Source: Phycisphaerales bacterium | Lineage (GTDB): Bacteria > Planctomycetota > Phycisphaerae > Phycisphaerales > UBA1924 | Assembly (NCBI GenBank): GCA_020853975.1 | Contig: JADYXW010000041.1 | Coordinates: 1 to 64,000 of the forward strand | DNA length: 64,000 nt | Reading direction: 5' to 3' | Shown here: positions 1 through 64,000 of the stretch, one piece after another | How positions within the stretch are numbered: position 1 is the first letter of the stretch | How the letters are laid out: each line of letters begins with the position of its first letter | Position numbers and translations under genes: made by a program | The notes under the pieces: model-generated | What the model saw: only the letters and a program-made list of their open reading frames with translations | What the model was told of the DNA's origin: nothing | Databases searched by the model: none

Positions 1-1984
1 CAGAGCTCCAGGAGGATCGCACCTGCACCTCCGCGCGTGTGCGTACTCGCTCGGCCCTGCCCCGGACCCGGTTGTCTCGGTCCTTCTCCGCCAGTTGCAC
101 AACGCTGGGCCCCCACCGCTCCCATCCCCCTCGAAGAGGAAGGACGCGGGACAGGAGCCAAACGCCCGCGAGACGGCAGAGACTCTCGGGTGATGCGAGC
201 ATGCGAGCAATGTCGTCGTCAACCGGGCCCGCAGACGCGCAGGAAGCGGCGCCCGAGACGACGAGCCTCAGCACGCTCGCACGCACGCGATGGTGCGGAT
301 CGGCCTTTAGCTCCAGAATGCGGTCGCTGAGCGCCGCCGGCGCGGGGCCTCGGCCCCGGTGTCCGAGCGCGTCAACCGCGTTGGCCCGCACCCGGGCGTC
401 GTCGCTTCTGAGGAGTACGGGCGCGAGCTCGTGCTGCGGATCACCCTCGCAGAGCGCCGACGCGGCGGTCGCGCGAACCCGCGAGTCGCCCCCGGGCCCA
501 CCGGCGCACAGCGCCGCGATCTCGGACATCAGACCGCCTGCCAGGCCCAGCTTTCTGACGAGCGAGAGGGCCGCGAGTTGACGAGCGGCGTCGCCCCTCA
601 GTTCCGCACGCATCGCGGCCGCGAAAGCCACAGGGTCCTTCGCGGCGCCGGTGAGGGACTTCAGGCCAGGCCCTTGCGCCAGCGCCAGGGCCGAGGCCCG
701 CACCGCTTCGTGGGGGCTGCGCGCAAGCAGGCCTGCGAGCCTCGGACGCGCTGACGCCGCTCCGAAGTCTCGCCTCGTGAGCAACTGCACGGAGGCCGCG
801 TGGGCCACCCGGGGGTCCGCGTCCAGCGCCAACTCCGACTTCAGGGTGCCATCGCCGCACCGGGTCGCAGCCAGCCGCACGCGCGGGGAGCGGTCCGTGA
901 TGATGCTCGCAGCAAGCTCCTGCGGCACGGGGCTCGGGTGGCCGGCGAGCGCGAAGGAGACGCCCCACCGGGAGCTCTCGGGCCAGCGTGACATGACGCC
1001 CGCACTGGGCCACGGGCCACGGCCCAGGGAGTCACCGCCAGCGACCCTCGCCCACCGTTCCCGCCTGCGCGGGTGCGCCAGAAGATGGGCGGCGTCAAAC
1101 ACGAGTGCCTTCTCGAGAGGTGTGCCCTGCGCCCCCAGCCGCCTCTCGCACGCGGACCGGTAGCCGGGGTGCCTCAGCCACTCCATGGCGCGCCGCCCGG
1201 CGAGTGGGAGCCTGGTCACGTTGAGCACGGTCTTGAGCGCCGAGGCGATCGCGGGATCGAGCGACGCCAGAACGGAGGCGAGCCGCTCCACCCCGCTCGC
1301 GGCGTCCTCTCGAAAAATCATCGGCCCGCGGTTGAGCGCGAGCACTCCAACCAAAGCCCCGCGTCGTCGATGCTCCGGAAAGGTCGCGAGTGCCTGGGCC
1401 AGTGCGAGCCTCAGGGCGTCGACGTCGCCTGAGGCAGAGCCCTCGGGTTTATCGGCGAGTCCGCTGCACGAAACCGCCAGCCGGACGAGGGCCCGCTCGG
1501 CCGCCGCCGCGACCTCGGGTCGTCGGTCAACGATCAGCGCGGGGAGAATCTGAAAGAGATCGGGGTCGCCGGACTCCTCTGCGAGAAGCGCGAGGGAGCG
1601 CCGGGTATCCGGCGCCGGGTCCGTCGCCAGAGGTCCAACGACCAACTTCCTCGAACCAGCCCCCAAGGTCCGGGCCAGCGTTCGATGCTCGTCGCAGAGA
1701 CGGCAATAGACCCGGGCGAGCTGGGCCACCGCTGCGAGAGATCGACGTCGGTATCTCGCCTCAAGCCATGGAATCACGCGAGTTGCGCGAAAGAATCGAA
1801 CCGCGCGGGAACGGTCGTCGAATACGGTTTCGGCCGCCAGCTCCAACAGAGCCGGCGCGGCTTCCAGGGACTCCTGGGGCGAGCAGCCCATCAGCACGTC
1901 GCCCAGCGCGACGACGCGGAGACCCGGGGTCAGACGAACAACCTGCTCGAGCCGTTCTGAGAATGTGTGAATGGGTCTTGACAC
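1..1984 (-). CDS. HEAT-repeat protein (C-terminus beyond the left edge)
   Basis: I translated the minus strand by hand. One frame stays open from a GTG at 1984 to base 1, giving about 661 residues with no stop, so the C-terminus lies outside the window. This frame is absent from the ORF track, probably because it has no stop in the window. The protein is rich in Ala, Leu and Arg. Its second half repeats short helical units with the HEAT signature of a D-x-x-VR turn, such as DSRVRATAASAL, DARVRANAVDAL, SPRVRLAATR and HEAVRASALALA. HEAT solenoids usually act as protein-binding scaffolds; no catalytic motif is visible. No signal peptide is clear. The GTG is the first plausible start after an in-frame TAG near 2052. 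The partner cannot be inferred. Confidence 0.8.
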   Translation of the reverse strand, partial: MSRPIHTFSERLEQVVRLTPGLRVVALGDVLMGCSPQESLEAAPALLELAAETVFDDRSRAVRFFRATRVIPWLEARYRRRSLAAVAQLARVYCRLCDEHRTLARTLGAGSRKLVVGPLATDPAPDTRRSLALLAEESGDPDLFQILPALIVDRRPEVAAAAERALVRLAVSCSGLADKPEGSASGDVDALRLALAQALATFPEHRRRGALVGVLALNRGPMIFREDAASGVERLASVLASLDPAIASALKTVLNVTRLPLAGRRAMEWLRHPGYRSACERRLGAQGTPLEKALVFDAAHLLAHPRRRERWARVAGGDSLGRGPWPSAGVMSRWPESSRWGVSFALAGHPSPVPQELAASIITDRSPRVRLAATRCGDGTLKSELALDADPRVAHAASVQLLTRRDFGAASARPRLAGLLARSPHEAVRASALALAQGPGLKSLTGAAKDPVAFAAAMRAELRGDAARQLAALSLVRKLGLAGGLMSEIAALCAGGPGGDSRVRATAASALCEGDPQHELAPVLLRSDDARVRANAVDALGHRGRGPAPAALSDRILELKADPHHRVRASVLRLVVSGAASCASAGPVDDDIARMLASPESLCRLAGVWLLSRVLPLRGGWERWGPSVVQLAEKDRDNRVRGRAERVRTRAEVQVRSSWSS

Positions 1985-2316
1985 GCGCCGAGATCCTGAT
2001 CGACTGTACCGCCCGTGGCTCCACAGAGAGCAAAACCCGAACTGGATGTGACACTAGATGACAATGTACAACTGATTGGGTTCGGGTTCCGATCAGTAGC
2101 ACCTATGGTGTGAAACTTCTGACGCCTCGCGGAGTATACCTGCGGTGCGTTTTTGGACGGGGAAGAAGGCGAGAGTCGGACCTGAGAACTGTGCCACGGC
2201 TTTGGTGCGCCGCCACAGAACGAAGGCCCGACACAAACATGAAGGGCAAAGAGAGAGGCCCTTCGAGCGGTGCTGGGCCATGGCACGGAGGTGCCGGTCC
2301 GAACAGAGGTTTCTCG
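1985..2316. other. Divergent intergenic region with nested inverted repeats
   Basis: This 332-base spacer separates the divergent HEAT-repeat gene and the gene at 2317, and it is more AT-rich than its surroundings. It holds two nested inverted repeats: CTGATCG (1996-2002) with CGATCAG (2090-2096), and AACCCGAA (2034-2041) with TTCGGGTT (2081-2088). The short overlapping ORFs here look like chance. I could not assign a promoter with confidence. Confidence 0.45.
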
Positions 2317-2862
2317 ATGAATCCCGTTCAGGCAAAGCCGAATCTTCTCCAGTCGCACCAGGTCGTTCTGTACAACCGTGCCCTTCACCCCGAGCTTTTC
2401 GCGCTCAAGGGCCGCAAACTCCTCTCGCACGGCGAGTACGAGCTCGAGGCCTGGGTGTTGCCCGGGCAGCACCTGCTGCGTTTCTCCCACAAGGCGGCGT
2501 GCCTCACGGAACTCGTGACGGACCAGGACCGCAGCGTGCCCTCGCAGGGCATCGTCTCCGCGTTCCTCTGCACGAGCGAGCGGGACTACGAGCACGCGTT
2601 CCCGGAGAGCAAGGTGACCTACATGACGACGGTCACGACCGAGTCGCTCAGCCAGAATCTCTACCAGTCCACCTACGAGGAGATGCTCGACCTCGCGAGG
2701 CGGAACCAAGCCCTTGCCCACAAGTGGCAGGATGAAGCCGGCAAATGCCTCTCGGTCATCGATACCCAGCGCATGACCCGGGAAGTCCACATCCAGACCT
2801 ACCACATGCTCGCGTCGGGGGGCGTGGTTCTCCGGACGCAGACCATCTTCGAGCATCGCTAG
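2317..2862 (+). CDS. Conserved hypothetical protein, 181 aa
   Basis: The track gives a longer ORF from 2110, but the ATG at 2317 is better. It follows AGAGG with a 7-base gap, and everything upstream reads as low-complexity noise. The 181-residue protein is soluble, without signal peptide or membrane segment. It has a compact mixed composition with motifs such as NRALHPELF, YELEAWVLPG, NLYQSTYEEM and EVHIQTYHMLASGG. I have the impression of a planctomycete-conserved family of unknown function, possibly one of the DUF2617-like groups, but I cannot confirm that from memory. No catalytic residues can be named. It stands alone, 302 bases before ileS. Confidence 0.75.
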   Translation: MNPVQAKPNLLQSHQVVLYNRALHPELFALKGRKLLSHGEYELEAWVLPGQHLLRFSHKAACLTELVTDQDRSVPSQGIVSAFLCTSERDYEHAFPESKVTYMTTVTTESLSQNLYQSTYEEMLDLARRNQALAHKWQDEAGKCLSVIDTQRMTREVHIQTYHMLASGGVVLRTQTIFEHR

Positions 2863-3164
2863 CCCGGGCGCTCGGCGCCGCTCTGGCCGACAGTGCTCGT
2901 CGCTCCGGGCCCGGGGGCATCTCCTCTTCCGGGGCCTAGGATGCCCGCGATGTTCGTCCGCACACAGCCTGTTTCGCGCGCGCCCCTTGGGCCCGTCGCC
3001 CGGGGCTGCTCTCGAATTACCCCGCCCCGCTGAGGGGCCGGGGCACCCTCCGGAATCCTGAGCGGGGCTCACGACGCCGGGACCGCACCGTCCCGGGGTT
3101 TGTAGCGTGCGCCGACGCCCCCGCTTCGCTTACTATCGCCGATCCCGCCTCCGAGTCCCAGCCC
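2863..3164. other. Gene-free spacer before ileS
   Basis: This 302-base GC-rich stretch shows no convincing ORF, tRNA or other RNA gene. It contains several short GC hairpins, for example around 3010-3045. Near the ileS end is the hexamer TACTAT (3131-3136), which resembles a -10 element and lies 28 bases before the ATG. No clear -35 is visible. Confidence 0.4.
3131..3136 (+). promoter_or_regulatory. Candidate -10 of ileS
   Basis: The hexamer TACTAT sits 28 bases upstream of the ileS ATG in an otherwise very GC-rich spacer. The same hexamer occurs upstream of fusA (40395). No -35 match was found at standard spacing, so this is a tentative call. Confidence 0.35.
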
Positions 3165-6100
3165 ATGAGCCAACCGCCCCCCGCACAGACCCCCGCGTCC
3201 ACCCCGAACTCAAAGCCCGACGAAGGGAAGAGCCGCTATCGCGCCACGCTCAACCTTCCCCAGACGCCCTTCCCCATGAAGGCAAACCTGGTGCAGAACG
3301 AGCCCGCGTCGGTGAAGCGCTGGAAAGGCGGCGGTGTCTACAAAAAGCTCCGTGAGGCCCGCGCGGGCCAGCCCGTGTGGTCCTTCCACGACGGGCCTCC
3401 CTACGCCAACGGCAACATCCACCTCGGGCACCTGATGAACAAGTGCCTCAAGGACATCGTCGTACGCTCAAAGTCCATGCAGGGCTTCGACGTGCCCTAT
3501 GTCCCGGGCTGGGACTGCCACGGCCTGCCCATCGAGCACAAGGTCGCGACCGAGATGATGGAGGGCGCCAAGGGCGAGAAGCTGCGAACGCTGGACAACT
3601 GGACTCGCGCGACCGTCGTGCGCCGCGAGTGCCAGAAGCACGCCGAGAAGTTCGTGAAGGTGCAGGCGACGCAGATGGAGCGGCTGCTCACCATCGGCGA
3701 CTACGACAACCCATACCTGACCATGAGCAAGGAGTACGAGGGCGCCACGCTCGAGGTGCTCGTGGGTCTCATGGACCGCGGGATCGTCTTCCGCGCCCTC
3801 AAGCCCGTTCACTGGTCCATCGCGAACGAGACGGCGCTCGCGGAGGCTGAGCTGGAGTACCAGGACCGCGAGGACCTCTCCGTGTACGTTGACTTCGAGG
3901 CCGCGGACGCGGACTCGGTCTACGACGCCTTCGGCCTGCAAAGCTCTCCCGATGAAACCGACGCGGAGGATGACCAATCAGGCACGGCGGAGTCGGCCCG
4001 CATCCCCCGGCCCGGTTCCCGTCCCATGCAGCGCCCGTGCTTCATGATCTGGACAACCACCCCCTGGACGCTGCCCGCGAACCTCGCGATCGCGGTGAAC
4101 CCCGCGTTGGAGTACGCACTGGCGTGGGTGGACGGCAACGTGACCGTCATGGCCGCCGATGCTGTGGAGAGGGTCTGCAGGGCCTCCAAGAGCGAGCAGC
4201 ACGTGGTGCTGGCACGAGTGCCCGGGTCGTCGCTGGTGGGCCTGCGCTATCGCCATCCGTTCGTGGACGGGTCTGCGCACGCTGGAGCAAAGGGCGAGGC
4301 GAGTGTCTTCCGCGTGGTCGGCGCGGACTACGTGACGCTCGAAGACGGCACGGGCCTGGTGCACACCGCGCCCGGGCACGGCACCGAGGACTACCAGACC
4401 GGCGTGCGGACAGGGCTGCCTATCTACTGCCCGGTGAAGGGCGACGGCACATACGACGCCAGCGTGCCCGAGTGGCTGCGGGGCATGGACATCTGGAAGG
4501 CCAACGAGCTCATCGCCAAGCGGCTGCGGGAGAGCGGGCACCTGTTCTACGAGCACCGCTTCACGCACAGCTATCCGCACGACTGGCGGAGCAAGACGCC
4601 CGTCATCTTCAGGTGCACGGAGCAGTGGTTCGTTGGTGTTGATCGCCCGTTCAGCGTGGACGGCGACGCGCCCCGGTCGCTGCGGGAGCGAGCCCTGGGC
4701 GCGACGGAGGGCGGCGGGGTCGGCTTTGTGCCCGAATGGGGCCGCAACCGGATGCGGGGCATGCTGGAGAGCCGCCCGGACTGGTGCATCTCGCGTCAAC
4801 GGGCCTGGGGTGTTCCCATCCCGGCGTTTGAGCTGCCCGATGGCTCGATGTTCATGACCGCCGCGTCCTGCCGGGCCGTTATCTCGGTGATCCGCGAGAA
4901 GGGTGCGGACGCGTGGTTCTCGATGAAGCCCGAGGAGCTGCTCGCGTCGTACGACGGGCGTGCGGACGCGGGCGCGCCCGCGGCGTTGCGTGATGGCTCG
5001 GTGCCGCTCGCGTCGCTGAAGCGTGGTGGCGACATCCTCGACGTGTGGTTCGAGTCGGGGTCATCGTGGCACGCGGTGGTCCGCCAGCGCGGACTGGCGT
5101 TTCCCGCCGAGCTGTACCTGGAAGGGTCGGACCAGCACCGGGGCTGGTTCCAGGCGTCGCTCCTGCCCAGCCTGGGCGTCACGGGCCGCCCGCCCTATCG
5201 CACGCTGCTGACGCACGGGTTCATGGTGGACCGCGACGGCAAGAAGCTCTCGAAGAGCCGTCCGGATGCGCACCGCTACGAGGTCGAGAGCCTCTGCGCC
5301 GAGTTCGGTATGGACGTCATGCGGTGGTGGGTCTCCTCGCTTGCCTACGAGAACGACGTGAAGGTGGACGTGGAGCTCTTCGCCATCGCGGGCGAGAGCT
5401 ATCGCAAGGTGCGCAACACCCTGCGCTTCATGCTGAGCAACCTGCCCGAGAGCCCGGGCGAGCTTCCGATGAGCGTCGCACCGCCCTCGGCCTCCATCGA
5501 TGCGTGGGTCCTGGGCGAGTTCGACGCGCTCCGCAGGCACGTGATCGACGCGTACAACCGCTTCGACTTCCAGGCCGCGCACAAGGCGCTCTTTGATTTC
5601 TGCAACGACACGCTCAGCGCGACCTACCTCGCGGCGGTCAAGGATCGGCTCTACTGCGACCGCGCGAACTCGCCCCGCAGGCTTCGCACTCAGGCGACGC
5701 TCTGGCGGATGACCGACGGCCTGGCGCACCTGCTCGCGCCGATCCTCTGCCACACCGCGGACGAGGCCCATCGCAGCCTGTGGCGTGCCTCGCCCGACAG
5801 CCCGCGCTGCGTCCACCTCGGTGAGTTCCCGACCCCCACCGAATCCGCGGTCCACCCCGCGTGGCCCCTCGTGATCCAGGAGGTGACGCGCGCCCGGGTC
5901 GAGTTGGAGAAGGCCAAGTCCACGATCGGGGTCGACAATCCGCTCGACGCGGGCGTGGAGCTGCCGGATCCCGAAGGCTCGCTGGAAGCCTTCGACCCGG
6001 TTGATCTCGCCGACCTGCTCGGCGTCAGTCAGGTCACGCTCTCGAAGTCCGGCCGGGAATCTCGTGTGCTGGACCTGCGCGAGCGCCCAAGGTGCGAGCG

Positions 6101-6188
6101 CTCGTGGAAGCGAGACGGGACGGTCCGCCAACGGTCGGATGGCGGCCTGCTCTCCGATCGCGACGCCGCGGCGGTCGGGGTCACCTGA
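3165..6188 (+). CDS. ileS: Isoleucyl-tRNA synthetase
   Basis: This class I synthetase charges tRNA-Ile with isoleucine in the cytoplasm. At 1007 residues it is slightly longer than the usual 930-950. The HIGH box appears as GNIHLGH near residue 86, and the KMSKS box as KKLSKS near residue 695. The stretch WTTTPWTLPAN marks the CP1 editing domain. An acidic, low-complexity insertion of about 30 residues (around 265-290, DETDAEDDQ) precedes it. The C-terminal zinc ribbon is degenerate: only one cysteine remains in the CERSW segment near 977, and the second pair reads LLSDRDAAAV. The ATG at 3165 gives a Pro-rich N-terminal tail before the conserved YRATLNLPQTPFPMKANL. It appears monocistronic. 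Confidence 0.97.
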   Translation: MSQPPPAQTPASTPNSKPDEGKSRYRATLNLPQTPFPMKANLVQNEPASVKRWKGGGVYKKLREARAGQPVWSFHDGPPYANGNIHLGHLMNKCLKDIVVRSKSMQGFDVPYVPGWDCHGLPIEHKVATEMMEGAKGEKLRTLDNWTRATVVRRECQKHAEKFVKVQATQMERLLTIGDYDNPYLTMSKEYEGATLEVLVGLMDRGIVFRALKPVHWSIANETALAEAELEYQDREDLSVYVDFEAADADSVYDAFGLQSSPDETDAEDDQSGTAESARIPRPGSRPMQRPCFMIWTTTPWTLPANLAIAVNPALEYALAWVDGNVTVMAADAVERVCRASKSEQHVVLARVPGSSLVGLRYRHPFVDGSAHAGAKGEASVFRVVGADYVTLEDGTGLVHTAPGHGTEDYQTGVRTGLPIYCPVKGDGTYDASVPEWLRGMDIWKANELIAKRLRESGHLFYEHRFTHSYPHDWRSKTPVIFRCTEQWFVGVDRPFSVDGDAPRSLRERALGATEGGGVGFVPEWGRNRMRGMLESRPDWCISRQRAWGVPIPAFELPDGSMFMTAASCRAVISVIREKGADAWFSMKPEELLASYDGRADAGAPAALRDGSVPLASLKRGGDILDVWFESGSSWHAVVRQRGLAFPAELYLEGSDQHRGWFQASLLPSLGVTGRPPYRTLLTHGFMVDRDGKKLSKSRPDAHRYEVESLCAEFGMDVMRWWVSSLAYENDVKVDVELFAIAGESYRKVRNTLRFMLSNLPESPGELPMSVAPPSASIDAWVLGEFDALRRHVIDAYNRFDFQAAHKALFDFCNDTLSATYLAAVKDRLYCDRANSPRRLRTQATLWRMTDGLAHLLAPILCHTADEAHRSLWRASPDSPRCVHLGEFPTPTESAVHPAWPLVIQEVTRARVELEKAKSTIGVDNPLDAGVELPDPEGSLEAFDPVDLADLLGVSQVTLSKSGRESRVLDLRERPRCERSWKRDGTVRQRSDGGLLSDRDAAAVGVT

Positions 6189-6194
6189 GCGCCG

Positions 6195-7166
6195 CTAGGT
6201 GACGGAGACAAATCGGCCCGTGTCGACGGGCAGCCACTCCGCCGGCCCGGACGCGACAGGCCACCATGGAGTGCGCCCGAGTACGGGGCGCACACGCTCG
6301 GCCGCAGGCAGGTCCGTCAGGGTCGCCAATCTCTGGCCGCGCGTGGTCGCGTCCGGCAGGCAGCCCACGAGACATCCGGTGTACGGATGGAGCGGCTCTC
6401 TCAGCACCGCAGACGCCGGCCCGGCTTCGACCGGATGGCCCGCGTACATCACGAGCACCTGGTCCGCGTGGCCCGCGACAAGCCTCAGGTCGTGAGAGAT
6501 GAGCACGACACCCAGTCCCCGCGAGGTCCGCTGCGCGCTCAACAGTTCGAGGACCCCCGCGCGAAGCGACGCGTCGAGCGCCGTCGTGGGTTCGTCGGCG
6601 ATGAGCACGCTCGGGCTGCCGGCGAGGGCCATGGCGATGAGCACGCGCTGCCTCATGCCACCGGAGAACTGGTGGGGGTAATCGTCGAGGCGCGCCGACG
6701 GGTCCGGGACCGCCACCGAGGCAAGAGCCGCCGTCGCCGCCTCACGCGAGTCCCGTGCCGACAGGCCCGCATGAAGCCGGAACGTCTCGCCGAGTTGTTC
6801 GCCGATGGTCATGACGGGGTTGAGCGCCGTCATTGGCTCCTGGAAGATCATGGCGAGCCTCTTGCCCCGGAGCGTGCGGTGTCGCGCCGGTGCGAGACCG
6901 ATCAGTTCGTCCTCCGGCTCGGCGGGTCGTCCGGCGAGCCGCGCCGAGCCGCTCGGCGCCGCGCCGGGCGGGAGCAGCCCCATGAGCGCGAGCGCCGCCA
7001 TGCTCTTGCCGCTCCCGGATTCGCCAACGATCGCCAGGGTGCGTCCGGCGGTCACGTCGAAAGACACGCCCCCGACGACGGCACGGCCACCGATCTCAAC
7101 CCCCAGCCCGCGCACGCGGAGCAGGGGGCTTGTCGGCTGATCCTGGCTCGCGGGCTGATGGCTCAT
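6195..7166 (-). CDS. Peptide/nickel-type ABC transporter ATP-binding protein (OppD/DppD-like)
   Basis: This 323-residue ATPase would power uptake or export of oligopeptides or similar solutes. It has Walker A GESGSGKS, a Q-loop in IFQEPMTALNP, signature FSGGMRQR, Walker B VLIADEPTTALD, a switch histidine in LISHD, and the C-terminal HPYTGCLVGCLPD segment of the Opp/Dpp family. I chose the ATG at 7166 over the longer track start because it overlaps the stop of the upstream permease by ATGA, the usual sign of translational coupling. No OppF-like second ATPase, OppB or binding protein is in the window, so the complex must be completed elsewhere. Confidence 0.93.
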   Translation of the reverse strand: MSHQPASQDQPTSPLLRVRGLGVEIGGRAVVGGVSFDVTAGRTLAIVGESGSGKSMAALALMGLLPPGAAPSGSARLAGRPAEPEDELIGLAPARHRTLRGKRLAMIFQEPMTALNPVMTIGEQLGETFRLHAGLSARDSREAATAALASVAVPDPSARLDDYPHQFSGGMRQRVLIAMALAGSPSVLIADEPTTALDASLRAGVLELLSAQRTSRGLGVVLISHDLRLVAGHADQVLVMYAGHPVEAGPASAVLREPLHPYTGCLVGCLPDATTRGQRLATLTDLPAAERVRPVLGRTPWWPVASGPAEWLPVDTGRFVSVT

Positions 7167-8311
7167 CGCACCCACCTCCGCCGGAGCGCCTCGCCCACGA
7201 AGTTGAGCGCGAGCAGGGTTGCGGCGAGCATCAGCCCCGGAGCCGCGGGCAGCCACCAGCTCGATTCATACGGATTGATCTCGCCGAGGCCCTCGGCCGC
7301 GAGCGAGCCCCACGAGGGGACCGGGGGAGGGACGCCGATCCCGAGAAAGCTGAGAAACGATTCCTGGAGCATGGCCTGAGGAATGGTCAGGGTGGCGTAG
7401 ACCATCACCGGGCCCAGCAGGTTGGGCATGAGGTGCCGCCAGAACAGCCGCCACGGGGATGCGCCCATGGCCCGCGCGGCCTCGACGAAGGGCCGCTGCC
7501 GCAGGCTCATGACCTGCCCCCGCACCACGCGCGAGAGCGAGAGCCAGCTCACCCCGCCTATGGCGACCAGAAGCGTCGCGAGGTCCAACGCACGGCGGGA
7601 GGGTCCCGCGAGCGTCCTGGGCGGATAGCGGCGGAGCGCCTCCTCTCGCAGCTCGGAGGCCGGGGCGCCATTCCCTTGCGCAGAGACCCACGATGCGCGC
7701 TCGTGCTGGCGCGTGACCCACTCGTTCACCAGCGAGTCCCCCGCGACCGCGAGCAGCACGACGAGCAGCACGTAGGGGAGGCCGTAGAGCACGTCGACAA
7801 CCCGCATGAGCAGGCCGTCGAGCCACCCGCCCGCGTATCCCGCGAGCGCGCCGTACAGCGTGCCGATGACCACCGAGAGCAACGCCGCGGCGACGCCCAC
7901 GGCGAGCGACACAGCCCCGCCCAGAAGGACGCGCACCGCCAGGCTGCGTCCCTGCGCGTCGGTCCCCATCGCCGTGCGGACCCACTCGCGGCGGAGCGCC
8001 ACCGCGCACGGCCCCGATGTGGTCTCCGAGGCCTGCTCCGGAGTCAGGCCGTGGCTCTCCGCGATCTCGCGGAGCCGAGCCTCGGGCACGCGAGCGTTCA
8101 GGCGAGCCGCCTGCAGGGGTGAGACGGGCGCCCACACGGGGGGCAGTCTGGCGTCGGCGAGTTCACCCTCGTTGTACCGGGGCTGGCCCGAGGGCCCTGA
8201 CCCGAGGGTGAATGGCAGCGAGGCGATGCACAGAATGAAGGCGAGCCCGAGCACAACCAACCCGGCCTTCGCCGGAACGCCGAGCTTGTGGTTCTCAGCC
8301 GGGTTGCGCAT
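7163..8311 (-). CDS. Peptide-type ABC transporter permease (OppC/DppC-like)
   Basis: This inner-membrane permease has 382 residues. A first membrane segment lies near residues 17-35, followed by a soluble insertion, then five further hydrophobic segments. The cytoplasmic coupling (EAA) loop is present as EAARAMGASPWRLFWRHLMPN, and the C-terminus ends with the typical NFVGEALRRRW. A long extra-cytoplasmic insertion of about 90 residues after the first segment and another charged insertion in mid-protein make it longer than ordinary OppC. The start ATG follows GAGG with a 6-base gap. It overlaps the downstream ATPase by 4 bases. It lies 24 bases after the site-2 protease gene on the same strand. 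Confidence 0.92.
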   Translation of the reverse strand: MRNPAENHKLGVPAKAGLVVLGLAFILCIASLPFTLGSGPSGQPRYNEGELADARLPPVWAPVSPLQAARLNARVPEARLREIAESHGLTPEQASETTSGPCAVALRREWVRTAMGTDAQGRSLAVRVLLGGAVSLAVGVAAALLSVVIGTLYGALAGYAGGWLDGLLMRVVDVLYGLPYVLLVVLLAVAGDSLVNEWVTRQHERASWVSAQGNGAPASELREEALRRYPPRTLAGPSRRALDLATLLVAIGGVSWLSLSRVVRGQVMSLRQRPFVEAARAMGASPWRLFWRHLMPNLLGPVMVYATLTIPQAMLQESFLSFLGIGVPPPVPSWGSLAAEGLGEINPYESSWWLPAAPGLMLAATLLALNFVGEALRRRWVR

Positions 8312-8335
8312 GATCGCCTCGGTCGCGAAAGCCCA

Positions 8336-9013
8336 TTACGGATGGACCCACTCGCCCCCCGAAAGAATGAGCCCCGACTTCACACACCCGACCGCAACGA
8401 ACCACGCCGTAGGCCAGATGACCGCCCCGGCGTAGCGGAACATGAAGATGAATCCGAGCAGCCCGACGATCGCGCCGGCCTGCCCCTGCCACAGGCGGCC
8501 AAACGCGGGTACAAAGTTCCCAAGGATGCGCGAGCCGTCCAGAGGTGGAACCGGAAGTAGATTGAAGAGGAACAAGACCAGGTTGAGCTCAAGCCCCACG
8601 AAGACAGCCGTGTGCACGGACGTGTGCAGACCCTCGTTCCCGATCGGGCCGTAGGTCAGCCAGGCAACATCGAAGATGATGCAGCCGGTGGCGAGGAGCA
8701 GGTTGACCATCGGTCCCGCGAAGGCGACCTTTGCGTCGTCGTATCGCCCGCGGAAGTTCGCCGGCTGCACGGGCATTTGGCCCCAGGTAATGCCGAGGGC
8801 CAGGAACATGATCCACGCCCACGGAAAGGGAATGTGCACAAAGGGGTTGAGCGTCATGTGCCCGGTGCGGAGCGGCACATCGTCGCCGCAGCGGATCGCC
8901 ATCCACCCGTGCCCGAGCTCGTGCAGCGTAATGCTGACGATGATCCAGGCGATCCACGCGATGGCGCGTGTGGGGCTGTCCTCCCAGGCGTCTGCAAGCC
9001 ACCAGCTCGGCAT
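8336..9013 (-). CDS. Site-2 protease family (M50) membrane protein
   Basis: This is a 225-residue intramembrane metalloprotease of the short M50 type. The zinc motif HELGH is at residues 31-35 within the first hydrophobic segment, and the third ligand lies in the conserved LLPVPPLDGSR segment. Between them are further membrane segments (GPMVNLLLATGCIIF and LNLVLFLFNLL). I chose the ATG at 9013; the track start at 9118 would overlap the neighbouring rhodanese gene by about 85 bases. It lacks a PDZ domain, unlike the RseP-type protein at 11389. It lies 19 bases downstream of the rhodanese lipoprotein gene, so these probably form one transcript. The substrate is unknown. Confidence 0.9.
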   Translation of the reverse strand: MPSWWLADAWEDSPTRAIAWIAWIIVSITLHELGHGWMAIRCGDDVPLRTGHMTLNPFVHIPFPWAWIMFLALGITWGQMPVQPANFRGRYDDAKVAFAGPMVNLLLATGCIIFDVAWLTYGPIGNEGLHTSVHTAVFVGLELNLVLFLFNLLPVPPLDGSRILGNFVPAFGRLWQGQAGAIVGLLGFIFMFRYAGAVIWPTAWFVAVGCVKSGLILSGGEWVHP

Positions 9014-9032
9014 CGTGCTTCCCCAACGCGGG

Positions 9033-9494
9033 CTAGCGGCCCTTCGCGACCTCGCCGCCCTGAGCGGCCCACTCGGCGAGCCCGCCCACAAGCAGTCGGA
9101 CCGACTCATAGCCCACACCGATGAGGCGCTTGGTCATGGCGGCCGCCGAGGCGCTGCCCGGATCCTCGCCGTAGACCATGATGGTCTCGTAGCCGGTGTA
9201 GCGTTTGTCGGGGGAAGAGGTCGAGGGAACTTCCTTGAGCCGCAGGTTGACCGCCTGCGGAATGTGACCCGCCTCAAAGTCCTGGGGCGCGCGGGGGTCC
9301 ACGAGCAGCACAACGCGCTGGTCCTTCGTGCGCTGTTCCAGCAGGGCCCTTGCCTCGGAGACGCTGATGGTGTGAATGCTGGCGTCGGTCGTCGACTTTT
9401 CGCAACCTGTTACGGAGAAAAGAACTAGGACAAGGGGTACGGCAAGAGATCGGAGCCCCGGCGAACCGACGGAACCACGTTGGCGTAGCATCAT
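9033..9494 (-). CDS. Rhodanese-like lipoprotein lacking the active-site cysteine
   Basis: This small exported protein has 153 residues. It starts MMLRQRG, has a hydrophobic signal segment and a lipobox-like VTGC, so it should be a lipid-anchored envelope protein. The body is a rhodanese fold: VDPRAPQDFEAGHIPQAVNL, then the strand before the catalytic loop, and a C-terminal VRLLVGGLAEWAAQGG. The catalytic cysteine loop, normally VYCxxGxR, reads VYGEDPGSA, so cysteine is replaced by glycine and sulfur transfer is unlikely. A binding or sensing role is more plausible. The start is supported by TACTCT seven bases upstream; a perfect palindrome sits immediately beyond. It heads an operon with the site-2 protease. 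Confidence 0.88.
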   Translation of the reverse strand: MMLRQRGSVGSPGLRSLAVPLVLVLFSVTGCEKSTTDASIHTISVSEARALLEQRTKDQRVVLLVDPRAPQDFEAGHIPQAVNLRLKEVPSTSSPDKRYTGYETIMVYGEDPGSASAAAMTKRLIGVGYESVRLLVGGLAEWAAQGGEVAKGR

Positions 9495-9501
9495 GGTGGA
9501 C

Positions 9502-9507
9502 AGAGTA
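9502..9507 (-). promoter_or_regulatory. Candidate -10 of the rhodanese lipoprotein gene
   Basis: On the minus strand TACTCT is followed by a 7-base spacer and the ATG at 9494, with no Shine-Dalgarno sequence between. This fits the short-leader pattern seen repeatedly in the window. Confidence 0.45.
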
Positions 9508-9509
9508 TC

Positions 9510-9528
9510 GCACCCGTCGGACGGGTGC
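9510..9528. promoter_or_regulatory. Perfect 9-bp palindrome, candidate operator
   Basis: GCACCCGTC G GACGGGTGC is a perfect 9-bp inverted repeat with a 1-base centre. It lies in the spacer between the divergent rhodanese and nDsbD-like genes and abuts the candidate -10 of the former. It is well placed to regulate both directions. As an RNA it could also form a hairpin, but no U-tract follows. Confidence 0.5.
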
Positions 9529-9578
9529 GCGGCCGGATGTCGCCGGGTTCGGGCGGGAGACTTCCAGGAACAGTACGC

Positions 9579-10460
9579 TTGCGCCAACAACCAGTTCCGT
9601 CTGCGATCGTGGTCGTGGCGGCTGCCTCCGGCGCTTTGGCTGCGCCCTCATTCGGCGGGGTCGATCCAACGCGCCACGCCACACCCACGCTGATCGCGGA
9701 AACCCGTAGCCTGGTTCCCGGACAGAATGCGATGCTCGCGGTTCAGTTCGAGATTGAGCCGCGGTGGCACCTGTACTGGCCGGGCCGTAACGACAGCGGC
9801 TTCGCGCCCAAGATCACGCTCAAGGGTCCGGAGGGGTACGAGTTCGGCGAGCCCCTGTGGCCCGCGCCGAAGCGACACGTCCAGGCCGGTGGCATCCTCG
9901 ATCACGTCTTCGAAGGGCGCCTCACGGTCCTCATCCCGCTCTCGGTTCCCAAGGGCGCGTCGGGCGAGGCCAAGTTTGAGGCGGACCTCTCCTGGCTGGC
10001 GTGCGAACGCGTGTGCGTGGCGGAGTCGGCGAGGGTGAACCTGACTCTGAAGATCGCGGCCGATGGCGAGAAACCTCTCGACGCGGCGGGCCGCGGGCTG
10101 ATCATCGCGGCCCGGGCGGCGGTTCCCAAGCCGATCGACGAGGCGAAACCGAAGGTTGTAGCCGCGGTCCACGCGGGCTCGCTCATCGTCGAGGCGCCCG
10201 GCGCCACGCGCATCGAGTTCTACCCATTCGAAGATTGCGTGGAGATTCCCGACCTCTTGGGTCGAGGGTCTGCCAAGGCCGCGAGGCTGGCTCTGCCCTT
10301 GGGCCGCGGGGAAGGTGAGGTCCGGGGTGTGGTGTCCGTGACCATGCCCGGTGCCGCGGGCGCTCCCGCCACGGCTGCGTCCTACAGCGTTGACCTGCCG
10401 GCGAAAGCCAAGGAACCCGAGCCGCCAAGGCCCGCCACGAATGCGGGCGGCACAAAGTGA
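9579..10460 (+). CDS. Stand-alone DsbD N-terminal-like (disulfide corrector) protein
   Basis: The mature part matches the N-terminal periplasmic domain of thiol:disulfide interchange protein DsbD: RWHLYWPGRNDSGFAPKI, WPAPKRH, GGILDHVFEG and the cysteine pair C142/C146 in LACERVCV. That domain passes electrons to periplasmic partners. Here it stands alone at 293 residues, without the DsbD membrane core or thioredoxin domain, followed by a Pro-rich tail. I prefer the TTG at 9579: AGGAA lies 8 bases upstream and it begins a good signal peptide (VPSAIVVVAAASGALAA). The track start, GTG 9525, lies inside the palindrome; ATG 9537 is a third option. The redoxin gene follows at 69 bases. Confidence 0.85.
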   Translation: MRQQPVPSAIVVVAAASGALAAPSFGGVDPTRHATPTLIAETRSLVPGQNAMLAVQFEIEPRWHLYWPGRNDSGFAPKITLKGPEGYEFGEPLWPAPKRHVQAGGILDHVFEGRLTVLIPLSVPKGASGEAKFEADLSWLACERVCVAESARVNLTLKIAADGEKPLDAAGRGLIIAARAAVPKPIDEAKPKVVAAVHAGSLIVEAPGATRIEFYPFEDCVEIPDLLGRGSAKAARLALPLGRGEGEVRGVVSVTMPGAAGAPATAASYSVDLPAKAKEPEPPRPATNAGGTK

Positions 10461-10529
10461 TGCGTGCGCCGGGGCGTGTGTCCCGGCGAAGGATCGAAGC
10501 GCCGAGGTACTGTGAAAGGAGTCATGAGC

Positions 10530-11276
10530 ATGAAGAACGTGAAACTTTTGAGTCTGTTCGCCGCGAGCACTGCGGCTCTCGCGATCGCGACGGGTGCGTC
10601 GGCCCAGAACACCAAGCCCGAGAAGCCGGCCAAGGAAGCCCCCGCCACCCAGCCGGAGAAGGACCACGGCAAGGACGAGAAGGGCGCCAAGGGTGACAAG
10701 GGCGAGAAGGCCCCGAAGGCAACCGCGGGTGTCGAGCCCGGGCAGCCCGCCCCCGCGTTCACGCTGAAGGACACCGAGGGCAAGGAGACCACGCTCGCCG
10801 AGCACATCAAGGCCGGCAAGATCGTCGTTCTCCAGTGGTTCAACCCCGAGTGCCCCTTCGTTGCGAAGCACTACAAGGAGACTAAGACCTTCAACGATCT
10901 CGCCACGACCTACGCCCCAAAGGGCGTGGTGTTCCTCGCGATCAATAGCGGCGCGCCCGGCGATCAGGGCGCGGGCGCGCGGGCCAACACCGAGGCGAAG
11001 AAGAACTGGGCCATTCCCTATCCCGTGCTTCTCGATGAGGCCGGCGCGGTCGGCCGCGCCTATGGCGCCAAGAACACCCCCACCATGGTCGTCATCGGCA
11101 AGGAAGGAAACGTCGCCTACTTCGGCGCCATCGACGACGACTCCGGGGCCGCCAAGCCCGGCAAGACCAACTACGTCGCCAAGGCCCTCGACGAGCTCCT
11201 CGCGGGCAGCAACGTGACCACGCCCAAAACCAAGCCCTACGGCTGCGCCGTCAAGTACGGCAAGAGCAAGGGCTGA
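10530..11276 (+). CDS. Exported redoxin (thioredoxin-fold) protein
   Basis: This periplasmic thioredoxin-fold protein has 248 residues. It has a signal peptide (residues 1-25, ending ATGASAQ), then a Lys/Glu/Pro-rich linker of about 45 residues, then a redoxin domain: GQPAPAFTLKDTEGKETTL, WFNPECPFVAKHY with a single peroxidatic-type C108, and the cis-proline segment NTPTMVVIG. A second cysteine, C239 in KPYGCAVKY, could be the resolving partner. The ATG at 10530 is chosen because AAGGAG sits 8 bases upstream; the ATG at 10524 is too close to it. It follows the nDsbD-like gene, which could be its reductant or partner; that is inference. A strong terminator follows. Confidence 0.9.
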   Translation: MKNVKLLSLFAASTAALAIATGASAQNTKPEKPAKEAPATQPEKDHGKDEKGAKGDKGEKAPKATAGVEPGQPAPAFTLKDTEGKETTLAEHIKAGKIVVLQWFNPECPFVAKHYKETKTFNDLATTYAPKGVVFLAINSGAPGDQGAGARANTEAKKNWAIPYPVLLDEAGAVGRAYGAKNTPTMVVIGKEGNVAYFGAIDDDSGAAKPGKTNYVAKALDELLAGSNVTTPKTKPYGCAVKYGKSKG

Positions 11277-11301
11277 TCGACCTGCGTTCCGAAACTTCCG
11301 G

Positions 11302-11340
11302 GGCCCCGGCTGTCATGCGCAGCCGGGGCCTCTTTGTTTC
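11302..11340 (+). terminator. Rho-independent terminator after the redoxin gene
   Basis: An 11-bp perfect stem, GGCCCCGGCTG (11302-11312) with CAGCCGGGGCC (11320-11330), has a 7-base loop and is followed by TCTTTGTTT. It ends the nDsbD-redoxin unit and isolates it from the RseP-like gene. Confidence 0.8.
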
Positions 11341-11376
11341 TAGACCGCCGTCCGATCATCAGCACCAGCGGGGACG

Positions 11377-11382
11377 TAGGAT
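11377..11382 (+). promoter_or_regulatory. Candidate -10 of the RseP-type gene
   Basis: TAGGAT ends 6 bases before the ATG at 11389. It fits a leaderless promoter; however, the internal AGGA could instead act as a Shine-Dalgarno sequence at 7 bases, so the reading is ambiguous. Confidence 0.4.
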
Positions 11383-11388
11383 CACCCG

Positions 11389-13581
11389 ATGAACAGTCTG
11401 ATGGCTTTTCTCGACGCGCTCCCCAACCTGCTGCTGGTCATCCTGGGCTTCGGGGCGGTTGTGTTCATCCACGAGCTTGGGCACTTCGTCGCTGCCCGCT
11501 GGGCGGGAATCCGGGTGCTTGCGTTCGCGATCGGCTTTGGGCCCGCGATCGCCTCGTTCCGAAGGGGCTGGGGCGTGCGCTTCGGCAGCAGCGAGAACGA
11601 CTACGAGCAGGCGAAGCTCGATTCAGTTCTCGCGGCGGGGGAGAAGCGGGAGAACGCCCGTGTCCGGCTCGCACGATCCAGCCCGACCGAGTACCGCCTC
11701 AACCTGCTGCCGCTCGGTGGGTACGTCAAGATGCTCGGCCAGGTGGATGGCGATCCGAGCCAGGTCAGCGACGCGGGGGACAGCTACCAGAACTGCCGCC
11801 CGGTGAAGCGGATGGTCGTGATCTCCGCGGGCGTCATCGCGAACATCATCTCCGCGGCGCTTCTGTTCATCCTCATCTACACTGTGGGGAAGCCCGAACT
11901 GCCGCCGGTGATCGGCATGGTCGCCGACGGCTACCCGGCTTCCGTCGCCCAAGTCCGCACAGAGGACGGCACCGCGATCGAGGGTGGCCTGCAGCCGGGG
12001 GACCGGGTGCTCGCCATCGACGGCGAACGCCCCAAGAAGTTCGACGAGATCGTGCTGACGGTCGCCATGGCCAAGAAGGGCACACCCCTCACCTTCACCG
12101 TGGAACGCCCGGGCGCCGGCGTGCTGGTCGCGAAGGTCACCCCCGACGTCAACCGGGCCACCGGGTTGCTGGATATCGGGATCGACAAGCCATCATCCGG
12201 CACTCTTGTCCGCCCGAAGAACGCGGAGCAGGAGAGCCACCTTCGAGAGGTCTTCGCGAAGATCGGGCTCGAGGGGCTGGACCCTGGGATGACGCTCATC
12301 TCGCTCGATGGGGCTGCCGCTTCCTCGGCCCAGGACCTGGTCCGCGCTGTGGCGGCGGGAAGCGGCCATCCACTCATCGCGACATTTAGAGGCGAGAACG
12401 GCACCAAGGACGTGACCATCCGCCCTCGCGCCGTGCTCCAGGCGGATTGGCTGCCGCGGGGCGGGACGTCGGTCATCCCGGTGACGCACCTGCTCGGACT
12501 TGCCCCGGTCATGAAGGTGGGCGACGCGGCTGACGCGGCATCGAAGGGCCTGGCCGACGGTGACATCTTCGCGCTGCTGGGCACTTCGGAGTTCCCAAGC
12601 GTCTCCCAGGGCATGGTGGAGATCCAGAGCCGCAAGGGCTCGACCATCCGCGTGGTTGTGCTCCGCAAGAGCGAGGACGGGTCGTTCCGCGAGGTGGATC
12701 TCGGCGAGGTGGCGGTCAACGGGAGGGGTCAGATCGGCTTTGGCAGCACGGACACCGCGAGCGAGCTTGCGATGCTCTCCATGCCTCCCCCCACGCTTCG
12801 CGCCGCACGGGGTGGCGACAACGGCGAGTTTGCCCCGGCGGCCACAACCCTCGTGCGCGTGCCCGGCTCCACTCTCGTCAGCATCGGGGGCCGGCCGGTC
12901 GGGAACTTCACGGAGATTCGAGAGGCGCTGAAGCTCGCGACATCGCAGGCTCACGCCGCGGGGTCGGGCCGGGCCTACGAAGCCGTGCAGCAGGGCACCG
13001 TACGTGTTCGGGTCGTGATGCGTCGGCCGGTAAAGGGTGTTCCGGACTCGAGCTCGCCCGAGGAGGAGATGACCTGGTCGCTCACGCCCGACGACGTGCG
13101 GGCGCTGCACCGACTTGGGTGGGAAGACCCGCTGGTCGCAACTGGCGTTTTCGAGCCGGAAGAGTTCGTGCTGAAGGCCGACGGCATCGTGGACGCCGTC
13201 TGGCTTGGAGTGCAGGACACGCATCGTGTCATGCTCAATGTCTACATGACCTTCGTGAGGCTGACCGAGGGCACCGTCAAGATCGAGCACCTCAAGGGCC
13301 CCGTGGGGATTGCCCACGTCGGCACGATGTTCGCGTCCCGCGGGCTCATGTCGCTGCTTTTCTTCCTCGCGCTCATCAGCGTCAACCTCGCGGTCGTCAA
13401 CTTCCTGCCGATCCCGTTCGTTGACGGCGGGCAGTTCCTGTTCCTGGTGTACGAGCAGCTCCGGGGGCGGCCGCCCTCGATCGCGTTCCAGAATATCGCG
13501 ACCATGGCGGGCCTGGCCCTCATCGTCTCGGTGTTCCTGGTCGTCACGTTCAATGACATCCGCGCCCTCTTCGGCCTCTAG
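11389..13581 (+). CDS. rseP: RseP-type site-2 protease with multiple PDZ modules
   Basis: This intramembrane zinc protease would cut anti-sigma factors or signal peptide remnants. HELGH is at residues 28-32 in the first membrane segment. The family hallmark NFLPIPFVDGGQFLFLVYE and two more membrane segments close the protein. At 730 residues it is much longer than the 420-450 usual for RseP. The extra length is a series of four PDZ-like modules: GGLQPGDRVLAIDG, GLEGLDPGMTLISLDG, ASKGLADGDIFALLG and a degenerate STLVSIGGRPVGNFTEI. The second and later copies are diverged. The alpha/beta hydrolase gene follows by 21 bases. Many bacteria place rseP beside dxr or bamA; that is not the case here. 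Confidence 0.93.
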   Translation: MNSLMAFLDALPNLLLVILGFGAVVFIHELGHFVAARWAGIRVLAFAIGFGPAIASFRRGWGVRFGSSENDYEQAKLDSVLAAGEKRENARVRLARSSPTEYRLNLLPLGGYVKMLGQVDGDPSQVSDAGDSYQNCRPVKRMVVISAGVIANIISAALLFILIYTVGKPELPPVIGMVADGYPASVAQVRTEDGTAIEGGLQPGDRVLAIDGERPKKFDEIVLTVAMAKKGTPLTFTVERPGAGVLVAKVTPDVNRATGLLDIGIDKPSSGTLVRPKNAEQESHLREVFAKIGLEGLDPGMTLISLDGAAASSAQDLVRAVAAGSGHPLIATFRGENGTKDVTIRPRAVLQADWLPRGGTSVIPVTHLLGLAPVMKVGDAADAASKGLADGDIFALLGTSEFPSVSQGMVEIQSRKGSTIRVVVLRKSEDGSFREVDLGEVAVNGRGQIGFGSTDTASELAMLSMPPPTLRAARGGDNGEFAPAATTLVRVPGSTLVSIGGRPVGNFTEIREALKLATSQAHAAGSGRAYEAVQQGTVRVRVVMRRPVKGVPDSSSPEEEMTWSLTPDDVRALHRLGWEDPLVATGVFEPEEFVLKADGIVDAVWLGVQDTHRVMLNVYMTFVRLTEGTVKIEHLKGPVGIAHVGTMFASRGLMSLLFFLALISVNLAVVNFLPIPFVDGGQFLFLVYEQLRGRPPSIAFQNIATMAGLALIVSVFLVVTFNDIRALFGL

Positions 13582-13602
13582 GGCCAGGGAGACATCGACG
13601 AC

Positions 13603-14556
13603 GTGGTTGGGCTGGCCGGACTGCTTCTGGTGGGGCTTCTGGTGGGCGTGGGGTTGCTCATCGCGTACACCGCGTGGGTGCTCTCGCACCCGCCCCGCCG
13701 CACCTATGCAACGGCGCTCGCATCCGGGCGGCCCGGCGACCCTGGAGAGCTCACGCCCCCACTGGCGTTCGCGGACGTTCAGTTCGCGTCGGGCGGGCAC
13801 CGCTATGGCGCCTGGGACGTCGAGGGTGGAGACCCGGCCGGGCCTCTGCTCGTGCTGGTTCATGGTTGGGGCGACTCCCGAATCGGATCGCTCTCTCGAA
13901 TCGAGGCACTGGCGCCGGCTGTCTCCCGGCTCATCGCCCTGGACCTTCCGGGCCACGGCGACTCGCCCGGCGCCTCGGCGCAAGGCGCAACCGAGGCCGG
14001 CATCGTGCTCGACCTGCTGGCGGAAATCACGCACCTCTCCCGAGGCGTCAGCTCGGCGGAACCTCGCCCGGTCGGGCTCTTCGGATGGTCGATGGGCGCC
14101 GGGGTCGCTCTTCATGCGGCGGTCGAGTCGGCGGCGCGTGGTCTCACCGTGCACGGGGTGGTAGCGGAAGCGCCGTACCGGCTCCCCGAAACCCCGGCGA
14201 AACGGATGCTCATCTCCTGGGGTCTTCCCTGGCGAATAAACCTCCGCGCCGCCCTCTGGCTCCTGGGCACCGTGCAGGGCGTCGGTGCCGCGTGGATGGG
14301 GTTCGACCGTCGAGCGATGGCCGCTCGCCTGCCCTGCCCGCTGCTGGTCCTGCACGGCGAGATCGACACCATCTCCCCGCCCGCGGACGGCGCTTCGATC
14401 TGCGAAGCAGGACACGGACGGCTCGTGGTGGTCCCCGGCGCGGGGCACTATGGGCTATGGACTACGCCTGCACACCGAGAGGCGGCGCGGGTTGCGGTGC
14501 TGGAGTTCATCTCTCGCGTGGGGGAGAAGCCGCTGGGCTCCGCCTCCGGCGGCTGA
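13603..14556 (+). CDS. Alpha/beta hydrolase, membrane-anchored
   Basis: The 317-residue protein has an N-terminal membrane anchor (LAGLLLVGLLVGVGLLIAYTAWVL) and a serine hydrolase domain. Visible features are the oxyanion VLVHGWGDS, the nucleophile elbow GWSMGAG, the acid in LHGEIDTISPP and the catalytic histidine in GAGHYGLW. The substrate (ester, lipid or peptide) cannot be told. The start is the GTG at 13603, 21 bases after the RseP-type gene, so they may be cotranscribed. The deoC gene follows at 16 bases and has its own -10-like hexamer. Confidence 0.88.
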   Translation: MVGLAGLLLVGLLVGVGLLIAYTAWVLSHPPRRTYATALASGRPGDPGELTPPLAFADVQFASGGHRYGAWDVEGGDPAGPLLVLVHGWGDSRIGSLSRIEALAPAVSRLIALDLPGHGDSPGASAQGATEAGIVLDLLAEITHLSRGVSSAEPRPVGLFGWSMGAGVALHAAVESAARGLTVHGVVAEAPYRLPETPAKRMLISWGLPWRINLRAALWLLGTVQGVGAAWMGFDRRAMAARLPCPLLVLHGEIDTISPPADGASICEAGHGRLVVVPGAGHYGLWTTPAHREAARVAVLEFISRVGEKPLGSASGG

Positions 14557-14561
14557 GGTCG

Positions 14562-14567
14562 TACGAT
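14562..14567 (+). promoter_or_regulatory. Candidate -10 of deoC
   Basis: TACGAT is separated by only GGGGC (5 bases) from the ATG at 14573, consistent with a leaderless transcript. The GGGG run could alternatively serve as a weak, too-close Shine-Dalgarno. Confidence 0.4.
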
Positions 14568-14572
14568 GGGGC

Positions 14573-15589
14573 ATGGACGGCAGCCCGCCCGAACTCATGC
14601 ATTCTCGCCCCTCGCCACCCGTCGACAATGTGATGGTCGCCCAGCGTGCCGCGGAGTTCACCAAGCGCTCGATCAAGAAAGAGGCAAAGGTCTCCGGCCT
14701 CCTCATGGCGTTATCGATGCTCGACCTGACGACGCTGGAGGGTAAGGACTCGGTCGAGAAGGTCCGCGGGCTCTGCCGAAAGGCTGCCAGACCCTGGGAC
14801 CGGGATCAGGATGTGCTCGGCTACGGCGTGGGCCCGGTGGCGGCGGTGTGCGTGTACCCCTCGCTCGTGGCGACCTGCGCCGAGGCGCTGGGCCCCGCGC
14901 GGCGGGTGAAGATCGCCTCGGTCGCCACTGGCTTCCCGAGCGGCCAGTTTCCGCTGGATGTCCGGCTCGACGACACGCGCCGCGCGGTCGCGGACGGCGC
15001 GGACGAGATCGACATGGTGATCAACCGCGGCGCGTTTCTGGCGGGCCGGCACGATGAAGTCGCGGAAGAAATCCGCGAGGTGAAGCGGGCCTGCCGGCGC
15101 AGGGACGGCTCGTTCGCCCACCTCAAGGTGATTCTGGAGACGGGCGAGCTCGAGACGCTCGACCTGGTGCGCCGTGCGAGCGACCTGGCGATCCGTGCCA
15201 TGGCCGACGTGGATTTCGAGGCTGGGATCGAGGCGCCAGGGACGCCCGACTTCATCAAGACCAGCACCGGCAAGGTGCAGCCCGCCGCGACGATGCCCGT
15301 GACGCTCGTGATGCTCGAGGCCATCCGCGACTGGCACGCCGCGACCGGCCGCGTTGTCGGCATGAAGCCCGCGGGCGGGATCCGAACCGCCAAGCAGGCC
15401 CTCCATTACCTCGTGATGGTCAACGAGACCCTCGGCCCCGTTCGCGTCGAGGGCTTCGACGGATGCCCGTGGCTGACCCAAGACTACTTCCGCTTCGGCG
15501 CCAGCACGCTCTGCAACGACATTCTGCGGCAGCTCGCGTGGCTCAAGTCCGGCCGCTACCAGGCGGGGTACGACTTTTCGGAGGCGTGA
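14573..15589 (+). CDS. deoC: Deoxyribose-phosphate aldolase
   Basis: It cleaves 2-deoxyribose-5-phosphate into acetaldehyde and glyceraldehyde-3-phosphate. The Schiff-base lysine is K229 in DFIKTSTGK; other signatures are VATGFPSGQ, DEIDMVINRGAFL, LKVILETGEL and the phosphate-binding GMKPAGGIRT. At 338 residues it belongs to the longer form with about 60 extra N-terminal residues. The track ORF starts at 14285, inside the previous gene; the ATG at 14573 with the adjacent -10-like hexamer is preferred. Downstream lie a small membrane protein and two aldehyde dehydrogenase genes, which could oxidise the acetaldehyde. A deoC gene followed by two aldehyde dehydrogenase genes is also known from Streptomyces. 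Confidence 0.95.
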   Translation: MDGSPPELMHSRPSPPVDNVMVAQRAAEFTKRSIKKEAKVSGLLMALSMLDLTTLEGKDSVEKVRGLCRKAARPWDRDQDVLGYGVGPVAAVCVYPSLVATCAEALGPARRVKIASVATGFPSGQFPLDVRLDDTRRAVADGADEIDMVINRGAFLAGRHDEVAEEIREVKRACRRRDGSFAHLKVILETGELETLDLVRRASDLAIRAMADVDFEAGIEAPGTPDFIKTSTGKVQPAATMPVTLVMLEAIRDWHAATGRVVGMKPAGGIRTAKQALHYLVMVNETLGPVRVEGFDGCPWLTQDYFRFGASTLCNDILRQLAWLKSGRYQAGYDFSEA

Positions 15590-15592
15590 ACC

Positions 15593-16252
15593 GTGCGCCG
15601 GCTCGCACGACTCTGGCCATCCGCTGCGGTCGGGGTGCTACTCACGCTCCTCACCTCGTGGGCGGCGGCTGCCTTCGGACAGTTCAATGACGGCAATCTC
15701 GTCGCGACCTACGAGTCGCGGAACTCAGCCCCGCCGGCGTGGCTGACACCGGAGGGCTGGGACACGCGGTCATGGCACGCGACCTGGGGGCCGGGCATCA
15801 GGTCGGACCTCATCAGCGAACAGGTGTGGATGGGGTCGAGCCTCGCACTCACCTCGGATGGCCGGAGGCAGTGGACCGTGACGCATGTGCGAGTCGGGTA
15901 CCCGATGTACGCGATGCGCTGGCTCGACTACGCCTCGCACCTGCCCGAGGAGGGGGCCGGCCCGCTGCGCCGGGCGTGGATCATGGGTATCGACATCGAG
16001 GGCTCGATGTCCAGGCTGTTTGGGCCCCGGCGGGTCGACCGAAGGCTGCCGGTTCGGCCCATCGCACTCGGGTTTGCGGTGAACAGCCTGCTCTACGCGG
16101 TGCTCGCCTGGGGCCTCTGGAGTGGCGCCCGGGCGGTGCGCAGCGCGGTCCGCCGCCGCCACGGACTCTGCGAGCGCTGCGGGTACCCGCGGCCCGTGCC
16201 CGGCGCCGAACGCGGACCCACCCCGGCGCGGTGCCCGGAGTGCGGCGCCTAG
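15593..16252 (+). CDS. Membrane protein with C-terminal zinc ribbon
   Basis: I do not recognise a named family. The 219-residue protein has an N-terminal membrane segment (SAAVGVLLTLLTSWAAAAF), an extracytoplasmic region of about 130 residues, and a second membrane segment (IALGFAVNSLLYAVLAWGLW). A short basic linker leads to a cytoplasmic ribbon LCERCGYPRPVPG...ARCPECGA whose two CxxC pairs could bind zinc. Small membrane proteins with this tail occur widely in planctomycetes. The start is the GTG at 15593 with GGAGG 8 bases upstream inside the end of deoC, so translation is likely coupled. Function is unknown; its position between deoC and an aldehyde dehydrogenase may be incidental. Confidence 0.8.
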   Translation: MRRLARLWPSAAVGVLLTLLTSWAAAAFGQFNDGNLVATYESRNSAPPAWLTPEGWDTRSWHATWGPGIRSDLISEQVWMGSSLALTSDGRRQWTVTHVRVGYPMYAMRWLDYASHLPEEGAGPLRRAWIMGIDIEGSMSRLFGPRRVDRRLPVRPIALGFAVNSLLYAVLAWGLWSGARAVRSAVRRRHGLCERCGYPRPVPGAERGPTPARCPECGA

Positions 16253-16260
16253 CCCGCCCA

Positions 16261-16266
16261 TACACT
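16261..16266 (+). promoter_or_regulatory. Candidate -10 of the aldehyde dehydrogenase gene
   Basis: TACACT ends 6 bases (GAGCCC) before the ATG at 16273, with no Shine-Dalgarno sequence. This is the ideal geometry for a leaderless start. Confidence 0.5.
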
Positions 16267-16272
16267 GAGCCC

Positions 16273-17805
16273 ATGGGAACCAACGGCCGCCACCCCGCCT
16301 CAACGGTCGATTCAGCCGCGCCGGCTCGTGGCGTTGCCGCCGCCCGAACCGGGGGCCGGTGGGACTATGCCCCGGCCCCAGAGACCGTAAAGGTCCAGAT
16401 CAAACCAGCGTACGGCCACTACATCGGCGGCAAGTGGACACGCCCCGGAGCCAGCGCGTTTGCAACCATCAACCCGGCGACCGAGCAGCCCCTGGCGAAC
16501 ATTACACAGGGGTCTGAGAGGGACGTTGACCAGGCGGTGCAGGCGGCGGCGCGAGCCCTGCCCTCGTGGAGCGGGCTGCCCGCCCGCGAGCGAGCCAAGT
16601 TCCTGTTCCGCGTCTCCAGGCGTCTGCAGGAGCGTGCCCGCGAGTTCGCGGTGCTCGAGACCATGGACAGCGGCAAGCCGATCAAGGAGAGCCGCGACGT
16701 TGATGTGCCGCTGGCGGCGGCGCACTTCTTCTATCACGCGGGATGGGCGGACAAGCTCGCCTACGCCTTTGCGGGGCGCACGCCACGGCCTGTGGGAGTC
16801 TGCGGGCAGGTCATCCCCTGGAACTTCCCACTCCTCATGGCGGCGTGGAAGCTCGCACCCGCCCTCGCGTGCGGCAACACATGCGTGCTCAAGCCGGCGG
16901 AGACCACCCCGCTCACGGCGCTCAGGCTCGCGGAGGTCTTCGAAGAGTGCGGCGTGCCCGGGGGAGTGCTCAACGTTGTGACGGGCGATGGGCGCACGGG
17001 CGCCGCCATCGTGGGCCACCCGCATGTAGACAAGGTCGCCTTCACGGGATCGACGGAGGTGGGCAAGAAGATCGCCTCGGCGGTCGCGGCCCGCGGAGCG
17101 AAGCTGTCGCTCGAACTGGGCGGAAAGTCGCCCCACATCATCTTCGAGGACGCCAGCCTCGACCAGGCGGTCGAAGGGGTGATCGCCGGAATCTACTTCA
17201 ACCAGGGCGAGGTGTGCTGCGCCGGCTCGCGGCTGTTCGTACAGGAGAGCATCCTCCCCGAGGTGATCGCAAGGCTGGAGCGGCGTCTGGCGTCGCTCCG
17301 CGTGGGGGACCCTCTGGACAAGAACACGGACGTGGGCGCGATCAACAGCCGCGAGCAGCTCGACCGGGTGAACCGCTACGTGTCGCTCGGCCGCGAGGAG
17401 GGCGCGACGTACCACGAGGTGGCAAGCGGCGAGCTTCCCAGCCACGGCCTCTTCTGCCGCCCCTGCTTCTTCAGCAACGTCCAGCCGAGCCACACGATCG
17501 CGCGGGAGGAAATCTTCGGCCCGGTGCTGAGCGTGATGAGCTTCCGCACGCCGGAAGAGGCGGTGGCGCGTGCGAACAACAGCCCCTACGGCCTGGCGGC
17601 GGGCATATGGACGGACAAGGGTTCCAAGATCTTCGACATCGCCGGAAAGCTGAGGGCCGGCGTCGTCTGGTGCAACACCTACAACAAGTTCGACCCTGCC
17701 AGTCCCTTCGGCGGATACAAGGAGAGCGGATTCGGCCGCGAGGGCGGGCTGCAGGGACTGCGGGCGTATGTGACGCTGGAGGCCCCCTCAAGCCGAGCAC
17801 GCTAG
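16273..17805 (+). CDS. NAD(P)-dependent aldehyde dehydrogenase
   Basis: A full-length, 510-residue member of the ALDH superfamily that oxidises an aldehyde to its acid. Visible elements are the cofactor-binding IPWNFPLLMAAWKLAPAL and FTGSTEVGKKI, the general base E281 in LELGGKS, and the catalytic C315 in NQGEVCCAGSR. The C-terminal PFGGYKESGFGREGG is also intact. The track ORF begins at 15739, but the ATG at 16273 gives the normal length and lies 6 bases after a -10-like TACACT. The first 40 residues are a Gly/Ala-rich extension. Placement after deoC suggests acetaldehyde as a substrate (inference). It resembles the N-terminal half of ALDH16 proteins and is followed by a degenerate second copy. 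Confidence 0.93.
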   Translation: MGTNGRHPASTVDSAAPARGVAAARTGGRWDYAPAPETVKVQIKPAYGHYIGGKWTRPGASAFATINPATEQPLANITQGSERDVDQAVQAAARALPSWSGLPARERAKFLFRVSRRLQERAREFAVLETMDSGKPIKESRDVDVPLAAAHFFYHAGWADKLAYAFAGRTPRPVGVCGQVIPWNFPLLMAAWKLAPALACGNTCVLKPAETTPLTALRLAEVFEECGVPGGVLNVVTGDGRTGAAIVGHPHVDKVAFTGSTEVGKKIASAVAARGAKLSLELGGKSPHIIFEDASLDQAVEGVIAGIYFNQGEVCCAGSRLFVQESILPEVIARLERRLASLRVGDPLDKNTDVGAINSREQLDRVNRYVSLGREEGATYHEVASGELPSHGLFCRPCFFSNVQPSHTIAREEIFGPVLSVMSFRTPEEAVARANNSPYGLAAGIWTDKGSKIFDIAGKLRAGVVWCNTYNKFDPASPFGGYKESGFGREGGLQGLRAYVTLEAPSSRAR

Positions 17806-17846
17806 CCGGTGGTGAAAGAGACGAAGCGCCGAACGCCGGAGATCCC

Positions 17847-18716
17847 ATGCCCGAGAGAATCGACGTGCTGAAGACCTACAAGCTGTTCATCGACGGCAAG
17901 TTCCCGCGTTCCGAGAGCGGGCGGTCGATCGAAGTGAGGGACCGCGGGGGGGGCGTGGCGGCGCACGCGTCTCGCGCCTCCCGCAAGGACCTGCGCGAAG
18001 CAGTGGAAGCCGCGCGCCGGGCGCTGGGCGGCTGGTCAGGCTCTTCGGCGCTCCTGCGGGGCCAGATCCTGTACAGGGCTGCCGAGATGATGGAAGGCAA
18101 GCGGGCCGAGCTCGCGGGCGCCATCGTCGCGTCGCGCGGGGCCAACGGCGTCAAGCAGGCGCAGGCGGAGGTCGCCCTCGCGGTGGACCGGATGGTGCAC
18201 TACGCGGGCTGGGCGGACAAGTTCTCGCAGGTCCTCGGCTGCCACAACGCGGTCTCGGGCCCATACTACAACTTCACCTTCGCGGAGCCCACCGGAGTCG
18301 TCTGCGTCGTGTGCCCACCATCTCCCCCGCTGCTCTCTCTTGTCTCCCTGCTCGCGCCCGTGCTGTGTTCGGGCAACACCGCGGTCGTGATCGCCGACGC
18401 GGCGGACCCGCTCCCCGCCGCGGTGCTCGGCGAGGTCATCGCCACCAGCGACTTCCCCGCGGGGGTCTGCAACATCCTCACGGGCGACCCCGGGGAACTC
18501 GTGCCGTTTGTGGCTTCTCACAGGGATATCGACGGTGTGCATGCCGCGGAGGTTTCGCCCGAGCTTGCGGCGGCCCTCCGCGTTGGCATCGCTGAGAACA
18601 TCAAGCGCACGGTCGTCCATGGTGAGGTGGACTGGAAGTCCGCCGCGTGCGAGTCCCCGTGGTGGATCGAGCCATTCCTCGAGATGAAAACGGTCTGGCA
18701 CCCCGCTTCAGCCTAA
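17847..18716 (+). CDS. Truncated, catalytically incomplete aldehyde dehydrogenase
   Basis: The 289-residue protein matches the N-terminal and NAD-binding parts of ALDH: KLFIDGKFPRSESG, the helical region with HYAGWADKFSQVLGCHN (compare FYHAGWADKLAYAF in the gene before), PTGVVCVVCPPSPPLLSLVSLLAPVLCSGNTAVV, and DFPAGVCNILTGDPGEL. It ends where the catalytic domain should begin, so the active cysteine and the LELGG glutamate are absent. The proline-rich PPSPPL replaces the usual PWNFPL. It is 41 bases after the complete ALDH. The reading frame is clean and codon use is normal, so it looks like a maintained non-catalytic subunit rather than a pseudogene. The split resembles ALDH16, in which two ALDH modules are fused and the second can lack its cysteine. 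Confidence 0.8.
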   Translation: MPERIDVLKTYKLFIDGKFPRSESGRSIEVRDRGGGVAAHASRASRKDLREAVEAARRALGGWSGSSALLRGQILYRAAEMMEGKRAELAGAIVASRGANGVKQAQAEVALAVDRMVHYAGWADKFSQVLGCHNAVSGPYYNFTFAEPTGVVCVVCPPSPPLLSLVSLLAPVLCSGNTAVVIADAADPLPAAVLGEVIATSDFPAGVCNILTGDPGELVPFVASHRDIDGVHAAEVSPELAAALRVGIAENIKRTVVHGEVDWKSAACESPWWIEPFLEMKTVWHPASA

Positions 18717-18723
18717 CGCCCGC

Positions 18724-19365
18724 TCACGCGCCCTCCGGCTGGGTCCTGCCGCTCTCGAACGCTCGGATAGCGCAGTGCCCACCGGCGCAGACGAGAATCA
18801 TGCCGATGGTGAGCGCGAGGAGCTTGATTGCGCCGCCAACGAACGGCGCGAGCGCCCCGATCTGCTGGCGCCCCATCCAGAACGCAGCACCCAGCCCCCC
18901 CAGGGCAAGCAACGCAACCCCCGCCCGCAGGGCGTAGGCACGAGCCTGCGCGGTGCGTCGCAGCACCGCGTACGCGGCGGCTAACGCGAACAAGCCCGCT
19001 ACTCCAACCCGCACCGCCGCAAAGCCCAGCAGAGACGCCTGACCCCGGGTTTCGATGAGCGTGACTCCCTGGCGGTTGCCGAGCCAGGAAAGGACCGCAG
19101 ACGCAAAGACGGCCCCCGCTACGCAGGTGAGCGCGAGGCCCTGCCCTTCCTGGAACCGCCGACGGCTGAAGCCGACCCCGATCACCCCGGCCGCAACGAC
19201 GACGACCTCAAAACCGAACAATACCCAAGCGGGCCGGGGCGCCACGATCGACGCCAGAACCGCCATGACCGCCGCCCAAATGGCGAGCAGCCCGGACGTG
19301 GCCCCGACGGTACGGAGAAGCCATGAAGGCAGCGCGGTGACCTGCGGAAGGGCTGGCTCGGGCAT
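18724..19365 (-). CDS. Multi-pass membrane protein, function unknown
   Basis: This 213-residue integral membrane protein has about six hydrophobic segments, starting with LLAIWAAVMAVLASIV, WVLFGFEVVVVAAGVIGVGF and LALTCVAGAVFASAVLSWLG, and ending with GGAIKLLALTIGMILVCAGGH. It has no recognisable domain. The ATG at 19365 has GGAG 7 bases upstream. It is convergent with the truncated ALDH, ending only 7 bases from it. I cannot assign a role. Confidence 0.75.
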   Translation of the reverse strand: MPEPALPQVTALPSWLLRTVGATSGLLAIWAAVMAVLASIVAPRPAWVLFGFEVVVVAAGVIGVGFSRRRFQEGQGLALTCVAGAVFASAVLSWLGNRQGVTLIETRGQASLLGFAAVRVGVAGLFALAAAYAVLRRTAQARAYALRAGVALLALGGLGAAFWMGRQQIGALAPFVGGAIKLLALTIGMILVCAGGHCAIRAFESGRTQPEGA

Positions 19366-19807
19366 TCAGGGACTCCGATGGGAGCGGATGAGATCGGCAC
19401 TCCGACCCCGCTCGGGTGATTGATACGCCCGGGAACCCCGGCGGGTTTGAGGGACCGAATAACCGGCGGTCGGATGAAGGCCTCCCCCCGGCGATGCCGA
19501 TGAACGTCATGGACGGCACTTGCCACCGAGGGACGACGCTTTGAGCCATGACATGCCAGCCCCGGCAGACCTGCAACTCCGCGTGCGCAAGATGTACGCG
19601 CGGGTGCTGTCGACCTGGGCAATGGACCTCATGTCACTCAGGCGGGCCGGGCTTGATCGGCCAGTATGCAGAGCGACAGCGGCGGACCTCCCAACGCCCT
19701 CGTACCGGTTTACGGGCGCGCGGGCGGGACGCTGGGCTGCAAGCCACGACGGTTCGCTTCTCTCCTGGAGGACGCGGCACGCGGCATGATCGAGAGGAGC
19801 GCACGGC
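19366..19807. other. 442-base spacer upstream of fliD
   Basis: No gene can be supported here. The overlapping short ORFs on both strands (for example 19520-19789 plus and 19507-19881 minus) have no recognisable content and no convincing ribosome binding site. A GCCGATGA at 19496 looks like the -10 half of a flagellar sigma-28 promoter but has no TAAA-like partner at the right distance. The fliD Shine-Dalgarno (GAGAGGAG) is at the right end. Confidence 0.35.
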
Positions 19808-22687
19808 ATGAGCGGAATTTCGACCGGCGTGGGGCTGTTCAGCGGGATCGACAGCGCCTCCATCATCCAGCAGCTTCTCAAGGTGGAGGCTCGCCCCCGG
19901 GACCTGGTCGCCGCCCGCGTTGCTCAGCTTCAGCTCCAGCAGACCGGGTACCTCGACATCAACTCCCGGCTTTCGGCACTCCGTGACGCGGCGAAGGCGT
20001 TCCGGGACAAGAAGACCTTTTCCACCCGCTCGGCGACCTCTTCGGATTCCGACGTCCTGCGGGGCACCGCGGGCCCCACCGCCGCCAACGGCACGTACAC
20101 GTTCCTCGTCGATCGCCTGGTGACGACGCAGCAGATGCTCAGCCGGGGCTTCGCGAACTCCGACGTCGCGGCGCTGGGCGCAACCAGCTTCAGCTTTGAG
20201 CCCGCGCACGCGAGGCTGGACACCGACGTGGCGTTGGCGGACCTGAACGACGGCGCCGGGGTCTCCCGCGGGCGCATCGTGGTCACCGACTCCGCCGGCG
20301 TCTCCGCGACGATCGATCTCTCTCGCGCCACCACGGTCGGTGACGTTCTGCAGGCCATCAACGACAACGGCTCTGCCCGAGTATCGGCGAGTGTGAGCGG
20401 CGGGCGGCTGGTCCTGAAGGACACCGCGGGGGGCGGCGGGACGATGACGGTCGCCAACGGCACGGGCTACACGACCGCGGCGAGCCTGGGCATCGCGGGT
20501 GCCGCTTCGGGCGGAACCCTCACCGGCTCGGTCATCCACCGGCTCCATGGTAACGTGACCCTCGCCAACCTTAACGACGGGCGGGGCGTCAATATCCGCA
20601 GTGCCAGCGGCACCGGTACCTCGGTCTGGAACTTCAAGATCTCAGTCAGCGGCTCCGACGCCTTCATCAACGTGGGCGACGTCTACGAAACGCAGAACGT
20701 CAATGGGGTAGATCAGCTCGTAAAGGTTGAGGGCGAGGTCTCCACGATGCAGGGGCTGGTGGACCGCATCAACGAGCAACTCGCGGATCAGGGCTTCACC
20801 GACGTCACCGCTTCCATCGATCAGAGCAACGGCAGGCTCGTCATCACCGAGAGCTCGGGCTCGCGGACCATCACGGTCTCCGAGAACCCGACGCTGGGCT
20901 CCACCACGGCGGCCGACCTGGGAATCCTCGGCTCTGCGACCGGCACCCTCAGCGGCAGCCGCCTGCTCGCGGGCCTCAACACCTCGCTGCTGCGCGGGCT
21001 GAATGGGGGTGCGGGGCTGACCGGCGACGGCAAGGTGTTCATCACCACCCGCAACGGCACCAACTATGACTTCGACCTCGACCTCGTAAACGGCAGCGTG
21101 GCCGAACTGATCGCCGCGGTCGACACGGCGACAAGCGGAGCGGTCCGGCTCTCTCTCAACGAGCGTGGCAATGGATTCGAGCTCACGGACCTGACGGGGG
21201 GTAGCGGCAACCTCATCGTCACCGGCAGCACGGGGGCCGACACCGCGGCATCGCTCGGGCTTTCAACGGGCGCTACGGGTGTGGCCTCCGCGACCGTCAG
21301 TGCGAACAACCTGCAGAGGCAGTACGTCAGCCGGTCCACGACGCTGGCGTCCGTGAACGCGGGCCGTGGCGTGGGCACGGGCACCTTCCGCATCACCGAC
21401 TCCACCGGCGTTTCGCAGACCGTGAACATCGACGCCAACACCCGCACGATGGGCGACGTGATCACGAAGATCAACGCCCTGGGTCTGAAGGTGAAAGCCT
21501 CGATCAACTCCACCGGCGACGGGCTGGTGATCAGCGAAGACAACACCTCAACCCCAGCGGGAACCCTGAAAATCAAGATCGAGGACGTCTCCGGCACCGC
21601 CGCGAAGGCCCTGAACCTCGCGAAGACAGCGGAGGACACGGGGTCCTCCAACTTCGTCGACGGGTCCTTCGAGCGGGTCGTCGAGTTTTCCGCGGCGGAC
21701 ACTCTGCAGCAGGTGATCGACAAGATCAACCAGGCCGGCGCGGGGGTTTCGGCGGCTCTGGTGAGAGACGGCGCGGGGGCCACCCCCTACCGGCTGAGCC
21801 TCACCAGCAGCTCAAGCGGGACCGCCGGGCGCTTTCTTCTCGACACGGGCTCATTCTCCCTGGCACCTCAGACCCTGGAACTCGGTCGCGACGCGCTCAT
21901 GTTCTATGGGTCGACGGACGCCGCCCGTGCGATCGCGGTCACCAGCAGCACGAACACGGTGGACACGCTGCTTCCGGGCGTGCGTCTTGACCTGGCCCGG
22001 CGCTCGGATGATCCGGTGACCATGACCATCGCAACCGACACGGAGGCGATCTTCTCGGAGATCGACGCGTTCGTGAAGTCCTTCAACACGGTGGTATCCC
22101 GCATCGCGGAGCAGACCAAGTACGTCGAAGAGACCCAGCAGAAGGGCGCACTGCTCGGCGACAGCACGATGCTGGAGGTCAGGTCCTCCCTCTTCCGCAC
22201 CATCCAGGCCGCCGGCATCGGCACCTCGGGCCGCTTCGAGACCCTCGCGGAAATCGGGATCACCATCGGTGAGGGCGGCTCTCTGAAGCTGGATGAAACC
22301 CGGTTGCGATCGGCCCTCGACGAGGACCCCGCCAGCGTCGAATCGCTCTTCACGACCCGCGAGCAGGTGCAGGACGCGGAGATCGAGGTGCCCGGGCTGC
22401 CCGGCGTCACGGTCCGGAACCCCAACGCGGGCAACACGTTCTCCGCCCTGGGCGTCATCGGCCAGATCGAGCAGCTCGCCACGCGGTTCATCGACTCCAC
22501 CAGCGGCGTGCTGACGGGCAGGACGAAGGCCATCGAGGAGCAGATCCGCCTGCAGCAGGCCCGCGTCACCGCCATGAATCAGCGTCTGTTGAGCAAGCAG
22601 GAGATCCTCCAGAAGCAGTTCCTGGCTATGGAGACCGCCATCGGCAAGTTGCAAACCCAGCAATCCGCCCTCGCCTCGCTGGGCTGA
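19808..22687 (+). CDS. fliD: Flagellar hook-associated protein 2 (filament cap), expanded
   Basis: FliD caps the growing flagellum and helps flagellin subunits polymerise. Residues 1-115 match the N-terminal domain (SGIDSASIIQQLLKVEARP, QLQLQQTGYLDINSRLSALRDAAKAFRD). Residues from about 695 match the C-terminal domain (RAIAVTSSTNTVDTLLPGVRLDL...FVKSFNTVVSRI...GVIGQIEQLATRFIDSTSGVL) and end in the coiled coil with MNQRLLSKQEILQKQFLAMETAIGKLQ. The middle of about 570 residues is an array of four related modules beginning near residues 134, 243, 383 and 505. Each has an LNxGxGV start, an ITDxxG strand and a DV...IN flagellin-type motif. At 959 residues it is roughly twice the enterobacterial size. 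AGAGGAG lies 9 bases before the ATG. Confidence 0.94.
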   Translation: MSGISTGVGLFSGIDSASIIQQLLKVEARPRDLVAARVAQLQLQQTGYLDINSRLSALRDAAKAFRDKKTFSTRSATSSDSDVLRGTAGPTAANGTYTFLVDRLVTTQQMLSRGFANSDVAALGATSFSFEPAHARLDTDVALADLNDGAGVSRGRIVVTDSAGVSATIDLSRATTVGDVLQAINDNGSARVSASVSGGRLVLKDTAGGGGTMTVANGTGYTTAASLGIAGAASGGTLTGSVIHRLHGNVTLANLNDGRGVNIRSASGTGTSVWNFKISVSGSDAFINVGDVYETQNVNGVDQLVKVEGEVSTMQGLVDRINEQLADQGFTDVTASIDQSNGRLVITESSGSRTITVSENPTLGSTTAADLGILGSATGTLSGSRLLAGLNTSLLRGLNGGAGLTGDGKVFITTRNGTNYDFDLDLVNGSVAELIAAVDTATSGAVRLSLNERGNGFELTDLTGGSGNLIVTGSTGADTAASLGLSTGATGVASATVSANNLQRQYVSRSTTLASVNAGRGVGTGTFRITDSTGVSQTVNIDANTRTMGDVITKINALGLKVKASINSTGDGLVISEDNTSTPAGTLKIKIEDVSGTAAKALNLAKTAEDTGSSNFVDGSFERVVEFSAADTLQQVIDKINQAGAGVSAALVRDGAGATPYRLSLTSSSSGTAGRFLLDTGSFSLAPQTLELGRDALMFYGSTDAARAIAVTSSTNTVDTLLPGVRLDLARRSDDPVTMTIATDTEAIFSEIDAFVKSFNTVVSRIAEQTKYVEETQQKGALLGDSTMLEVRSSLFRTIQAAGIGTSGRFETLAEIGITIGEGGSLKLDETRLRSALDEDPASVESLFTTREQVQDAEIEVPGLPGVTVRNPNAGNTFSALGVIGQIEQLATRFIDSTSGVLTGRTKAIEEQIRLQQARVTAMNQRLLSKQEILQKQFLAMETAIGKLQTQQSALASLG

Positions 22688-22749
22688 TCCCTCTCGCGCG
22701 GCGGCACGGCTGAACAGGGGCGCCGATTCGTCCGATAGATACCCCACCC

Positions 22750-23202
22750 ATGTCGACACAGTCAGCCAACACCTATCTTCGCACCAAGGTCATGACCGCC
22801 AGCCCCGAGGAGCTTCGGCTGATGCTCCTCGAAGGCTCCATCAAGTTCGCGAGGCAGGGTATCGAGGGCCTGGACGCGAACAATCCCGAAAAGACCTTCA
22901 GCGGTTTCTCGCAATGCCGCGACATCGTCTTCGAGCTGCTCAACACGATCCGTGACGACATCGACCCTGAGCTTGCCCAGAACGCGCGGGGCCTGTACTC
23001 GTATCTGTACCGCCTGGTCGTCGAGGCCCGGTTCGAGAAGGACCGTGCCAAGGCGGAGTCTCTGGTGAAGCTGCTCGAGTTCGAGCGAGAGACGTGGGTC
23101 ATGCTCATGCAGCAGCTCGCCGCGGAGCGGGGCACCACGCCCGCGGCCGCCCCAGAGAGCCAGGCCGCCCCAACCCGCGGTGTGATCAGCCTGCAGGCGT
23201 GA
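22750..23202 (+). CDS. fliS: Flagellar export chaperone FliS
   Basis: FliS binds the C-terminus of flagellin in the cytoplasm and stops early polymerisation. The 150-residue product has the FliS hallmarks: NTYLRTKVMTASPEELRLMLLEGSIKFARQG near the N-terminus and NARGLYSYLYRLVVEARFEKD in mid-protein, in an all-helical body. The tail from about residue 128 is Ala/Pro-rich. It lies 62 bases after fliD, the usual pairing. A TAGATA hexamer lies 8 bases before the ATG, so it may also have its own promoter. Confidence 0.93.
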   Translation: MSTQSANTYLRTKVMTASPEELRLMLLEGSIKFARQGIEGLDANNPEKTFSGFSQCRDIVFELLNTIRDDIDPELAQNARGLYSYLYRLVVEARFEKDRAKAESLVKLLEFERETWVMLMQQLAAERGTTPAAAPESQAAPTRGVISLQA

Positions 23203-23278
23203 GCGACGAGCCCGGGCGGCCTCCGGCTCACCACGGTCCTACAACTTTGGCATCCACACGCCCAGGGCGGAGGCTGCC

Positions 23279-23509
23279 ATGCCGGACGATTCTCTCCACT
23301 GGCTCGATGTTGACCTCATCGGCGAGGAGCTCGCCCGCATCCACCCCACGGTCGACCCGCTGCGCACGGGCTTCGTTCAGCTCAAGGCCCTGGTCACGAG
23401 CCTGCCGGGCTTTCGAGAGGAGCCCGGGCATCCGGTGAACGAGCGGATTCTGGAGGAGATTCAGCGATACTGGATCGAGGCCCGCGAGGCCTCCCGCGGG
23501 CGGGACTAA
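23279..23509 (+). CDS. iscX: IscX-like iron-sulfur cluster assembly protein
   Basis: The 76-residue acidic protein aligns with IscX (YfhJ) along its whole length. LHWLDVDLIGEELARIHPTV corresponds to the winged-helix start of IscX, TGFVQLKALVTSLPGF to its middle, and NERILEEIQRYWIEARE to the C-terminal helix NEKILEAILLVWLDEAE. IscX binds IscS and tunes iron delivery during cluster assembly. Here it is alone, between fliS and rlmE, with no other isc gene in the window. The ATG at 23279 has GGAGG 7 bases upstream. The assignment rests on remembered family sequence. Confidence 0.75.
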   Translation: MPDDSLHWLDVDLIGEELARIHPTVDPLRTGFVQLKALVTSLPGFREEPGHPVNERILEEIQRYWIEAREASRGRD

Positions 23510-23520
23510 CCTTCGCGCCC

Positions 23521-24141
23521 ATGCCCCAACCCCGCAAGCTCCACGACCGGTACTTCAAGCAGGCCAAGGCCGAGGGATATGCGGCCCGGTCCGCGTACAA
23601 GCTGCTCGAAATCCAGGAAAAGCGACGGCTGATCCGCCGCAATGACGCGGTGCTCGACCTCGGCTGCGCACCGGGCTCGTGGCTGCAGGTGCTCGACAAG
23701 CATCTTGGGCCAAAGGCGAGGATCGTCGGCATCGACCTTTCGGAAGTTTCCGCGGACCTCTCCGACCGGGTCGTGAGGCTCCGGGGGGACATTTTCGCGA
23801 CCGACCCGGCGGACTTCATGGCCGCGGCGGGCTTCCCGGACGGTTCGGAACGACGCTTCGACGTGCTGATCAGCGACATGGCGCCCAATACCACGGGTCA
23901 CGGCGACGACTTTCTGTCCGCGAGGCTGTGCGAGCGCGTGCTGGACCTGTGCGCCGGTCTGCTCAGACCGGGGGGGAACATCCTGATGAAGATTCTGGAG
24001 GGCGAGCCGACGCCGGGCGTGATCGCCCGGACGAAGCGGATGTTCGCGCTCGCGGGAACGACCAAGCCTCAGGCCAGCCGCGACGTCTCGAAGGAACTTT
24101 TCATCTGGGGCGAGGGGTTCAAGGCCCCCACGGCTGCCTGA
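23521..24141 (+). CDS. rlmE: 23S rRNA (uridine-2'-O)-methyltransferase RlmE (FtsJ/RrmJ)
   Basis: RlmE methylates the 2'-OH of U2552 in 23S rRNA late in 50S assembly. The 206-residue protein has the SAM-binding motif DLGCAPGSWLQVL and the K-D-K-E catalytic set: the lysine in AYKLLEIQEK, aspartate in ISDMAPNTTGH, lysine in ILMKILEGE and glutamate in SKELFIWG. It lies 11 bases after iscX. A TAACCT hexamer 8 bases before the ATG could drive a very short-leader transcript. The basic start HDRYFKQAKAEGYAARSAYK is typical of the family. Confidence 0.95.
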   Translation: MPQPRKLHDRYFKQAKAEGYAARSAYKLLEIQEKRRLIRRNDAVLDLGCAPGSWLQVLDKHLGPKARIVGIDLSEVSADLSDRVVRLRGDIFATDPADFMAAAGFPDGSERRFDVLISDMAPNTTGHGDDFLSARLCERVLDLCAGLLRPGGNILMKILEGEPTPGVIARTKRMFALAGTTKPQASRDVSKELFIWGEGFKAPTAA

Positions 24142-24170
24142 GCGCGACGCTCGCCCCGCGGTTCTCGCCT

Positions 24171-24176
24171 TATGCT
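24171..24176 (+). promoter_or_regulatory. Candidate -10 of the BatA-like gene
   Basis: TATGCT ends 5 bases (CGTCC) before the GTG at 24182, with no Shine-Dalgarno sequence. Confidence 0.45.
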
Positions 24177-24181
24177 CGTCC

Positions 24182-26080
24182 GTGGAGTTTCTCGCGCCAT
24201 CCGCCATGGCCTTGGCTGCGGCTGCAGCTGGCCCCGTGCTGATCCTGCTCTACCTGCTGCGCCTGAGGCGGCGCCCGGTGCGTGTTTCGACGGTGCGCTA
24301 CTGGCCTCATGCTGTGAGGGACGTGCAGGTCAACGTACCGCTTCGGATGCTGCGCCCGTCGTGGCTGCTCCTGCTGCACCTGCTGATCGGGGGGCTCGTT
24401 GTCTGCGCCGTGGGACGCCCCGCGGTGCGCGGCGTGGGAGGGGGCGGGGGCCGCATCGTGCTTCTCATCAACACGTCCGCGTCGATGTCGGCCCTCACGG
24501 CCCGGCCCGGCGCGACTCGGCTGGATGACTCGCTCGCCCGCGCGCGGGAACTGGTGCGTGCGGACCGCGGGTCACCCCCGAGCCAGTTCGCGGTTGTTGC
24601 GTTCGCCTTGGAACCGCACGTGGTCTCCGGCTTCGGGGCCTCTCACCGGGCCACCTTCGACGCGCTCTCGGGCATTTCGGGCACGGACCAACCCGGCGAC
24701 CTCCGGGCGGCTCTTGAGCTCGCGGTTTCGCTGCTCGATGCGGTGGATGAGGAAACACCGCGGGGCGCCATCGCCCTCTTCTCGGATGAGGCCCCACCTA
24801 CCGAGGACGTGCCCGCAGCGGTGCGGGTCGAGCGGCTGGCATTCCAAGGGGAGGCGACTCCGCCAAATCTCGGAATCGTGACCTTTGCCGCGAGGCGCTC
24901 GGAAGCATCCTCAGGTACTGTCGATGGCCTGGTGGAGGTCATCTGGACGGGGACCGACCCAGCCCCGACCGTATTGAGCATCAGTGTGGACGATGATGTC
25001 GTGTCCCGCATCCCGATCATCGCGGCTGGGAACGGGGCAAGAACCGCTGCTTCGTTTCAGATCGCGAACGTGACCGGGGGCGTCCTCCGGGCCGCCCTCC
25101 CAGGAGGGGATGCCCTGACCGCGGACGACTCGGCGGCGCTCATGCTCGCGCCGGCGGCAGACCCCCGGGTGCTGGTCGTGTCTCCGGAGGGCGGACGGAG
25201 CGCGGCGCCGCTGGGTTCGGTGCTGCTGCGCGAAGTGCTCTCCGAACTGCGGACCTCAGGCATCGAGGTGGTCTCCGAGCGGGAGTGGCTCTCGCGGGGC
25301 TCTCCCACGCCGCCACCCCCGTCCCTGATCGTCTTTGACCGCGTGTCACCCAGCACAACACCTGAGTGCCCCTCGCTCACGTTTGGCGCGGATGCCCCCG
25401 GAAGGCCCGGGCTTCTCGGCGCTGGCGAAGGTGGCCCCCCGGGCGCCGTCTTCTGGGATCGGCGGCACGCAACGCTCAGGCACGTGAGCCTCGACGGCCT
25501 CTCGCTCGACGCCACTCCCCTCGTGACCCCGGTGGAGGGCTGGAAGCCGATCGCGCGGTGCACCGCCTCGCCCATCATCCTCTCAAACGCCGCGGACCGG
25601 TGGCCACGGCTGCTCGTGACTTTCGACCTCACGCGGTCAAACTGGCCTGTGCAGCCCGGGTTTCCGGTGTTTGTCGCCTCGGCCGTGGATTTCCTCACCT
25701 CGCGTGAAGCGCTCTCGCGAGGCGAGGGCTTCACCACGGCCGAGCCCATCGAGATACCCACGGCCCCGGGAACGAGCGTCTCGGTCGAAGGTCCGGACTC
25801 GGCAACCGCCGTCGCGGGCCCCGGAGCAGTGGTCGCGACCATCCCGCCTCTCGCCCGGGTGGGGCTGTACAGCGCGGGGGGAAGGTCGCTGGCGGTCAAC
25901 GTGCTCAACGCCTCGGAATCATCGCTCCACGGCCCCGCACGTGTCGCGCGAGCAACGAGTGGCGATGCCGCCCCCGCGAATCCCAAGGAACGGCGCGAGG
26001 TCTGGCACTGGTTCGCGGCCGGCGCGCTGGCACTGCTGTGCGTCGAGTGGCTTGTGTACGCGCGGGCCGTCCGCGTGTGA
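24182..26080 (+). CDS. BatA/VWA-domain membrane protein
   Basis: The 632-residue protein begins with the BatA N-terminal pair of membrane segments (AMALAAAAAGPVLILLYLLRLRR and PSWLLLLHLLIGGLVVCAVGRP). It continues with a von Willebrand factor A domain and ends with a C-terminal membrane segment followed by a short tail. Such proteins often belong to Bat/MoxR stress or envelope systems. The metal-ion site that is normally DxSxS reads INTSASM, so the first aspartate is an asparagine and metal binding may be impaired. No MoxR ATPase or DUF58 partner gene is adjacent. The start is a GTG directly after a -10-like TATGCT. It is convergent with the HNH gene. Confidence 0.85.
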   Translation: MEFLAPSAMALAAAAAGPVLILLYLLRLRRRPVRVSTVRYWPHAVRDVQVNVPLRMLRPSWLLLLHLLIGGLVVCAVGRPAVRGVGGGGGRIVLLINTSASMSALTARPGATRLDDSLARARELVRADRGSPPSQFAVVAFALEPHVVSGFGASHRATFDALSGISGTDQPGDLRAALELAVSLLDAVDEETPRGAIALFSDEAPPTEDVPAAVRVERLAFQGEATPPNLGIVTFAARRSEASSGTVDGLVEVIWTGTDPAPTVLSISVDDDVVSRIPIIAAGNGARTAASFQIANVTGGVLRAALPGGDALTADDSAALMLAPAADPRVLVVSPEGGRSAAPLGSVLLREVLSELRTSGIEVVSEREWLSRGSPTPPPPSLIVFDRVSPSTTPECPSLTFGADAPGRPGLLGAGEGGPPGAVFWDRRHATLRHVSLDGLSLDATPLVTPVEGWKPIARCTASPIILSNAADRWPRLLVTFDLTRSNWPVQPGFPVFVASAVDFLTSREALSRGEGFTTAEPIEIPTAPGTSVSVEGPDSATAVAGPGAVVATIPPLARVGLYSAGGRSLAVNVLNASESSLHGPARVARATSGDAAPANPKERREVWHWFAAGALALLCVEWLVYARAVRV

Positions 26081-26113
26081 GGCCGACTCGGGCGGGCCCA
26101 CGCCGAGCCCCGA

Positions 26114-26851
26114 TCAGCCCAGCTCCACACTCCAGTACGCGTGGTCGAGGAACGCACGCCACGACTGGTACTTCTCGTTTCCGAGCCGGAGCATGATCAG
26201 GGGGTTTCGCTTCGGACGCTCGGGCTTGCGGATGAGCCGCATGTGCGCCTCGTCGGGCGTGCGTCCGCCCTTCTTGGCGTTGCACTTGATGCAAGCGCAG
26301 ACGAGGTTTTCCCACGAGTCACCGCCGCCCTGGGCGCGAGGGCGCACGTGGTCGATCGACAGGTCGCTCGTGGGATAGATGCGGCCGCAGTACTGGCAAC
26401 GGTTGCGATCGCGGGCAAAGAGGTTTCGGCGGTTGAGCTTCACGCTCTGCGCCGGCAGTCGCTCATAGCCAAGCAGTCGGATGATGCGTGGCACGGCGAT
26501 CTCGAACCGTACCGTGCGGACCCAGTCGTGGCGCTCCCGCTCCATCTCGCGAGCGAGCGCGGAGACCTCGATCCAGGACTCAAGGTCATAGGTCAGGTAC
26601 CGTCCCGCGCCGGCGCCGTCGGTCTCGACGTGAATGATCTCCGCGATGCTGCGCGAGAGCAGGCTGAAGGCGCGCTTCGCGGGCACGACACGCATCGCGG
26701 CGAACGCCTTATTGAGCACCAGCACCTTGGACCCGAGCCCGCCGGCTTCCGACGCCGCCAGCGCCGCCGCGAGGTCCGACGGCACCACCCCGGCGCCGTC
26801 CAGCGTCTCATCCCCACGACCACCAGCCGGTTCACCAGTCCTGCGGTGCAT
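26114..26851 (-). CDS. HNH endonuclease family protein
   Basis: The 245-residue protein has a variable N-terminal region (SKVLVLNKAFAAMRVVPAKRAFSLL) and a central HNH domain: CQYCGRIYPTSDLSIDHVRPRAQGG with a second zinc pair in CACIKCNAKKGGRTPDEA. This is the widespread chromosomal HNH type with a PRIIRLLGYERLP linker, found in many bacteria outside restriction systems. It probably cuts DNA, but the target is unknown. The ATG at 26851 has GGAGG 9 bases upstream; the longer track start adds an implausible Arg/Ser-rich stretch. A TATAAC hexamer about 30 bases upstream may be its -10. No methyltransferase or mobile element is nearby. Confidence 0.88.
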   Translation of the reverse strand: MHRRTGEPAGGRGDETLDGAGVVPSDLAAALAASEAGGLGSKVLVLNKAFAAMRVVPAKRAFSLLSRSIAEIIHVETDGAGAGRYLTYDLESWIEVSALAREMERERHDWVRTVRFEIAVPRIIRLLGYERLPAQSVKLNRRNLFARDRNRCQYCGRIYPTSDLSIDHVRPRAQGGGDSWENLVCACIKCNAKKGGRTPDEAHMRLIRKPERPKRNPLIMLRLGNEKYQSWRAFLDHAYWSVELG

Positions 26852-26936
26852 GACAGCGTCCCTCCGGGACGACCTAGTTATAGCGACGTTTGGGACGTGG
26901 TGCAATAGCGCCCGCATCCGGAAACCCCCCGCGCGC

Positions 26937-27275
26937 CTAGGCACCCACCCGTTGCGGGTCCGGGAAGTCCCGGTAGAGTGCGCTCTGGAAGTCCGTGACC
27001 ATCGAATAGACCGGCATGTGCAGCCGCTCGACCTCACCCGTCCTGGTTGCCACTTCGCCAAAGGCCATGTCGAACTGGGCGAGGTCGCGGAAGGCGATGG
27101 AGATGTGGAACTCGCCCAATCCCGCGGGGCCGAACCCGAACTTCCGCCTCGTGATCCGCCACGATTCCAGCCGCCCCAGGTCCCGCAGGTGGCCCAGGTA
27201 ATGGCTGACCGCCTGACAGAACTCCAGGTCCTTTCGGCTGTCCTTCAGGTTGACCCAGATCTCGTAGTGGTTCAT
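26937..27275 (-). CDS. Small conserved protein (DUF6614-like)
   Basis: The 112-residue cytoplasmic protein has no membrane segment or signal peptide. The alternation of strands and helices (HYEIWVNLKD, EFCQAVSHYLGHLRDLG, SWRITRRKFGFGPAGLGEFHISIAF, LHMPVYSMVTDFQSALYRDFPDPQR) suggests a ferredoxin-like or dimeric alpha-beta barrel fold. It resembles my memory of the DUF6614 family, which has no known function. The ATG is preceded by TAACCT with a 6-base gap and no Shine-Dalgarno, consistent with a leaderless transcript. Confidence 0.7.
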   Translation of the reverse strand: MNHYEIWVNLKDSRKDLEFCQAVSHYLGHLRDLGRLESWRITRRKFGFGPAGLGEFHISIAFRDLAQFDMAFGEVATRTGEVERLHMPVYSMVTDFQSALYRDFPDPQRVGA

Positions 27276-27281
27276 GCCACA

Positions 27282-27287
27282 AGGTTA
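27282..27287 (-). promoter_or_regulatory. Candidate -10 of the gene at 27275
   Basis: On the minus strand TAACCT is followed by TGTGGC (6 bases) and the ATG. The same hexamer precedes rlmE. Confidence 0.45.
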
Positions 27288-27305
27288 CGCGGAATCCCCC
27301 GAGGC

Positions 27306-28277
27306 TTATGCCGGGGCGACGCCCCGTCCGGTGCTCCCGGCCAGCCGCCTCAGGACGGTTTGGGCAACGACAAAGGCGAGCAGAACCGCGGCGACGAGCA
27401 TTTGGACCGCACCGGGCGAAAGCCCCGGCTCATAGGCGGGCAGCACGAGCGCCAACCCCACGACGTGCACCCCGACCAGCGTGCCAAGGACCGAGCCCCG
27501 CCCTCCGGTAATGAGCGTGCCCCCGATCACGACAGAGGCGATGGCGTCCAGCTCCATGCCTTGCGATTGATCGTGGGACGCTGTGGGCACATAGAGCAGT
27601 GCGGCGATTCCCGCCACGCCCGCAAGCGCTCCGCTGAGCACGTAGGTCGCAACACGAACTCGCGCCACGGGAACGCGGCCGGAGCAAGCCACAGGGTTAT
27701 CCCCCAGGGCCCGGACCCATCTACCGCCAACGCCGCGGAAGTCCCAGACGATGGCACAGCCGGCCACACCAAGCACACAGAGTGAGGTTACGGTCGATTC
27801 CGTCCTGCCGAGGCTCCAGGCCCACCCCGGTAACTCTCCGAAGTAGCCGCGCTGCAGAGAGAGCGGCTCGGTGCTCAGCATCAGGGCCGCCCCGCGCGCC
27901 AGGAACATGCCCGCAAGGGTCACGATGAACGCCGGAAGCCCCAGTCGCTGCACCGCGAGGCCCTGGGTGGCCCCCGCGATGAGCCCGACGAGCGGCCCGC
28001 AAGCCACCGCGAGCGCGGGGGGCACCCCGGCCTGCGCGGCCCACACCGTCACAAAGGCGGAGAGGGTCGCCACGGCACCGACCGCCAGGTCGATCCCCCC
28101 GGCGATCACCACCCAGGTCATGCCGATCGAGACAAGGATCAGCGGGGCCCGCGAAGTCCAGAGGCCGGAGACGACTCCGGCGGCATCAAAGCCCGGGTAG
28201 CGGACCTCCGCGATGACCAGCATGCACACCAGCACCACCGGGCCGACCAGCGTTGGCAGAAGCGCTCGCCAGTTCAA
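27306..28277 (-). CDS. Sugar-type ABC transporter permease (RbsC/YjfF-like)
   Basis: The 323-residue inner-membrane permease has eight to ten hydrophobic segments. It matches the branched RbsC/LivH type: IGMTWVVIAGGIDLAVGAVATLSAF, the coupling-loop region RWVRALGDNPVACSGRVPVARVR, and the conserved ASVVIGGTLITGGRGSVLGTLVG. It overlaps the preceding permease by ATGA, so the two probably form a heterodimer, as YtfT/YjfF do in galactofuranose uptake. No ATPase or binding-protein gene is in the window. The substrate cannot be determined. Confidence 0.9.
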   Translation of the reverse strand: MNWRALLPTLVGPVVLVCMLVIAEVRYPGFDAAGVVSGLWTSRAPLILVSIGMTWVVIAGGIDLAVGAVATLSAFVTVWAAQAGVPPALAVACGPLVGLIAGATQGLAVQRLGLPAFIVTLAGMFLARGAALMLSTEPLSLQRGYFGELPGWAWSLGRTESTVTSLCVLGVAGCAIVWDFRGVGGRWVRALGDNPVACSGRVPVARVRVATYVLSGALAGVAGIAALLYVPTASHDQSQGMELDAIASVVIGGTLITGGRGSVLGTLVGVHVVGLALVLPAYEPGLSPGAVQMLVAAVLLAFVVAQTVLRRLAGSTGRGVAPA

Positions 28278-29305
28278 GACCTGCCCCCCTGAGCCAACGC
28301 GGCAGAACCTCCGCCCAGGGCGCGAGCCCCGGCGACCGCGACCAGTGCCTTGGTCACCAGTATGAGGCCGGGCGCCACGCCCCAGATGTCAAGCAGCACC
28401 GTCGCGGCCTGCATCAGGAGTGCCCCGAGCGCAGCGCCCAGCACCGCGGCTCGCCCACCCCGGAGCGAACCACCACCAATGACCACAGCGAGAATGGCGT
28501 CAAGCTCGATGGCCAGGCCCGTCGAGTTCGGATCAGCGGTCTGGATGTCTGCGCAGACCAGGACGCCCGCGATCGCGCTGCACAGACCCGCGATGCCGAA
28601 CGTCGCGAGCGCCAGCGCGAGGACAGGCACGCCCGAGCGCCGCGCCGCGTCTCTGGAGTCTCCCAGCGTCTGGAGCATGAGCCCCAATGGCCAGATGCGT
28701 ACGAAAAGCCACGCGGCAAGGACTGTGAGACCGGCGATCAGGAGCGGCACCGGCAGCACTCCGACCGAGCCGTTCGCGAGCCAGCCGGAGAGAGGATCCT
28801 GGAATGGTCGGTTGAGACCGGACGTGATGGCCTGCGCGGCACCGCGACACCCAACCATCGTCACGAGCGTCGCGACGACCGCCGGCAGCCCGAGCCAAGC
28901 GACCAGCACCCCCGAAACCACGCCGCAGGTCAGCCCACAGAGAAGGGCGGCGGCGATTGGCCAGGGCCCCCCCAACCCGGACTGAGACGCGAGCGTGGCC
29001 CCCGCCACAGCGGACAGTGCCATGACCGAGCCCGTGGAGAGATCGATCGCGCCCGTCGCGATCACCAGGCACATGCCGACGGAGACGATCACCACCGGCG
29101 CGCCGTTCAGCAGTACATCCAGCACCGCCCCGACCGCACGGCCGTGGACGATCGTGATGCTAAAAAACCCCGGTGTACACACCGCCGCAACCATGACGAC
29201 AAGGGCCATGCAGACGCCCGGGAGCATGCGGCGCGCGCGGGCCGAAAGCTGGACGGCTCGCCTGGGAACCGCGAGGGGCTGGGCGGCTCCCCCCCGAGCG
29301 CTCAC
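28274..29305 (-). CDS. Sugar-type ABC transporter permease (RbsC/YtfT-like)
   Basis: The first permease of the pair, 343 residues, has a basic cytoplasmic N-terminus and multiple membrane segments. Family signatures are VSVGMCLVIATGAIDLSTGSVMALSAV, the loop LMLQTLGDSRDAARRSGVPV and AILAVVIGGGSLRGGRAAVLGAALG. It overlaps the upstream TPR-type gene by 4 bases and the downstream permease by 4 bases, so all three are likely translated from one message. That arrangement, permeases behind a TPR membrane protein and without the ATPase or binding protein, is unusual for this transporter type. Confidence 0.9.
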   Translation of the reverse strand: MSARGGAAQPLAVPRRAVQLSARARRMLPGVCMALVVMVAAVCTPGFFSITIVHGRAVGAVLDVLLNGAPVVIVSVGMCLVIATGAIDLSTGSVMALSAVAGATLASQSGLGGPWPIAAALLCGLTCGVVSGVLVAWLGLPAVVATLVTMVGCRGAAQAITSGLNRPFQDPLSGWLANGSVGVLPVPLLIAGLTVLAAWLFVRIWPLGLMLQTLGDSRDAARRSGVPVLALALATFGIAGLCSAIAGVLVCADIQTADPNSTGLAIELDAILAVVIGGGSLRGGRAAVLGAALGALLMQAATVLLDIWGVAPGLILVTKALVAVAGARALGGGSAALAQGGRS

Positions 29306-30159
29306 CGCTTGGGTCCGTCAGTGGCCGGAGGCGGCTCGCCCTGGGGCGGGGTCTGATCGGGGGGGGGTGTCGGGGGAACGGTCGCCGGGGGAGTCGCGCC
29401 CGGATCGCCGACCGCGGGCGCGGGCGGTGCCGGGGGCGGCGGGGGCTTTGGAACCTGAGCGTCCAGAGGCAGAGGCGGGGTGGCCTTCAGCTCGTCCAGC
29501 TCCTTCACTCGCTGTTCCGCGACCTTCTTGTGCAGCACGTACGTCGTGCCGTCGACCAGCGAGGCGATACGGTTGTACCACTGTGCAGCCTCGTCCCAGT
29601 TGCGACGGCACTCCGCCACAGCCGCCAGCCCGTACATCGCGTTCACGCGGGTCAGGAGATTCCCGGAGCTGGTCGAGGCGTCATCGTGCACTCGCTGGTA
29701 GAGCGCTGCGGCCTGTGTGAGGTAGTCCTCGCGGTCCGTGTCGGCCAGGGCGTCTTCGGGCTTGGCCAGCGCTCCCGTCGGAGAGCCCTGCTCGCTCACC
29801 GCGAGCTCGGCCCCGATCTTCATGCGGCGACGTACCGCGTCCACGTATCGATCGGCAGCTTCAAGACGCGCAAGCATGCTCACTGCGCGCACGCCCTCGA
29901 ACTCCGTGGCGACCGCCGCGAGCGCAGACGGGCTGGCGCTCGCACCCGCACGCGCAAGCTCGAACTCCGCAAAGGCCTTGTCGACTCGCTGCGACTGGCC
30001 CACCTGGTAACGGAGGTAGAGCGTGTACCCGACGGCGCTGAGGGCCGCGACCATCAGGATCGGCGTCCCCCATTTCCGGAGCCAGTCGATGAAGTCCTGA
30101 TTGAGCAGAGACTCTTCAAGACCTGCCCGTTCGCGGATCTGTGTCTGTCTTTCGTCCAT
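29302..30159 (-). CDS. Membrane-anchored TPR-like protein
   Basis: The 285-residue protein starts with a cytoplasmic stretch. One membrane anchor follows (WGTPILMVAALSAVGYTLYLRY, about residues 31-52), then a helical region with TPR-like pairs (AMYGLAAVAECRRNWDEAAQWYNRIASL). The tail from about residue 225 is a long Pro/Ala/Gly-rich linker, presumably disordered. The overall plan resembles the YfgM/TPR_21 family of envelope scaffold proteins. GGAG lies 5 bases before the ATG. It heads the three-gene unit with the two permeases, although a functional link is not obvious. Confidence 0.8.
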   Translation of the reverse strand: MDERQTQIRERAGLEESLLNQDFIDWLRKWGTPILMVAALSAVGYTLYLRYQVGQSQRVDKAFAEFELARAGASASPSALAAVATEFEGVRAVSMLARLEAADRYVDAVRRRMKIGAELAVSEQGSPTGALAKPEDALADTDREDYLTQAAALYQRVHDDASTSSGNLLTRVNAMYGLAAVAECRRNWDEAAQWYNRIASLVDGTTYVLHKKVAEQRVKELDELKATPPLPLDAQVPKPPPPPAPPAPAVGDPGATPPATVPPTPPPDQTPPQGEPPPATDGPKR

Positions 30160-30228
30160 ATCGCTCCGTGCCAGTCTTCCGGCGTCGGCCGGACGGGCTC
30201 CATTCGGGATTGGGCCTCGGGGGCAAGT

Positions 30229-31236
30229 CTAGGGGCCCCGCCAAAGGGCCGGGGGCCAGAACCAGAGGGGATCGACCCCCTGCATGGCCCGGTCGCTCAC
30301 CAGCCGGGTTCGAACTGCCCCTGCGAAACCGCCAAGGCCTTCGTGGTCCCTCAGGCTCACACTCACCTCCGGCCCTCCAAGCGGCGGCCCCAGGTCGGAG
30401 CGCAGCCCGACTCTGAGCACCGGGACGCCATCCGCCAGCTTCGCAGCAACCTCCTCCGAGACTTCGGCGCCAGGATCCGAGCAGAGCAGCACCAGGTCCG
30501 CGTGGGGCGCGAGCGTCATCGCGATGTCATGGGCCGCTGCCTCCGCAGCGTCCGGGTTTGCTCTCAACCCGGGCGTGTCCACCCAGCGCACCACGAGCCC
30601 GTCGAGCTCGACAATCGCCCCCACGTGGTCTCGCGTGGTTCCCGGTTCGTCGGCGACGATGGATACGCGACGACCCGCGAGCGCATTGAGCAGCGACGAC
30701 TTCCCGATGTTGGACGGGCCGACGGCCACGACGAGAGGAGGTTCAACCAGCCTCCGGAACTCACTAGAAAGCGGGTCACCCGGCCCTGGAAATGCCACGC
30801 CCGGCCGAGCCCACGCCTCGGGCTGCGCCAGCAGGGCCGGAATGACGCTGGGGCTCACAGCCCGCGCGAGGGTCCAGAGCATCCAGGCTTCCAGATCGCT
30901 GCCGGCTTCCGGGTAGAGCGCCCGGGGGGAGGGGTCCGCCCTCCGGGAGAACCCCCGCGTCCCCAGCCAGTCGATCACGCTTCCCATGACGGCCGGCCCC
31001 CCGTGGGGCATGAGGTGAAGCGAGTCCTCCCACCGGAACACGACCATCTGATCGACGCCGGGCACGTCGACCACACGGGCCTTCCCTGCGTCGAACGGGG
31101 GCAACCCCAGCCGCCTGAGCGCTACGGAGGCATCGGGCCCGAGCACGATGCAGGCCAGCGCGCCGCGCGCGCCAACGGGCGTGGCGAGCGCCCACCAGGG
31201 GCCTGCATGGTCGCTCGCGAGTTCAGGGGTCGGCAT
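30229..31236 (-). CDS. MnmE-like GTPase without the C-terminal CxGK motif
   Basis: The 335-residue protein looks derived from MnmE (TrmE), the tRNA wobble-uridine modification GTPase. Its first part resembles the MnmE N-terminal domain (ALATPVGARGALACIVLG, HLMPHGGPAVMGSVIDWL). A G domain follows: G1 GPSNIGKSSLLNAL, G2 DEPGTTRDH and G3 WVDTPGLR. The G4 NKxD motif is degenerate (GLRSDLG), and the C-terminus lacks the FCIGK cysteine motif and most of the helical domain. tRNA modification by this protein is therefore doubtful. I chose the ATG at 31236, which overlaps the end of coaX by 14 bases; an ATG at 31254 is the alternative. Confidence 0.78.
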   Translation of the reverse strand: MPTPELASDHAGPWWALATPVGARGALACIVLGPDASVALRRLGLPPFDAGKARVVDVPGVDQMVVFRWEDSLHLMPHGGPAVMGSVIDWLGTRGFSRRADPSPRALYPEAGSDLEAWMLWTLARAVSPSVIPALLAQPEAWARPGVAFPGPGDPLSSEFRRLVEPPLVVAVGPSNIGKSSLLNALAGRRVSIVADEPGTTRDHVGAIVELDGLVVRWVDTPGLRANPDAAEAAAHDIAMTLAPHADLVLLCSDPGAEVSEEVAAKLADGVPVLRVGLRSDLGPPLGGPEVSVSLRDHEGLGGFAGAVRTRLVSDRAMQGVDPLWFWPPALWRGP

Positions 31237-32065
31237 CTCGCCCGTCCCGGTCATCGTCGGAAACGGCGGACTCCTCGTGATCGAGGCTTTCGTCTGAGTC
31301 ATCCGCTCCCCAAGCGAGCTTGCATGCCTCGAGTATGCCGATGAGCTGGAGATCGGGCACGATGTGCTCGACCAGGTCGTGGTTCTCAAAGAGGAGAGCC
31401 GCGTCCCCACCGGTCGCGATGATCTGCGGGAACGCGCCGTAAAACTCGGCGTATCGCTCGATGGTCTCTCGCACCGCGCCGCGTGCAGCCGCGAGCACGC
31501 CCAGGAGCATCGCGTGCTGGGTGTCGCGGCCGAAGGGGCCGAGGGCAGGGTCGGGCGGCTCGAACCGCACCGCCGGAAGCTGCGCGGTGCGTGCGTGAAG
31601 GGCCGCGAGCATCATGCCCAGACCGGGCGCGATACACCCGCCATGGAAGACGCCCTCGCCATCCACGAAGTCCACCGTGATCGCCGTCCCCGCGTCAACG
31701 ATGATGCACGCCTGCTCTGCGCGAACAAAGGCGCCGAGCGCGCAGAGGATCCTGTCCTGCCCCACGGTCGAGGCGTCCCGGAGCGTGTGCACAAAGGGCA
31801 ACGGGACATCGGCGCCCGCGTGGAGGGGCGTGACGCCGGACTTCCGAACGGCTGAGGCCAGCGCGTCCCGCGCGGGCGGGTTGACGCTGGCGAGAACCAC
31901 CGGCAGGCCGGGTGAGGCGGCCAACGCTCCGAGAATGGCCCCGGCGGCGGCGGCCGGGTCATTGCACGGGAACGAGGCCGGGTCGATGAGATCCCCCTTG
32001 AGGAAGCGGCCGACGCGCGTACGAGAGTTGTTGACCGCGACGGCGATCAGGGAATCGGGCTGCAT
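31223..32065 (-). CDS. coaX: Type III pantothenate kinase
   Basis: It phosphorylates pantothenate in the first committed step of coenzyme A synthesis. The 280-residue protein has the ASKHA-fold motifs DAGTAITVDFVDG (residues about 121-133), VGQDRILCALGA and IIATGGDAALL. The first phosphate-binding motif, usually DxGNT, reads AVNNSRT, so the aspartate and first glycine are replaced. The C-terminal 25 residues are highly acidic (DDSDESLDHEES) and encoded partly under the overlapping GTPase start. A near-consensus TATTAT lies 5 bases before the ATG. Function is likely but the altered first motif deserves testing. Confidence 0.88.
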   Translation of the reverse strand: MQPDSLIAVAVNNSRTRVGRFLKGDLIDPASFPCNDPAAAAGAILGALAASPGLPVVLASVNPPARDALASAVRKSGVTPLHAGADVPLPFVHTLRDASTVGQDRILCALGAFVRAEQACIIVDAGTAITVDFVDGEGVFHGGCIAPGLGMMLAALHARTAQLPAVRFEPPDPALGPFGRDTQHAMLLGVLAAARGAVRETIERYAEFYGAFPQIIATGGDAALLFENHDLVEHIVPDLQLIGILEACKLAWGADDSDESLDHEESAVSDDDRDGRDADP

Positions 32066-32070
32066 GATCG

Positions 32071-32076
32071 ATAATA
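32071..32076 (-). promoter_or_regulatory. Candidate -10 of coaX (TATTAT)
   Basis: TATTAT on the minus strand, close to the TATAAT consensus, ends 5 bases (CGATC) before the ATG. There is no Shine-Dalgarno. This is the clearest leaderless-type start in the window. Confidence 0.6.
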
Positions 32077-32104
32077 CGGCCGACCGGGGGCAAGATGGTG
32101 CCGG

Positions 32105-33166
<1,062 letters not shown>

Positions 33167-33169
33167 TGG

Positions 33170-33559
33170 TCACTTCTCGGCGAGCTTGCGTTTGATCGGT
33201 TCCGGGGACTTGACCTTCACCTGGCCGGTGGCCTTGTTCAGGGCTACCTCGCCCGATTCCTTCTCAGCCAGAGATACCGCCAGGGGCAGGTACCGAGCGG
33301 AAACCTTCCACACTTCCCCCTCGCGTTCGGCGGGGAGCATCAGGGCCTTCTGCGTTTCGGGGTTCTTGAGGGGGAACAGAAGGCCCCCGCCCGACGGGCG
33401 GTCGCACTCGTAGAGGTCGCCGGTGGCCACATCCACGATCACGACCGTCGTTGCTTTTTCGATCTGGTCCCCCGACCTGAGCTGCCAGAAGAGACCCAAG
33501 CCCAGCGCGATGGCTGCGGCGACGAAGAGCACGATGTGCCAGGGCCTCACACCTTCCAT
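33170..33559 (-). CDS. Single-pass membrane protein, function unknown
   Basis: The 129-residue protein has one N-terminal membrane anchor (WHIVLFVAAAIALGLGLFWQL) and an extracytoplasmic domain of about 100 residues (VVIVDVATGDLYECDRPSGGG...KVSARYLPLAVSLAEKESGEVAL). I do not recognise the family. The ATG at 33559 (upstream AGGACGT) avoids an implausible 88-residue extension in the track. It immediately precedes the pseudopilin gene, which suggests a shared envelope role. A TATGCT hexamer lies about 40 bases before the start. Confidence 0.75.
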   Translation of the reverse strand: MEGVRPWHIVLFVAAAIALGLGLFWQLRSGDQIEKATTVVIVDVATGDLYECDRPSGGGLLFPLKNPETQKALMLPAEREGEVWKVSARYLPLAVSLAEKESGEVALNKATGQVKVKSPEPIKRKLAEK

Positions 33560-33756
33560 ACGTCCTGAGACTCCGAAACCACCTTCGAGGGCCGAAGCAT
33601 ATACCTCCAGTCTCCCGGCATGCATCCAGACACCCGACACGAACTGCTGCAACAGTGGCTTTGTACCGCACCGGGCCCTCCCGCCGCAACCGATCGCAAG
33701 GTCTTGACGAAGTCCTAACCGCGGCCTCGCGGCCCGGAGGACTCGTCCGGGCACCC

Positions 33757-33762
33757 TACCAT
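33757..33762 (+). promoter_or_regulatory. Candidate -10 of ispH
   Basis: TACCAT ends 5 bases (CACCC) before the ATG at 33768; no Shine-Dalgarno is present. Confidence 0.45.
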
Positions 33763-33767
33763 CACCC

Positions 33768-34835
33768 ATGCGGCTGATTCTTGCCAACCCCCGGGGCTTC
33801 TGCGCCGGGGTACACATGGCCATCGACGTGGTTGACCAGGTGCTCGACCTTTTCCCGGGCGAGGATCTCTATGTCTACCACGAAATCGTCCACAACCGGC
33901 ACGTCGTGGGGCGGTTCATCTCGCGGGGTGTGAAGTTCGTTGACGACGTGGACGAGGTGCCAACCGGCAAGATTGTGGTGTTCTCCGCCCATGGCATCCC
34001 CCCGGACGTCCGCGCCAGGGCCCGGGCCCGTGGGCTGACCGCGATCGACGCGACGTGCCCCCTGGTCACCAAGGTGCATGCGGAGGCCGTGCGTTACGCT
34101 CGCCAGGGGTACCAGGTACTGCTTGTGGGACACAAGAACCACCAGGAGGTCATCGGCACTACGGGAGAGGCGCCGAACGCGACGCAGGTTGTCGAGAGTC
34201 CCGACGACATCCCCGGGCTCACGATCCGCGACCCGGAGAAGCTTGTGTACCTCACGCAGACGACGCTCTCGACCGACGACGCCGGTCTCATCATCGACGC
34301 GCTCAAGCGGGCGTTCCCGGCCATCAAGGCCCCGCCGAGCGAGGACATCTGCTACGCGACGACGAACCGGCAGCACGCGGTGCGGACCATCGCGCCGGAA
34401 TGCGACCTTGTGCTTGTCATCGGCTCGAAGAACTCCTCGAACTCGGTGCGCCTGACCGAGATCGCCTCGAACGTCGGCACGCCGGCCAGGCTGCTGGACG
34501 ACGTCTCCGAGGTCGACTGGTCGTGGTTCGATACCGGCGGTGAGACCGTGCTCGTGACCGCCGGCGCTTCCGCGCCGGAGGACCTGGTCGCGAGCCTTTG
34601 CCGAACGATCCTGGCGAGGTTCGGCGGGACCATCGAGACCCGCGACGTGTTCGACGAGGACGTCGAGTTCGCACAGCCGGGCGCTCTGAGGAAGCTGATG
34701 ACGGACCGCGGGATCGACCCTCGCTCGCGGCGGCTTCGCGTCTCCGCCCCTGTCGTGACGGCGGACGCCTACGGGGCGGTTCCGCTGACGGTGAGCGCGA
34801 CAAGAGCACGCAGCCCCAGTACCGGGCAGGCCTGA
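33768..34835 (+). CDS. ispH: 4-hydroxy-3-methylbut-2-enyl diphosphate reductase
   Basis: IspH is the last enzyme of the MEP pathway. It reduces HMBPP to IPP and DMAPP with a [4Fe-4S] cluster. The three cluster cysteines are visible in NPRGFCAGVHMAI, IDATCPLVTKVH and ECDLVLVIG-adjacent DICYATTNRQHAV; substrate-binding segments include YVYHEIVHNRHVV, VVFSAHGI and GSKNSSNSVRL. Length (355) is slightly above the usual 310-320 because of a C-terminal extension after TRDVFDEDVEFAQP. dxs and a polyprenyl synthase are encoded 13-15 kb away in the window. The rlmN gene follows by 44 bases. Confidence 0.96.
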   Translation: MRLILANPRGFCAGVHMAIDVVDQVLDLFPGEDLYVYHEIVHNRHVVGRFISRGVKFVDDVDEVPTGKIVVFSAHGIPPDVRARARARGLTAIDATCPLVTKVHAEAVRYARQGYQVLLVGHKNHQEVIGTTGEAPNATQVVESPDDIPGLTIRDPEKLVYLTQTTLSTDDAGLIIDALKRAFPAIKAPPSEDICYATTNRQHAVRTIAPECDLVLVIGSKNSSNSVRLTEIASNVGTPARLLDDVSEVDWSWFDTGGETVLVTAGASAPEDLVASLCRTILARFGGTIETRDVFDEDVEFAQPGALRKLMTDRGIDPRSRRLRVSAPVVTADAYGAVPLTVSATRARSPSTGQA

Positions 34836-34879
34836 CAACACCTAAGCAGAGCACGGAGCGCCCGCGGCGTCGCGAAACC

Positions 34880-36061
34880 ATGAAGCACCCGACACAGCAC
34901 ATCTTCGAGTTCACGCCGGAATCCCTGGGCGCCTGGTGCGAGACCCGCCGCATGCCCAAGTTCAGAGGCAAGCAGATCCTCGAGTGGGTCTACGAGAAGG
35001 GGACGATCGACCCCGGGGCGATGTCGAACTTGTCCAAGCTCGATCAGACGACGCTCGCGCGGGACATGACGTTTCTGTCGGGGCGGACGCTGCGCCAGCA
35101 AGCCGCGACCGACGGTACCCAGAAGCTGCTCATCGAGTGGGACGATCACCAGACGCCCCAACCGGTCCGCACGCTGGAGGTCGCGCCGCCTTCTCCCCTT
35201 GCCATCGCGGGGCAGGAGCAGGGCGACCCTTCACGACAGACCGAGTGCGTGATGATCCCGAGCCTTGCCAACGAGCGAGAGCCCGAGGACGACGACGGCT
35301 CGCGCCGGGCGCCACGATTCACCGCGTGCATCTCGTCGCAGGTCGGGTGCCCGGTGGGATGCCGCTTCTGCGCGTCCGGGCTCACGGGGCTTGACGCCAA
35401 CCTCTCCGCCGGACGCATCGTCGAGCAGGTGTGGCGCCTCGCACGTCTGAAGGGCGTGAGGCGGATCACGAACGTGGTGTTCATGGGCATGGGTGAACCC
35501 CTGAGCAACCTTGCCGCCGTGATCCCCGCGGTCAGGACGATCACGTCCCTGTGGGGGCCGGGCATCTCGGCCCGCAAAGTGACGATCTCCACGGTCGGTC
35601 TGCCAAAGGCCATCCAGCGCCTGTCGGAGCAGCTTGACCTGCCCGTGACGCTCGCACTCTCGCTGCACGCGCCGAACGACGAGCTGCGGCGAAAGCTGAT
35701 CCCGTGGGCCGAGTACACAACGATCGCGGAGTTGCTCGCGGCGTGCCGCGCGTGGTTCGAGAGGACGGGCCGCGAGATCACTCTGGAGTACACGCTGCTG
35801 CGCGGGGTGAACGACCGGCCCGAGCACGCGAGGCAGCTTTCGGAACTCGCCCGGACACTCCGGGCCAACGTGAATCTGATCCGGTACAACGAAGTCGCGG
35901 GGACGGAGTTTGAGCGCCCGCGAGACGAGGACGTACTGGCGTTCCAGAAGGTGCTGCGGGGGGCGAACATCAACGTGCACATACGGGCCAGCCGCGGGCG
36001 GGACATCGCCGCCGCGTGCGGGCAGCTCCGGCACGAGAACACGTCCAAGGCCGGGGCATGA
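34880..36061 (+). CDS. rlmN: Dual-specificity RNA methyltransferase RlmN
   Basis: A radical-SAM enzyme that methylates C2 of A2503 in 23S rRNA and A37 of some tRNAs. The cluster motif is C157, C161 and C164 in CPVGCRFCASG. Downstream are NVVFMGMGEPLSN, the SAM-binding VTISTVGLP and HAPNDELRRKLIP. The second catalytic cysteine is likely the one in IAAACGQLR near the C-terminus. At 393 residues it is slightly long, owing to a charged insertion of about 45 residues before the radical-SAM core (EREPEDDDGSRRAP). The ATG at 34880 matches the family N-terminus (FRGKQILEWVYEKG). It overlaps the next gene by ATGA. Confidence 0.95.
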   Translation: MKHPTQHIFEFTPESLGAWCETRRMPKFRGKQILEWVYEKGTIDPGAMSNLSKLDQTTLARDMTFLSGRTLRQQAATDGTQKLLIEWDDHQTPQPVRTLEVAPPSPLAIAGQEQGDPSRQTECVMIPSLANEREPEDDDGSRRAPRFTACISSQVGCPVGCRFCASGLTGLDANLSAGRIVEQVWRLARLKGVRRITNVVFMGMGEPLSNLAAVIPAVRTITSLWGPGISARKVTISTVGLPKAIQRLSEQLDLPVTLALSLHAPNDELRRKLIPWAEYTTIAELLAACRAWFERTGREITLEYTLLRGVNDRPEHARQLSELARTLRANVNLIRYNEVAGTEFERPRDEDVLAFQKVLRGANINVHIRASRGRDIAAACGQLRHENTSKAGA

Positions 36062-36810
36062 GCGATCCGGGCATGAGGCCGTTCGGGCCCGAGCACCTCG
36101 GGGCGCTCGCGTGGACACTGCCGCTGATGGTCGGGTCGTCCTGGCTTGGGAGGCGGTGGCTCCGTCGCGCCTCTGAGGGGCGTGACTCGCGTGGCCTGGC
36201 AAAGGAGCGATTGCTCTGCGCCTGGTGGGGCGCGGGGGTGGTCGCCATCAACATCGCCTCGATCGCGTACTGGCTCATGCCCGGGCGGTACGACGTCAGG
36301 ACAAGTTTGCCCCTGCAGCTGTGCGATCTGGCTTGCCTCATGACGCCGCTGGTGTTCATGACAAGGTGGCGCCTGCCCCGGGCTCTGGTGTACTTCTGGG
36401 GGATCGGGCTCTCGACGCAGGCGTTTGTGACTCCGACACTCGACGAACCGCCCCCCTCGGCGCGGTACTGGCTGTTCTGGCTCGTGCATCTCGCCATCGT
36501 GGGCAGCGCCGTCTACGACCTGGCGGTCCGGCGGTTCAGACCAACCTGGCGCGAGCTTATCTGGGTGCTCTGCGTCACCATCACCTGGGCCGCGCTCATG
36601 GTGTGGCTGAACGAATCGCTGGGGAGTAACTACGGGTACGTCGGGCGGGGAGACGCGAGTTCCCCCACCATCGTCGACCTCCTCGGTCCATGGCCGGCGC
36701 GGGTGCTGATCATGGGCATCATCGGCTCGGGAATGTTCGTGTGCCTGTGGGGCGTGTGGCCTCTCTGGGCGCGGCTGCGCCCCGGGCATCGCGCCCCTGG
36801 GGCACGCTAG
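36058..36810 (+). CDS. YwaF/TIGR02206-like integral membrane protein
   Basis: The 250-residue protein has about seven membrane segments and the family-typical LPLQLCDLACLMTPLVFMTRW followed by ALVYFWGIGLSTQAFVTPTL. A later segment reads NESLGSNYGYVGRGD. The YwaF/TIGR02206 family has no established function. The ATG at 36058 overlaps the rlmN stop by four bases, indicating coupled translation. Confidence 0.8.
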   Translation: MSDPGMRPFGPEHLGALAWTLPLMVGSSWLGRRWLRRASEGRDSRGLAKERLLCAWWGAGVVAINIASIAYWLMPGRYDVRTSLPLQLCDLACLMTPLVFMTRWRLPRALVYFWGIGLSTQAFVTPTLDEPPPSARYWLFWLVHLAIVGSAVYDLAVRRFRPTWRELIWVLCVTITWAALMVWLNESLGSNYGYVGRGDASSPTIVDLLGPWPARVLIMGIIGSGMFVCLWGVWPLWARLRPGHRAPGAR

Positions 36811-36822
36811 ACTGCGCCCCGA

Positions 36823-37974
36823 ATGACCCGGCTCGTGCTCGGACTCATCCCGCTCGCGTTCCTGCTCGCATGGCCCCTCACGGTGATCGTGCGCAGGATC
36901 AGCGCATCGCTCGGCGCTATGGACGCCGCGGGTGTCGAAGGGCAGGTCAAGGCGGCACCCCGGCGCGTGCCAAACACCGGGGGCGTCGCGATCTTCCTGG
37001 CGATTGCGGCCCCGATCGTGCTGGGGCTCTGGTTCCTCGCCCCGATGGGCGCCTCTTCCGACACCGAGTGGCAGGAAGAACCCGGGCTGATCCCGGTCGA
37101 CCTCTACGAGCACCTGCCACGCCTCGCGCACTCGGCGGACACGGCGCTGCTCCTCGTCGGGTGCCTGGCGGCCCTGCACGTGCTGGGGCTCATCGACGAC
37201 CGCCGCCCCCTGGGGCCATTCGTCAAGCTTGGGGTCATGACGGCGGTAGCCGCAGCGGTCCCCCTGCTCTCTCCAGAGACGCGGATGCTGACGATGCTCG
37301 ATGCGCACGCGGGAGGCTCGTGGCTGTCCATTGCGCTCACGGTACTCTGGCTGCTGGTGGTGACAAACGCGATGAACTTCATGGACAACATGGACGGGCT
37401 CACCGCCGGGACCGCGGGGATCGCGTCCGCCTGCTTCCTTGCCGCTGCCATCCTGCACCAGCAGTGGTTTGTCGGCGCGTGCCTCGCACTGCTGGTGGGC
37501 GCGTGCGCGGGCTTCCTCGTGCTGAACTATCCGCCCGCGAAGATCTTCATGGGCGACGGGGGTTCGCTGGTCATCGGATTCCTGCTCGGGTTCCTGACGA
37601 TCCGTACGACGTATGTTCCCGACGCCTTCGCCGGAATGCTCGCGGGCCGGTGGTACGGCGTGTTCATGCCCCTGTGCGTGCTCGCGGTCCCGATCTATGA
37701 CTTCGTGAGCGTGGTGGTCATCAGGCTCAGCCAGGGCCGTAGTCCGTTCGTGGGGGACATGCAGCACCTCTCTCACCGGCTGGTCGGGATGGGCCTCTCA
37801 AAGCGTGCGTCGGTGATGGTCATCTGGGGCCTCACGCTCGTGACGGGCATTTCGGGGATCGTGCTGGGCGGGCTCGCGCCCTGGCAGGCAGCCCTCGTGG
37901 GGGGACAGGTGCTGGTCATTCTCGGGCTCATCGCCGCGTTTGAGTTCGCCCGGTCGCGGGGTACCTCGGCATGA
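36823..37974 (+). CDS. WecA/MraY-family polyprenyl-phosphate sugar-1-phosphate transferase
   Basis: This integral membrane enzyme (383 residues, about ten segments) would transfer a sugar-1-phosphate from a UDP-sugar to undecaprenyl phosphate, the first step of a surface polysaccharide. Family motifs are RRVPNTGGVAIF, LGLIDDRR (catalytic Asp pair), NAMNFMDNMDGLTAG, NYPPAKIFMGDGGS and the HIP-type loop MQHLSHRLVGMG. The last motif and overall plan fit WecA/TagO better than MraY. It overlaps the O-antigen ligase-like gene by ATGA, which supports a polysaccharide role. A TAGACT hexamer lies 9 bases before the ATG. Confidence 0.9.
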   Translation: MTRLVLGLIPLAFLLAWPLTVIVRRISASLGAMDAAGVEGQVKAAPRRVPNTGGVAIFLAIAAPIVLGLWFLAPMGASSDTEWQEEPGLIPVDLYEHLPRLAHSADTALLLVGCLAALHVLGLIDDRRPLGPFVKLGVMTAVAAAVPLLSPETRMLTMLDAHAGGSWLSIALTVLWLLVVTNAMNFMDNMDGLTAGTAGIASACFLAAAILHQQWFVGACLALLVGACAGFLVLNYPPAKIFMGDGGSLVIGFLLGFLTIRTTYVPDAFAGMLAGRWYGVFMPLCVLAVPIYDFVSVVVIRLSQGRSPFVGDMQHLSHRLVGMGLSKRASVMVIWGLTLVTGISGIVLGGLAPWQAALVGGQVLVILGLIAAFEFARSRGTSA

Positions 37975-40334
37975 AGGGCGTGTCGAGCGATCCCGCTCGG
38001 GGCACGCCCGGCCGGGCGGCGTTCGGCGCCGCGGCACTCCTCGTCGGGTGCGTCTGGGTGCGAATGACGACGTCGCACGACTTCTTCCCCGCCTGGGGCG
38101 GCGACCCGCTGACCACCGAGTCCCCGATCCTGGGTCTCACACCCGCCGCGTCGCTCGCGCTGGACGCCATTACGACCCTCGCATCGATGCTGTTGCTCGC
38201 GGCGATGCGAGCGAGGGGGATCGTGCTGCCTTGGTGGGAGCACGCACTCGCGGCTGCGGGATGGATCGCCGTCACGCTCCACGCGTGGATGCTCGGCCCC
38301 GGGGGCGATATGCAGGGGCTGCTGCTCGGGGGGACCTGGTGCTCGGGCATCGCGGCGGCCCTGGCGGCGAGGTGCGCCGCGCGGGACGCCACGCTCCGCA
38401 ACCTCGTTTTCGCGGGGCTGCTTGCTGCGATCGGCCCGCTGTTCCTGCGGGGGCTTGCGCAGGTCTACATCGAGCATCCGATGCTGCTGGAGACGTATCG
38501 CGCCGATCGGGCGGCGATCCTCGGATCCCACGGCTGGACGGAAGATTCGCCCATGGCCCGCGCGTACGAACGCCGGCTGCTGCAGTCGGAGGCGACGGGC
38601 TGGTTCGGTATGGCGAACGTCTACGCGTCGGTCGCCGCGGCAACGCTCGCTGCGTTGTTCGCGCTGCTGGTCGCGGCGGCGCGGTCTCGGGCCACGCGGA
38701 GCGGGCTGCTCGCCGCGGCGCCCGGGCTCGGGGCGCTCATGGCGGCCGGCTCGCTGGCGTACGCGAAGTCCAAGGGCGGGGCGGGGGCGTTCGCGTTGGG
38801 CTTTCTCATGGTGGTGCTGGCGCACGTGGGCCCGCGCGTGCTGGGGTTGGCGCGGGGCCGCTGGGCCTCGATCGTGGGAATCGGCGCCCCGGTGCTGGTC
38901 CTGCTGATGGTGGTCGCGCGGGGCCTCGTGGGGATTCGGTTCGGTGAGCTCAGCCTGCTCTTCCGCTGGTTCTACATCGAGGGGGCGGTTCGGGTCTGGC
39001 TCGACCGGCCTCTGCTGGGGGTGGGCCCGACGGGGTTCAAGGCGGCGTACACGCTGCTGAAGCCCCCGATCGCTCCGGAGGACGTCAGCAGCCCACACTC
39101 GATCCTGTTCGACTACGCCGCGACGCTTGGTGTGGGTGGGATGGCCTGGGGGGCGCTCTTCCTCGCGTGGATGCGGACCGCAGGGAAGCAGCTCTTCGGA
39201 GAGCCGCCCCAGTCGAGCGGCCTCCCGCCGCTTCGCCTGCACGGAGGTGTGTTGATTCTGTCCATGGTGGGTGCCACGCTGGTGGGCTCTCTGCTGGAGC
39301 GTGCGGTCGCGACGCCCGAGATGGGCCTGGTCAGGATCGGCGGGCTCGTGCTGGCATCGCTCATCGGGGTCGGCGTGCTCACGGTGCTGGCGGATGACCG
39401 GATGCCCCGCGCGAGGCTAGCCCTGGCCGCGGCGGCCGTCACCGCCGGCTCGCACGCCCAGATCGAGCTCACGTCCATCTCGCCCGGGAGCGTGGCGTGG
39501 CTGCTGGCGATCGTGGCGTGCGGGGCGCCCACCTGGGACACCAAGGCTGTGCCCCGCGTGCCCTGGGCTTTGTGGTGGCTCGCACCGGCGTGCCTGCTGG
39601 CCGTGATCGCGGTCCGGCGGGGATGGCGATGGGAAGCCCCGCTCCGCCTCGCGTATGAGTCTGTCGCGCCTGTCGCCGACATGGACGCCCGACTGAGAGA
39701 CCTCGCGACCCGGCCCCGGGCGGATGATTCCCCCCGCCGGATCATCGCGGACCTTGGAGCGGCGCTCGGAGAGCCCGAGCTCGAGCGGCGTGCACTGACG
39801 GGCGAGGACGTCACGGCGGCGATGCTCCGGCTTCGACTCAGAGCGACGGGGCAAGCAACGTCGCACCTTGCCATCGCCCTGGACCGGGAGCCACGTGACT
39901 TCCAGACCTGGCAGGCGCTCACCCGGCTGTTGCTCGTCAGGCTCGGCGACCTGCGGCAGGCCGGTGCGGAGGGCGAGTCGCTCGACGAGGCTCTCGCCCG
40001 CGTGCGCAAAGCCCTCGACGAGTACCGCGGACCGGTGGACGCGGCATCCCAGGGCTGGCGCGCGACGATGCACCACTCGCTCTCCCAGATGTTGCCATCC
40101 GAGGACGACCTGCGACTGGCGGTCCGAGATTGGGAGGAAGCGGCGGCCCTGGCCCCGCACGGGGTACTCATCCCCATGTCACTCGCCAGGGCCAACGCTC
40201 TGCTCGGAGAGACCGTTCACGCCCGCGAGTGGGCCTCACGGGCACTCGAGAATCATGCCAAGATGGCTCTGGACCCCCTCCAGGGGCTCACGGAGGCCCA
40301 GGTAGTCGAAATGAGGGGCTTGGCAGGGCGCTAG
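37971..40334 (+). CDS. O-antigen ligase/polymerase-like membrane protein with TPR-like tail
   Basis: The 787-residue protein has ten or more membrane segments in its first 560 residues. It carries the Wzy_C/O-antigen ligase core: LLFRWFYIEGAVRVWLDRPLLGVGPTGFKAAY followed by SSPHSILFDYAATLGVGG, with the conserved histidine loop. The last 200 residues are soluble and helical with TPR-like units (LARANALLGETVHAREWASRALENHAK). It would join lipid-linked glycans to an acceptor or polymerise them. It overlaps the WecA-like gene by 4 bases, so the two likely act in one pathway. Confidence 0.85.
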   Translation: MKGVSSDPARGTPGRAAFGAAALLVGCVWVRMTTSHDFFPAWGGDPLTTESPILGLTPAASLALDAITTLASMLLLAAMRARGIVLPWWEHALAAAGWIAVTLHAWMLGPGGDMQGLLLGGTWCSGIAAALAARCAARDATLRNLVFAGLLAAIGPLFLRGLAQVYIEHPMLLETYRADRAAILGSHGWTEDSPMARAYERRLLQSEATGWFGMANVYASVAAATLAALFALLVAAARSRATRSGLLAAAPGLGALMAAGSLAYAKSKGGAGAFALGFLMVVLAHVGPRVLGLARGRWASIVGIGAPVLVLLMVVARGLVGIRFGELSLLFRWFYIEGAVRVWLDRPLLGVGPTGFKAAYTLLKPPIAPEDVSSPHSILFDYAATLGVGGMAWGALFLAWMRTAGKQLFGEPPQSSGLPPLRLHGGVLILSMVGATLVGSLLERAVATPEMGLVRIGGLVLASLIGVGVLTVLADDRMPRARLALAAAAVTAGSHAQIELTSISPGSVAWLLAIVACGAPTWDTKAVPRVPWALWWLAPACLLAVIAVRRGWRWEAPLRLAYESVAPVADMDARLRDLATRPRADDSPRRIIADLGAALGEPELERRALTGEDVTAAMLRLRLRATGQATSHLAIALDREPRDFQTWQALTRLLLVRLGDLRQAGAEGESLDEALARVRKALDEYRGPVDAASQGWRATMHHSLSQMLPSEDDLRLAVRDWEEAAALAPHGVLIPMSLARANALLGETVHAREWASRALENHAKMALDPLQGLTEAQVVEMRGLAGR

Positions 40335-40372
40335 GGGGCATGGGGAAAGGCAAGTGGCGACTGCTCCCGGGC

Positions 40373-40400
40373 TTGATTCGCGGCCCGCTGCTTCTACTAT
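40373..40400 (+). promoter_or_regulatory. Candidate sigma-70-type promoter of fusA
   Basis: TTGATT (40373-40378) and TACTAT (40395-40400) are separated by 16 bases, a good vegetative promoter match in an otherwise GC-rich spacer. Confidence 0.55.
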
Positions 40401-40412
40401 TGTCCTCCCCGT

Positions 40413-40505
40413 ATGAAGGGCAAACATCGCCTCGGGCCGAGCGGCCCGAATGCGGGGACGGAGCCCGGCCAGATGGACGAGGAAGAAGAAATCGAGCCGC
40501 ACTAG
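40413..40505 (+). CDS. Possible 30-aa leader ORF upstream of fusA
   Basis: An ATG 12 bases after the candidate -10 opens a 30-codon frame ending in TAG. The peptide starts MKGKHRLGP and ends DEEEEIEPH, with a Gly/Pro-rich middle. There is no Shine-Dalgarno, and a hairpin lies inside it. It may be a leader peptide or chance; no family is recognisable. Confidence 0.25.
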   Translation: MKGKHRLGPSGPNAGTEPGQMDEEEEIEPH

Positions 40506-40667
40506 TTTCCTCGTCCACGTGCGCGTGGACCCGACCGTTCTCCCGCTTCACTCAAGCAGTTTTCCGCCCCAGAACCGTTCCGGGGCCGCGTTCTCCGAAC
40601 CAGCACCCGCCGAGGACGGCCCGACAACGCGTCGGCCGGGCGATCGGCAAACCCTGACGAGCGACCC

Positions 40668-42800
40668 ATGCCCACCGACCTCTCGAAAATTCGCAACATC
40701 GGCATCTGCGCCCACATCGACGCCGGCAAGACCACCGTGTCCGAGCGCATCCTGTACTACACCGGCAAGAACTACAAGATCGGCGAGGTGCACGAGGGCA
40801 CCGCGACGATGGACTTCCTGCAGGACGAGCAGGAGCGGGGCATTACGATCCAGTCCGCCGCGACGACCTGCCCGTGGACGCGGCACGGCGATGAGTACAA
40901 GATCAACCTGATCGACACACCCGGCCACGTGGACTTCACCATCGAGGTGGAGCGTTCGCTCCGCGTGCTCGACGGCGCCGTCGCGGTGTTCGACGGCAAG
41001 GAAGGCGTGGAGGCGCAGTCCGAGACCGTGTGGCGCCAGGCCGACCGCTACCGGGTGCCCCGCATCTGCTTCATCAACAAGATGGACAAGGTCGGCGCGT
41101 CCTTTGAGTTCTCCTTCGGCACGATCAAGAGCCGCCTGGGTGCCAACGGCATCCCGATCCAGTACCCGGTGGGCACGGGACATGCCTTCAGCGCCATCAT
41201 CGACCTCGTGAAGATGAGGGCGTTCTTCTTCGAGGGCGAGAAGGGCGAGACGATGGTCGAGAAGGCCATCCCCGACGCCGAGATCGAGACCGCCAAGCAG
41301 TGGCGTCACGACATGATCGAAAAGATCTCCGAGCTCGACGACGATCTCATGGGCATGTACCTCGAGGGCAAGGAGCCCAGCAACGAGCAGCTCGTCGCGA
41401 CCCTCCGCAGGGCGACCGTCGAGCGCCGCTGCTACCCCGTGATGTGCGGCGCAGCGCTGCGGAACATGGGCGTGCAGCTCCTGCTGGACGCTGTCATCGA
41501 CTACCTCCCCTCGCCGAACGAGAAGCCGGAGGTCGAGGGCACCGATCCCCGCGACAAGGAAGTGAAGATGACCCGCCCGCACGACAAGGAAGCCCCCTTC
41601 TCGGCGCTGGTGTTCAAGGTCGTCTCCGACACGCACGGCGATCTCACCTACGTGCGCGTCTACTCGGGCACGCTCACAAAGGGCACGCGCCTGCTCAACC
41701 CCGGCAACAACAAGAAGGAGAACGCCAGTCGCATCTTCGAGATGCACGCCCAGAATCGAATCCCGCTGGAAGAGGTCAGTGCGGGCAACATCGTCGCGGT
41801 GGTCGGCATCAAGGACTCGTACACGGGCGACACCCTGTGCGACCCGGACAAGCCGATCATCCTCGAGCGGATGCACTTCCCCGAGCCCGTGATCAGCATG
41901 TCGATCGAGCCCAAGGGCTCGGACGACAAGCGCCGCCTGTCCGACGCGCTCGCAACCATCCGGCGCGAGGACCCCTCGTTCCGATACTCATACGACGACG
42001 AGACCGGCCAGACCATCATCTCGGGCATGGGCGAGCTGCACCTGGACATCATCCGCACCAAGATCGTGCGCGACATGAAGATCAACGTCGAGGTCGGCAA
42101 GCCCAAGGTCTCCTACCGCGAGACGATCACCAAGAAGGCCGAGTACGTCCGCGGGCTGCACAAGAAGCAGTCGGGCGGCCGGGGCCAGTTCGGCGACGTC
42201 ATCATCCACCTCGAACCCTTCACCGCGGAGCAGGCCGCGGCCGAGGAGCTGGACTTCGAGGACAACATCGCGGTCGAGAACGCCATCGTGGGAGGCTCGA
42301 TCCCCAAGGAGTTCATCAAGCCCGCGATGGACGGCATCCGCCAGACCGCCAAGACCGGCGTCAAGTTCGGCTACCCCATGATCAACATCAAGGTCACGAT
42401 CGTCGACGGCTCGTCGCACGACGTTGACTCCTCACAGGTCGCCTTCGAGCTCGCTGGCCGTCTCGCGCTCATCGCGGCGGCTGACCAGGCCGGCCCCGTC
42501 CTCCTCGAGCCCATCATGAAGGTCGTCGTGACCGTGCCCGATGAGTACCTGGGCAACATCACGGGCGACATCTCCTCTCGTCGCGGCATGATCGTCAACA
42601 CCGACGACCGTGGCGTCGTGAAGATGGTCAACGCCGAGATCCCGCTCTCCGAGCTCTTCGGCTACACCACCGATATCCGCGGCATGTCCCAGGGCCGGGC
42701 CAGCGCGACCATGGAGTTCCTCGAGTACCGCCAGATGCCCAACAGCATGATGAAGGAAGTGCTGGAGGCTCAGGCGGGCGGCGGCAAAGACAAGAAGTAA
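40668..42800 (+). CDS. fusA: Translation elongation factor G
   Basis: EF-G is the GTPase that drives ribosomal translocation and, with RRF, recycling. The 710-residue length is standard. Motifs are G1 AHIDAGKTT, the switch region with EQERGITIQSAATT, G3 DTPGHVDFT and G4 NKMDKVG. Domain II has the GNIVAVVG strand, domain IV GRGQFGDVIIHLEP, and domain V LLEPIMKVVVTVPDEYLG. Unlike the common str operon (rpsL-rpsG-fusA-tuf), it is alone here, with its own promoter and a strong terminator. Whether a second EF-G paralogue exists cannot be told from this window. Confidence 0.96.
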   Translation: MPTDLSKIRNIGICAHIDAGKTTVSERILYYTGKNYKIGEVHEGTATMDFLQDEQERGITIQSAATTCPWTRHGDEYKINLIDTPGHVDFTIEVERSLRVLDGAVAVFDGKEGVEAQSETVWRQADRYRVPRICFINKMDKVGASFEFSFGTIKSRLGANGIPIQYPVGTGHAFSAIIDLVKMRAFFFEGEKGETMVEKAIPDAEIETAKQWRHDMIEKISELDDDLMGMYLEGKEPSNEQLVATLRRATVERRCYPVMCGAALRNMGVQLLLDAVIDYLPSPNEKPEVEGTDPRDKEVKMTRPHDKEAPFSALVFKVVSDTHGDLTYVRVYSGTLTKGTRLLNPGNNKKENASRIFEMHAQNRIPLEEVSAGNIVAVVGIKDSYTGDTLCDPDKPIILERMHFPEPVISMSIEPKGSDDKRRLSDALATIRREDPSFRYSYDDETGQTIISGMGELHLDIIRTKIVRDMKINVEVGKPKVSYRETITKKAEYVRGLHKKQSGGRGQFGDVIIHLEPFTAEQAAAEELDFEDNIAVENAIVGGSIPKEFIKPAMDGIRQTAKTGVKFGYPMINIKVTIVDGSSHDVDSSQVAFELAGRLALIAAADQAGPVLLEPIMKVVVTVPDEYLGNITGDISSRRGMIVNTDDRGVVKMVNAEIPLSELFGYTTDIRGMSQGRASATMEFLEYRQMPNSMMKEVLEAQAGGGKDKK

Positions 42801-42828
42801 GCACCTCAGGGAATGTCTCGCCACGCCA

Positions 42829-42855
42829 CGCCCCGGGCCTTCCCGGGGCGTTTTT
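42829..42855. terminator. Terminator between fusA and prpB
   Basis: A perfect 9-bp stem CGCCCCGGG/CCCGGGGCG with loop CCTT is followed by TTTTT on the plus strand. It ends fusA and could also stop transcription from prpB, which ends 26 bases away on the other strand. Confidence 0.85.
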
Positions 42856-42880
42856 CATGCGGCGCGAGCGGACAACTGGT

Positions 42881-43783
42881 CTACCGCGGGGCCTCCCAGG
42901 GTGTGCCGGGCTTGTAGCCCACCAGTGAGTACAACTCCTGACGGGTCTGCATCTGGGGCAGCAGGTCCTCCGCTGTCCCGGTCCGGTGCAGTTCTTCCAA
43001 CGCCCGGGCCACGGCGCCCATCGCAACACGGAGCATCGTCACCGGATAGATCACGATCGAGTAGCCCATGGACTCGAAGCGCTCTAGCGGGAGCATGGGC
43101 GTCTTACCAAACTCCGTCATGTTTGCGAGGAGGAAAGGGCCGCCCTCGGGCGCCGGGCCGGACAGGCCCCTCATGGCCCGCGCAAAGGTCTCGAACTCGG
43201 CCTCGGAGACGAGCCCCTCGGGGAAGATCATGTCGGCCCCGGCACGCACATACGCGGCGGCCCGGTCGATCGCCGCCTCCAGGCCATCGACGCCTCTGGC
43301 GTCGGTCCGCGCACAGATGACGAACGCCCCGCCGCTGCAGTCCCTGGAAGCCTTCGCGGCCCACTGCACCTTCTCGATCATGTGGTCGGTGGGGACCAGT
43401 TCCTTTCCGTCCAGATGCCCGCAGCGCTTTGGGAACCTTTGATCCTCGATATGCAGGCCAGCGGCCCCCGCCCGTGCGTAGTCCAGCACCGTCCGGCGGA
43501 CCATCTCCGCCTCGCCAAAGCCCGTGTCCGCGTCCGCGAGCACCGGCAAGCCGGACGCGTCCGCGACCTCGCGGATGCAGCGGCAGAAGTGCTCAAGGCC
43601 AAGCAGGCCCACGTCGGGAACGCCCGCGCTCACGCTGGTCGCGGCGCCGGAGACGTAGCACGCCTGGAATCCTGCGCGCGCGACCGCCATGGCGCAGAGT
43701 GCGTTGAACGCGCCCGGCGCCGCAACGCAGCCGAGGCTCATGGCGGCGCGCAACCTCGTGCCGGGATGTGTCGTGATCGTCAT
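42881..43783 (-). CDS. prpB: Isocitrate lyase/PEP mutase family, probable 2-methylisocitrate lyase
   Basis: The 300-residue TIM-barrel enzyme probably splits 2-methylisocitrate into pyruvate and succinate in propionate catabolism. Motifs include CVAAPGAFNALCAMAVARAGFQACYVSGAA, LPVLADADTGFG (metal ligand region), GLHIEDQRFPKRCGHLDGKELV with the catalytic KRCGH, and ICARTDARGVDGL. The ATG at 43783 is preferred; TACGAT ends 6 bases before it, so it may have its own leaderless promoter. The two-component genes lie upstream on the same strand. prpC and prpD are not in the window. Related lyases such as carboxyphosphonoenolpyruvate mutase cannot be fully excluded. Confidence 0.88.
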   Translation of the reverse strand: MTITTHPGTRLRAAMSLGCVAAPGAFNALCAMAVARAGFQACYVSGAATSVSAGVPDVGLLGLEHFCRCIREVADASGLPVLADADTGFGEAEMVRRTVLDYARAGAAGLHIEDQRFPKRCGHLDGKELVPTDHMIEKVQWAAKASRDCSGGAFVICARTDARGVDGLEAAIDRAAAYVRAGADMIFPEGLVSEAEFETFARAMRGLSGPAPEGGPFLLANMTEFGKTPMLPLERFESMGYSIVIYPVTMLRVAMGAVARALEELHRTGTAEDLLPQMQTRQELYSLVGYKPGTPWEAPR

Positions 43784-43789
43784 GGGCCC

Positions 43790-43795
43790 ATCGTA
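43790..43795 (-). promoter_or_regulatory. Candidate -10 of prpB
   Basis: On the minus strand TACGAT is followed by GGGCCC (6 bases) and the ATG at 43783. The same hexamer precedes deoC. Confidence 0.45.
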
Positions 43796-43812
43796 CGCGC
43801 CAGGTGCGGAAC

Positions 43813-44466
43813 CTACAGCCCTGCGGCGGCCAGCCACTCGGAGGGTCGCTGCTCGAGCGCGATTGCGATCGAGAGCAGGGACTCCAGGCTCGCGAGGTGC
43901 GCCCCTCGCTCGATCGAACTGAGCTGGCTCACGCTGACCTCCGACGCCTCCGACAGCTCCTTCAGCGTCCAGCCCCGCTGGGTGCGGGCGATGCGGATCT
44001 GTCGCCCCAGCTCGACCCTTAGCCGGTCCACGGGTCGCCTTCCGAGCCCGAGCTTCGCGACGGCCTGCGCGAGTGTCGCCCGCAGAACCTCGATCGAGAA
44101 AGGCTTGGCGATGTAGTCGAAGGCCTCCTGCTTGAAGGTCTGGCGCATGCCCTCCAGGGACGGGTATCCGGTGACGACCACCACCGCCAGCCTGGGCCAG
44201 CGCTGGCGGAGCTCGGCGAGCACTTCCTCACCGGAAGCCCTTCCCATCTTCACGTCCAGCAGAACGATGTCCGGCGGGTGGTCTCGGCAGGCCTCGAAGA
44301 GCTCCTGGGGGGTCGCCACGGCGCGAATCTCATGCCCCTCCGGCTCCAGGAGGGCGACGAGGAACTGCCTGAAGTCCTCGTCATCATCCAACGCGAGGAT
44401 GGAAAGTGGCGGGGTGCGCTCGTGCTGCTGGGCGTCGGCCGGAGAGATCGTCGCGGGAGGGTTCAT
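43813..44466 (-). CDS. Response regulator with XRE-type helix-turn-helix output
   Basis: The 217-residue regulator has an N-terminal receiver domain (residues about 20-140). Its acidic pocket is LALDDDED, the phospho-acceptor aspartate is in DIVLLDVKMG, and the conserved Lys is in DYIAKPF. The C-terminal 70 residues are a Cro/C1-type helix-turn-helix (IARTQRGWTLKELSEASEVSVSQLSSIERGAHLASLESLLSIA). XRE output domains on response regulators are uncommon; OmpR or NarL types are usual. GGAG precedes the ATG. It lies 50 bases after the histidine kinase and 29 bases before prpB, so it may regulate prpB (inference). Confidence 0.92.
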   Translation of the reverse strand: MNPPATISPADAQQHERTPPLSILALDDDEDFRQFLVALLEPEGHEIRAVATPQELFEACRDHPPDIVLLDVKMGRASGEEVLAELRQRWPRLAVVVVTGYPSLEGMRQTFKQEAFDYIAKPFSIEVLRATLAQAVAKLGLGRRPVDRLRVELGRQIRIARTQRGWTLKELSEASEVSVSQLSSIERGAHLASLESLLSIAIALEQRPSEWLAAAGL

Positions 44467-44516
44467 GTCTGCTGGGCTCCTGGCTGCGCAGACTCTACCG
44501 CGCCCGCCCTGTCCGG

Positions 44517-46064
44517 CTAGCCCGCCTTGGGCAGCAGCACCTCGAAAACCGCGCCCGGGGCGTCGGTGCGGTTGCTTCCGAGGAGCAGGCCGGAGTGTTC
44601 CCGCACGATGCCTTCGGCGACCGCAAGCCCGAGCCCGGTGCCCCGCGAGTCCAGGCGTGTCGTCGCGAAAGGCTCAAAGAGCCGGGGGAGCACCGCCGCC
44701 GCAATCCCCGGGCCATTATCGCGCACGCTGATGCTCACCCAGTCCGTGCCCTCGCGGGGCACTATCCGGGCCTCGACGACGACGCAGGCCCCGGGAGACG
44801 CCGGGGGCGGCCCGAACGCGTCCACCGCGTTTCGGATCAGGTTCACGAATACCTGAACCATGCGTGCGGCGTCGCACTCCACGATGACCGCCTCGTCCAC
44901 CTCGTTGCTGACCGCGACGCGAGACGCCTCACGGTCAAGCGCCACAAGCGTCGCGGCCTCCTGCACCACGCCCCGGATGGCGGCGGGGCGGCTGGAGGGC
45001 GGGCGGACTCTCGCGTAGTCGAGCAGTCCCTCGGAAAGCCGCTCGAGCCTGCCGACCACGCGGAGCATGAGCGCCGCCTCCGAGGGGCTCGGGCTTGCTC
45101 CGGGCTGCGTACCAAGCCGCTCCACGAGCCCCTTGAGCACCGCCAGGGGCGTGTTGAGCTCGTGAGCGATACCGGCGGACATCATTCCCAGGCTGGCGAG
45201 ACGGTCCGCGTCCGCGAGATTGCGTTGGGTCGCTTCGAGCAGATGGTTCTTCCGCCTCAGGTCCGTCGCGACGGCTTCGAGCTGCCCCAGCGCATCGGCC
45301 AGCGCGGCCTCGTGCCGCCGGAGTTGCTCGACCGTCTGGTTCCGTGAGCGCATGATGTCGCCCAGCTCGTCGGAGGGAATGGCGTGCTCCGGGATGAGTT
45401 CCTCGCCGGCGCCGCCCGCGACGGCAAGGTCTGCGGCGTACATCTGCCGAATGGGTTCGTAGACGTTTTGGGGCAGCACAAACACCTCGAGGGCGACCAC
45501 CACCGCCGCGTACGCCGCCAGCAGTGCCGCGACCACGAACAGATAGAGCCTGGTGACCGCCGCCCGGACGGCCGGGAGTTGCAGGGTCAGCATTGCCATT
45601 CCCCGCCCGGGCACCCACATGATGGCCCCGCCTCCCCCGGCCTCAGACGCCGCCGGCACCGCGGAGCCGGGTCGGGCCGAGGCGTCGGACCACTCCTGAG
45701 GCCCGAGTCCCAGTTCTCGCTGGTCGCCCATTCGCAGGCCCGCGCCGGGGAGCGTGGGGAAGGTGTCGGCGCGGGCCAGTTCCGGCGCCAGCAGGTCGAG
45801 CATCGCCACAGCCTGAGAGGACTCTGCCCGCTTGACGATCTCGCCAAGGGCGGGGCGGAGCGCCACCAGCAGGATCGCAGCGAGCACAAGCGAGAACACC
45901 GTGTGCAGGACTACCAGCTTCTTGCGGATGCGCATCCGTGTCAGCAGACCGCGTCCGAGTGGCGCTCGGAGCAGCGCACGCAGCGGCCTCCGGTCAAAGA
46001 AGCCCGGTTCGGGCTCCGGCGATTCGCGGGACGGCGTGCGGCTCGTGGAGGGTGGCTCGGGCAA
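44517..46064 (-). CDS. Membrane sensor histidine kinase
   Basis: This is the sensor partner of the adjacent regulator. It has a first membrane segment (VVLHTVFSLVLAAILLVAL), an extracytoplasmic region of about 120 residues, a second segment (LYLFVVAALLAAYAAVVVALEVFVL), a HAMP-like linker and a coiled coil. The phospho-acceptor box SAGIAHELNTPLAVLKG follows, then the ATPase domain with NLIRNAVDAF (N box), VRDNGPGI (G1) and GTGLGLAVAEGIV (G2). Start choice is uncertain: TTG 46064 has GGAG 6 bases upstream, GTG 46094 abuts the divergent rsmB start, and ATG 45935 is the first ATG clear of rsmB. Length is 515 residues with the TTG. Confidence 0.88.
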   Translation of the reverse strand: MPEPPSTSRTPSRESPEPEPGFFDRRPLRALLRAPLGRGLLTRMRIRKKLVVLHTVFSLVLAAILLVALRPALGEIVKRAESSQAVAMLDLLAPELARADTFPTLPGAGLRMGDQRELGLGPQEWSDASARPGSAVPAASEAGGGGAIMWVPGRGMAMLTLQLPAVRAAVTRLYLFVVAALLAAYAAVVVALEVFVLPQNVYEPIRQMYAADLAVAGGAGEELIPEHAIPSDELGDIMRSRNQTVEQLRRHEAALADALGQLEAVATDLRRKNHLLEATQRNLADADRLASLGMMSAGIAHELNTPLAVLKGLVERLGTQPGASPSPSEAALMLRVVGRLERLSEGLLDYARVRPPSSRPAAIRGVVQEAATLVALDREASRVAVSNEVDEAVIVECDAARMVQVFVNLIRNAVDAFGPPPASPGACVVVEARIVPREGTDWVSISVRDNGPGIAAAVLPRLFEPFATTRLDSRGTGLGLAVAEGIVREHSGLLLGSNRTDAPGAVFEVLLPKAG

Positions 46065-46085
46065 GTCGGGCTCCGTGAGGCTCCC

Positions 46086-46091
46086 TAGAAT
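46086..46091 (+). promoter_or_regulatory. Candidate -10 of rsmB (TAGAAT)
   Basis: TAGAAT, one mismatch from consensus, ends 5 bases (CACGC) before the GTG at 46097; no Shine-Dalgarno is present. It lies in the 32-base gap between the divergent kinase and rsmB genes. Confidence 0.55.
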
Positions 46092-46096
46092 CACGC

Positions 46097-47530
46097 GTGA
46101 AACCCAACAGAGCATTGTCAGCCGCCACCCCACGGAGGGCAAGGTCATCGCGTCCCTCCGATTCGGCCCGTGACCGGGTGGTGTGGGCGCTCTCTCGCCA
46201 GGCGGAGCGGTGGCCCGAACTCGACACCACGCCCGTCAACTCGGAGGGGCTCCCGCCCCGCGACGCGGCCTTTGCGCACGCGATCTACGACGCGGCCCTC
46301 CGCCGCTGGATAACTCTGGAATGGGTCCTGAACCGTCACCTCAGGCAGCCCCTTTCCGGGATGAAGCCGGGGGCGCGGGCGGTGCTGATAGGCGGGGCGG
46401 CCCAGATGCTCCTGCTCGACCGCGTCCCGGTTCACGCCGCGATCAACGAATCCGTCGAGTGGGCCAAGCGGCACCTCTCCGGCAGCCTCGCGGGCATGGT
46501 GAACGGCGTGCTGCGCAATGTGTGGCGCGACATCCTGACGCAGACCAGCGACGACCGCCTGCACTCCCCGACACGGAGGGCAGAGTGGACCGGGTCGAGG
46601 TTCGAGATTCCGCTCCCCGACGGCGGTTGCCGCGTGCTGCGGGAGCCCGTGCTCCCGGAAGACCCGCACGAGCGTCTGCGCGTCGTGACCAGTTGCCCTC
46701 AGGGTCTGTACGAGCACTGGCTGAGTTCGCACGGCGAAGCGACCGCGAGAGCGCAGGCGATCCACCTTCTGGCCACGCCCCCCACGGTCATCAACATCGC
46801 CCACCGCCGAGGAACGTTGCCGGAACAACTGGAGGCTCTGAGCGTCCCCCACAGCCAGCGGGGCAGCCGCGTGTGGACCGGGCCGCGCAGCGAGCTTTCT
46901 TCGCTGCTCGCCCGAAACTCCGACCTCTGGGTGCAGGACTCGTCCTCCGCGGCGTGCGTGCTCGGGCTGGCGGAGTTCGTTCAGGCTGCACGGGGCGGCA
47001 AGGTCGTTGACCTGTGCGCGGGCCAGGGCACCAAGACCCGCCAACTCGCCGCCATCTTTGGCGAGTCCTCGATCATCGCGTCCGACCCGGACGAGCCGAG
47101 ACTGCAGACGCTCAGGCATGTCGCGGCGGGGCTCGCGAACCTCCGCGTCGTAGAGGCGGCGCAGGTCTCTTCCGAGGGCGCCGGGGCCGCGCTCGTGCTC
47201 GCGGATGTGCCCTGCTCGAACAGCGGGGTGCTGGCACGCCGGGTCGAGGCCCGGTACCGCTGGAGCCTCTCGCAAATGGAACGCCTGGTCGCGATCCAGC
47301 GAGAGATCCTCGCGGCCGCCGCGTCGATGGTCGCGCCGGGGGGGCTGGTCGTCTACTCCACGTGCAGCATCGAGCGGGAGGAAAACCAGCAGCAGGCGGC
47401 GTGGGCCGCGGGGCTCGGCCTGGAACTGGTTCGAGAACGTGCGACGCTTCCCGAGGGCGTTCCCGGCGGGCCGGACACCTCCTACCGCGACGGGGCGTAC
47501 TGCGCCGTGCTGCGGCGCACGAGGCCCTGA
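46097..47530 (+). CDS. rsmB: 16S rRNA (cytosine967-C5)-methyltransferase
   Basis: RsmB methylates C967 of 16S rRNA. The 477-residue protein has the N-terminal NusB-like helical domain (FAHAIYDAALRRWITLEWVLNRHL, VPVHAAINESVEWAKRH) and a SAM-dependent domain. The SAM-dependent domain shows VVDLCAGQGTKTRQLAAI, the two catalytic cysteines in LADVPCSNSG and VVYSTCSIEREEN, and a conserved ARRVEARYRWS segment. The start is a GTG supported by the -10-like TAGAAT five bases before it. The ptsN gene follows by 78 bases. Confidence 0.94.
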   Translation: MKPNRALSAATPRRARSSRPSDSARDRVVWALSRQAERWPELDTTPVNSEGLPPRDAAFAHAIYDAALRRWITLEWVLNRHLRQPLSGMKPGARAVLIGGAAQMLLLDRVPVHAAINESVEWAKRHLSGSLAGMVNGVLRNVWRDILTQTSDDRLHSPTRRAEWTGSRFEIPLPDGGCRVLREPVLPEDPHERLRVVTSCPQGLYEHWLSSHGEATARAQAIHLLATPPTVINIAHRRGTLPEQLEALSVPHSQRGSRVWTGPRSELSSLLARNSDLWVQDSSSAACVLGLAEFVQAARGGKVVDLCAGQGTKTRQLAAIFGESSIIASDPDEPRLQTLRHVAAGLANLRVVEAAQVSSEGAGAALVLADVPCSNSGVLARRVEARYRWSLSQMERLVAIQREILAAAASMVAPGGLVVYSTCSIEREENQQQAAWAAGLGLELVRERATLPEGVPGGPDTSYRDGAYCAVLRRTRP

Positions 47531-47570
47531 CCTGTCTTTCCGGCCCATGGTGCCCGGAATCGGACCGGGG

Positions 47571-47576
47571 TACACT
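47571..47576 (+). promoter_or_regulatory. Candidate -10 of the ptsN operon
   Basis: TACACT lies 32 bases before the ptsN ATG; GGAG lies between them at a normal ribosome-binding distance. No -35 was identified. Confidence 0.35.
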
Positions 47577-47608
47577 CAGGGCCCGCACGATCGCTGGAGC
47601 GTCGCCGC

Positions 47609-48070
47609 ATGAACCTGCTGGATATTCTGCAACCGACCTGTGTCCGGTCCCCGCTCCAGGCGGCGGACAAGAAGGGCGTGATCGACGAGCTGGTCGACCT
47701 GCTGGTCGCCTCTGGTCGCGTCACGGACGGCAAGGCGCTGAAAGACGCGGTCTGGACGCGCGAACAGATGCGGACCACCGGCATCGGGTCGGGCCTGGCG
47801 ATCCCGCACGGTAAGTGCGCGGGGATGCAAGGCCTTGCGATGGCCATCGGCAAACCCGCGAAGCCCCTGGACTTTGAGGCGATTGACAGCAAGCCGGTGC
47901 AGCTCGTCGTGCTGCTGGCGAGCCCTCCGGACCGGGCCAGTGATCACATCCAGGCCCTGGCCAAGATCAGCCGGCTGATGACGATGGATCAGTTCCGCAA
48001 CCAGATCTACGCCGCCGGCTCGGCGGAAGAGATCTACTCGCTCCTGGCCACTCAGGAGGGCCCCCGGTGA
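47609..48070 (+). CDS. ptsN: PTS EIIA domain protein (PtsN/fructose type)
   Basis: A 153-residue EIIA domain of the fructose/nitrogen family that would accept phosphate from an HPr-like protein. The phosphorylated histidine is H67 in GLAIPHGK; other matches are ADKKGVIDELVDLLVASG and KPVQLVVLLASPPDRASDHIQALAKISRL. No sugar permease domain is attached, so a regulatory (PtsN-like) role is likely. The last four bases overlap the start of the polyprenyl synthase gene (GTGA). Confidence 0.88.
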   Translation: MNLLDILQPTCVRSPLQAADKKGVIDELVDLLVASGRVTDGKALKDAVWTREQMRTTGIGSGLAIPHGKCAGMQGLAMAIGKPAKPLDFEAIDSKPVQLVVLLASPPDRASDHIQALAKISRLMTMDQFRNQIYAAGSAEEIYSLLATQEGPR

Positions 48071-48990
48071 ACCGGGGGCAGCCCGCGCCGGGTCTCTTTC
48101 CGACCGGGATGTTCGAAGAGCAGCTCAGAGCCTGTGTCACATGGCCGGGCGCGCCCGCGTCGCTCGTCACGGCTGCGGAGTACGCGCTGCTGGCGGGTGG
48201 CAAGCGGCTGAGACCCGCCCTTGCGTGGCACGCCTGCGTCGCAGCGGGTGGTGAAGGCCCGGCAAGCCTGCTCCCGGGCGCCGCGGTCGAGATGGTGCAC
48301 GCGTTCTCCCTCGTACACGACGACCTGCCAGCCATCGACAACGACGATATCAGACGAGGCCGCCCGACACTGCATCGGCACGCGGGAGAGGCCATGGCCA
48401 TCCTGGCGGGCGATGCGCTGCTCGCGGGCGCGTTTGATTGCCTGCTTCGCTGGCCCGCTTCCTGGCGTGAGCCCGGCACCAGCGCCGAGACCGCAACCCT
48501 GCGACTCTCGCTCCTCGAAGACCTCTCCCGCGCGACCGCGGCCATGATCCAGGGCCAGGTGTGGGACACGATGGGAGGCCTGCCCGAGGGACTCTCTCCC
48601 ACTGAGAGGCTGAAGCTCATCCACTCCAACAAGACGGGGGCCCTGCTCGCGGCCGCGTGCCGCATGGGCGCCCGCGTGGCCTGCGGCGGAGGGGTGACGC
48701 CGGCGGCCACCCTGAACGCGATCGGGAAGTTTGGAGAGACGATCGGTCTGATGTTCCAAGTCGTGGACGACCTGATCGATGCAACCCAGACCCCGGACCA
48801 CGCGGGGAAGCGCACCGGCAAGGACGAGGCGGCGGGGAAACTCACGTACCCGGGGGTGCTCGGGATCGAGCCAACCCGTGCGGAGATCGGGCGGCTGCGA
48901 GCGGAGGCCTTCGACGCCATCTCGCCCTTGGGTTCTCGCGCCGAGGGTCTGAGAAGCATGGTTGACTACTTCGCCGAGCGAACGAAATGA
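48067..48990 (+). CDS. ispA: Polyprenyl diphosphate synthase (IspA/GGPPS type)
   Basis: The 307-residue all-helical prenyltransferase condenses IPP with allylic diphosphates to give farnesyl or geranylgeranyl diphosphate. The first Asp-rich motif is DDLPAIDNDD with the two-residue insertion typical of bacterial FPP synthases; the second is FQVVDDLID, followed by GKDEAAGKLTYPGVLG. GGKRLRPAL binds IPP. The start is a GTG overlapping the ptsN stop. dxs follows 117 bases later, so the enzyme sits beside the entry point of the same pathway. Product chain length cannot be decided from sequence alone. Confidence 0.92.
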   Translation: MNRGQPAPGLFPTGMFEEQLRACVTWPGAPASLVTAAEYALLAGGKRLRPALAWHACVAAGGEGPASLLPGAAVEMVHAFSLVHDDLPAIDNDDIRRGRPTLHRHAGEAMAILAGDALLAGAFDCLLRWPASWREPGTSAETATLRLSLLEDLSRATAAMIQGQVWDTMGGLPEGLSPTERLKLIHSNKTGALLAAACRMGARVACGGGVTPAATLNAIGKFGETIGLMFQVVDDLIDATQTPDHAGKRTGKDEAAGKLTYPGVLGIEPTRAEIGRLRAEAFDAISPLGSRAEGLRSMVDYFAERTK

Positions 48991-49037
48991 GTGAACAGGG
49001 CGTATCTCCTGGCGTTGCCCGGGCGGGCCGAGCCTGC

Positions 49038-49062
49038 TAGGATTTTCAAGAATCTTTGAAAA
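49038..49062 (+). promoter_or_regulatory. Candidate -10 and AT-rich inverted repeat in the dxs leader
   Basis: TAGGAT (49038-49043) resembles a -10. It is immediately followed by TTTTCAA (49043-49049) and TTGAAAA (49056-49062), a perfect 7-bp inverted repeat with a 6-base spacer, conspicuous in this GC-rich DNA. It sits 46 bases before the dxs ATG and could be an operator. Confidence 0.45.
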
Positions 49063-49107
49063 CTCTCGACCTGCTGCTCCGCCCGTCGATAGGGACCCGA
49101 CTCCAGA

Positions 49108-51093
49108 ATGCCCACCACGCTGCTAGAGAACCTCCGCACGCCGCACGACCTCAGGGCCATCCCCGTGGCACAGTTGCCGCAACTGGCGGCGGAAATCCGG
49201 GGTGTCATCACCTCGCAGGTCTCGAAGGCGGGAGGGCACCTGGCGCCGAATCTGGGGGTGGTCGAGCTGACCATTGCGCTCCACTACGTTTTCGATTTCT
49301 CTTTCGACCGCCTGCTCTTTGACGTGGGCCATCAGTGCTATCCGCACAAGCTGCTGACCGGGCGGTTGGAGAAGTTCTCGGGGCTGCGGACGCGGGAGGG
49401 CGTCGCCGGGTTCCCGGAGCCGCGTGAGAGCCCGTTCGACCTCTTCAGTGTGGGACACGCGGGCACGGCGATCTCGACCGCGGTTGGAATGGCGCGGGGC
49501 GATACGCTGAACAAGGATGCCTTTGACCCCAAGACCAACCCCAACGGGAGGCGGGTCGTCTCGCTCATCGGCGACGCGTCGATCGTGAACGGCGTCGCCA
49601 TGGAAGGGCTCAACAACGCGGGAACGCTCAAACGACAGTTCCTGGTGGTGCTGAACGACAATGGGATGTCCATCAGCAAGCCTCAGGGGGCGCTCTCCCA
49701 CTACTTCGACAGGCTGCGGCTGTCGCCGTTCTACAGCGACCTCAAGAGGCAGGCGAAGGAAGCCCTTCGCGGGATGCCGGGCGGAGAGACGCTCCGGGGG
49801 ACGTACCACAAGCTGGGCGAGGCCTGTAAGGCCGTTGCGAACGAGGGCGCCTGGTTCGAGCACTTCGGGCTGGTCACGGTCGGCCCGATCGACGGGCACG
49901 ACATCCCCAGGCTGATCGAGTACCTCAGAGAAGCGAGGGACTTCGACCGCCCCATGGTGTTGCACGTGCACACGGTCAAGGGCAAGGGCTACGAGTTCTC
50001 GGAGACCGACAGCACGACGTTTCACTCGCCCCCCGCGTTCAAGATGGAGCCGGGGCTGGAGAAGCAGGGCTGCCGCGTCGAACTCCGCACCGAAGGGCGC
50101 AGCTTCACCACGGCCTTTGCCGACGCGCTGGGCGACCTCATGGAGCGGGACCCGAAGATTGTCACCTGCACCGCGGCGATGCCCGACGGCACGGGGCTAA
50201 GCAAGATCCTTCCCCGCTTTCCGGAGCGAGCTTGGGACGTGGGCATCTGCGAAAGCCACGCCATGGACATGATGGCGGGCCTGGCCAAGACCGGCTGGAA
50301 GCCCTTCCTCGCGGTGTACTCCACGTTCTTCCAGAGAGCCTTTGATCAGGCGTTCCAGGAGGCGTCGCTTCAGGGCTTGCCGGTCAGGCTGTGCCTGGAT
50401 CGGGCGGGTTTGGTCGGCGGCGACGGCGCGGTGCACCACGGTTTCTGCGACATCGCGCTTCTCCGGACGCTCCCCGGGGCCACGATCACCGCGGCGATCG
50501 ACGAGCCGAGCCTCGTCGCGGCACTCGAGTTCATGAGGGGGTACGACGACGGGCTCTCGGCCGTGCGGTACCCGCGTGAGGCCGTGAGCGACCGTTTGAC
50601 CATGGCAAAGTGCCCGCCGTTCGTGCTCGGCAAGGGCCGCTGCCTGACCCCTCAGTTCGACGTGCTGGAGGGAGGGTCCGTCCCCGATGCCGCGGTGCTG
50701 GCGTTCGGGACCATCGCATTCAGCGCGCTGGAAGCCTCGGGCTCGCTCCTCGCGGCGGGCGACGTGGCGGTGTGGGATGCTCGGTTTGCAAAGCCCGTGG
50801 ACACGGCCCTGATCCGCCGCCTGGTCGAGCTGCGGGTACCCATCGTGACCGTCGAGGACCATGGCGTGACGGGCGGCTTCGGCTCCGCGGTGCTCGAGGC
50901 AGCGTCGGCCATGGGGCTTGACACCTCCGGCATCACGCGTCTGGGTCTGCCTGACGCCTGGATCTACCAGGGCTCGCGGGCGGGGCAGCTCGCGGAGGTC
51001 GGGCTCGACGCCGCGGGCATCGCCCGGTCGACGGCGGCGGTGATGGCGGGAAGGCCGCGCGACCGTTCCGCCGTGAAGTCCGCGCGGGCCTGA
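49108..51093 (+). CDS. dxs: 1-deoxy-D-xylulose-5-phosphate synthase
   Basis: DXS condenses pyruvate and glyceraldehyde-3-phosphate with thiamine diphosphate, the first step of the MEP pathway. The 661 residues include SKAGGHLAPNLGVVELTIALHYVF, the DVGHQCYPHKLLTGR loop, and a cofactor motif that reads GDASIVNGVAMEGLNNAG instead of the usual GDGxxxxG. Also present are GPIDGHD and the glutamate-containing GICESHAMDMMAGLA of the pyrimidine-binding domain. A linker domain is intact. It is followed by nadK at 87 bases; the downstream gene may share its transcript. Confidence 0.94.
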   Translation: MPTTLLENLRTPHDLRAIPVAQLPQLAAEIRGVITSQVSKAGGHLAPNLGVVELTIALHYVFDFSFDRLLFDVGHQCYPHKLLTGRLEKFSGLRTREGVAGFPEPRESPFDLFSVGHAGTAISTAVGMARGDTLNKDAFDPKTNPNGRRVVSLIGDASIVNGVAMEGLNNAGTLKRQFLVVLNDNGMSISKPQGALSHYFDRLRLSPFYSDLKRQAKEALRGMPGGETLRGTYHKLGEACKAVANEGAWFEHFGLVTVGPIDGHDIPRLIEYLREARDFDRPMVLHVHTVKGKGYEFSETDSTTFHSPPAFKMEPGLEKQGCRVELRTEGRSFTTAFADALGDLMERDPKIVTCTAAMPDGTGLSKILPRFPERAWDVGICESHAMDMMAGLAKTGWKPFLAVYSTFFQRAFDQAFQEASLQGLPVRLCLDRAGLVGGDGAVHHGFCDIALLRTLPGATITAAIDEPSLVAALEFMRGYDDGLSAVRYPREAVSDRLTMAKCPPFVLGKGRCLTPQFDVLEGGSVPDAAVLAFGTIAFSALEASGSLLAAGDVAVWDARFAKPVDTALIRRLVELRVPIVTVEDHGVTGGFGSAVLEAASAMGLDTSGITRLGLPDAWIYQGSRAGQLAEVGLDAAGIARSTAAVMAGRPRDRSAVKSARA

Positions 51094-51180
51094 GGCCTGC
51101 CGGCTGCACAGGGGCGGCGGAACGGGTACGCTCCTGCATCGTGGTGGGCCGGACCCATCTCGATCCGTCGAGCCTCATAG

Positions 51181-52041
51181 ATGCCCCGATCCACCGTGCT
51201 GCTCGTCAACCCTTCGAAGCCCGCCGCCAAGAGCGCCGCGGCGAGCGTGCGCGAGTTGGTGCAAGCCCACGGGGAGCTGCTGGGTGAGTTTGCGGCGGAC
51301 GGCGCGGCACTGCCCCCGCAGGCCGCGCGGGCGGACCTTGTTGTGGTGTTCGGCGGGGATGGCACGCTGCTCTCGCAGTCGCGCCGCTGCCTGGATATCC
51401 GCGGCTCGCTGCTGGGCATCAATATGGGAAGGCTCGGGTTCCTCGCGGAGTTCGATCTCGCGGCCATCCGAGAGCAGGCCGCGGGCATCTTCGGCGATGG
51501 CGCCATCTCGACAGAGAGCTACGGCGTGCTGCGGGTGGAGGTGGAACGCAAGGGCCGGGTTGAGTTCGCGGGGCTCGCACTCAACGACGCCGTGGTGACC
51601 GCGGGCCCGCCATACCGGATGATCAGCGCTTCCATCACGATCGACGGGCACACCGGGCCCAGCATGGCGGGCGACGGTGTGGTGGTATGCACGGCGCTGG
51701 GGTCCACGGCGTACAACATGTCCGCGGGCGGCCCGATTCTCTCTCCCGCGGTCGACGCCCTCGCGATTACGCCCATTGCGGCGCACTCCCTCTCGTTCAG
51801 GCCGGTCGTTGTGCCCGGGTCCTCTCGCGTCGAGATTTCCCTGGCCCGGGCGAACTCGGACACGAGCGGCCTAGGAACCACTCTTGTGCTCGACGGGCAG
51901 AGTCACTTCACGATCCGCACGGGGGACCTGATCCGCGTTGTGAAGGACGGACGCACCGTCCGGCTTGTGCGGAACCCTCGCAGCGACTACTGGTCGAGGT
52001 TGATCGGGAAGCTGTATTGGGCAAGCACTCCCCGCACCTGA
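51181..52041 (+). CDS. nadK: NAD kinase
   Basis: NadK phosphorylates NAD+ to NADP+. The 286-residue protein has the diphosphate-binding GGDGTLLSQSRR, the NMGRLGFLAEF strand, and the nucleotide-binding GDGVVVCTALGSTAYNMSAGGPILSP. The N-terminal residues (STVLLVNPSKPAAKSAAASV) match the family Rossmann-like start. A TACGCT hexamer about 48 bases upstream may be its own -10. NADPH supply links loosely with the MEP pathway genes upstream. Confidence 0.95.
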   Translation: MPRSTVLLVNPSKPAAKSAAASVRELVQAHGELLGEFAADGAALPPQAARADLVVVFGGDGTLLSQSRRCLDIRGSLLGINMGRLGFLAEFDLAAIREQAAGIFGDGAISTESYGVLRVEVERKGRVEFAGLALNDAVVTAGPPYRMISASITIDGHTGPSMAGDGVVVCTALGSTAYNMSAGGPILSPAVDALAITPIAAHSLSFRPVVVPGSSRVEISLARANSDTSGLGTTLVLDGQSHFTIRTGDLIRVVKDGRTVRLVRNPRSDYWSRLIGKLYWASTPRT

Positions 52042-52062
52042 CGCCCCGGCCCCGAGGATCGC

Positions 52063-52068
52063 TATGAT
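52063..52068 (+). promoter_or_regulatory. Candidate -10 of the second pseudopilin gene (TATGAT)
   Basis: TATGAT ends 5 bases (CTTCA) before the GTG at 52074 with no Shine-Dalgarno. It lies just after the nadK stop. Confidence 0.55.
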
Positions 52069-52073
52069 CTTCA

Positions 52074-52748
52074 GTGCAACGGGGATTCACACTCATCGAA
52101 CTGCTCGTGGTTATCGCAATCATCGCGCTCTTGCTGGGCATTCTGCTGCCCACGCTCGCAGCGGGCCGCGAGGCCGCCCGGGCCTCGGTGTGCATGTCCA
52201 ACGAGCGTCAGGCGTTCATCGCGATCCGGGCGTACGCGGACGAGAACAAGGGGCAGACACCCGCCCTGGGGGTGCCGTACGCGGCGCTCCCGAACTGGGG
52301 GCTGGTCGTGCAGGCAACCGCCGGGCTGAACGGCAGCACCTCGGCGGAGCTCTTCGCTGCGGGCTCCGTCCTGGTCTGCCCGACGGCTCGGGGGAAGTAT
52401 GGCCCGTCTATGCAGCGGACCTATGCCATCAACGTGACGGGACACGCGGGGACTGGCACCGACCCGGACCACTATGACGCCGGAGCTGGGGCAGCGATCC
52501 GGATCGACCGCGTCGATCGTCCCTCCGACCGCGCGCTGCTCGTGGACTCGAAGCCGGCCCCGGTGACCCCCCCGGCACCGCCCCCCACCCGCACCGCGAG
52601 CGTCATCGACTTCCGCGACCCCCTGACCACCGAGGCGCGGCTCTCACGAATCCACTCCTCGGGCCGCGGGTGGAACACCGGGATGCTCGACGGCTCCGCC
52701 CGTCTCTTCACCGAGATCCCCGGACTCTGGACGGAACCCCTGCCCTGA
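52074..52748 (+). CDS. Pseudopilin-like prepilin protein
   Basis: The 224-residue protein has an extremely short leader (MQR) before [33 protein letters not shown], the prepilin peptidase motif and helix. An extracytoplasmic domain follows, ending with [12 protein letters not shown], a diverged DG motif typical of planctomycete members. A Pro/Thr-rich stretch ([12 protein letters not shown]) lies around residue 165. The start is the GTG at 52074. It is unrelated in detail to the protein at 32105 beyond the shared N-terminus. Confidence 0.88.
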
Positions 52749-52823
52749 TGCTCCGCCTGAAAGCCGGTCCGGCCCTTGCCCAATAACACGGCATCGGGCG
52801 GACGCCCGCGGAAGGGGTGGCGC

Positions 52824-53240
52824 ATGCACGCGGCGAGACTCTCCATGGATCAGCCAGGCTTTCAGCCCAACGCCAGCGCCGATCAGCCCGACCCCATGTT
52901 CGACCCCCACGCCCAGGAGTGGGAGAAGAACTACGCGATGCTCTCGCACCTGAGCCTCATCGCCGCGCACGTGCTGCCCGTGGTCCCAACGCTCGTCATC
53001 TGGCTCATCAAGCGGGACCAGTCGCCCTTTGTCGATGATCATGGAAAGGAAGCGCTCAACTTCCAGATCAGCCTGTGCCTCTACATCGTCGCGAGCGTGA
53101 TTCTCGCGTTCTGCGGCGTCGGGTTCGTGCTCGTCGTCGGCGCGTACGCGCTCGGCGTCGTCGGCATGATCCTGGCCACAATGGCCGCGAGCAAGGGCCG
53201 TTACTACCGCTACCCGATGTGCGTGAGGCTGGTTCGCTAG
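52824..53240 (+). CDS. DUF4870 (Tic20-like) membrane protein
   Basis: The 138-residue protein has an acidic N-terminal tail and three membrane segments. The DUF4870 pattern is clear: WEKNYAMLSHLSLIAAHVLPVVPTLVIWLIKRDQSPFVDDHGKEALNFQISL. DUF4870 proteins are distantly related to Tic20, with no settled bacterial function. The ATG at 52824 has AAGGGG 6 bases upstream. The gene's stop overlaps the convergent glycosyltransferase stop region by 4 bases. Confidence 0.88.
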   Translation: MHAARLSMDQPGFQPNASADQPDPMFDPHAQEWEKNYAMLSHLSLIAAHVLPVVPTLVIWLIKRDQSPFVDDHGKEALNFQISLCLYIVASVILAFCGVGFVLVVGAYALGVVGMILATMAASKGRYYRYPMCVRLVR

Positions 53241-53953
53241 AGGCTCTTTGAGCTGGGGGCAGGGGCAGGATCGACGCCCCACAGCAGGCCCTGTTCGCGC
53301 CGATGGCACCACAGCCGCAGGTCGTGGTCCGCGTAGGTGAAGCCACGCTTGAAGGTGGCGTCCGCCTCGCCTCCTCCATCGGGATGGAAGTGGCTGATCT
53401 TCGCCCGGGGTTCAAAGACCCAGTTACCCAGGCACGAAATGGTCACGCCGAGCTCGGCATCGTTGAGCAGGTGGTAGTAGCCGGGCATGAACAGCCTGCC
53501 CTGGGGGTCCGCCCGGCGAAAGCGGTCCAGGAACGCTCGCCCGAGGAGCGGGAAGGCGAGCTCGTACGCGCCGGGGATGTTCTCCTGGGCCAGCCCCACC
53601 ACGCCGTCGGAGTCCGGGAAGTGATCGAGCAAGGTCGCGGTCGCGATGTCGAGGGTTTCGGAGCCGAAGAGGCAATCATCCGTGCAGAACAACCCGTGAG
53701 CGCCAACCAGCGACCGAAACACGAAGTTCAGTGGGGCGGTGCAGCCGATCCGCTTGTTCACTTCCGTGCTGTAGACGCACTCCACGAGCCCCGGGTAGCG
53801 CGAGCAGGTCTCGATGGTTCCCGGGTCGCCCGCAGCGACGCAGACCCGCGCCGGGTAGCCCGAAGCCCGCACCGACTCGATCATCGCAGACAGTCGCTCG
53901 GGGCGTTTGTAGGATGCGAGGAACAGGTCGACCGGTGGGCGTGGGTCGCTCAT
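53237..53953 (-). CDS. Glycosyltransferase-like (GT-A fold) protein
   Basis: The 238-residue protein starts like a family 2-type transferase (PVDLFLASYKRPERLSAMIESVRASGYPARVCVAAGD). The nucleotide-sugar DxD equivalent is plausibly FCTDDCLFG. The later part (ENIPGAYELAFPLLGRAFLDRF, MPGYYHLLNDAELGVTISCLG) gives the acceptor side. The product and substrate are unknown. It overlaps the preceding gene by ATGA and is convergent with the DUF4870 gene. Confidence 0.78.
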   Translation of the reverse strand: MSDPRPPVDLFLASYKRPERLSAMIESVRASGYPARVCVAAGDPGTIETCSRYPGLVECVYSTEVNKRIGCTAPLNFVFRSLVGAHGLFCTDDCLFGSETLDIATATLLDHFPDSDGVVGLAQENIPGAYELAFPLLGRAFLDRFRRADPQGRLFMPGYYHLLNDAELGVTISCLGNWVFEPRAKISHFHPDGGGEADATFKRGFTYADHDLRLWCHRREQGLLWGVDPAPAPSSKSL

Positions 53954-55185
53954 ACCACTGGCTCCGCACGGGGTGCCGAAGTGACGGCCTGTGGCCTGAA
54001 CCAGGCGCGAGCGTCCCGGAATGCCCGCTGCCGCTCCGAGTCCACGAGCAGACCCGGAGTCTGCGTCCAGCGGATGGGGTTGAGCCCGTTCAGACGTTCA
54101 ACCAATCCCGCGTCGTTGTCCGGGGTGATGACGTGCATGGGTTCGGGTCGCAGCGCTGTGCCGGCGTCGACACGGTCGACAGGCGTCGGCCGACCACTCG
54201 CCCACGCGGGCTCGCCGTGGAGTGCGTCATCGACCCCGACCCAGGGAACCTGCTTGGCATCGAGTGCGGCGGCGACGTGGGCCGCGTTCCGGCCCAGGCC
54301 CCAGAGGACCACGTCGCGCCCGGGCTCCGCCATGCCCGCGATCAGACCTGCCCGGAGCGCATGCGCCCTGGACGCGGCATGGACCAATCCGCCCTGAGTC
54401 TGCAGCACGTGCCGGGGCGGTGCGCCGCAGAAGCCGAGTCTTGACCACCATCTCCCGAAGAGTTCCGGGTGCCTCGTCTGCGTTTCGAGCACCGCGCGAC
54501 CCGAGGCCCGGAGCCAGCCGCGCGCCAGGCGCTCCGCGACGAGCCCGTCGATCCACGAGGCGACCGCCGCCTCTGTGGCGCCGTTCGCGAGTGCGGCCGC
54601 CGCTCGGACCATGAGACCGGTCGCGGGCTCCGGGGCCTGGGGCCGAAGCGTGAACGCGGCGATGGACTCTGGCCGGACGCGCCACCAGGCGCCGCTCGCA
54701 GCGAGGCCAAGCTGAAGCCTGTACCACCACGCTTCCCGCGCGGGCGTGGATGCGAGCGCTGTCGCGACCGCCGCCCGACGAGTCAGCATCGCGACGGGGG
54801 GTATCCAATCGGCGGCACAAAGAGCCGCGAGATCGAGCACCTCTCCAAGGCCCTCGACCCGGTTCCCCGGCACAACCCCCAGGGGACACCAGCCCACCCA
54901 GGAGCCGGCGCTACCGACAGCGTCTGATGGAAGGTCGTTGAGCAGCACTCGCAGCGCGTGCGGCGCCAGCTCGTCGCGATCGTCCATCCACAGGAAATAC
55001 TCGCACCGCGAGGCCGCCGCGACCGACAGGAGCGCCGAGACCGGCTCTGTTCCGGAGACCACGCGGACTTCGCACGGCGTGTGGACCGACTGGGCCTCGG
55101 CCTGCGACTTGGCGCGGGCGGCCAGAGCGTGGTCCTGCCCGGCGAGCACCGCGATGCAGACCGGGTGTTGCGCTGAGTGCGACAC
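53950..55185 (-). CDS. Glycosyltransferase-like protein with C-terminal Rossmann-like domain
   Basis: The 411-residue protein seems to be two-part. The N-terminal 130 residues look like a GT-A domain (CIAVLAGQDHALAARAKSQAE and CEYFLWMDDRDELAPHALRVLLND, with a DD motif). The C-terminal 130 residues contain a nucleotide-binding-like DVVLWGLGRNAAHVAAALDAKQVPWVGVDD, as seen in small Rossmann domains attached to sugar-modifying enzymes. The middle is helical. The start is a GTG. It overlaps the next glycosyltransferase by 4 bases, so the pair should act together on a surface glycan. Exact activity is unknown. Confidence 0.72.
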   Translation of the reverse strand: MSHSAQHPVCIAVLAGQDHALAARAKSQAEAQSVHTPCEVRVVSGTEPVSALLSVAAASRCEYFLWMDDRDELAPHALRVLLNDLPSDAVGSAGSWVGWCPLGVVPGNRVEGLGEVLDLAALCAADWIPPVAMLTRRAAVATALASTPAREAWWYRLQLGLAASGAWWRVRPESIAAFTLRPQAPEPATGLMVRAAAALANGATEAAVASWIDGLVAERLARGWLRASGRAVLETQTRHPELFGRWWSRLGFCGAPPRHVLQTQGGLVHAASRAHALRAGLIAGMAEPGRDVVLWGLGRNAAHVAAALDAKQVPWVGVDDALHGEPAWASGRPTPVDRVDAGTALRPEPMHVITPDNDAGLVERLNGLNPIRWTQTPGLLVDSERQRAFRDARAWFRPQAVTSAPRAEPVV

Positions 55186-55251
55186 GCCGTGCTATCGGCC
55201 CGAGCCTTCCGCAGGCTTGAGCCTGTGGGCCCGTTCCCGGGACTCTGCGGT

Positions 55252-57519
55252 TCACGGGCCCCGGAGAAGCTCGAGCCTCAGGACCGCGTGACCATCGAGC
55301 TGGAAGTACTCCACCTCGATCTGCACCCTGGCGTCGCTCGGCAGGTCGAAGGTGCCGGAGTCCTGGGCCGGGGCATGGTGTGTCCAGTCTTCGATCACGG
55401 TGCGGGGCTCGGCGCCGTCGATACGGACCCGGACCCGCACGCCGTCGTCACTGGTCGTTCGGACCGTCCACGCCCCGGCTGGCAGTGGCAGCTCGGTCAA
55501 CGCGATGATCCCATAGTTCGAGCCACCGGGCAGGCTGTCTCGGGCGACACCCAGGCCGGGCAGGGAGCGCAGACCGCCCCCTCCCAACGGGAGGTTGAGG
55601 TCGCCGCGAAGTTGGAAGGACGTGCCGCCCGGGCCGGCCGCTCGCCAAGCGGCAAGGTCCTGCCTCGGGTCCACTGGGGAGGGAAATGCGGAGCAGTGCC
55701 AAGTCGTCCGCAGCATGGCGCCCTGCTTCTGCCAGGAAGCGCCTCCCGCATCGACGGAGAGCGCGTACTGGCACAGGCCCTCTGCCACAGGCACGCACTC
55801 GATCTCAACCATGCCGTCGCGGTTCCATACGCGGGCATGTACGTCATCAGAGGCCCCAACCACGGCTCGCGTCGCACCGAAGACCTGCCAGCGATCCGCA
55901 CCGGCGCCGGCCCCCGCGTACCGCATCATGGGCGACTCATGGTCCCACGGCCCCCACTCCCCCATGATGATGTGCTGGCGTCCCCTCAACGCAGCTCGGG
56001 CTCCCAGGGGGCTCGACAAGCCTTCGGCCTTCCACGCTCCGGAGGTGGAGGGCCGCTCGGCGGCTCCATCGGTCAGGAGCGAGATGCCAGCGGAGAGATC
56101 GAACTCCTGCGCTCCGTCCGACGCAAGCTCGACGACGTTCGCGTGATACGCGTTGCCCTTCGCGTGGGTGCCGTCCGGGTCTCGCACCTGCAGCACCGTC
56201 AGGGGAGGAGGCTTGCCCCCGACCCAGGCGAATGGGTGGTGTCCGTCAATACGAACGAGGTTGTGCGAGAACTCGTTGTGCGAGGGCCCCTTGTAGCGAG
56301 CTCTCACTCCCGGCGTAGCGAGCAGCCCCTTGTCGTCGTCCCACCAGAGGTGAAGCGCGACGCGGTTGTTGACGAAGGTATTGTTGCGGATGAGGTGACC
56401 CCCGCCGTGCTCGATGTTGATCGCGCCGCGCTCGAGCCCGTAGCCCATTGCGCCGTTATCTTCGAACGTGTTGTCCTCGACGGCCCAGCCGTTGGAGTAC
56501 CCGCCCCAGATGCCGCAGATCGCGTTGTCCACGATGCGATTGGCGATGACGATGCAGCGATCACTGAACGTGTGCTCCAGGCCGTGGGCGACAGCATGAC
56601 TCAGGTCGTTGCCGATGAAGACGTTCTCGGTACAGCCCGCGGCTGCGTAGTCAAAGTCCGGGCTCGGGGGCGGAGTCTCACCCAAGCTCTCCTTGCCCCC
56701 GAAACCGAAGAACCCGTCCCCGCCGTGGGTCGCCGAGTTCTCGATGAAGATGTTGCGCTGGCAGGCCTCGAAGCAGAGGATTCCGGCGGAGTCCTGCCCT
56801 CGGTTGTACACGTCGTGGCTGTATCCGCGGACGCAGAAATCAAGGGCATTTCTCGACACGAGGTTGTCGGAGCTTCGCCAGAGTGCGAGCCCCCACCCGG
56901 ACAGGAAAGACGCGTCGCAGTCCACGATGCGTGACCTCTGCACGCGGTCGAGGATGATGCCGTTCTGCCCGGTTCGGACGCGGACATCGCGGATGGCCAC
57001 TCCCGACGCCCGCTCCACGACGACGGCCCCTCCATAGCGGCTCATCCACTCGTGCCGATCGTTCTCGTGAGGCCACAACCAATCGGCAGAATCCTCTCGC
57101 TGCGGGGTGCTGCGGAGCCGCTGGCGGAAGTTGTCGTGGAAGCGGGCGCCCTCGAGCCCGAAGCCATCGCAGTTCGAGGCATAGAGGCCGACCTTGTAGC
57201 CGGCAACCTTGGCGTGCTCGATTCGCACGCGCCGCACGCCGTCGACGCGAACGCCGATCCCCGTGAGAGTGTCCCAGGCCGCCAGCCCGGGCGTGTCCCC
57301 GACACTGGCTCCTCTCAGCACGGCCCCGGGCTCGAATCGCACCGTAACGTCGTCGGCGACGACATGGATGACGCCGTCGCCGTCGGTGTCCGGGATGATC
57401 GTTCCCTCGGGGACGCGGATGATGCAGGACTCGGTGATGCGGACATTGTCCCGGTCCACGACCACAACCGGGAGGTCCGCGTGCTGCACGAGGAGTGAGA
57501 TCACGAGCGGGGTCAGCAT
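55252..57519 (-). CDS. Secreted right-handed parallel beta-helix protein
   Basis: The 755-residue protein has an N-terminal export signal (MLTPLVISLLVQHADL). A long region of short turns rich in Asn, Gly and Val follows, typical of a parallel beta-helix (NosD/pectate lyase-like). Examples are NIFIENSATHGGDG, CIVIANRIVDNAICGIWGG and LIRNNTFVNNRVALHLWWDD. The last 200 residues form a beta-rich domain with GAWTVRTTSDDGVRVRVRIDG, which resembles PA14-type carbohydrate-binding folds. A polysaccharide-binding or -degrading role is plausible but unproven. I moved the start to the ATG at 57519, which follows TAGGCT by 5 bases. Confidence 0.82.
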   Translation of the reverse strand: MLTPLVISLLVQHADLPVVVVDRDNVRITESCIIRVPEGTIIPDTDGDGVIHVVADDVTVRFEPGAVLRGASVGDTPGLAAWDTLTGIGVRVDGVRRVRIEHAKVAGYKVGLYASNCDGFGLEGARFHDNFRQRLRSTPQREDSADWLWPHENDRHEWMSRYGGAVVVERASGVAIRDVRVRTGQNGIILDRVQRSRIVDCDASFLSGWGLALWRSSDNLVSRNALDFCVRGYSHDVYNRGQDSAGILCFEACQRNIFIENSATHGGDGFFGFGGKESLGETPPPSPDFDYAAAGCTENVFIGNDLSHAVAHGLEHTFSDRCIVIANRIVDNAICGIWGGYSNGWAVEDNTFEDNGAMGYGLERGAINIEHGGGHLIRNNTFVNNRVALHLWWDDDKGLLATPGVRARYKGPSHNEFSHNLVRIDGHHPFAWVGGKPPPLTVLQVRDPDGTHAKGNAYHANVVELASDGAQEFDLSAGISLLTDGAAERPSTSGAWKAEGLSSPLGARAALRGRQHIIMGEWGPWDHESPMMRYAGAGAGADRWQVFGATRAVVGASDDVHARVWNRDGMVEIECVPVAEGLCQYALSVDAGGASWQKQGAMLRTTWHCSAFPSPVDPRQDLAAWRAAGPGGTSFQLRGDLNLPLGGGGLRSLPGLGVARDSLPGGSNYGIIALTELPLPAGAWTVRTTSDDGVRVRVRIDGAEPRTVIEDWTHHAPAQDSGTFDLPSDARVQIEVEYFQLDGHAVLRLELLRGP

Positions 57520-57524
57520 CGTGA

Positions 57525-57530
57525 AGCCTA
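57525..57530 (-). promoter_or_regulatory. Candidate -10 of the beta-helix gene
   Basis: On the minus strand TAGGCT is followed by TCACG (5 bases) and the ATG at 57519, without a Shine-Dalgarno. Confidence 0.4.
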
Positions 57531-57548
57531 CGTCGCCGCGACGGGCAG

Positions 57549-57582
57549 AAAAAAACACGCCGCCCCGGTTGGGAGCGGCGTG
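57549..57582 (-). terminator. Terminator of the HU gene
   Basis: Read on the minus strand, an 11-bp stem (CACGCCGCTCC with GGGCGGCGTG, one G-T pair) is followed by TTTTTTT. It is placed just after the HU stop, before the beta-helix gene promoter. Confidence 0.85.
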
Positions 57583-57607
57583 CGTGTTCAGTCAGCGTGG
57601 CGCGGGC

Positions 57608-57985
57608 TCACACCATGGACTTGAGGCCCTTGAGGGGGCGGATGCGGATGGCGGTGCTGGCGGGCTTGGCCTTGAACACCTTCTCGAGCTTGGTGAAGGG
57701 GTCGATGCCCTTGCGCTCCTTGGTGGCGGGCTTGAAGATGCTCTTGACCTTCATGAGGCCGGGGACGACGAAGATCTTGGGCTTGTCTGCGCCGGGCTTG
57801 GCCAGGTCGGCGGCCATGACCTTGGACAGGGTCTCGAACACGCCGGCCACGTCCTTGCGCTTCAGGCCGTTGTGCTCGGCGAGCATGTTGAACAGCTCGC
57901 TCTTCTTGCGGGGCTTGCTGCTCGCGGTGATCTTCGCGGGTTTCGGGGCGGCCTTGGTCGTTGCCTTTGCGGTCTTCTTCGCCAT
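57608..57985 (-). CDS. HU-family nucleoid protein with basic tail
   Basis: The 125-residue basic protein folds DNA in the nucleoid. Residues about 28-90 match the HU/IHF core (KKSELFNMLAEHNGLKRKDVAGVFETLSKVMAADLAKPG...KIFVVPGLMKVKS). The usual HU arm is replaced by IFKPATKERKGIDPFTKLEKVFK. An N-terminal Lys/Ala/Pro-rich tail (KKTAKATTKAAPKPAK) precedes it, similar to tails that add non-specific DNA binding. The ATG at 57985 has AGGAGA 7 bases upstream. A good promoter (58031-58059) and terminator flank it, so it is monocistronic. Confidence 0.87.
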   Translation of the reverse strand: MAKKTAKATTKAAPKPAKITASSKPRKKSELFNMLAEHNGLKRKDVAGVFETLSKVMAADLAKPGADKPKIFVVPGLMKVKSIFKPATKERKGIDPFTKLEKVFKAKPASTAIRIRPLKGLKSMV

Positions 57986-58030
57986 CGCAAATCTCCTGGT
58001 TGTGCGGTCCTCCAATGACCGCGTCGGGCT

Positions 58031-58059
58031 TTTTCTAGCAGGTTCCAACTGCTATCGCA
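58031..58059 (-). promoter_or_regulatory. Promoter of the HU gene
   Basis: On the minus strand TTGCGA (58059-58054) and TAGAAA (58036-58031) are separated by 17 bases. The leader of about 40 bases contains the Shine-Dalgarno AGGAGA. It is the most conventional promoter in the window. Confidence 0.65.
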
Positions 58060-58070
58060 AGTCGGCGCGG

Positions 58071-58105
58071 GAAAAAACGCCCGAATTGCGGGGGTTTTTG
58101 TCGGG
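58071..58105 (-). terminator. Terminator of the EEP nuclease gene
   Basis: On the minus strand GCCCGA and TCGGGC form a 6-bp stem, with an extra inner CCCG/CGGG option, followed by GTTTTTT. It lies after the nuclease stop and just upstream of the HU promoter. Confidence 0.6.
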
Positions 58106-58158
58106 CATCAGCTTTCGTGGGCTTGAGAGTTTCCGGAAATGGCCTGAAAGCGACGGTT

Positions 58159-58959
58159 TCAGAAGAGCCCCCGCAGTTCAGGCTCTCTCCGGGCGGGGCC
58201 GGCGGCTGTCACATCCACTACCACCGCGGAGTGATCGGAGAGCCCGCGTTCGCGCCCGGCGTGATCGTGCCAGGCCCCGCGAACCCGGGCTCCGACGCCG
58301 GGGGAGGCCCATGCCCCATCGATCCGGCCCGAGCAGCCGTCGTGCCCCTCCCAGGTGGGGTCGCGGCGGCCCGGGTTGCTCTCACGCCAGCAATCCCGGT
58401 ACCCGAGTGACCAGAGCACGCCCAGCAGTTCCTCCCCCCCATAGCGTGTGGACCCATCGGGACCTCGCCGCGCAGTATTTAGGTCTCCAACGATCAGCAG
58501 CGGGCGGCTGCACCAGGTCCTCGCAACGTCCAGCAACCCGTGCAAGAACAGCGACTTATCGCCGGGACGAGTGTCGTCCGGCACGTGCACGCCGAGCACG
58601 GCCAGGTCCAGCTTCTCAAACCACGCGCCGAGCCATCGGCGACCAGGGACCCCGCTCGGAGCCGGGATGAGCGAGGTGGGCGGTGATTCGCTCGCCAAGA
58701 GCAACCCGTTGGCGTCGCCGGCGTCCGAGGTGTGCTGGTACGCGAGCCCTGAATCCGCGAACTGGGATCGGAGCATGGAACCCCGGGCGGCCCGGAACTC
58801 CTGCAAGACGACGACCTGCGGACAGAGGGAGTTCAGGTGGAGCCCGATGAGGGGGGTGCGCACGGCCCCCCCGCCCTGGAGGATGTTCCAAGACACAACC
58901 CGCAGGCAGCCCGAAATCGGCCCTTGCACAAGGCCATCATTCGCCGTCGCCCCTTGCAA
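58159..58959 (-). CDS. Endonuclease/exonuclease/phosphatase family protein
   Basis: The 266-residue protein matches the EEP fold: LRVVSWNILQGGG (metal-binding Asn), VVVLQEFRAA (metal-binding Glu), LLIVGDLNTARRG (catalytic Asp-x-Asn) and the C-terminal GLSDHSAVVVDV with the catalytic histidine. Such enzymes cut DNA, RNA or phosphoesters; the substrate is unclear. There is no signal peptide. The start is uncertain: the track begins at TTG 58959, and a GTG at 58929 is equally possible, since neither has a clear ribosome binding site. It diverges from the histidine kinase at 58987. Confidence 0.88.
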   Translation of the reverse strand: MQGATANDGLVQGPISGCLRVVSWNILQGGGAVRTPLIGLHLNSLCPQVVVLQEFRAARGSMLRSQFADSGLAYQHTSDAGDANGLLLASESPPTSLIPAPSGVPGRRWLGAWFEKLDLAVLGVHVPDDTRPGDKSLFLHGLLDVARTWCSRPLLIVGDLNTARRGPDGSTRYGGEELLGVLWSLGYRDCWRESNPGRRDPTWEGHDGCSGRIDGAWASPGVGARVRGAWHDHAGRERGLSDHSAVVVDVTAAGPARREPELRGLF

Positions 58960-58975
58960 AGCAGTCGGCGGGGGC

Positions 58976-58981
58976 GATACT
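58976..58981 (+). promoter_or_regulatory. Candidate -10 of the kinase gene at 58987
   Basis: GATACT ends 5 bases (TCCGC) before the GTG at 58987. It departs from TANNNT at the first base but keeps the A and final T. Confidence 0.3.
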
Positions 58982-58986
58982 TCCGC

Positions 58987-59838
58987 GTGGTTGGCGTCTG
59001 GATCATCCTCGGAATCGCGTTTGGTGCGGGCGCGACGGCGCTCGCCGCGTGGTGGCGGATCAGGCGTTCGAGCGCGCGGGCCCGCGTGGCGGAGCGCCGA
59101 GCACGGGCCGCGGAGCGCCTAGCGGAGCTGGGGGCCATGACCGGGGGGCTCGCCCACGAGATCAAGAACCCGCTGTCCACGATCGGCCTGAACGCCCAGT
59201 TGCTGGCGGAGGGGATCGATGAACTGCCCGCCGACGCCCCGCCGGACCCCGAACTCAAGCAGAGACTCTCGCGGCGGCTCACATCGCTGCGTCGCGAGAC
59301 CGAGCGGCTGCGGGGCATCCTGACCGATTTCCTGAGCTATGCAGGGGAAGTGCGGGTCGACCTCAAGGCCACGGACATCAACGAGGTCGTGTCGGAGTTG
59401 GCCGACTTCTTCGGCCCACAGGCTCAGCAGCAGGGCGTGCGGATGAGGCTGGACGCTCCGGGGGGCACGGTTCGGGCCCACGTCGACCCTGCCTTGCTGA
59501 AGCAGGCCCTGCTGAATCTGGCACTCAACTCGGTGCAGGCGCTGGCCTCGATGCCGGCGGGTTCCGGACCCCGTGAACTGATCCTGAAGACCAGCCGCGG
59601 TCACGACGCCGAGAAGGTGCCGGTGGTGGAGATTCGCGTCATCGACACCGGGCCGGGGATGGCGCCGGAAGTCCTGGCGAACCTCTTCACTCCATACTTC
59701 ACGACCAAGGCGGGAGGGTCCGGGCTGGGCCTGCCGACGACGCGGAGGTTGATCGAGGCCCAGAACGGCCGCATCGAGGTGCACTCGGAACCGGGGCGGG
59801 GCACGGTGTTCACCATCGCGTTTCCGGCGTTGGCGTAG
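58987..59838 (+). CDS. Membrane-anchored histidine kinase
   Basis: The 283-residue kinase has one N-terminal membrane segment (IILGIAFGAGATALAAWW), a short coiled coil, and no separate sensor domain. The phospho-acceptor box is GGLAHEIKNPLSTIGLNAQLL. The ATPase domain has NLALNSVQAL, VIDTGPGMAPE and GGSGLGLPTTRRLIE. This plan matches NtrB/AtoS-type kinases that usually signal to sigma-54 activators, but no response regulator is in this cluster. The track starts at 58837 inside the divergent nuclease gene; the GTG at 58987 removes that overlap. The FHA-kinase gene follows by 39 bases. Confidence 0.88.
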   Translation: MVGVWIILGIAFGAGATALAAWWRIRRSSARARVAERRARAAERLAELGAMTGGLAHEIKNPLSTIGLNAQLLAEGIDELPADAPPDPELKQRLSRRLTSLRRETERLRGILTDFLSYAGEVRVDLKATDINEVVSELADFFGPQAQQQGVRMRLDAPGGTVRAHVDPALLKQALLNLALNSVQALASMPAGSGPRELILKTSRGHDAEKVPVVEIRVIDTGPGMAPEVLANLFTPYFTTKAGGSGLGLPTTRRLIEAQNGRIEVHSEPGRGTVFTIAFPALA

Positions 59839-59866
59839 TCAGGCAACTCCGGGGGGAACCCGCCCG

Positions 59867-59872
59867 TATGGT
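59867..59872 (+). promoter_or_regulatory. Candidate -10 of the FHA-kinase gene (TATGGT)
   Basis: TATGGT ends 5 bases (TTGCG) before the GTG at 59878, with no Shine-Dalgarno. Confidence 0.45.
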
Positions 59873-59877
59873 TTGCG

Positions 59878-61593
59878 GTGCTCATCCTGACCGTCATCCA
59901 GGGACCGGACAAGGGGAGGCGGTTTGAGCTGCCCGACCAGGAGCCCCAGCTTCTGGGCCGGTCGAGCGAGGCCCTGCCGATAGACGACAACGCGGTCTCC
60001 CGTCGGCACGCGGAGCTGACCCCCGACGACGGGCACTGGTACATCCGGGACCTGGAGAGTCAGAACGGGACGTACGTGAACGGCGTGCGCATCGGGGACC
60101 GCACGCGACTTCGCCTGGGAGATCAGGTCCGCGTCGGGCAGACCCTGCTCGTGTTCGGGGTGAGCGAGTCGCGCGCCCCGGACATCGTGCGGGTGGTGGG
60201 ACCAAACAGGATCGACGCGTCGATCGAGCGCACACTCCCCAGCGTGTCCCCGCCCGGGCTCTCTCTCTCGGGCGGCAATGACGACTCGGTCATCCTCGCG
60301 GAGCCCGAGCCCCGGGCCGCGGCCCCGGACCACCTGCGGGTCATCTACCGCCTGACGACGCTGCTCACGACCCGGGTGATCGACCGGCAAGAGCTTCTGC
60401 GGACCGTGCTGGACCTTGTCTTCGCGGAGTTTCGCCCGCAGCGAGGCTGCATCATGGTCGCGGGGCCCACCCCGGAAGCGCCGATGGTGCCCGAGGTGGT
60501 GAAGTTCCGCGAGGAGCCTCTGGACCCGGACGAGGCGAAGTTCCAGGTCAGCCGCACGATCCTGTTCCACGCGGTGCTCAAGGGCGAGGGTGTTCTCGCG
60601 AGCAACGCGATGAACGACCCGCGGTTCGCGAGCGGGGACAGCGTGCAGAGGCTGCACATCCGCTCGGCGATCTGTTCTCCCATCCGGTTCCGGGACCGAA
60701 CCTTCGGCGCCATCTACATCGACTCGTCGATCGCGAACTACACGTTCACGCCCGAACAGCTCGCCCTGATGAACGCCATCGGCCAGCACGCGGGGCTGGC
60801 CCTCTCCAACGCCGACCTCTACCTTCAGAACCTGCAGGCCGAGAGACTGGCGGCGATCGGCGAGACCGTGGCCCAACTCTCCCACTCCATCAAGAACATG
60901 CTGCAGGGGCTGCGGGGCGGGGCGGATGTGGTGGAGATGGGCCTCACGAAGAATGACCTGAAACTGGCCCGGGGCGGCTGGACGATCCTCCAGCGGAACC
61001 TCTCCCGAATCATCTCGCTCACGATGAACATGCTGGCGTTCTCGCGCCAGCGTCGCGTCGAGGTCGAGCTCGTGCGTCTCGCGCCGATCATCGACGAGTG
61101 CGTGCAACTCCTGGAGACCGCGTGCCAGGCCAAGCAGGTCGCTATCCTCGCAGACGCCGACGCGGAGATGCCCCCCGTGGCGGTGGATGCGCCGCTGATC
61201 CACCAGATGCTCATGAACCTGCTCTCCAACGCGGTGGAGGCGGTTGAGCCCGGGCTGGGCGCGGTCACCGTGAAGGCCCACTACGAGGCCGCGAGCGACG
61301 GGCACGGGCCGGTCGCGGTGCTGCAAGTCATCGACAACGGGCCCGGTATCCCGGCCTCGAAGCAGCAGTGGGTCTTTGAGCCCTTCAACACGACCAAGGG
61401 GATCAAGGGCACGGGGCTTGGGCTCGCCGTCGCAAGGCGAGTGGCCGAGGAGCACGGCGGGAGGATCAGCGTGAGTTCAGAGGAGGGCCGCGGCGCGACC
61501 TTCACCATCACGCTGCCCGCGGACGGGGCCTCGGTCGCCGATCCGTCCGCGACCGCGACCTCGCGGCACCGCAGCCCGCCACTGGGCCAGTGA
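59878..61593 (+). CDS. Cytoplasmic FHA-GAF-histidine kinase
   Basis: The 571-residue soluble protein has three parts. Residues 1-100 form an FHA domain that binds phosphothreonine (LLGRSSEALPIDDNAVSRRHAEL, LESQNGTYVNG). Residues about 155-320 form a GAF-type sensor (RGCIMVAGP...SAICSPIRFRDRTFGAIYID...LMNAIGQHAGLALSNADLY). The rest is a kinase core with the variant box AQLSHSIKNMLQGLRGG, then NLLSNAVEAV, VIDNGPGI and GTGLGLAVARRVAEEHGG. It could link Ser/Thr kinase signalling to a two-component pathway. The start is a GTG. It overlaps or nearly overlaps the metallo-hydrolase gene, depending on that start. Confidence 0.9.
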   Translation: MLILTVIQGPDKGRRFELPDQEPQLLGRSSEALPIDDNAVSRRHAELTPDDGHWYIRDLESQNGTYVNGVRIGDRTRLRLGDQVRVGQTLLVFGVSESRAPDIVRVVGPNRIDASIERTLPSVSPPGLSLSGGNDDSVILAEPEPRAAAPDHLRVIYRLTTLLTTRVIDRQELLRTVLDLVFAEFRPQRGCIMVAGPTPEAPMVPEVVKFREEPLDPDEAKFQVSRTILFHAVLKGEGVLASNAMNDPRFASGDSVQRLHIRSAICSPIRFRDRTFGAIYIDSSIANYTFTPEQLALMNAIGQHAGLALSNADLYLQNLQAERLAAIGETVAQLSHSIKNMLQGLRGGADVVEMGLTKNDLKLARGGWTILQRNLSRIISLTMNMLAFSRQRRVEVELVRLAPIIDECVQLLETACQAKQVAILADADAEMPPVAVDAPLIHQMLMNLLSNAVEAVEPGLGAVTVKAHYEAASDGHGPVAVLQVIDNGPGIPASKQQWVFEPFNTTKGIKGTGLGLAVARRVAEEHGGRISVSSEEGRGATFTITLPADGASVADPSATATSRHRSPPLGQ

Positions 61594-61628
61594 GGCGTCG
61601 CAGCGGCTACCCTGAGGGCTTGCCACAC

Positions 61629-63050
61629 GTGCGCATCGAGTTCTGGGGAGCCGCGGGCGAGGTCACCGGGTCGTGCTACGTCGTGCACACGCCCCGCGCT
61701 CGAGTGATGATCGACGCGGGCCTTCACCAGGGGGAGCGAGAAACGTTCGAGCACAACCAGCGCCTGCCGCGGGACCTTGCCTCCATCGACGCGATGGTGC
61801 TGACGCACGCGCACCTCGATCACGCGGGGCGTCTGCCCATGCTGCCCCGTCGGGGCTACACAGGGCCGGTGTACTGCACGGCGCCGACGGCGGATTTGTG
61901 CGAGATTCTGCTGATGGACAGCGCGAGGCTTCAGGAGGCCGACGCCGCTCGGCGGGCCCGCAAGGTGCCTACGGAGAACGGTGACGCGGAAGCGCTCTAT
62001 ACGCCCGAGCACGTCCCGGCGGCGCTGGCACTCCTCCGGCCCACGCCGCTGGACGTCTGGACGCCGATCGCGCCGGGCGTGCAGGCCCGGCTCGTGGACT
62101 CCGGGCACATCCTGGGCTCCGCGAGCGTGGAGTTGAAGGTCGAGAGGCCCAGTGGCCCTGCCATCCGCGTTGTCTTTTCGGGCGACATCGGCCCACGCGG
62201 CATGCCGCTGCTCATGGACCCCACGATCCCCGGTTCGGACTCCAGCCCGCCCGATCTGGTGGTCATGGAATCGACCTACGGCGACCGCGACCACCGCTCG
62301 CTGGACTCCACCATCTCCGAGCTCCGCGGGATCATGCACGAGGCGATCTGGGCCAAGGAGAGGATCCTCATCCCCGCCTTCGCCATAGGTCGCTCGCAGC
62401 TCGCCATCTACTACCTCGGGAGGCTCGCGAGCGAGGGAGTCACGCCAACGCTTCCCGTGTACCTCGACAGTCCTATGGCGATCGCCGCCATGAAGCTGTA
62501 CCACCGCTACGCGGATCAGCTCGACGAGCGGATGAACGATCACGCCACCCGGGGCCGATCGGCGCTCAGGTACCCCGAGCTGCACCTCTGCGAGACCGTA
62601 GAAGAGTCGCAGCGCCTGAACGACAGGGATGGGCCGCTGGCCATCATCGCCGGCTCGGGCATGTGCAACGGCGGGCGGATCGTGCACCACCTGCGCCACC
62701 ATCTGTGGAAGCGCGACACGCGAGTGCTCATCCCGGGGTACCAGGCGGCGAACACTCTGGGCCGTCTCCTCGTCAGCGGCGCCACGAGCGTGCGGATCTT
62801 CGGCGACGAGATTCCGGTCAGGGCAAAGGTCCACACGGTCGGCGGACTTTCGGCGCACGCGGGACGCCGCGAGCTGATCGAGTGGGCCGGGGCCGCAAGC
62901 CGGGGAGGCGGCTGCCCGATCGTCCTCACACACGGCGAAGACCCGCAGCGCGAGTCCCTGGCGCTGGCCCTGATCCGGACGCTCGGTGCACGGGTCGTGC
63001 GGCCGGCCTTCGGGGACAGCGTTGAGGTCATCCCCCGGTCGCTCGCCTAA
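61629..63050 (+). CDS. Beta-CASP metallo-beta-lactamase-fold hydrolase (RNase-like)
   Basis: The 473-residue protein belongs to the metallo-beta-lactamase/beta-CASP family, whose bacterial members usually cleave RNA (YsH1/CPSF73-like). The start IEFWGAAGEVTGSCYVVHT is typical. The zinc motif is THAHLDHAG; other ligands are in GHILGSASVEL, FSGDIG and ESTYGDRDH. The beta-CASP signatures IPAFAIGRSQ, YLDSPMA and IIAGSGMCNGGRIVHHLRHHL, and the C-terminal GGLSAHAGRRELIEW, are all present. I chose GTG 61629 over the GTG at 61590 because it matches the family N-terminus and has GAGGG about 10 bases upstream. Its stop overlaps that of the convergent peptidase. Confidence 0.9.
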   Translation: MRIEFWGAAGEVTGSCYVVHTPRARVMIDAGLHQGERETFEHNQRLPRDLASIDAMVLTHAHLDHAGRLPMLPRRGYTGPVYCTAPTADLCEILLMDSARLQEADAARRARKVPTENGDAEALYTPEHVPAALALLRPTPLDVWTPIAPGVQARLVDSGHILGSASVELKVERPSGPAIRVVFSGDIGPRGMPLLMDPTIPGSDSSPPDLVVMESTYGDRDHRSLDSTISELRGIMHEAIWAKERILIPAFAIGRSQLAIYYLGRLASEGVTPTLPVYLDSPMAIAAMKLYHRYADQLDERMNDHATRGRSALRYPELHLCETVEESQRLNDRDGPLAIIAGSGMCNGGRIVHHLRHHLWKRDTRVLIPGYQAANTLGRLLVSGATSVRIFGDEIPVRAKVHTVGGLSAHAGRRELIEWAGAASRGGGCPIVLTHGEDPQRESLALALIRTLGARVVRPAFGDSVEVIPRSLA

Positions 63051-64000
63051 GCGGGCAGCGACTCGAGCTCCGCGTGCACTCTGGCCGCGAGACGGCTCAG
63101 CGTCTGAGGGCCGAAATCAAACTGAATGCCCGCGGCGGAGAAGAGCTCCGGGAGAGGCCTGCTTCCCCCGAGTGCGAGAGCCCGCTTGTATCGCTCGAGC
63201 GCGCTCGCCTCGCCCTGTTCGGTGCTGTGGAGCCAGAGCTGGAGCGCGCCGAGCTGGGCGATGCCGTACTCGATGTAGTAGAACGGGTGGCTGAACAGGT
63301 GGAGCTGCTTCTGCCACGTGATGTCGCGGTGGTGCTCGAGCCCGCGCCAGCTCGCGCCGCCCCCGAATCGCGCGTCCAGCGCCCGCCAGCACGCCGCACG
63401 GTCTTCCCGAGTGTGCCCGGGGTTGGCGTAGACCCAGTGCTGGAAGGCGTCGATGGTCGCGATCCACGGGAGGATGACGATGGCCCGCTCCAACTGTTCG
63501 CGCCGGGCGCGCGCGTGATCTTCCGGCGACGCGTAGAACGCGTCCGCCCCGCCCAGATGGTTCATCGTCAGCAGCTCCATCGACATGCTCGCTACCTCGG
63601 CAAACTCTGTCGGGCTGTGCCGATACTCCACGAGCGGCTCGTGCGCACAGAGCATCGAGTGGAAGGCGTGGCCCGCCTCGTGCACCATCGTCTCCACATC
63701 CCGGTTCATCCCCGCAGCGTTCATGAAGATGAACGGCTTGTTCGAGCGGTCGAGCATGTACTGGTAGCCCCCCGGGGCCTTGCCCTTCCGGGAGTCCAGG
63801 TCCAGGCACACGGCGCCCGCGTCGGAGGCTCGGCGAATCCGGCCCTCGCCTTCGCCAAGCGACCCGAACATCTCGGCGAGGCCCGCGTCGAGGCGGCGGA
63901 AGACGGCGCGCGTGCGGCGTACGAGGTCCGCGCCGCCCGAGAAGGGCTTGAGGGGCTCTCTCCCCTTCGGGTCGACCGTGAGGTCCCACGGCCTGAGTTC
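63047..64000 (-). CDS. M3 family oligoendopeptidase (N-terminus beyond the right edge)
   Basis: The frame is open from the stop at 63047 to the end of the window, giving 317 residues of the C-terminal half. The track reports it only from an internal start at 63871. The zinc-binding HEAGH lies in FMNAAGMNRDVETMVHEAGHAFHSML, with the third ligand in YRHSPTEFAEVASMSMELL. The C-terminal HPFYYIEYGIAQLGALQLW is typical of M3 PepF-type oligopeptidases. It cleaves short peptides in the cytoplasm. The upstream part LRPWDLTVDPKG continues off the edge, so the start is not visible. Confidence 0.92.
   Translation of the reverse strand, partial: ELRPWDLTVDPKGREPLKPFSGGADLVRRTRAVFRRLDAGLAEMFGSLGEGEGRIRRASDAGAVCLDLDSRKGKAPGGYQYMLDRSNKPFIFMNAAGMNRDVETMVHEAGHAFHSMLCAHEPLVEYRHSPTEFAEVASMSMELLTMNHLGGADAFYASPEDHARARREQLERAIVILPWIATIDAFQHWVYANPGHTREDRAACWRALDARFGGGASWRGLEHHRDITWQKQLHLFSHPFYYIEYGIAQLGALQLWLHSTEQGEASALERYKRALALGGSRPLPELFSAAGIQFDFGPQTLSRLAARVHAELESLPA

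What the first reader, a model, noticed from the sequence alone, without database searches (positions are those of the whole stretch)
9502..59877. Widespread leaderless or near-leaderless promoters: TANNNT hexamer 5-7 bases before the start codon
Seen directly: at least fourteen genes on both strands have a -10-like hexamer ending 5-7 bases before the chosen start codon, usually with no Shine-Dalgarno sequence. They are coaX TATTAT(5), rsmB TAGAAT(5), the pseudopilin at 52074 TATGAT(5), BatA-like TATGCT(5), FHA-kinase TATGGT(5), ispH TACCAT(5), deoC TACGAT(5), beta-helix TAGGCT(5), kinase 58987 GATACT(5), rseP-type TAGGAT(6), ALDH TACACT(6), prpB TACGAT(6), the gene at 27275 TAACCT(6) and rhodanese TACTCT(7). 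A -10 whose start point falls on the start codon is the hallmark of leaderless genes in Mycobacterium and Deinococcus. Other genes here (fliD, iscX, HU, redoxin) have normal Shine-Dalgarno leaders, so two modes coexist. -35 elements are mostly unclear. Caveat: I looked for the hexamers after picking starts, and TANNNT is short.
Basis: partly seen in the sequence, partly recalled or inferred. Interest (0 to 1): 0.78.

Follow-up and report, generated by a model that had tools for sequence, protein, structure and literature searches.

The report
Leaderless gene promoters in a planctomycete
About one gene in six in this uncultured planctomycete has its promoter's -10 box directly in front of the start codon, so its messenger RNA should begin at the start codon with no ribosome-binding leader, a habit known from Mycobacterium and Deinococcus that DNA comparison now extends to this phylum.

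Summary
All 14 listed sites are in the sequence as described (13 TANNNT plus one GATACT). I called genes on 1.06 Mb of the same 3.1 Mb genome with a codon-only model that never looks upstream. TANNNT peaks 5-10 bases before 792 starts (134 hits, about 18 expected). In the window 8 of 51 genes have it at 5-7 bases (0.4 in shuffles); elsewhere 85 of 741 (5.0 in shuffles). TANNNT is the most enriched of all 64 XYNNNZ patterns. These genes almost never carry a Shine-Dalgarno (4% against 41%) and are rare inside tightly packed operons, as expected for a promoter and not for a ribosome signal. Orthologues keep the hexamer and its position (17 of 20 pairs outside ispH, against 24 of 323 for other genes) while other bases change. 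The same peak occurs in relatives from genus to order and in nine other GC-rich Planctomycetota, but not in five lower-GC ones. Leaderless or near-leaderless transcription from a sigma-70 -10 box is the best reading, for roughly 15-20% of genes. It matches Deinococcus closely, so it is a known kind in a phylum where I found no direct report. No transcript 5' ends were available.

The parts
9502..9507 (-). -10 TACTCT, gap 7, before rhodanese gene 9033-9494(-)
   Evidence: Rhodanese domain supports this start over the codon-only start 9311
11377..11382 (+). -10 TAGGAT, gap 6, before M50 protease (rseP-type) 11389-13581(+)
   Evidence: blind start agrees; Peptidase_M50
14562..14567 (+). -10 TACGAT, gap 5, before deoC-like aldolase at 14573(+)
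   Evidence: blind start is 14633, so this start is uncertain
16261..16266 (+). -10 TACACT, gap 6, before aldehyde dehydrogenase 16273-17805(+)
   Evidence: blind start agrees; Aldedh
   Evidence: FtsJ
24171..24176 (+). -10 TATGCT, gap 5, before BatA-like VWA protein at 24182(+)
   Evidence: Pfam BatA matches from residue 1 of this start
27282..27287 (-). -10 TAACCT, gap 6, before DUF6614 gene 26937-27275(-)
   Evidence: DUF6614 matches from residue 1
32071..32076 (-). -10 TATTAT, gap 5, before coaX 31223-32065(-)
   Evidence: Pan_kinase
33757..33762 (+). -10 TACCAT, gap 5, before ispH 33768-34835(+)
   Evidence: TANNNT at the same place in most same-genus and several same-family ispH genes
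   Evidence: kept in two relatives
43790..43795 (-). -10 TACGAT, gap 6, before PEP-mutase/prpB gene 42881-43783(-)
   Evidence: domain fits this start better than blind start 43741
46086..46091 (+). -10 TAGAAT, gap 5, before rsmB 46097-47530(+)
   Evidence: NusB domain supports this start
52063..52068 (+). -10 TATGAT, gap 5, before pseudopilin 52074-52748(+)
   Evidence: N_methyl motif at residues 2-25; sister genome has TACGAT at the same place
57525..57530 (-). -10 TAGGCT, gap 5, before beta-helix protein 55252-57519(-)
   Evidence: conserved in sister genome
58976..58981 (+). GATACT, gap 5, before histidine kinase 58987-59838(+); a variant that is not TANNNT
   Evidence: NATANT variants also show an excess at gap 5-8 in other genes, 5 against 0.4
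59867..59872 (+). -10 TATGGT, gap 5, before FHA-GAF histidine kinase 59878-61593(+)
   Evidence: relatives have TATCGT and TACACT at the same place

Best explanation
The hexamers are -10 elements of sigma-70 (RpoD-type) promoters placed so that transcription starts on, or within a few bases of, the start codon. The mRNA then has no leader, or a very short one, and no Shine-Dalgarno; the ribosome is expected to recognise the 5'-terminal start codon directly. About 15-20% of this Phycisphaerales genome's genes use this mode, alongside SD-led genes whose -10 boxes lie about 20-70 bases upstream. Shown here: the positional peak, its specificity, exclusion of SD, promoter-like distribution, conservation. 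Inferred: start point on the start codon, sigma identity, ribosome mode.
For: Peak at gap 5-10: 134 hits in 792 blind starts against about 18 expected, and about 5 per position at 14,006 internal ATG/GTG. Best of 64 patterns, 119 against 11.7. Start-agnostic count: 204 of 754 genes have a candidate start with TANNNT at 5-10, against 55-61 at control gaps. SD in 5/134 against 267/658, P=3e-20. TA-led fraction 26% for divergent genes, 4% for co-directional genes at most 10 bases apart, where SD is 46%. Orthologue conservation 17/20 against 3/124 (SD genes) and 21/199 (neither), P=6e-15, ispH left out. Controls with annotated starts: Thermus plasmid 9 against 1.4, E. coli 0 against 3.7. RpoD and a second sigma-70 present.
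Against: No RNA 5'-end data. Gap 8-10 cases imply leaders of about 2-4 bases, so 'near-leaderless' for those. Some hits are chance (about 18 of 134).
Confidence: 0.9

Rival explanations
1. The hexamer is a translation signal: an AT-rich patch or non-canonical ribosome-binding site (ribosomal protein S1 or unfolded mRNA) and not a promoter.
For: Nakagawa 2017 (PMC5397173) could not separate leaderless signals from S1 sites in non-SD genes, one planctomycete included.
Against: A ribosome signal should be as common in operon-internal genes, yet TA-led falls to 4% there while SD stays at 46%. The signal is a sharp TA...T with free middle bases, not general AT richness, and TANNNA and TANNNC are below background there.
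Confidence: 0.05
2. Selection artefact: the hexamers were found because starts were picked next to them.
Against: The peak appears with starts chosen without upstream information, in a genome sample excluding the window, and in a count over all candidate starts; E. coli gives none.
Confidence: 0.01
3. Real -10 boxes, but the main transcripts of these genes start further upstream from a second promoter, so the leaderless message is minor.
For: Not testable without RNA; some TA-led genes follow a co-directional neighbour closely (31.6% TA-led at 11-40 base spacing) and may also be read from upstream.
Against: Near absence of SD in these genes (4%) would leave a longer transcript without a canonical ribosome site.
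Confidence: 0.04

Closest known systems
-10-motif leaderless genes of Deinococcus-Thermus (Zhong 2025, PMC12340547)
   Same: TANNNT 6-7 bases before the ORF, TACACT common, no -35 in most such genes, coexisting with GGAG ribosome sites.
   Different: Nearly one-third of genes there, roughly 15-20% here; that phylum has experimental proof, this one has none; the peak here is broader (5-10).
TA-led genes of Zheng 2011 (PMC3160421), Actinobacteria and others
   Same: TAnnnT about 10 bases upstream of the start in high-GC genomes; proportion near the 20% of Actinobacteria.
   Different: Planctomycetes are not in that paper's list of groups with detected leaderless genes.
Leaderless transcriptome of Mycobacterium tuberculosis (PMC3898074; listed, not read)
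   Same: By title and my own knowledge: extensive leaderless mRNAs from TANNNT promoters, GTG starts used.
   Different: Unrelated phylum; transcript ends mapped there.

Membership tests
Bacterial leaderless (TA-led) genes | TAnnnT signal at a fixed short distance from the start, above background | tested here: met
Bacterial leaderless (TA-led) genes | No Shine-Dalgarno in the same genes | tested here: met
   5/134 against 267/658
Bacterial leaderless (TA-led) genes | Promoter-like distribution: transcription-unit first genes, not operon-internal | tested here: met
   26% divergent against 4% tightly packed
Bacterial leaderless (TA-led) genes | Transcript 5' end on the start codon | not testable with these tools
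   No RNA data held
Deinococcus -10-motif promoters | No -35 element in the leaderless class, -35 in the classical class | tested here: inconclusive
   Own genome: TTG at spacer 16-18 in 0/90 leaderless against 21/184 leadered, P=2e-4; in relatives no difference, 7/85 against 24/287
Deinococcus -10-motif promoters | Bases 1, 2 and 6 irreplaceable | tested here: inconclusive
   Kept in orthologues while the middle bases vary; function not assayed

The most novel reading that the evidence does not exclude
Leaderless transcription is a general, inherited mode of gene expression across GC-rich Planctomycetota, and in this family it uses -10-only promoters while leadered genes keep the classical -35/-10 pair, so promoter architecture and translation mode are coupled.
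Probability: 0.35. Interest if true: 0.6.

Novelty: new member of a known kind. Interest (0 to 1): 0.45.

Why it matters
Planctomycetes were reported to use few SD sites (PMC5397173) without a settled explanation. A hexamer in promoter position gives a simple explanation for part of that and predicts exact 5' ends. It also means that gene finders tuned to SD sites or codon usage may misplace starts here: 4 of the 14 window starts move when domain boundaries are considered. The distribution in the phylum (present in GC-rich, absent in the sampled lower-GC genomes) makes the evolution of leaderless expression testable outside Actinobacteria and Deinococcota.

Tried and rejected
A -35 difference between leaderless and leadered genes looked strong in the own genome but did not replicate across relatives as a whole; within the own genus and family leaderless genes still show almost none. 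Extended -10 (TGn) shows no enrichment. A dip at gap 7 looked meaningful but shrank when all candidate starts were counted (50, 62, 34, 36 for gaps 5-8), so I treat it as partly a caller artefact. The 16S 3' end is not in the assembly match (only positions 9-873), so the anti-SD could not be read. Rfam finds nothing in the window.

Full report
What the window is. The window is bases 1-64000 of a 94.5 kb contig of a 3.12 Mb draft genome, 68% GC. Its dxs protein is 94% identical to one in contig QWIH01000014.1 and about 60-75% identical to those of many Phycisphaerales records, so it is a Phycisphaerales member of the Planctomycetota. The QWIH record is titled Leptolyngbya, which is most likely a mislabel.

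Checking the listed sites. Each of the 14 hexamer/gap/start combinations is present at the gene named. Pfam confirms the gene names: type III pantothenate kinase, RsmB with NusB, pseudopilin N-methylation motif, BatA, FHA plus histidine kinase, IspH (LytB), DeoC, beta-helix, histidine kinase, M50 protease, aldehyde dehydrogenase, PEP mutase, DUF6614 and rhodanese. One site, GATACT at 58976, is not TANNNT.

Removing the selection bias. I wrote a gene caller that chooses starts from codon usage and start-codon type only, never from upstream sequence, and ran it on 1.06 Mb of the same genome. Relative to 792 starts, TANNNT counts by gap are 5:39, 6:42, 7:12, 8:26, 9:8, 10:7, against about 3 per position from 15 upward. 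At 14,006 in-frame internal ATG/GTG codons it occurs about 5 times per position. In the window alone 8 of 51 genes have it at 5-7 bases (shuffle mean 0.37); in the rest 85 of 741 (shuffle mean 5.0). Among all 64 patterns XYNNNZ, TANNNT is the most enriched (119 against 11.7; the next is 31 against 9.9). Counting over every candidate start removes dependence on start choice and still gives 204 of 754 genes, against 55-61 at control gaps. The estimate is therefore roughly 15% (blind starts) to 19% (start-agnostic) of genes.

Promoter or ribosome signal. SD (GGAG/GAGG/AGGA just upstream of the start) occurs in 5 of 134 TA-led genes and 267 of 658 others (P=3e-20). TA-led genes are 26% of divergently transcribed genes and 32% of co-directional genes with an 11-40 base gap, but 4% of genes at most 10 bases behind a co-directional neighbour, where SD reaches 46%. 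That is the pattern of a promoter. The commonest hexamers are TACGCT, TACCCT, TACCAT, TACACT and TACGAT. In SD-led divergent genes TANNNT is instead enriched about 20-70 bases upstream, so leadered transcripts coexist.

Comparative evidence. IspH starts are fixed by the conserved N-terminus up to the GFCAGV motif. In same-genus genomes the hexamer reads TACCAT, TAGCAT, TACCAT, TAGAAT and TAGAAT 5-6 bases before the start, while two same-genus genomes carry an SD-like GGAG; same-family genomes give TACAAT and TATCAT at 5, and others TACGAT or TATCAT at 9-10. Leaving ispH out, 17 of 20 orthologue pairs of TA-led genes keep TANNNT at 5-10, against 3 of 124 for SD-led and 21 of 199 for genes with neither (P=6e-15). 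In several pairs only positions 1, 2 and 6 survive, for example TATGGT, TATCGT and TACACT before the FHA kinase.

Spread in the phylum. In samples of about 30-60 kb the peak is present in 5 same-genus genomes (32 against 5.1 expected), 4 same-family (17 against 2.5), 5 same-order (16 against 5.5) and 9 other planctomycetes above 60% GC (44 against 8.3), and absent in 5 lower-GC genomes (10 against 8.8). Pooled named Phycisphaerales loci show it too. Single small samples are noisy, and several genomes are individually not significant. Controls: a Thermus thermophilus plasmid with annotated starts gives 9 against 1.4, E. coli K-12 gives 0 against 3.7.

The -35 question. In the own genome none of 90 leaderless promoters with their own intergenic space has TTG at spacer 16-18, against 21 of 184 leadered candidates (P=2e-4). 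Across relatives there is no difference (7/85 against 24/287); the own genus and family still show nearly none. I report this as tentative.

Against what is known. Zheng 2011 (PMC3160421) describes TAnnnT signals in high-GC leaderless genomes and lists groups with detected leaderless genes; Planctomycetes are not among them. Nakagawa 2017 (PMC5397173) saw, in one planctomycete, a bias that could be leaderless mRNA or S1 binding. Zhong 2025 (PMC12340547) shows by experiment that TANNNT in front of ORFs is a working -10 promoter in Deinococcus, mostly without -35. [quoted passage not shown] I found no direct report for Phycisphaerae in the open library; subscription papers were not searchable.

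Verdict. The observation and its interpretation both stand. It is a new lineage for a known mechanism, not a new mechanism.

Noticed in passing
L062 (QWIH01000014.1), L086, L108, L118: Public records titled Leptolyngbya, Vicinamibacteraceae, Candidatus Kuenenia and Singulisphaera carry dxs genes that group with Phycisphaerales at 66-94% identity, which suggests mislabelled draft genomes.
   Followed up: no
window 49108-51093(+): dxs looks like a leadered gene: TTG-type -35 and TAGGAT -10 with the -10 box some 60 bases upstream of the start.
   Followed up: partly
window 19808-22687(+): FliD-like protein is unusually long (959 aa); the best FliD family matches lie in its C-terminal part, leaving a long N-terminal stretch unassigned.
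   Followed up: no
own-genome sample, all contigs: Gap 7 between hexamer and start is rarer than 6 and 8 at blind starts (12 against 42 and 26); the dip shrinks when all candidate starts are counted and is only partly explained.
   Followed up: partly
G062, G038, G056, G061, G049 samples: Planctomycetota samples of 41-58% GC show no TANNNT peak before starts; whether this is loss, GC dependence or poorer start calling there is open.
   Followed up: partly
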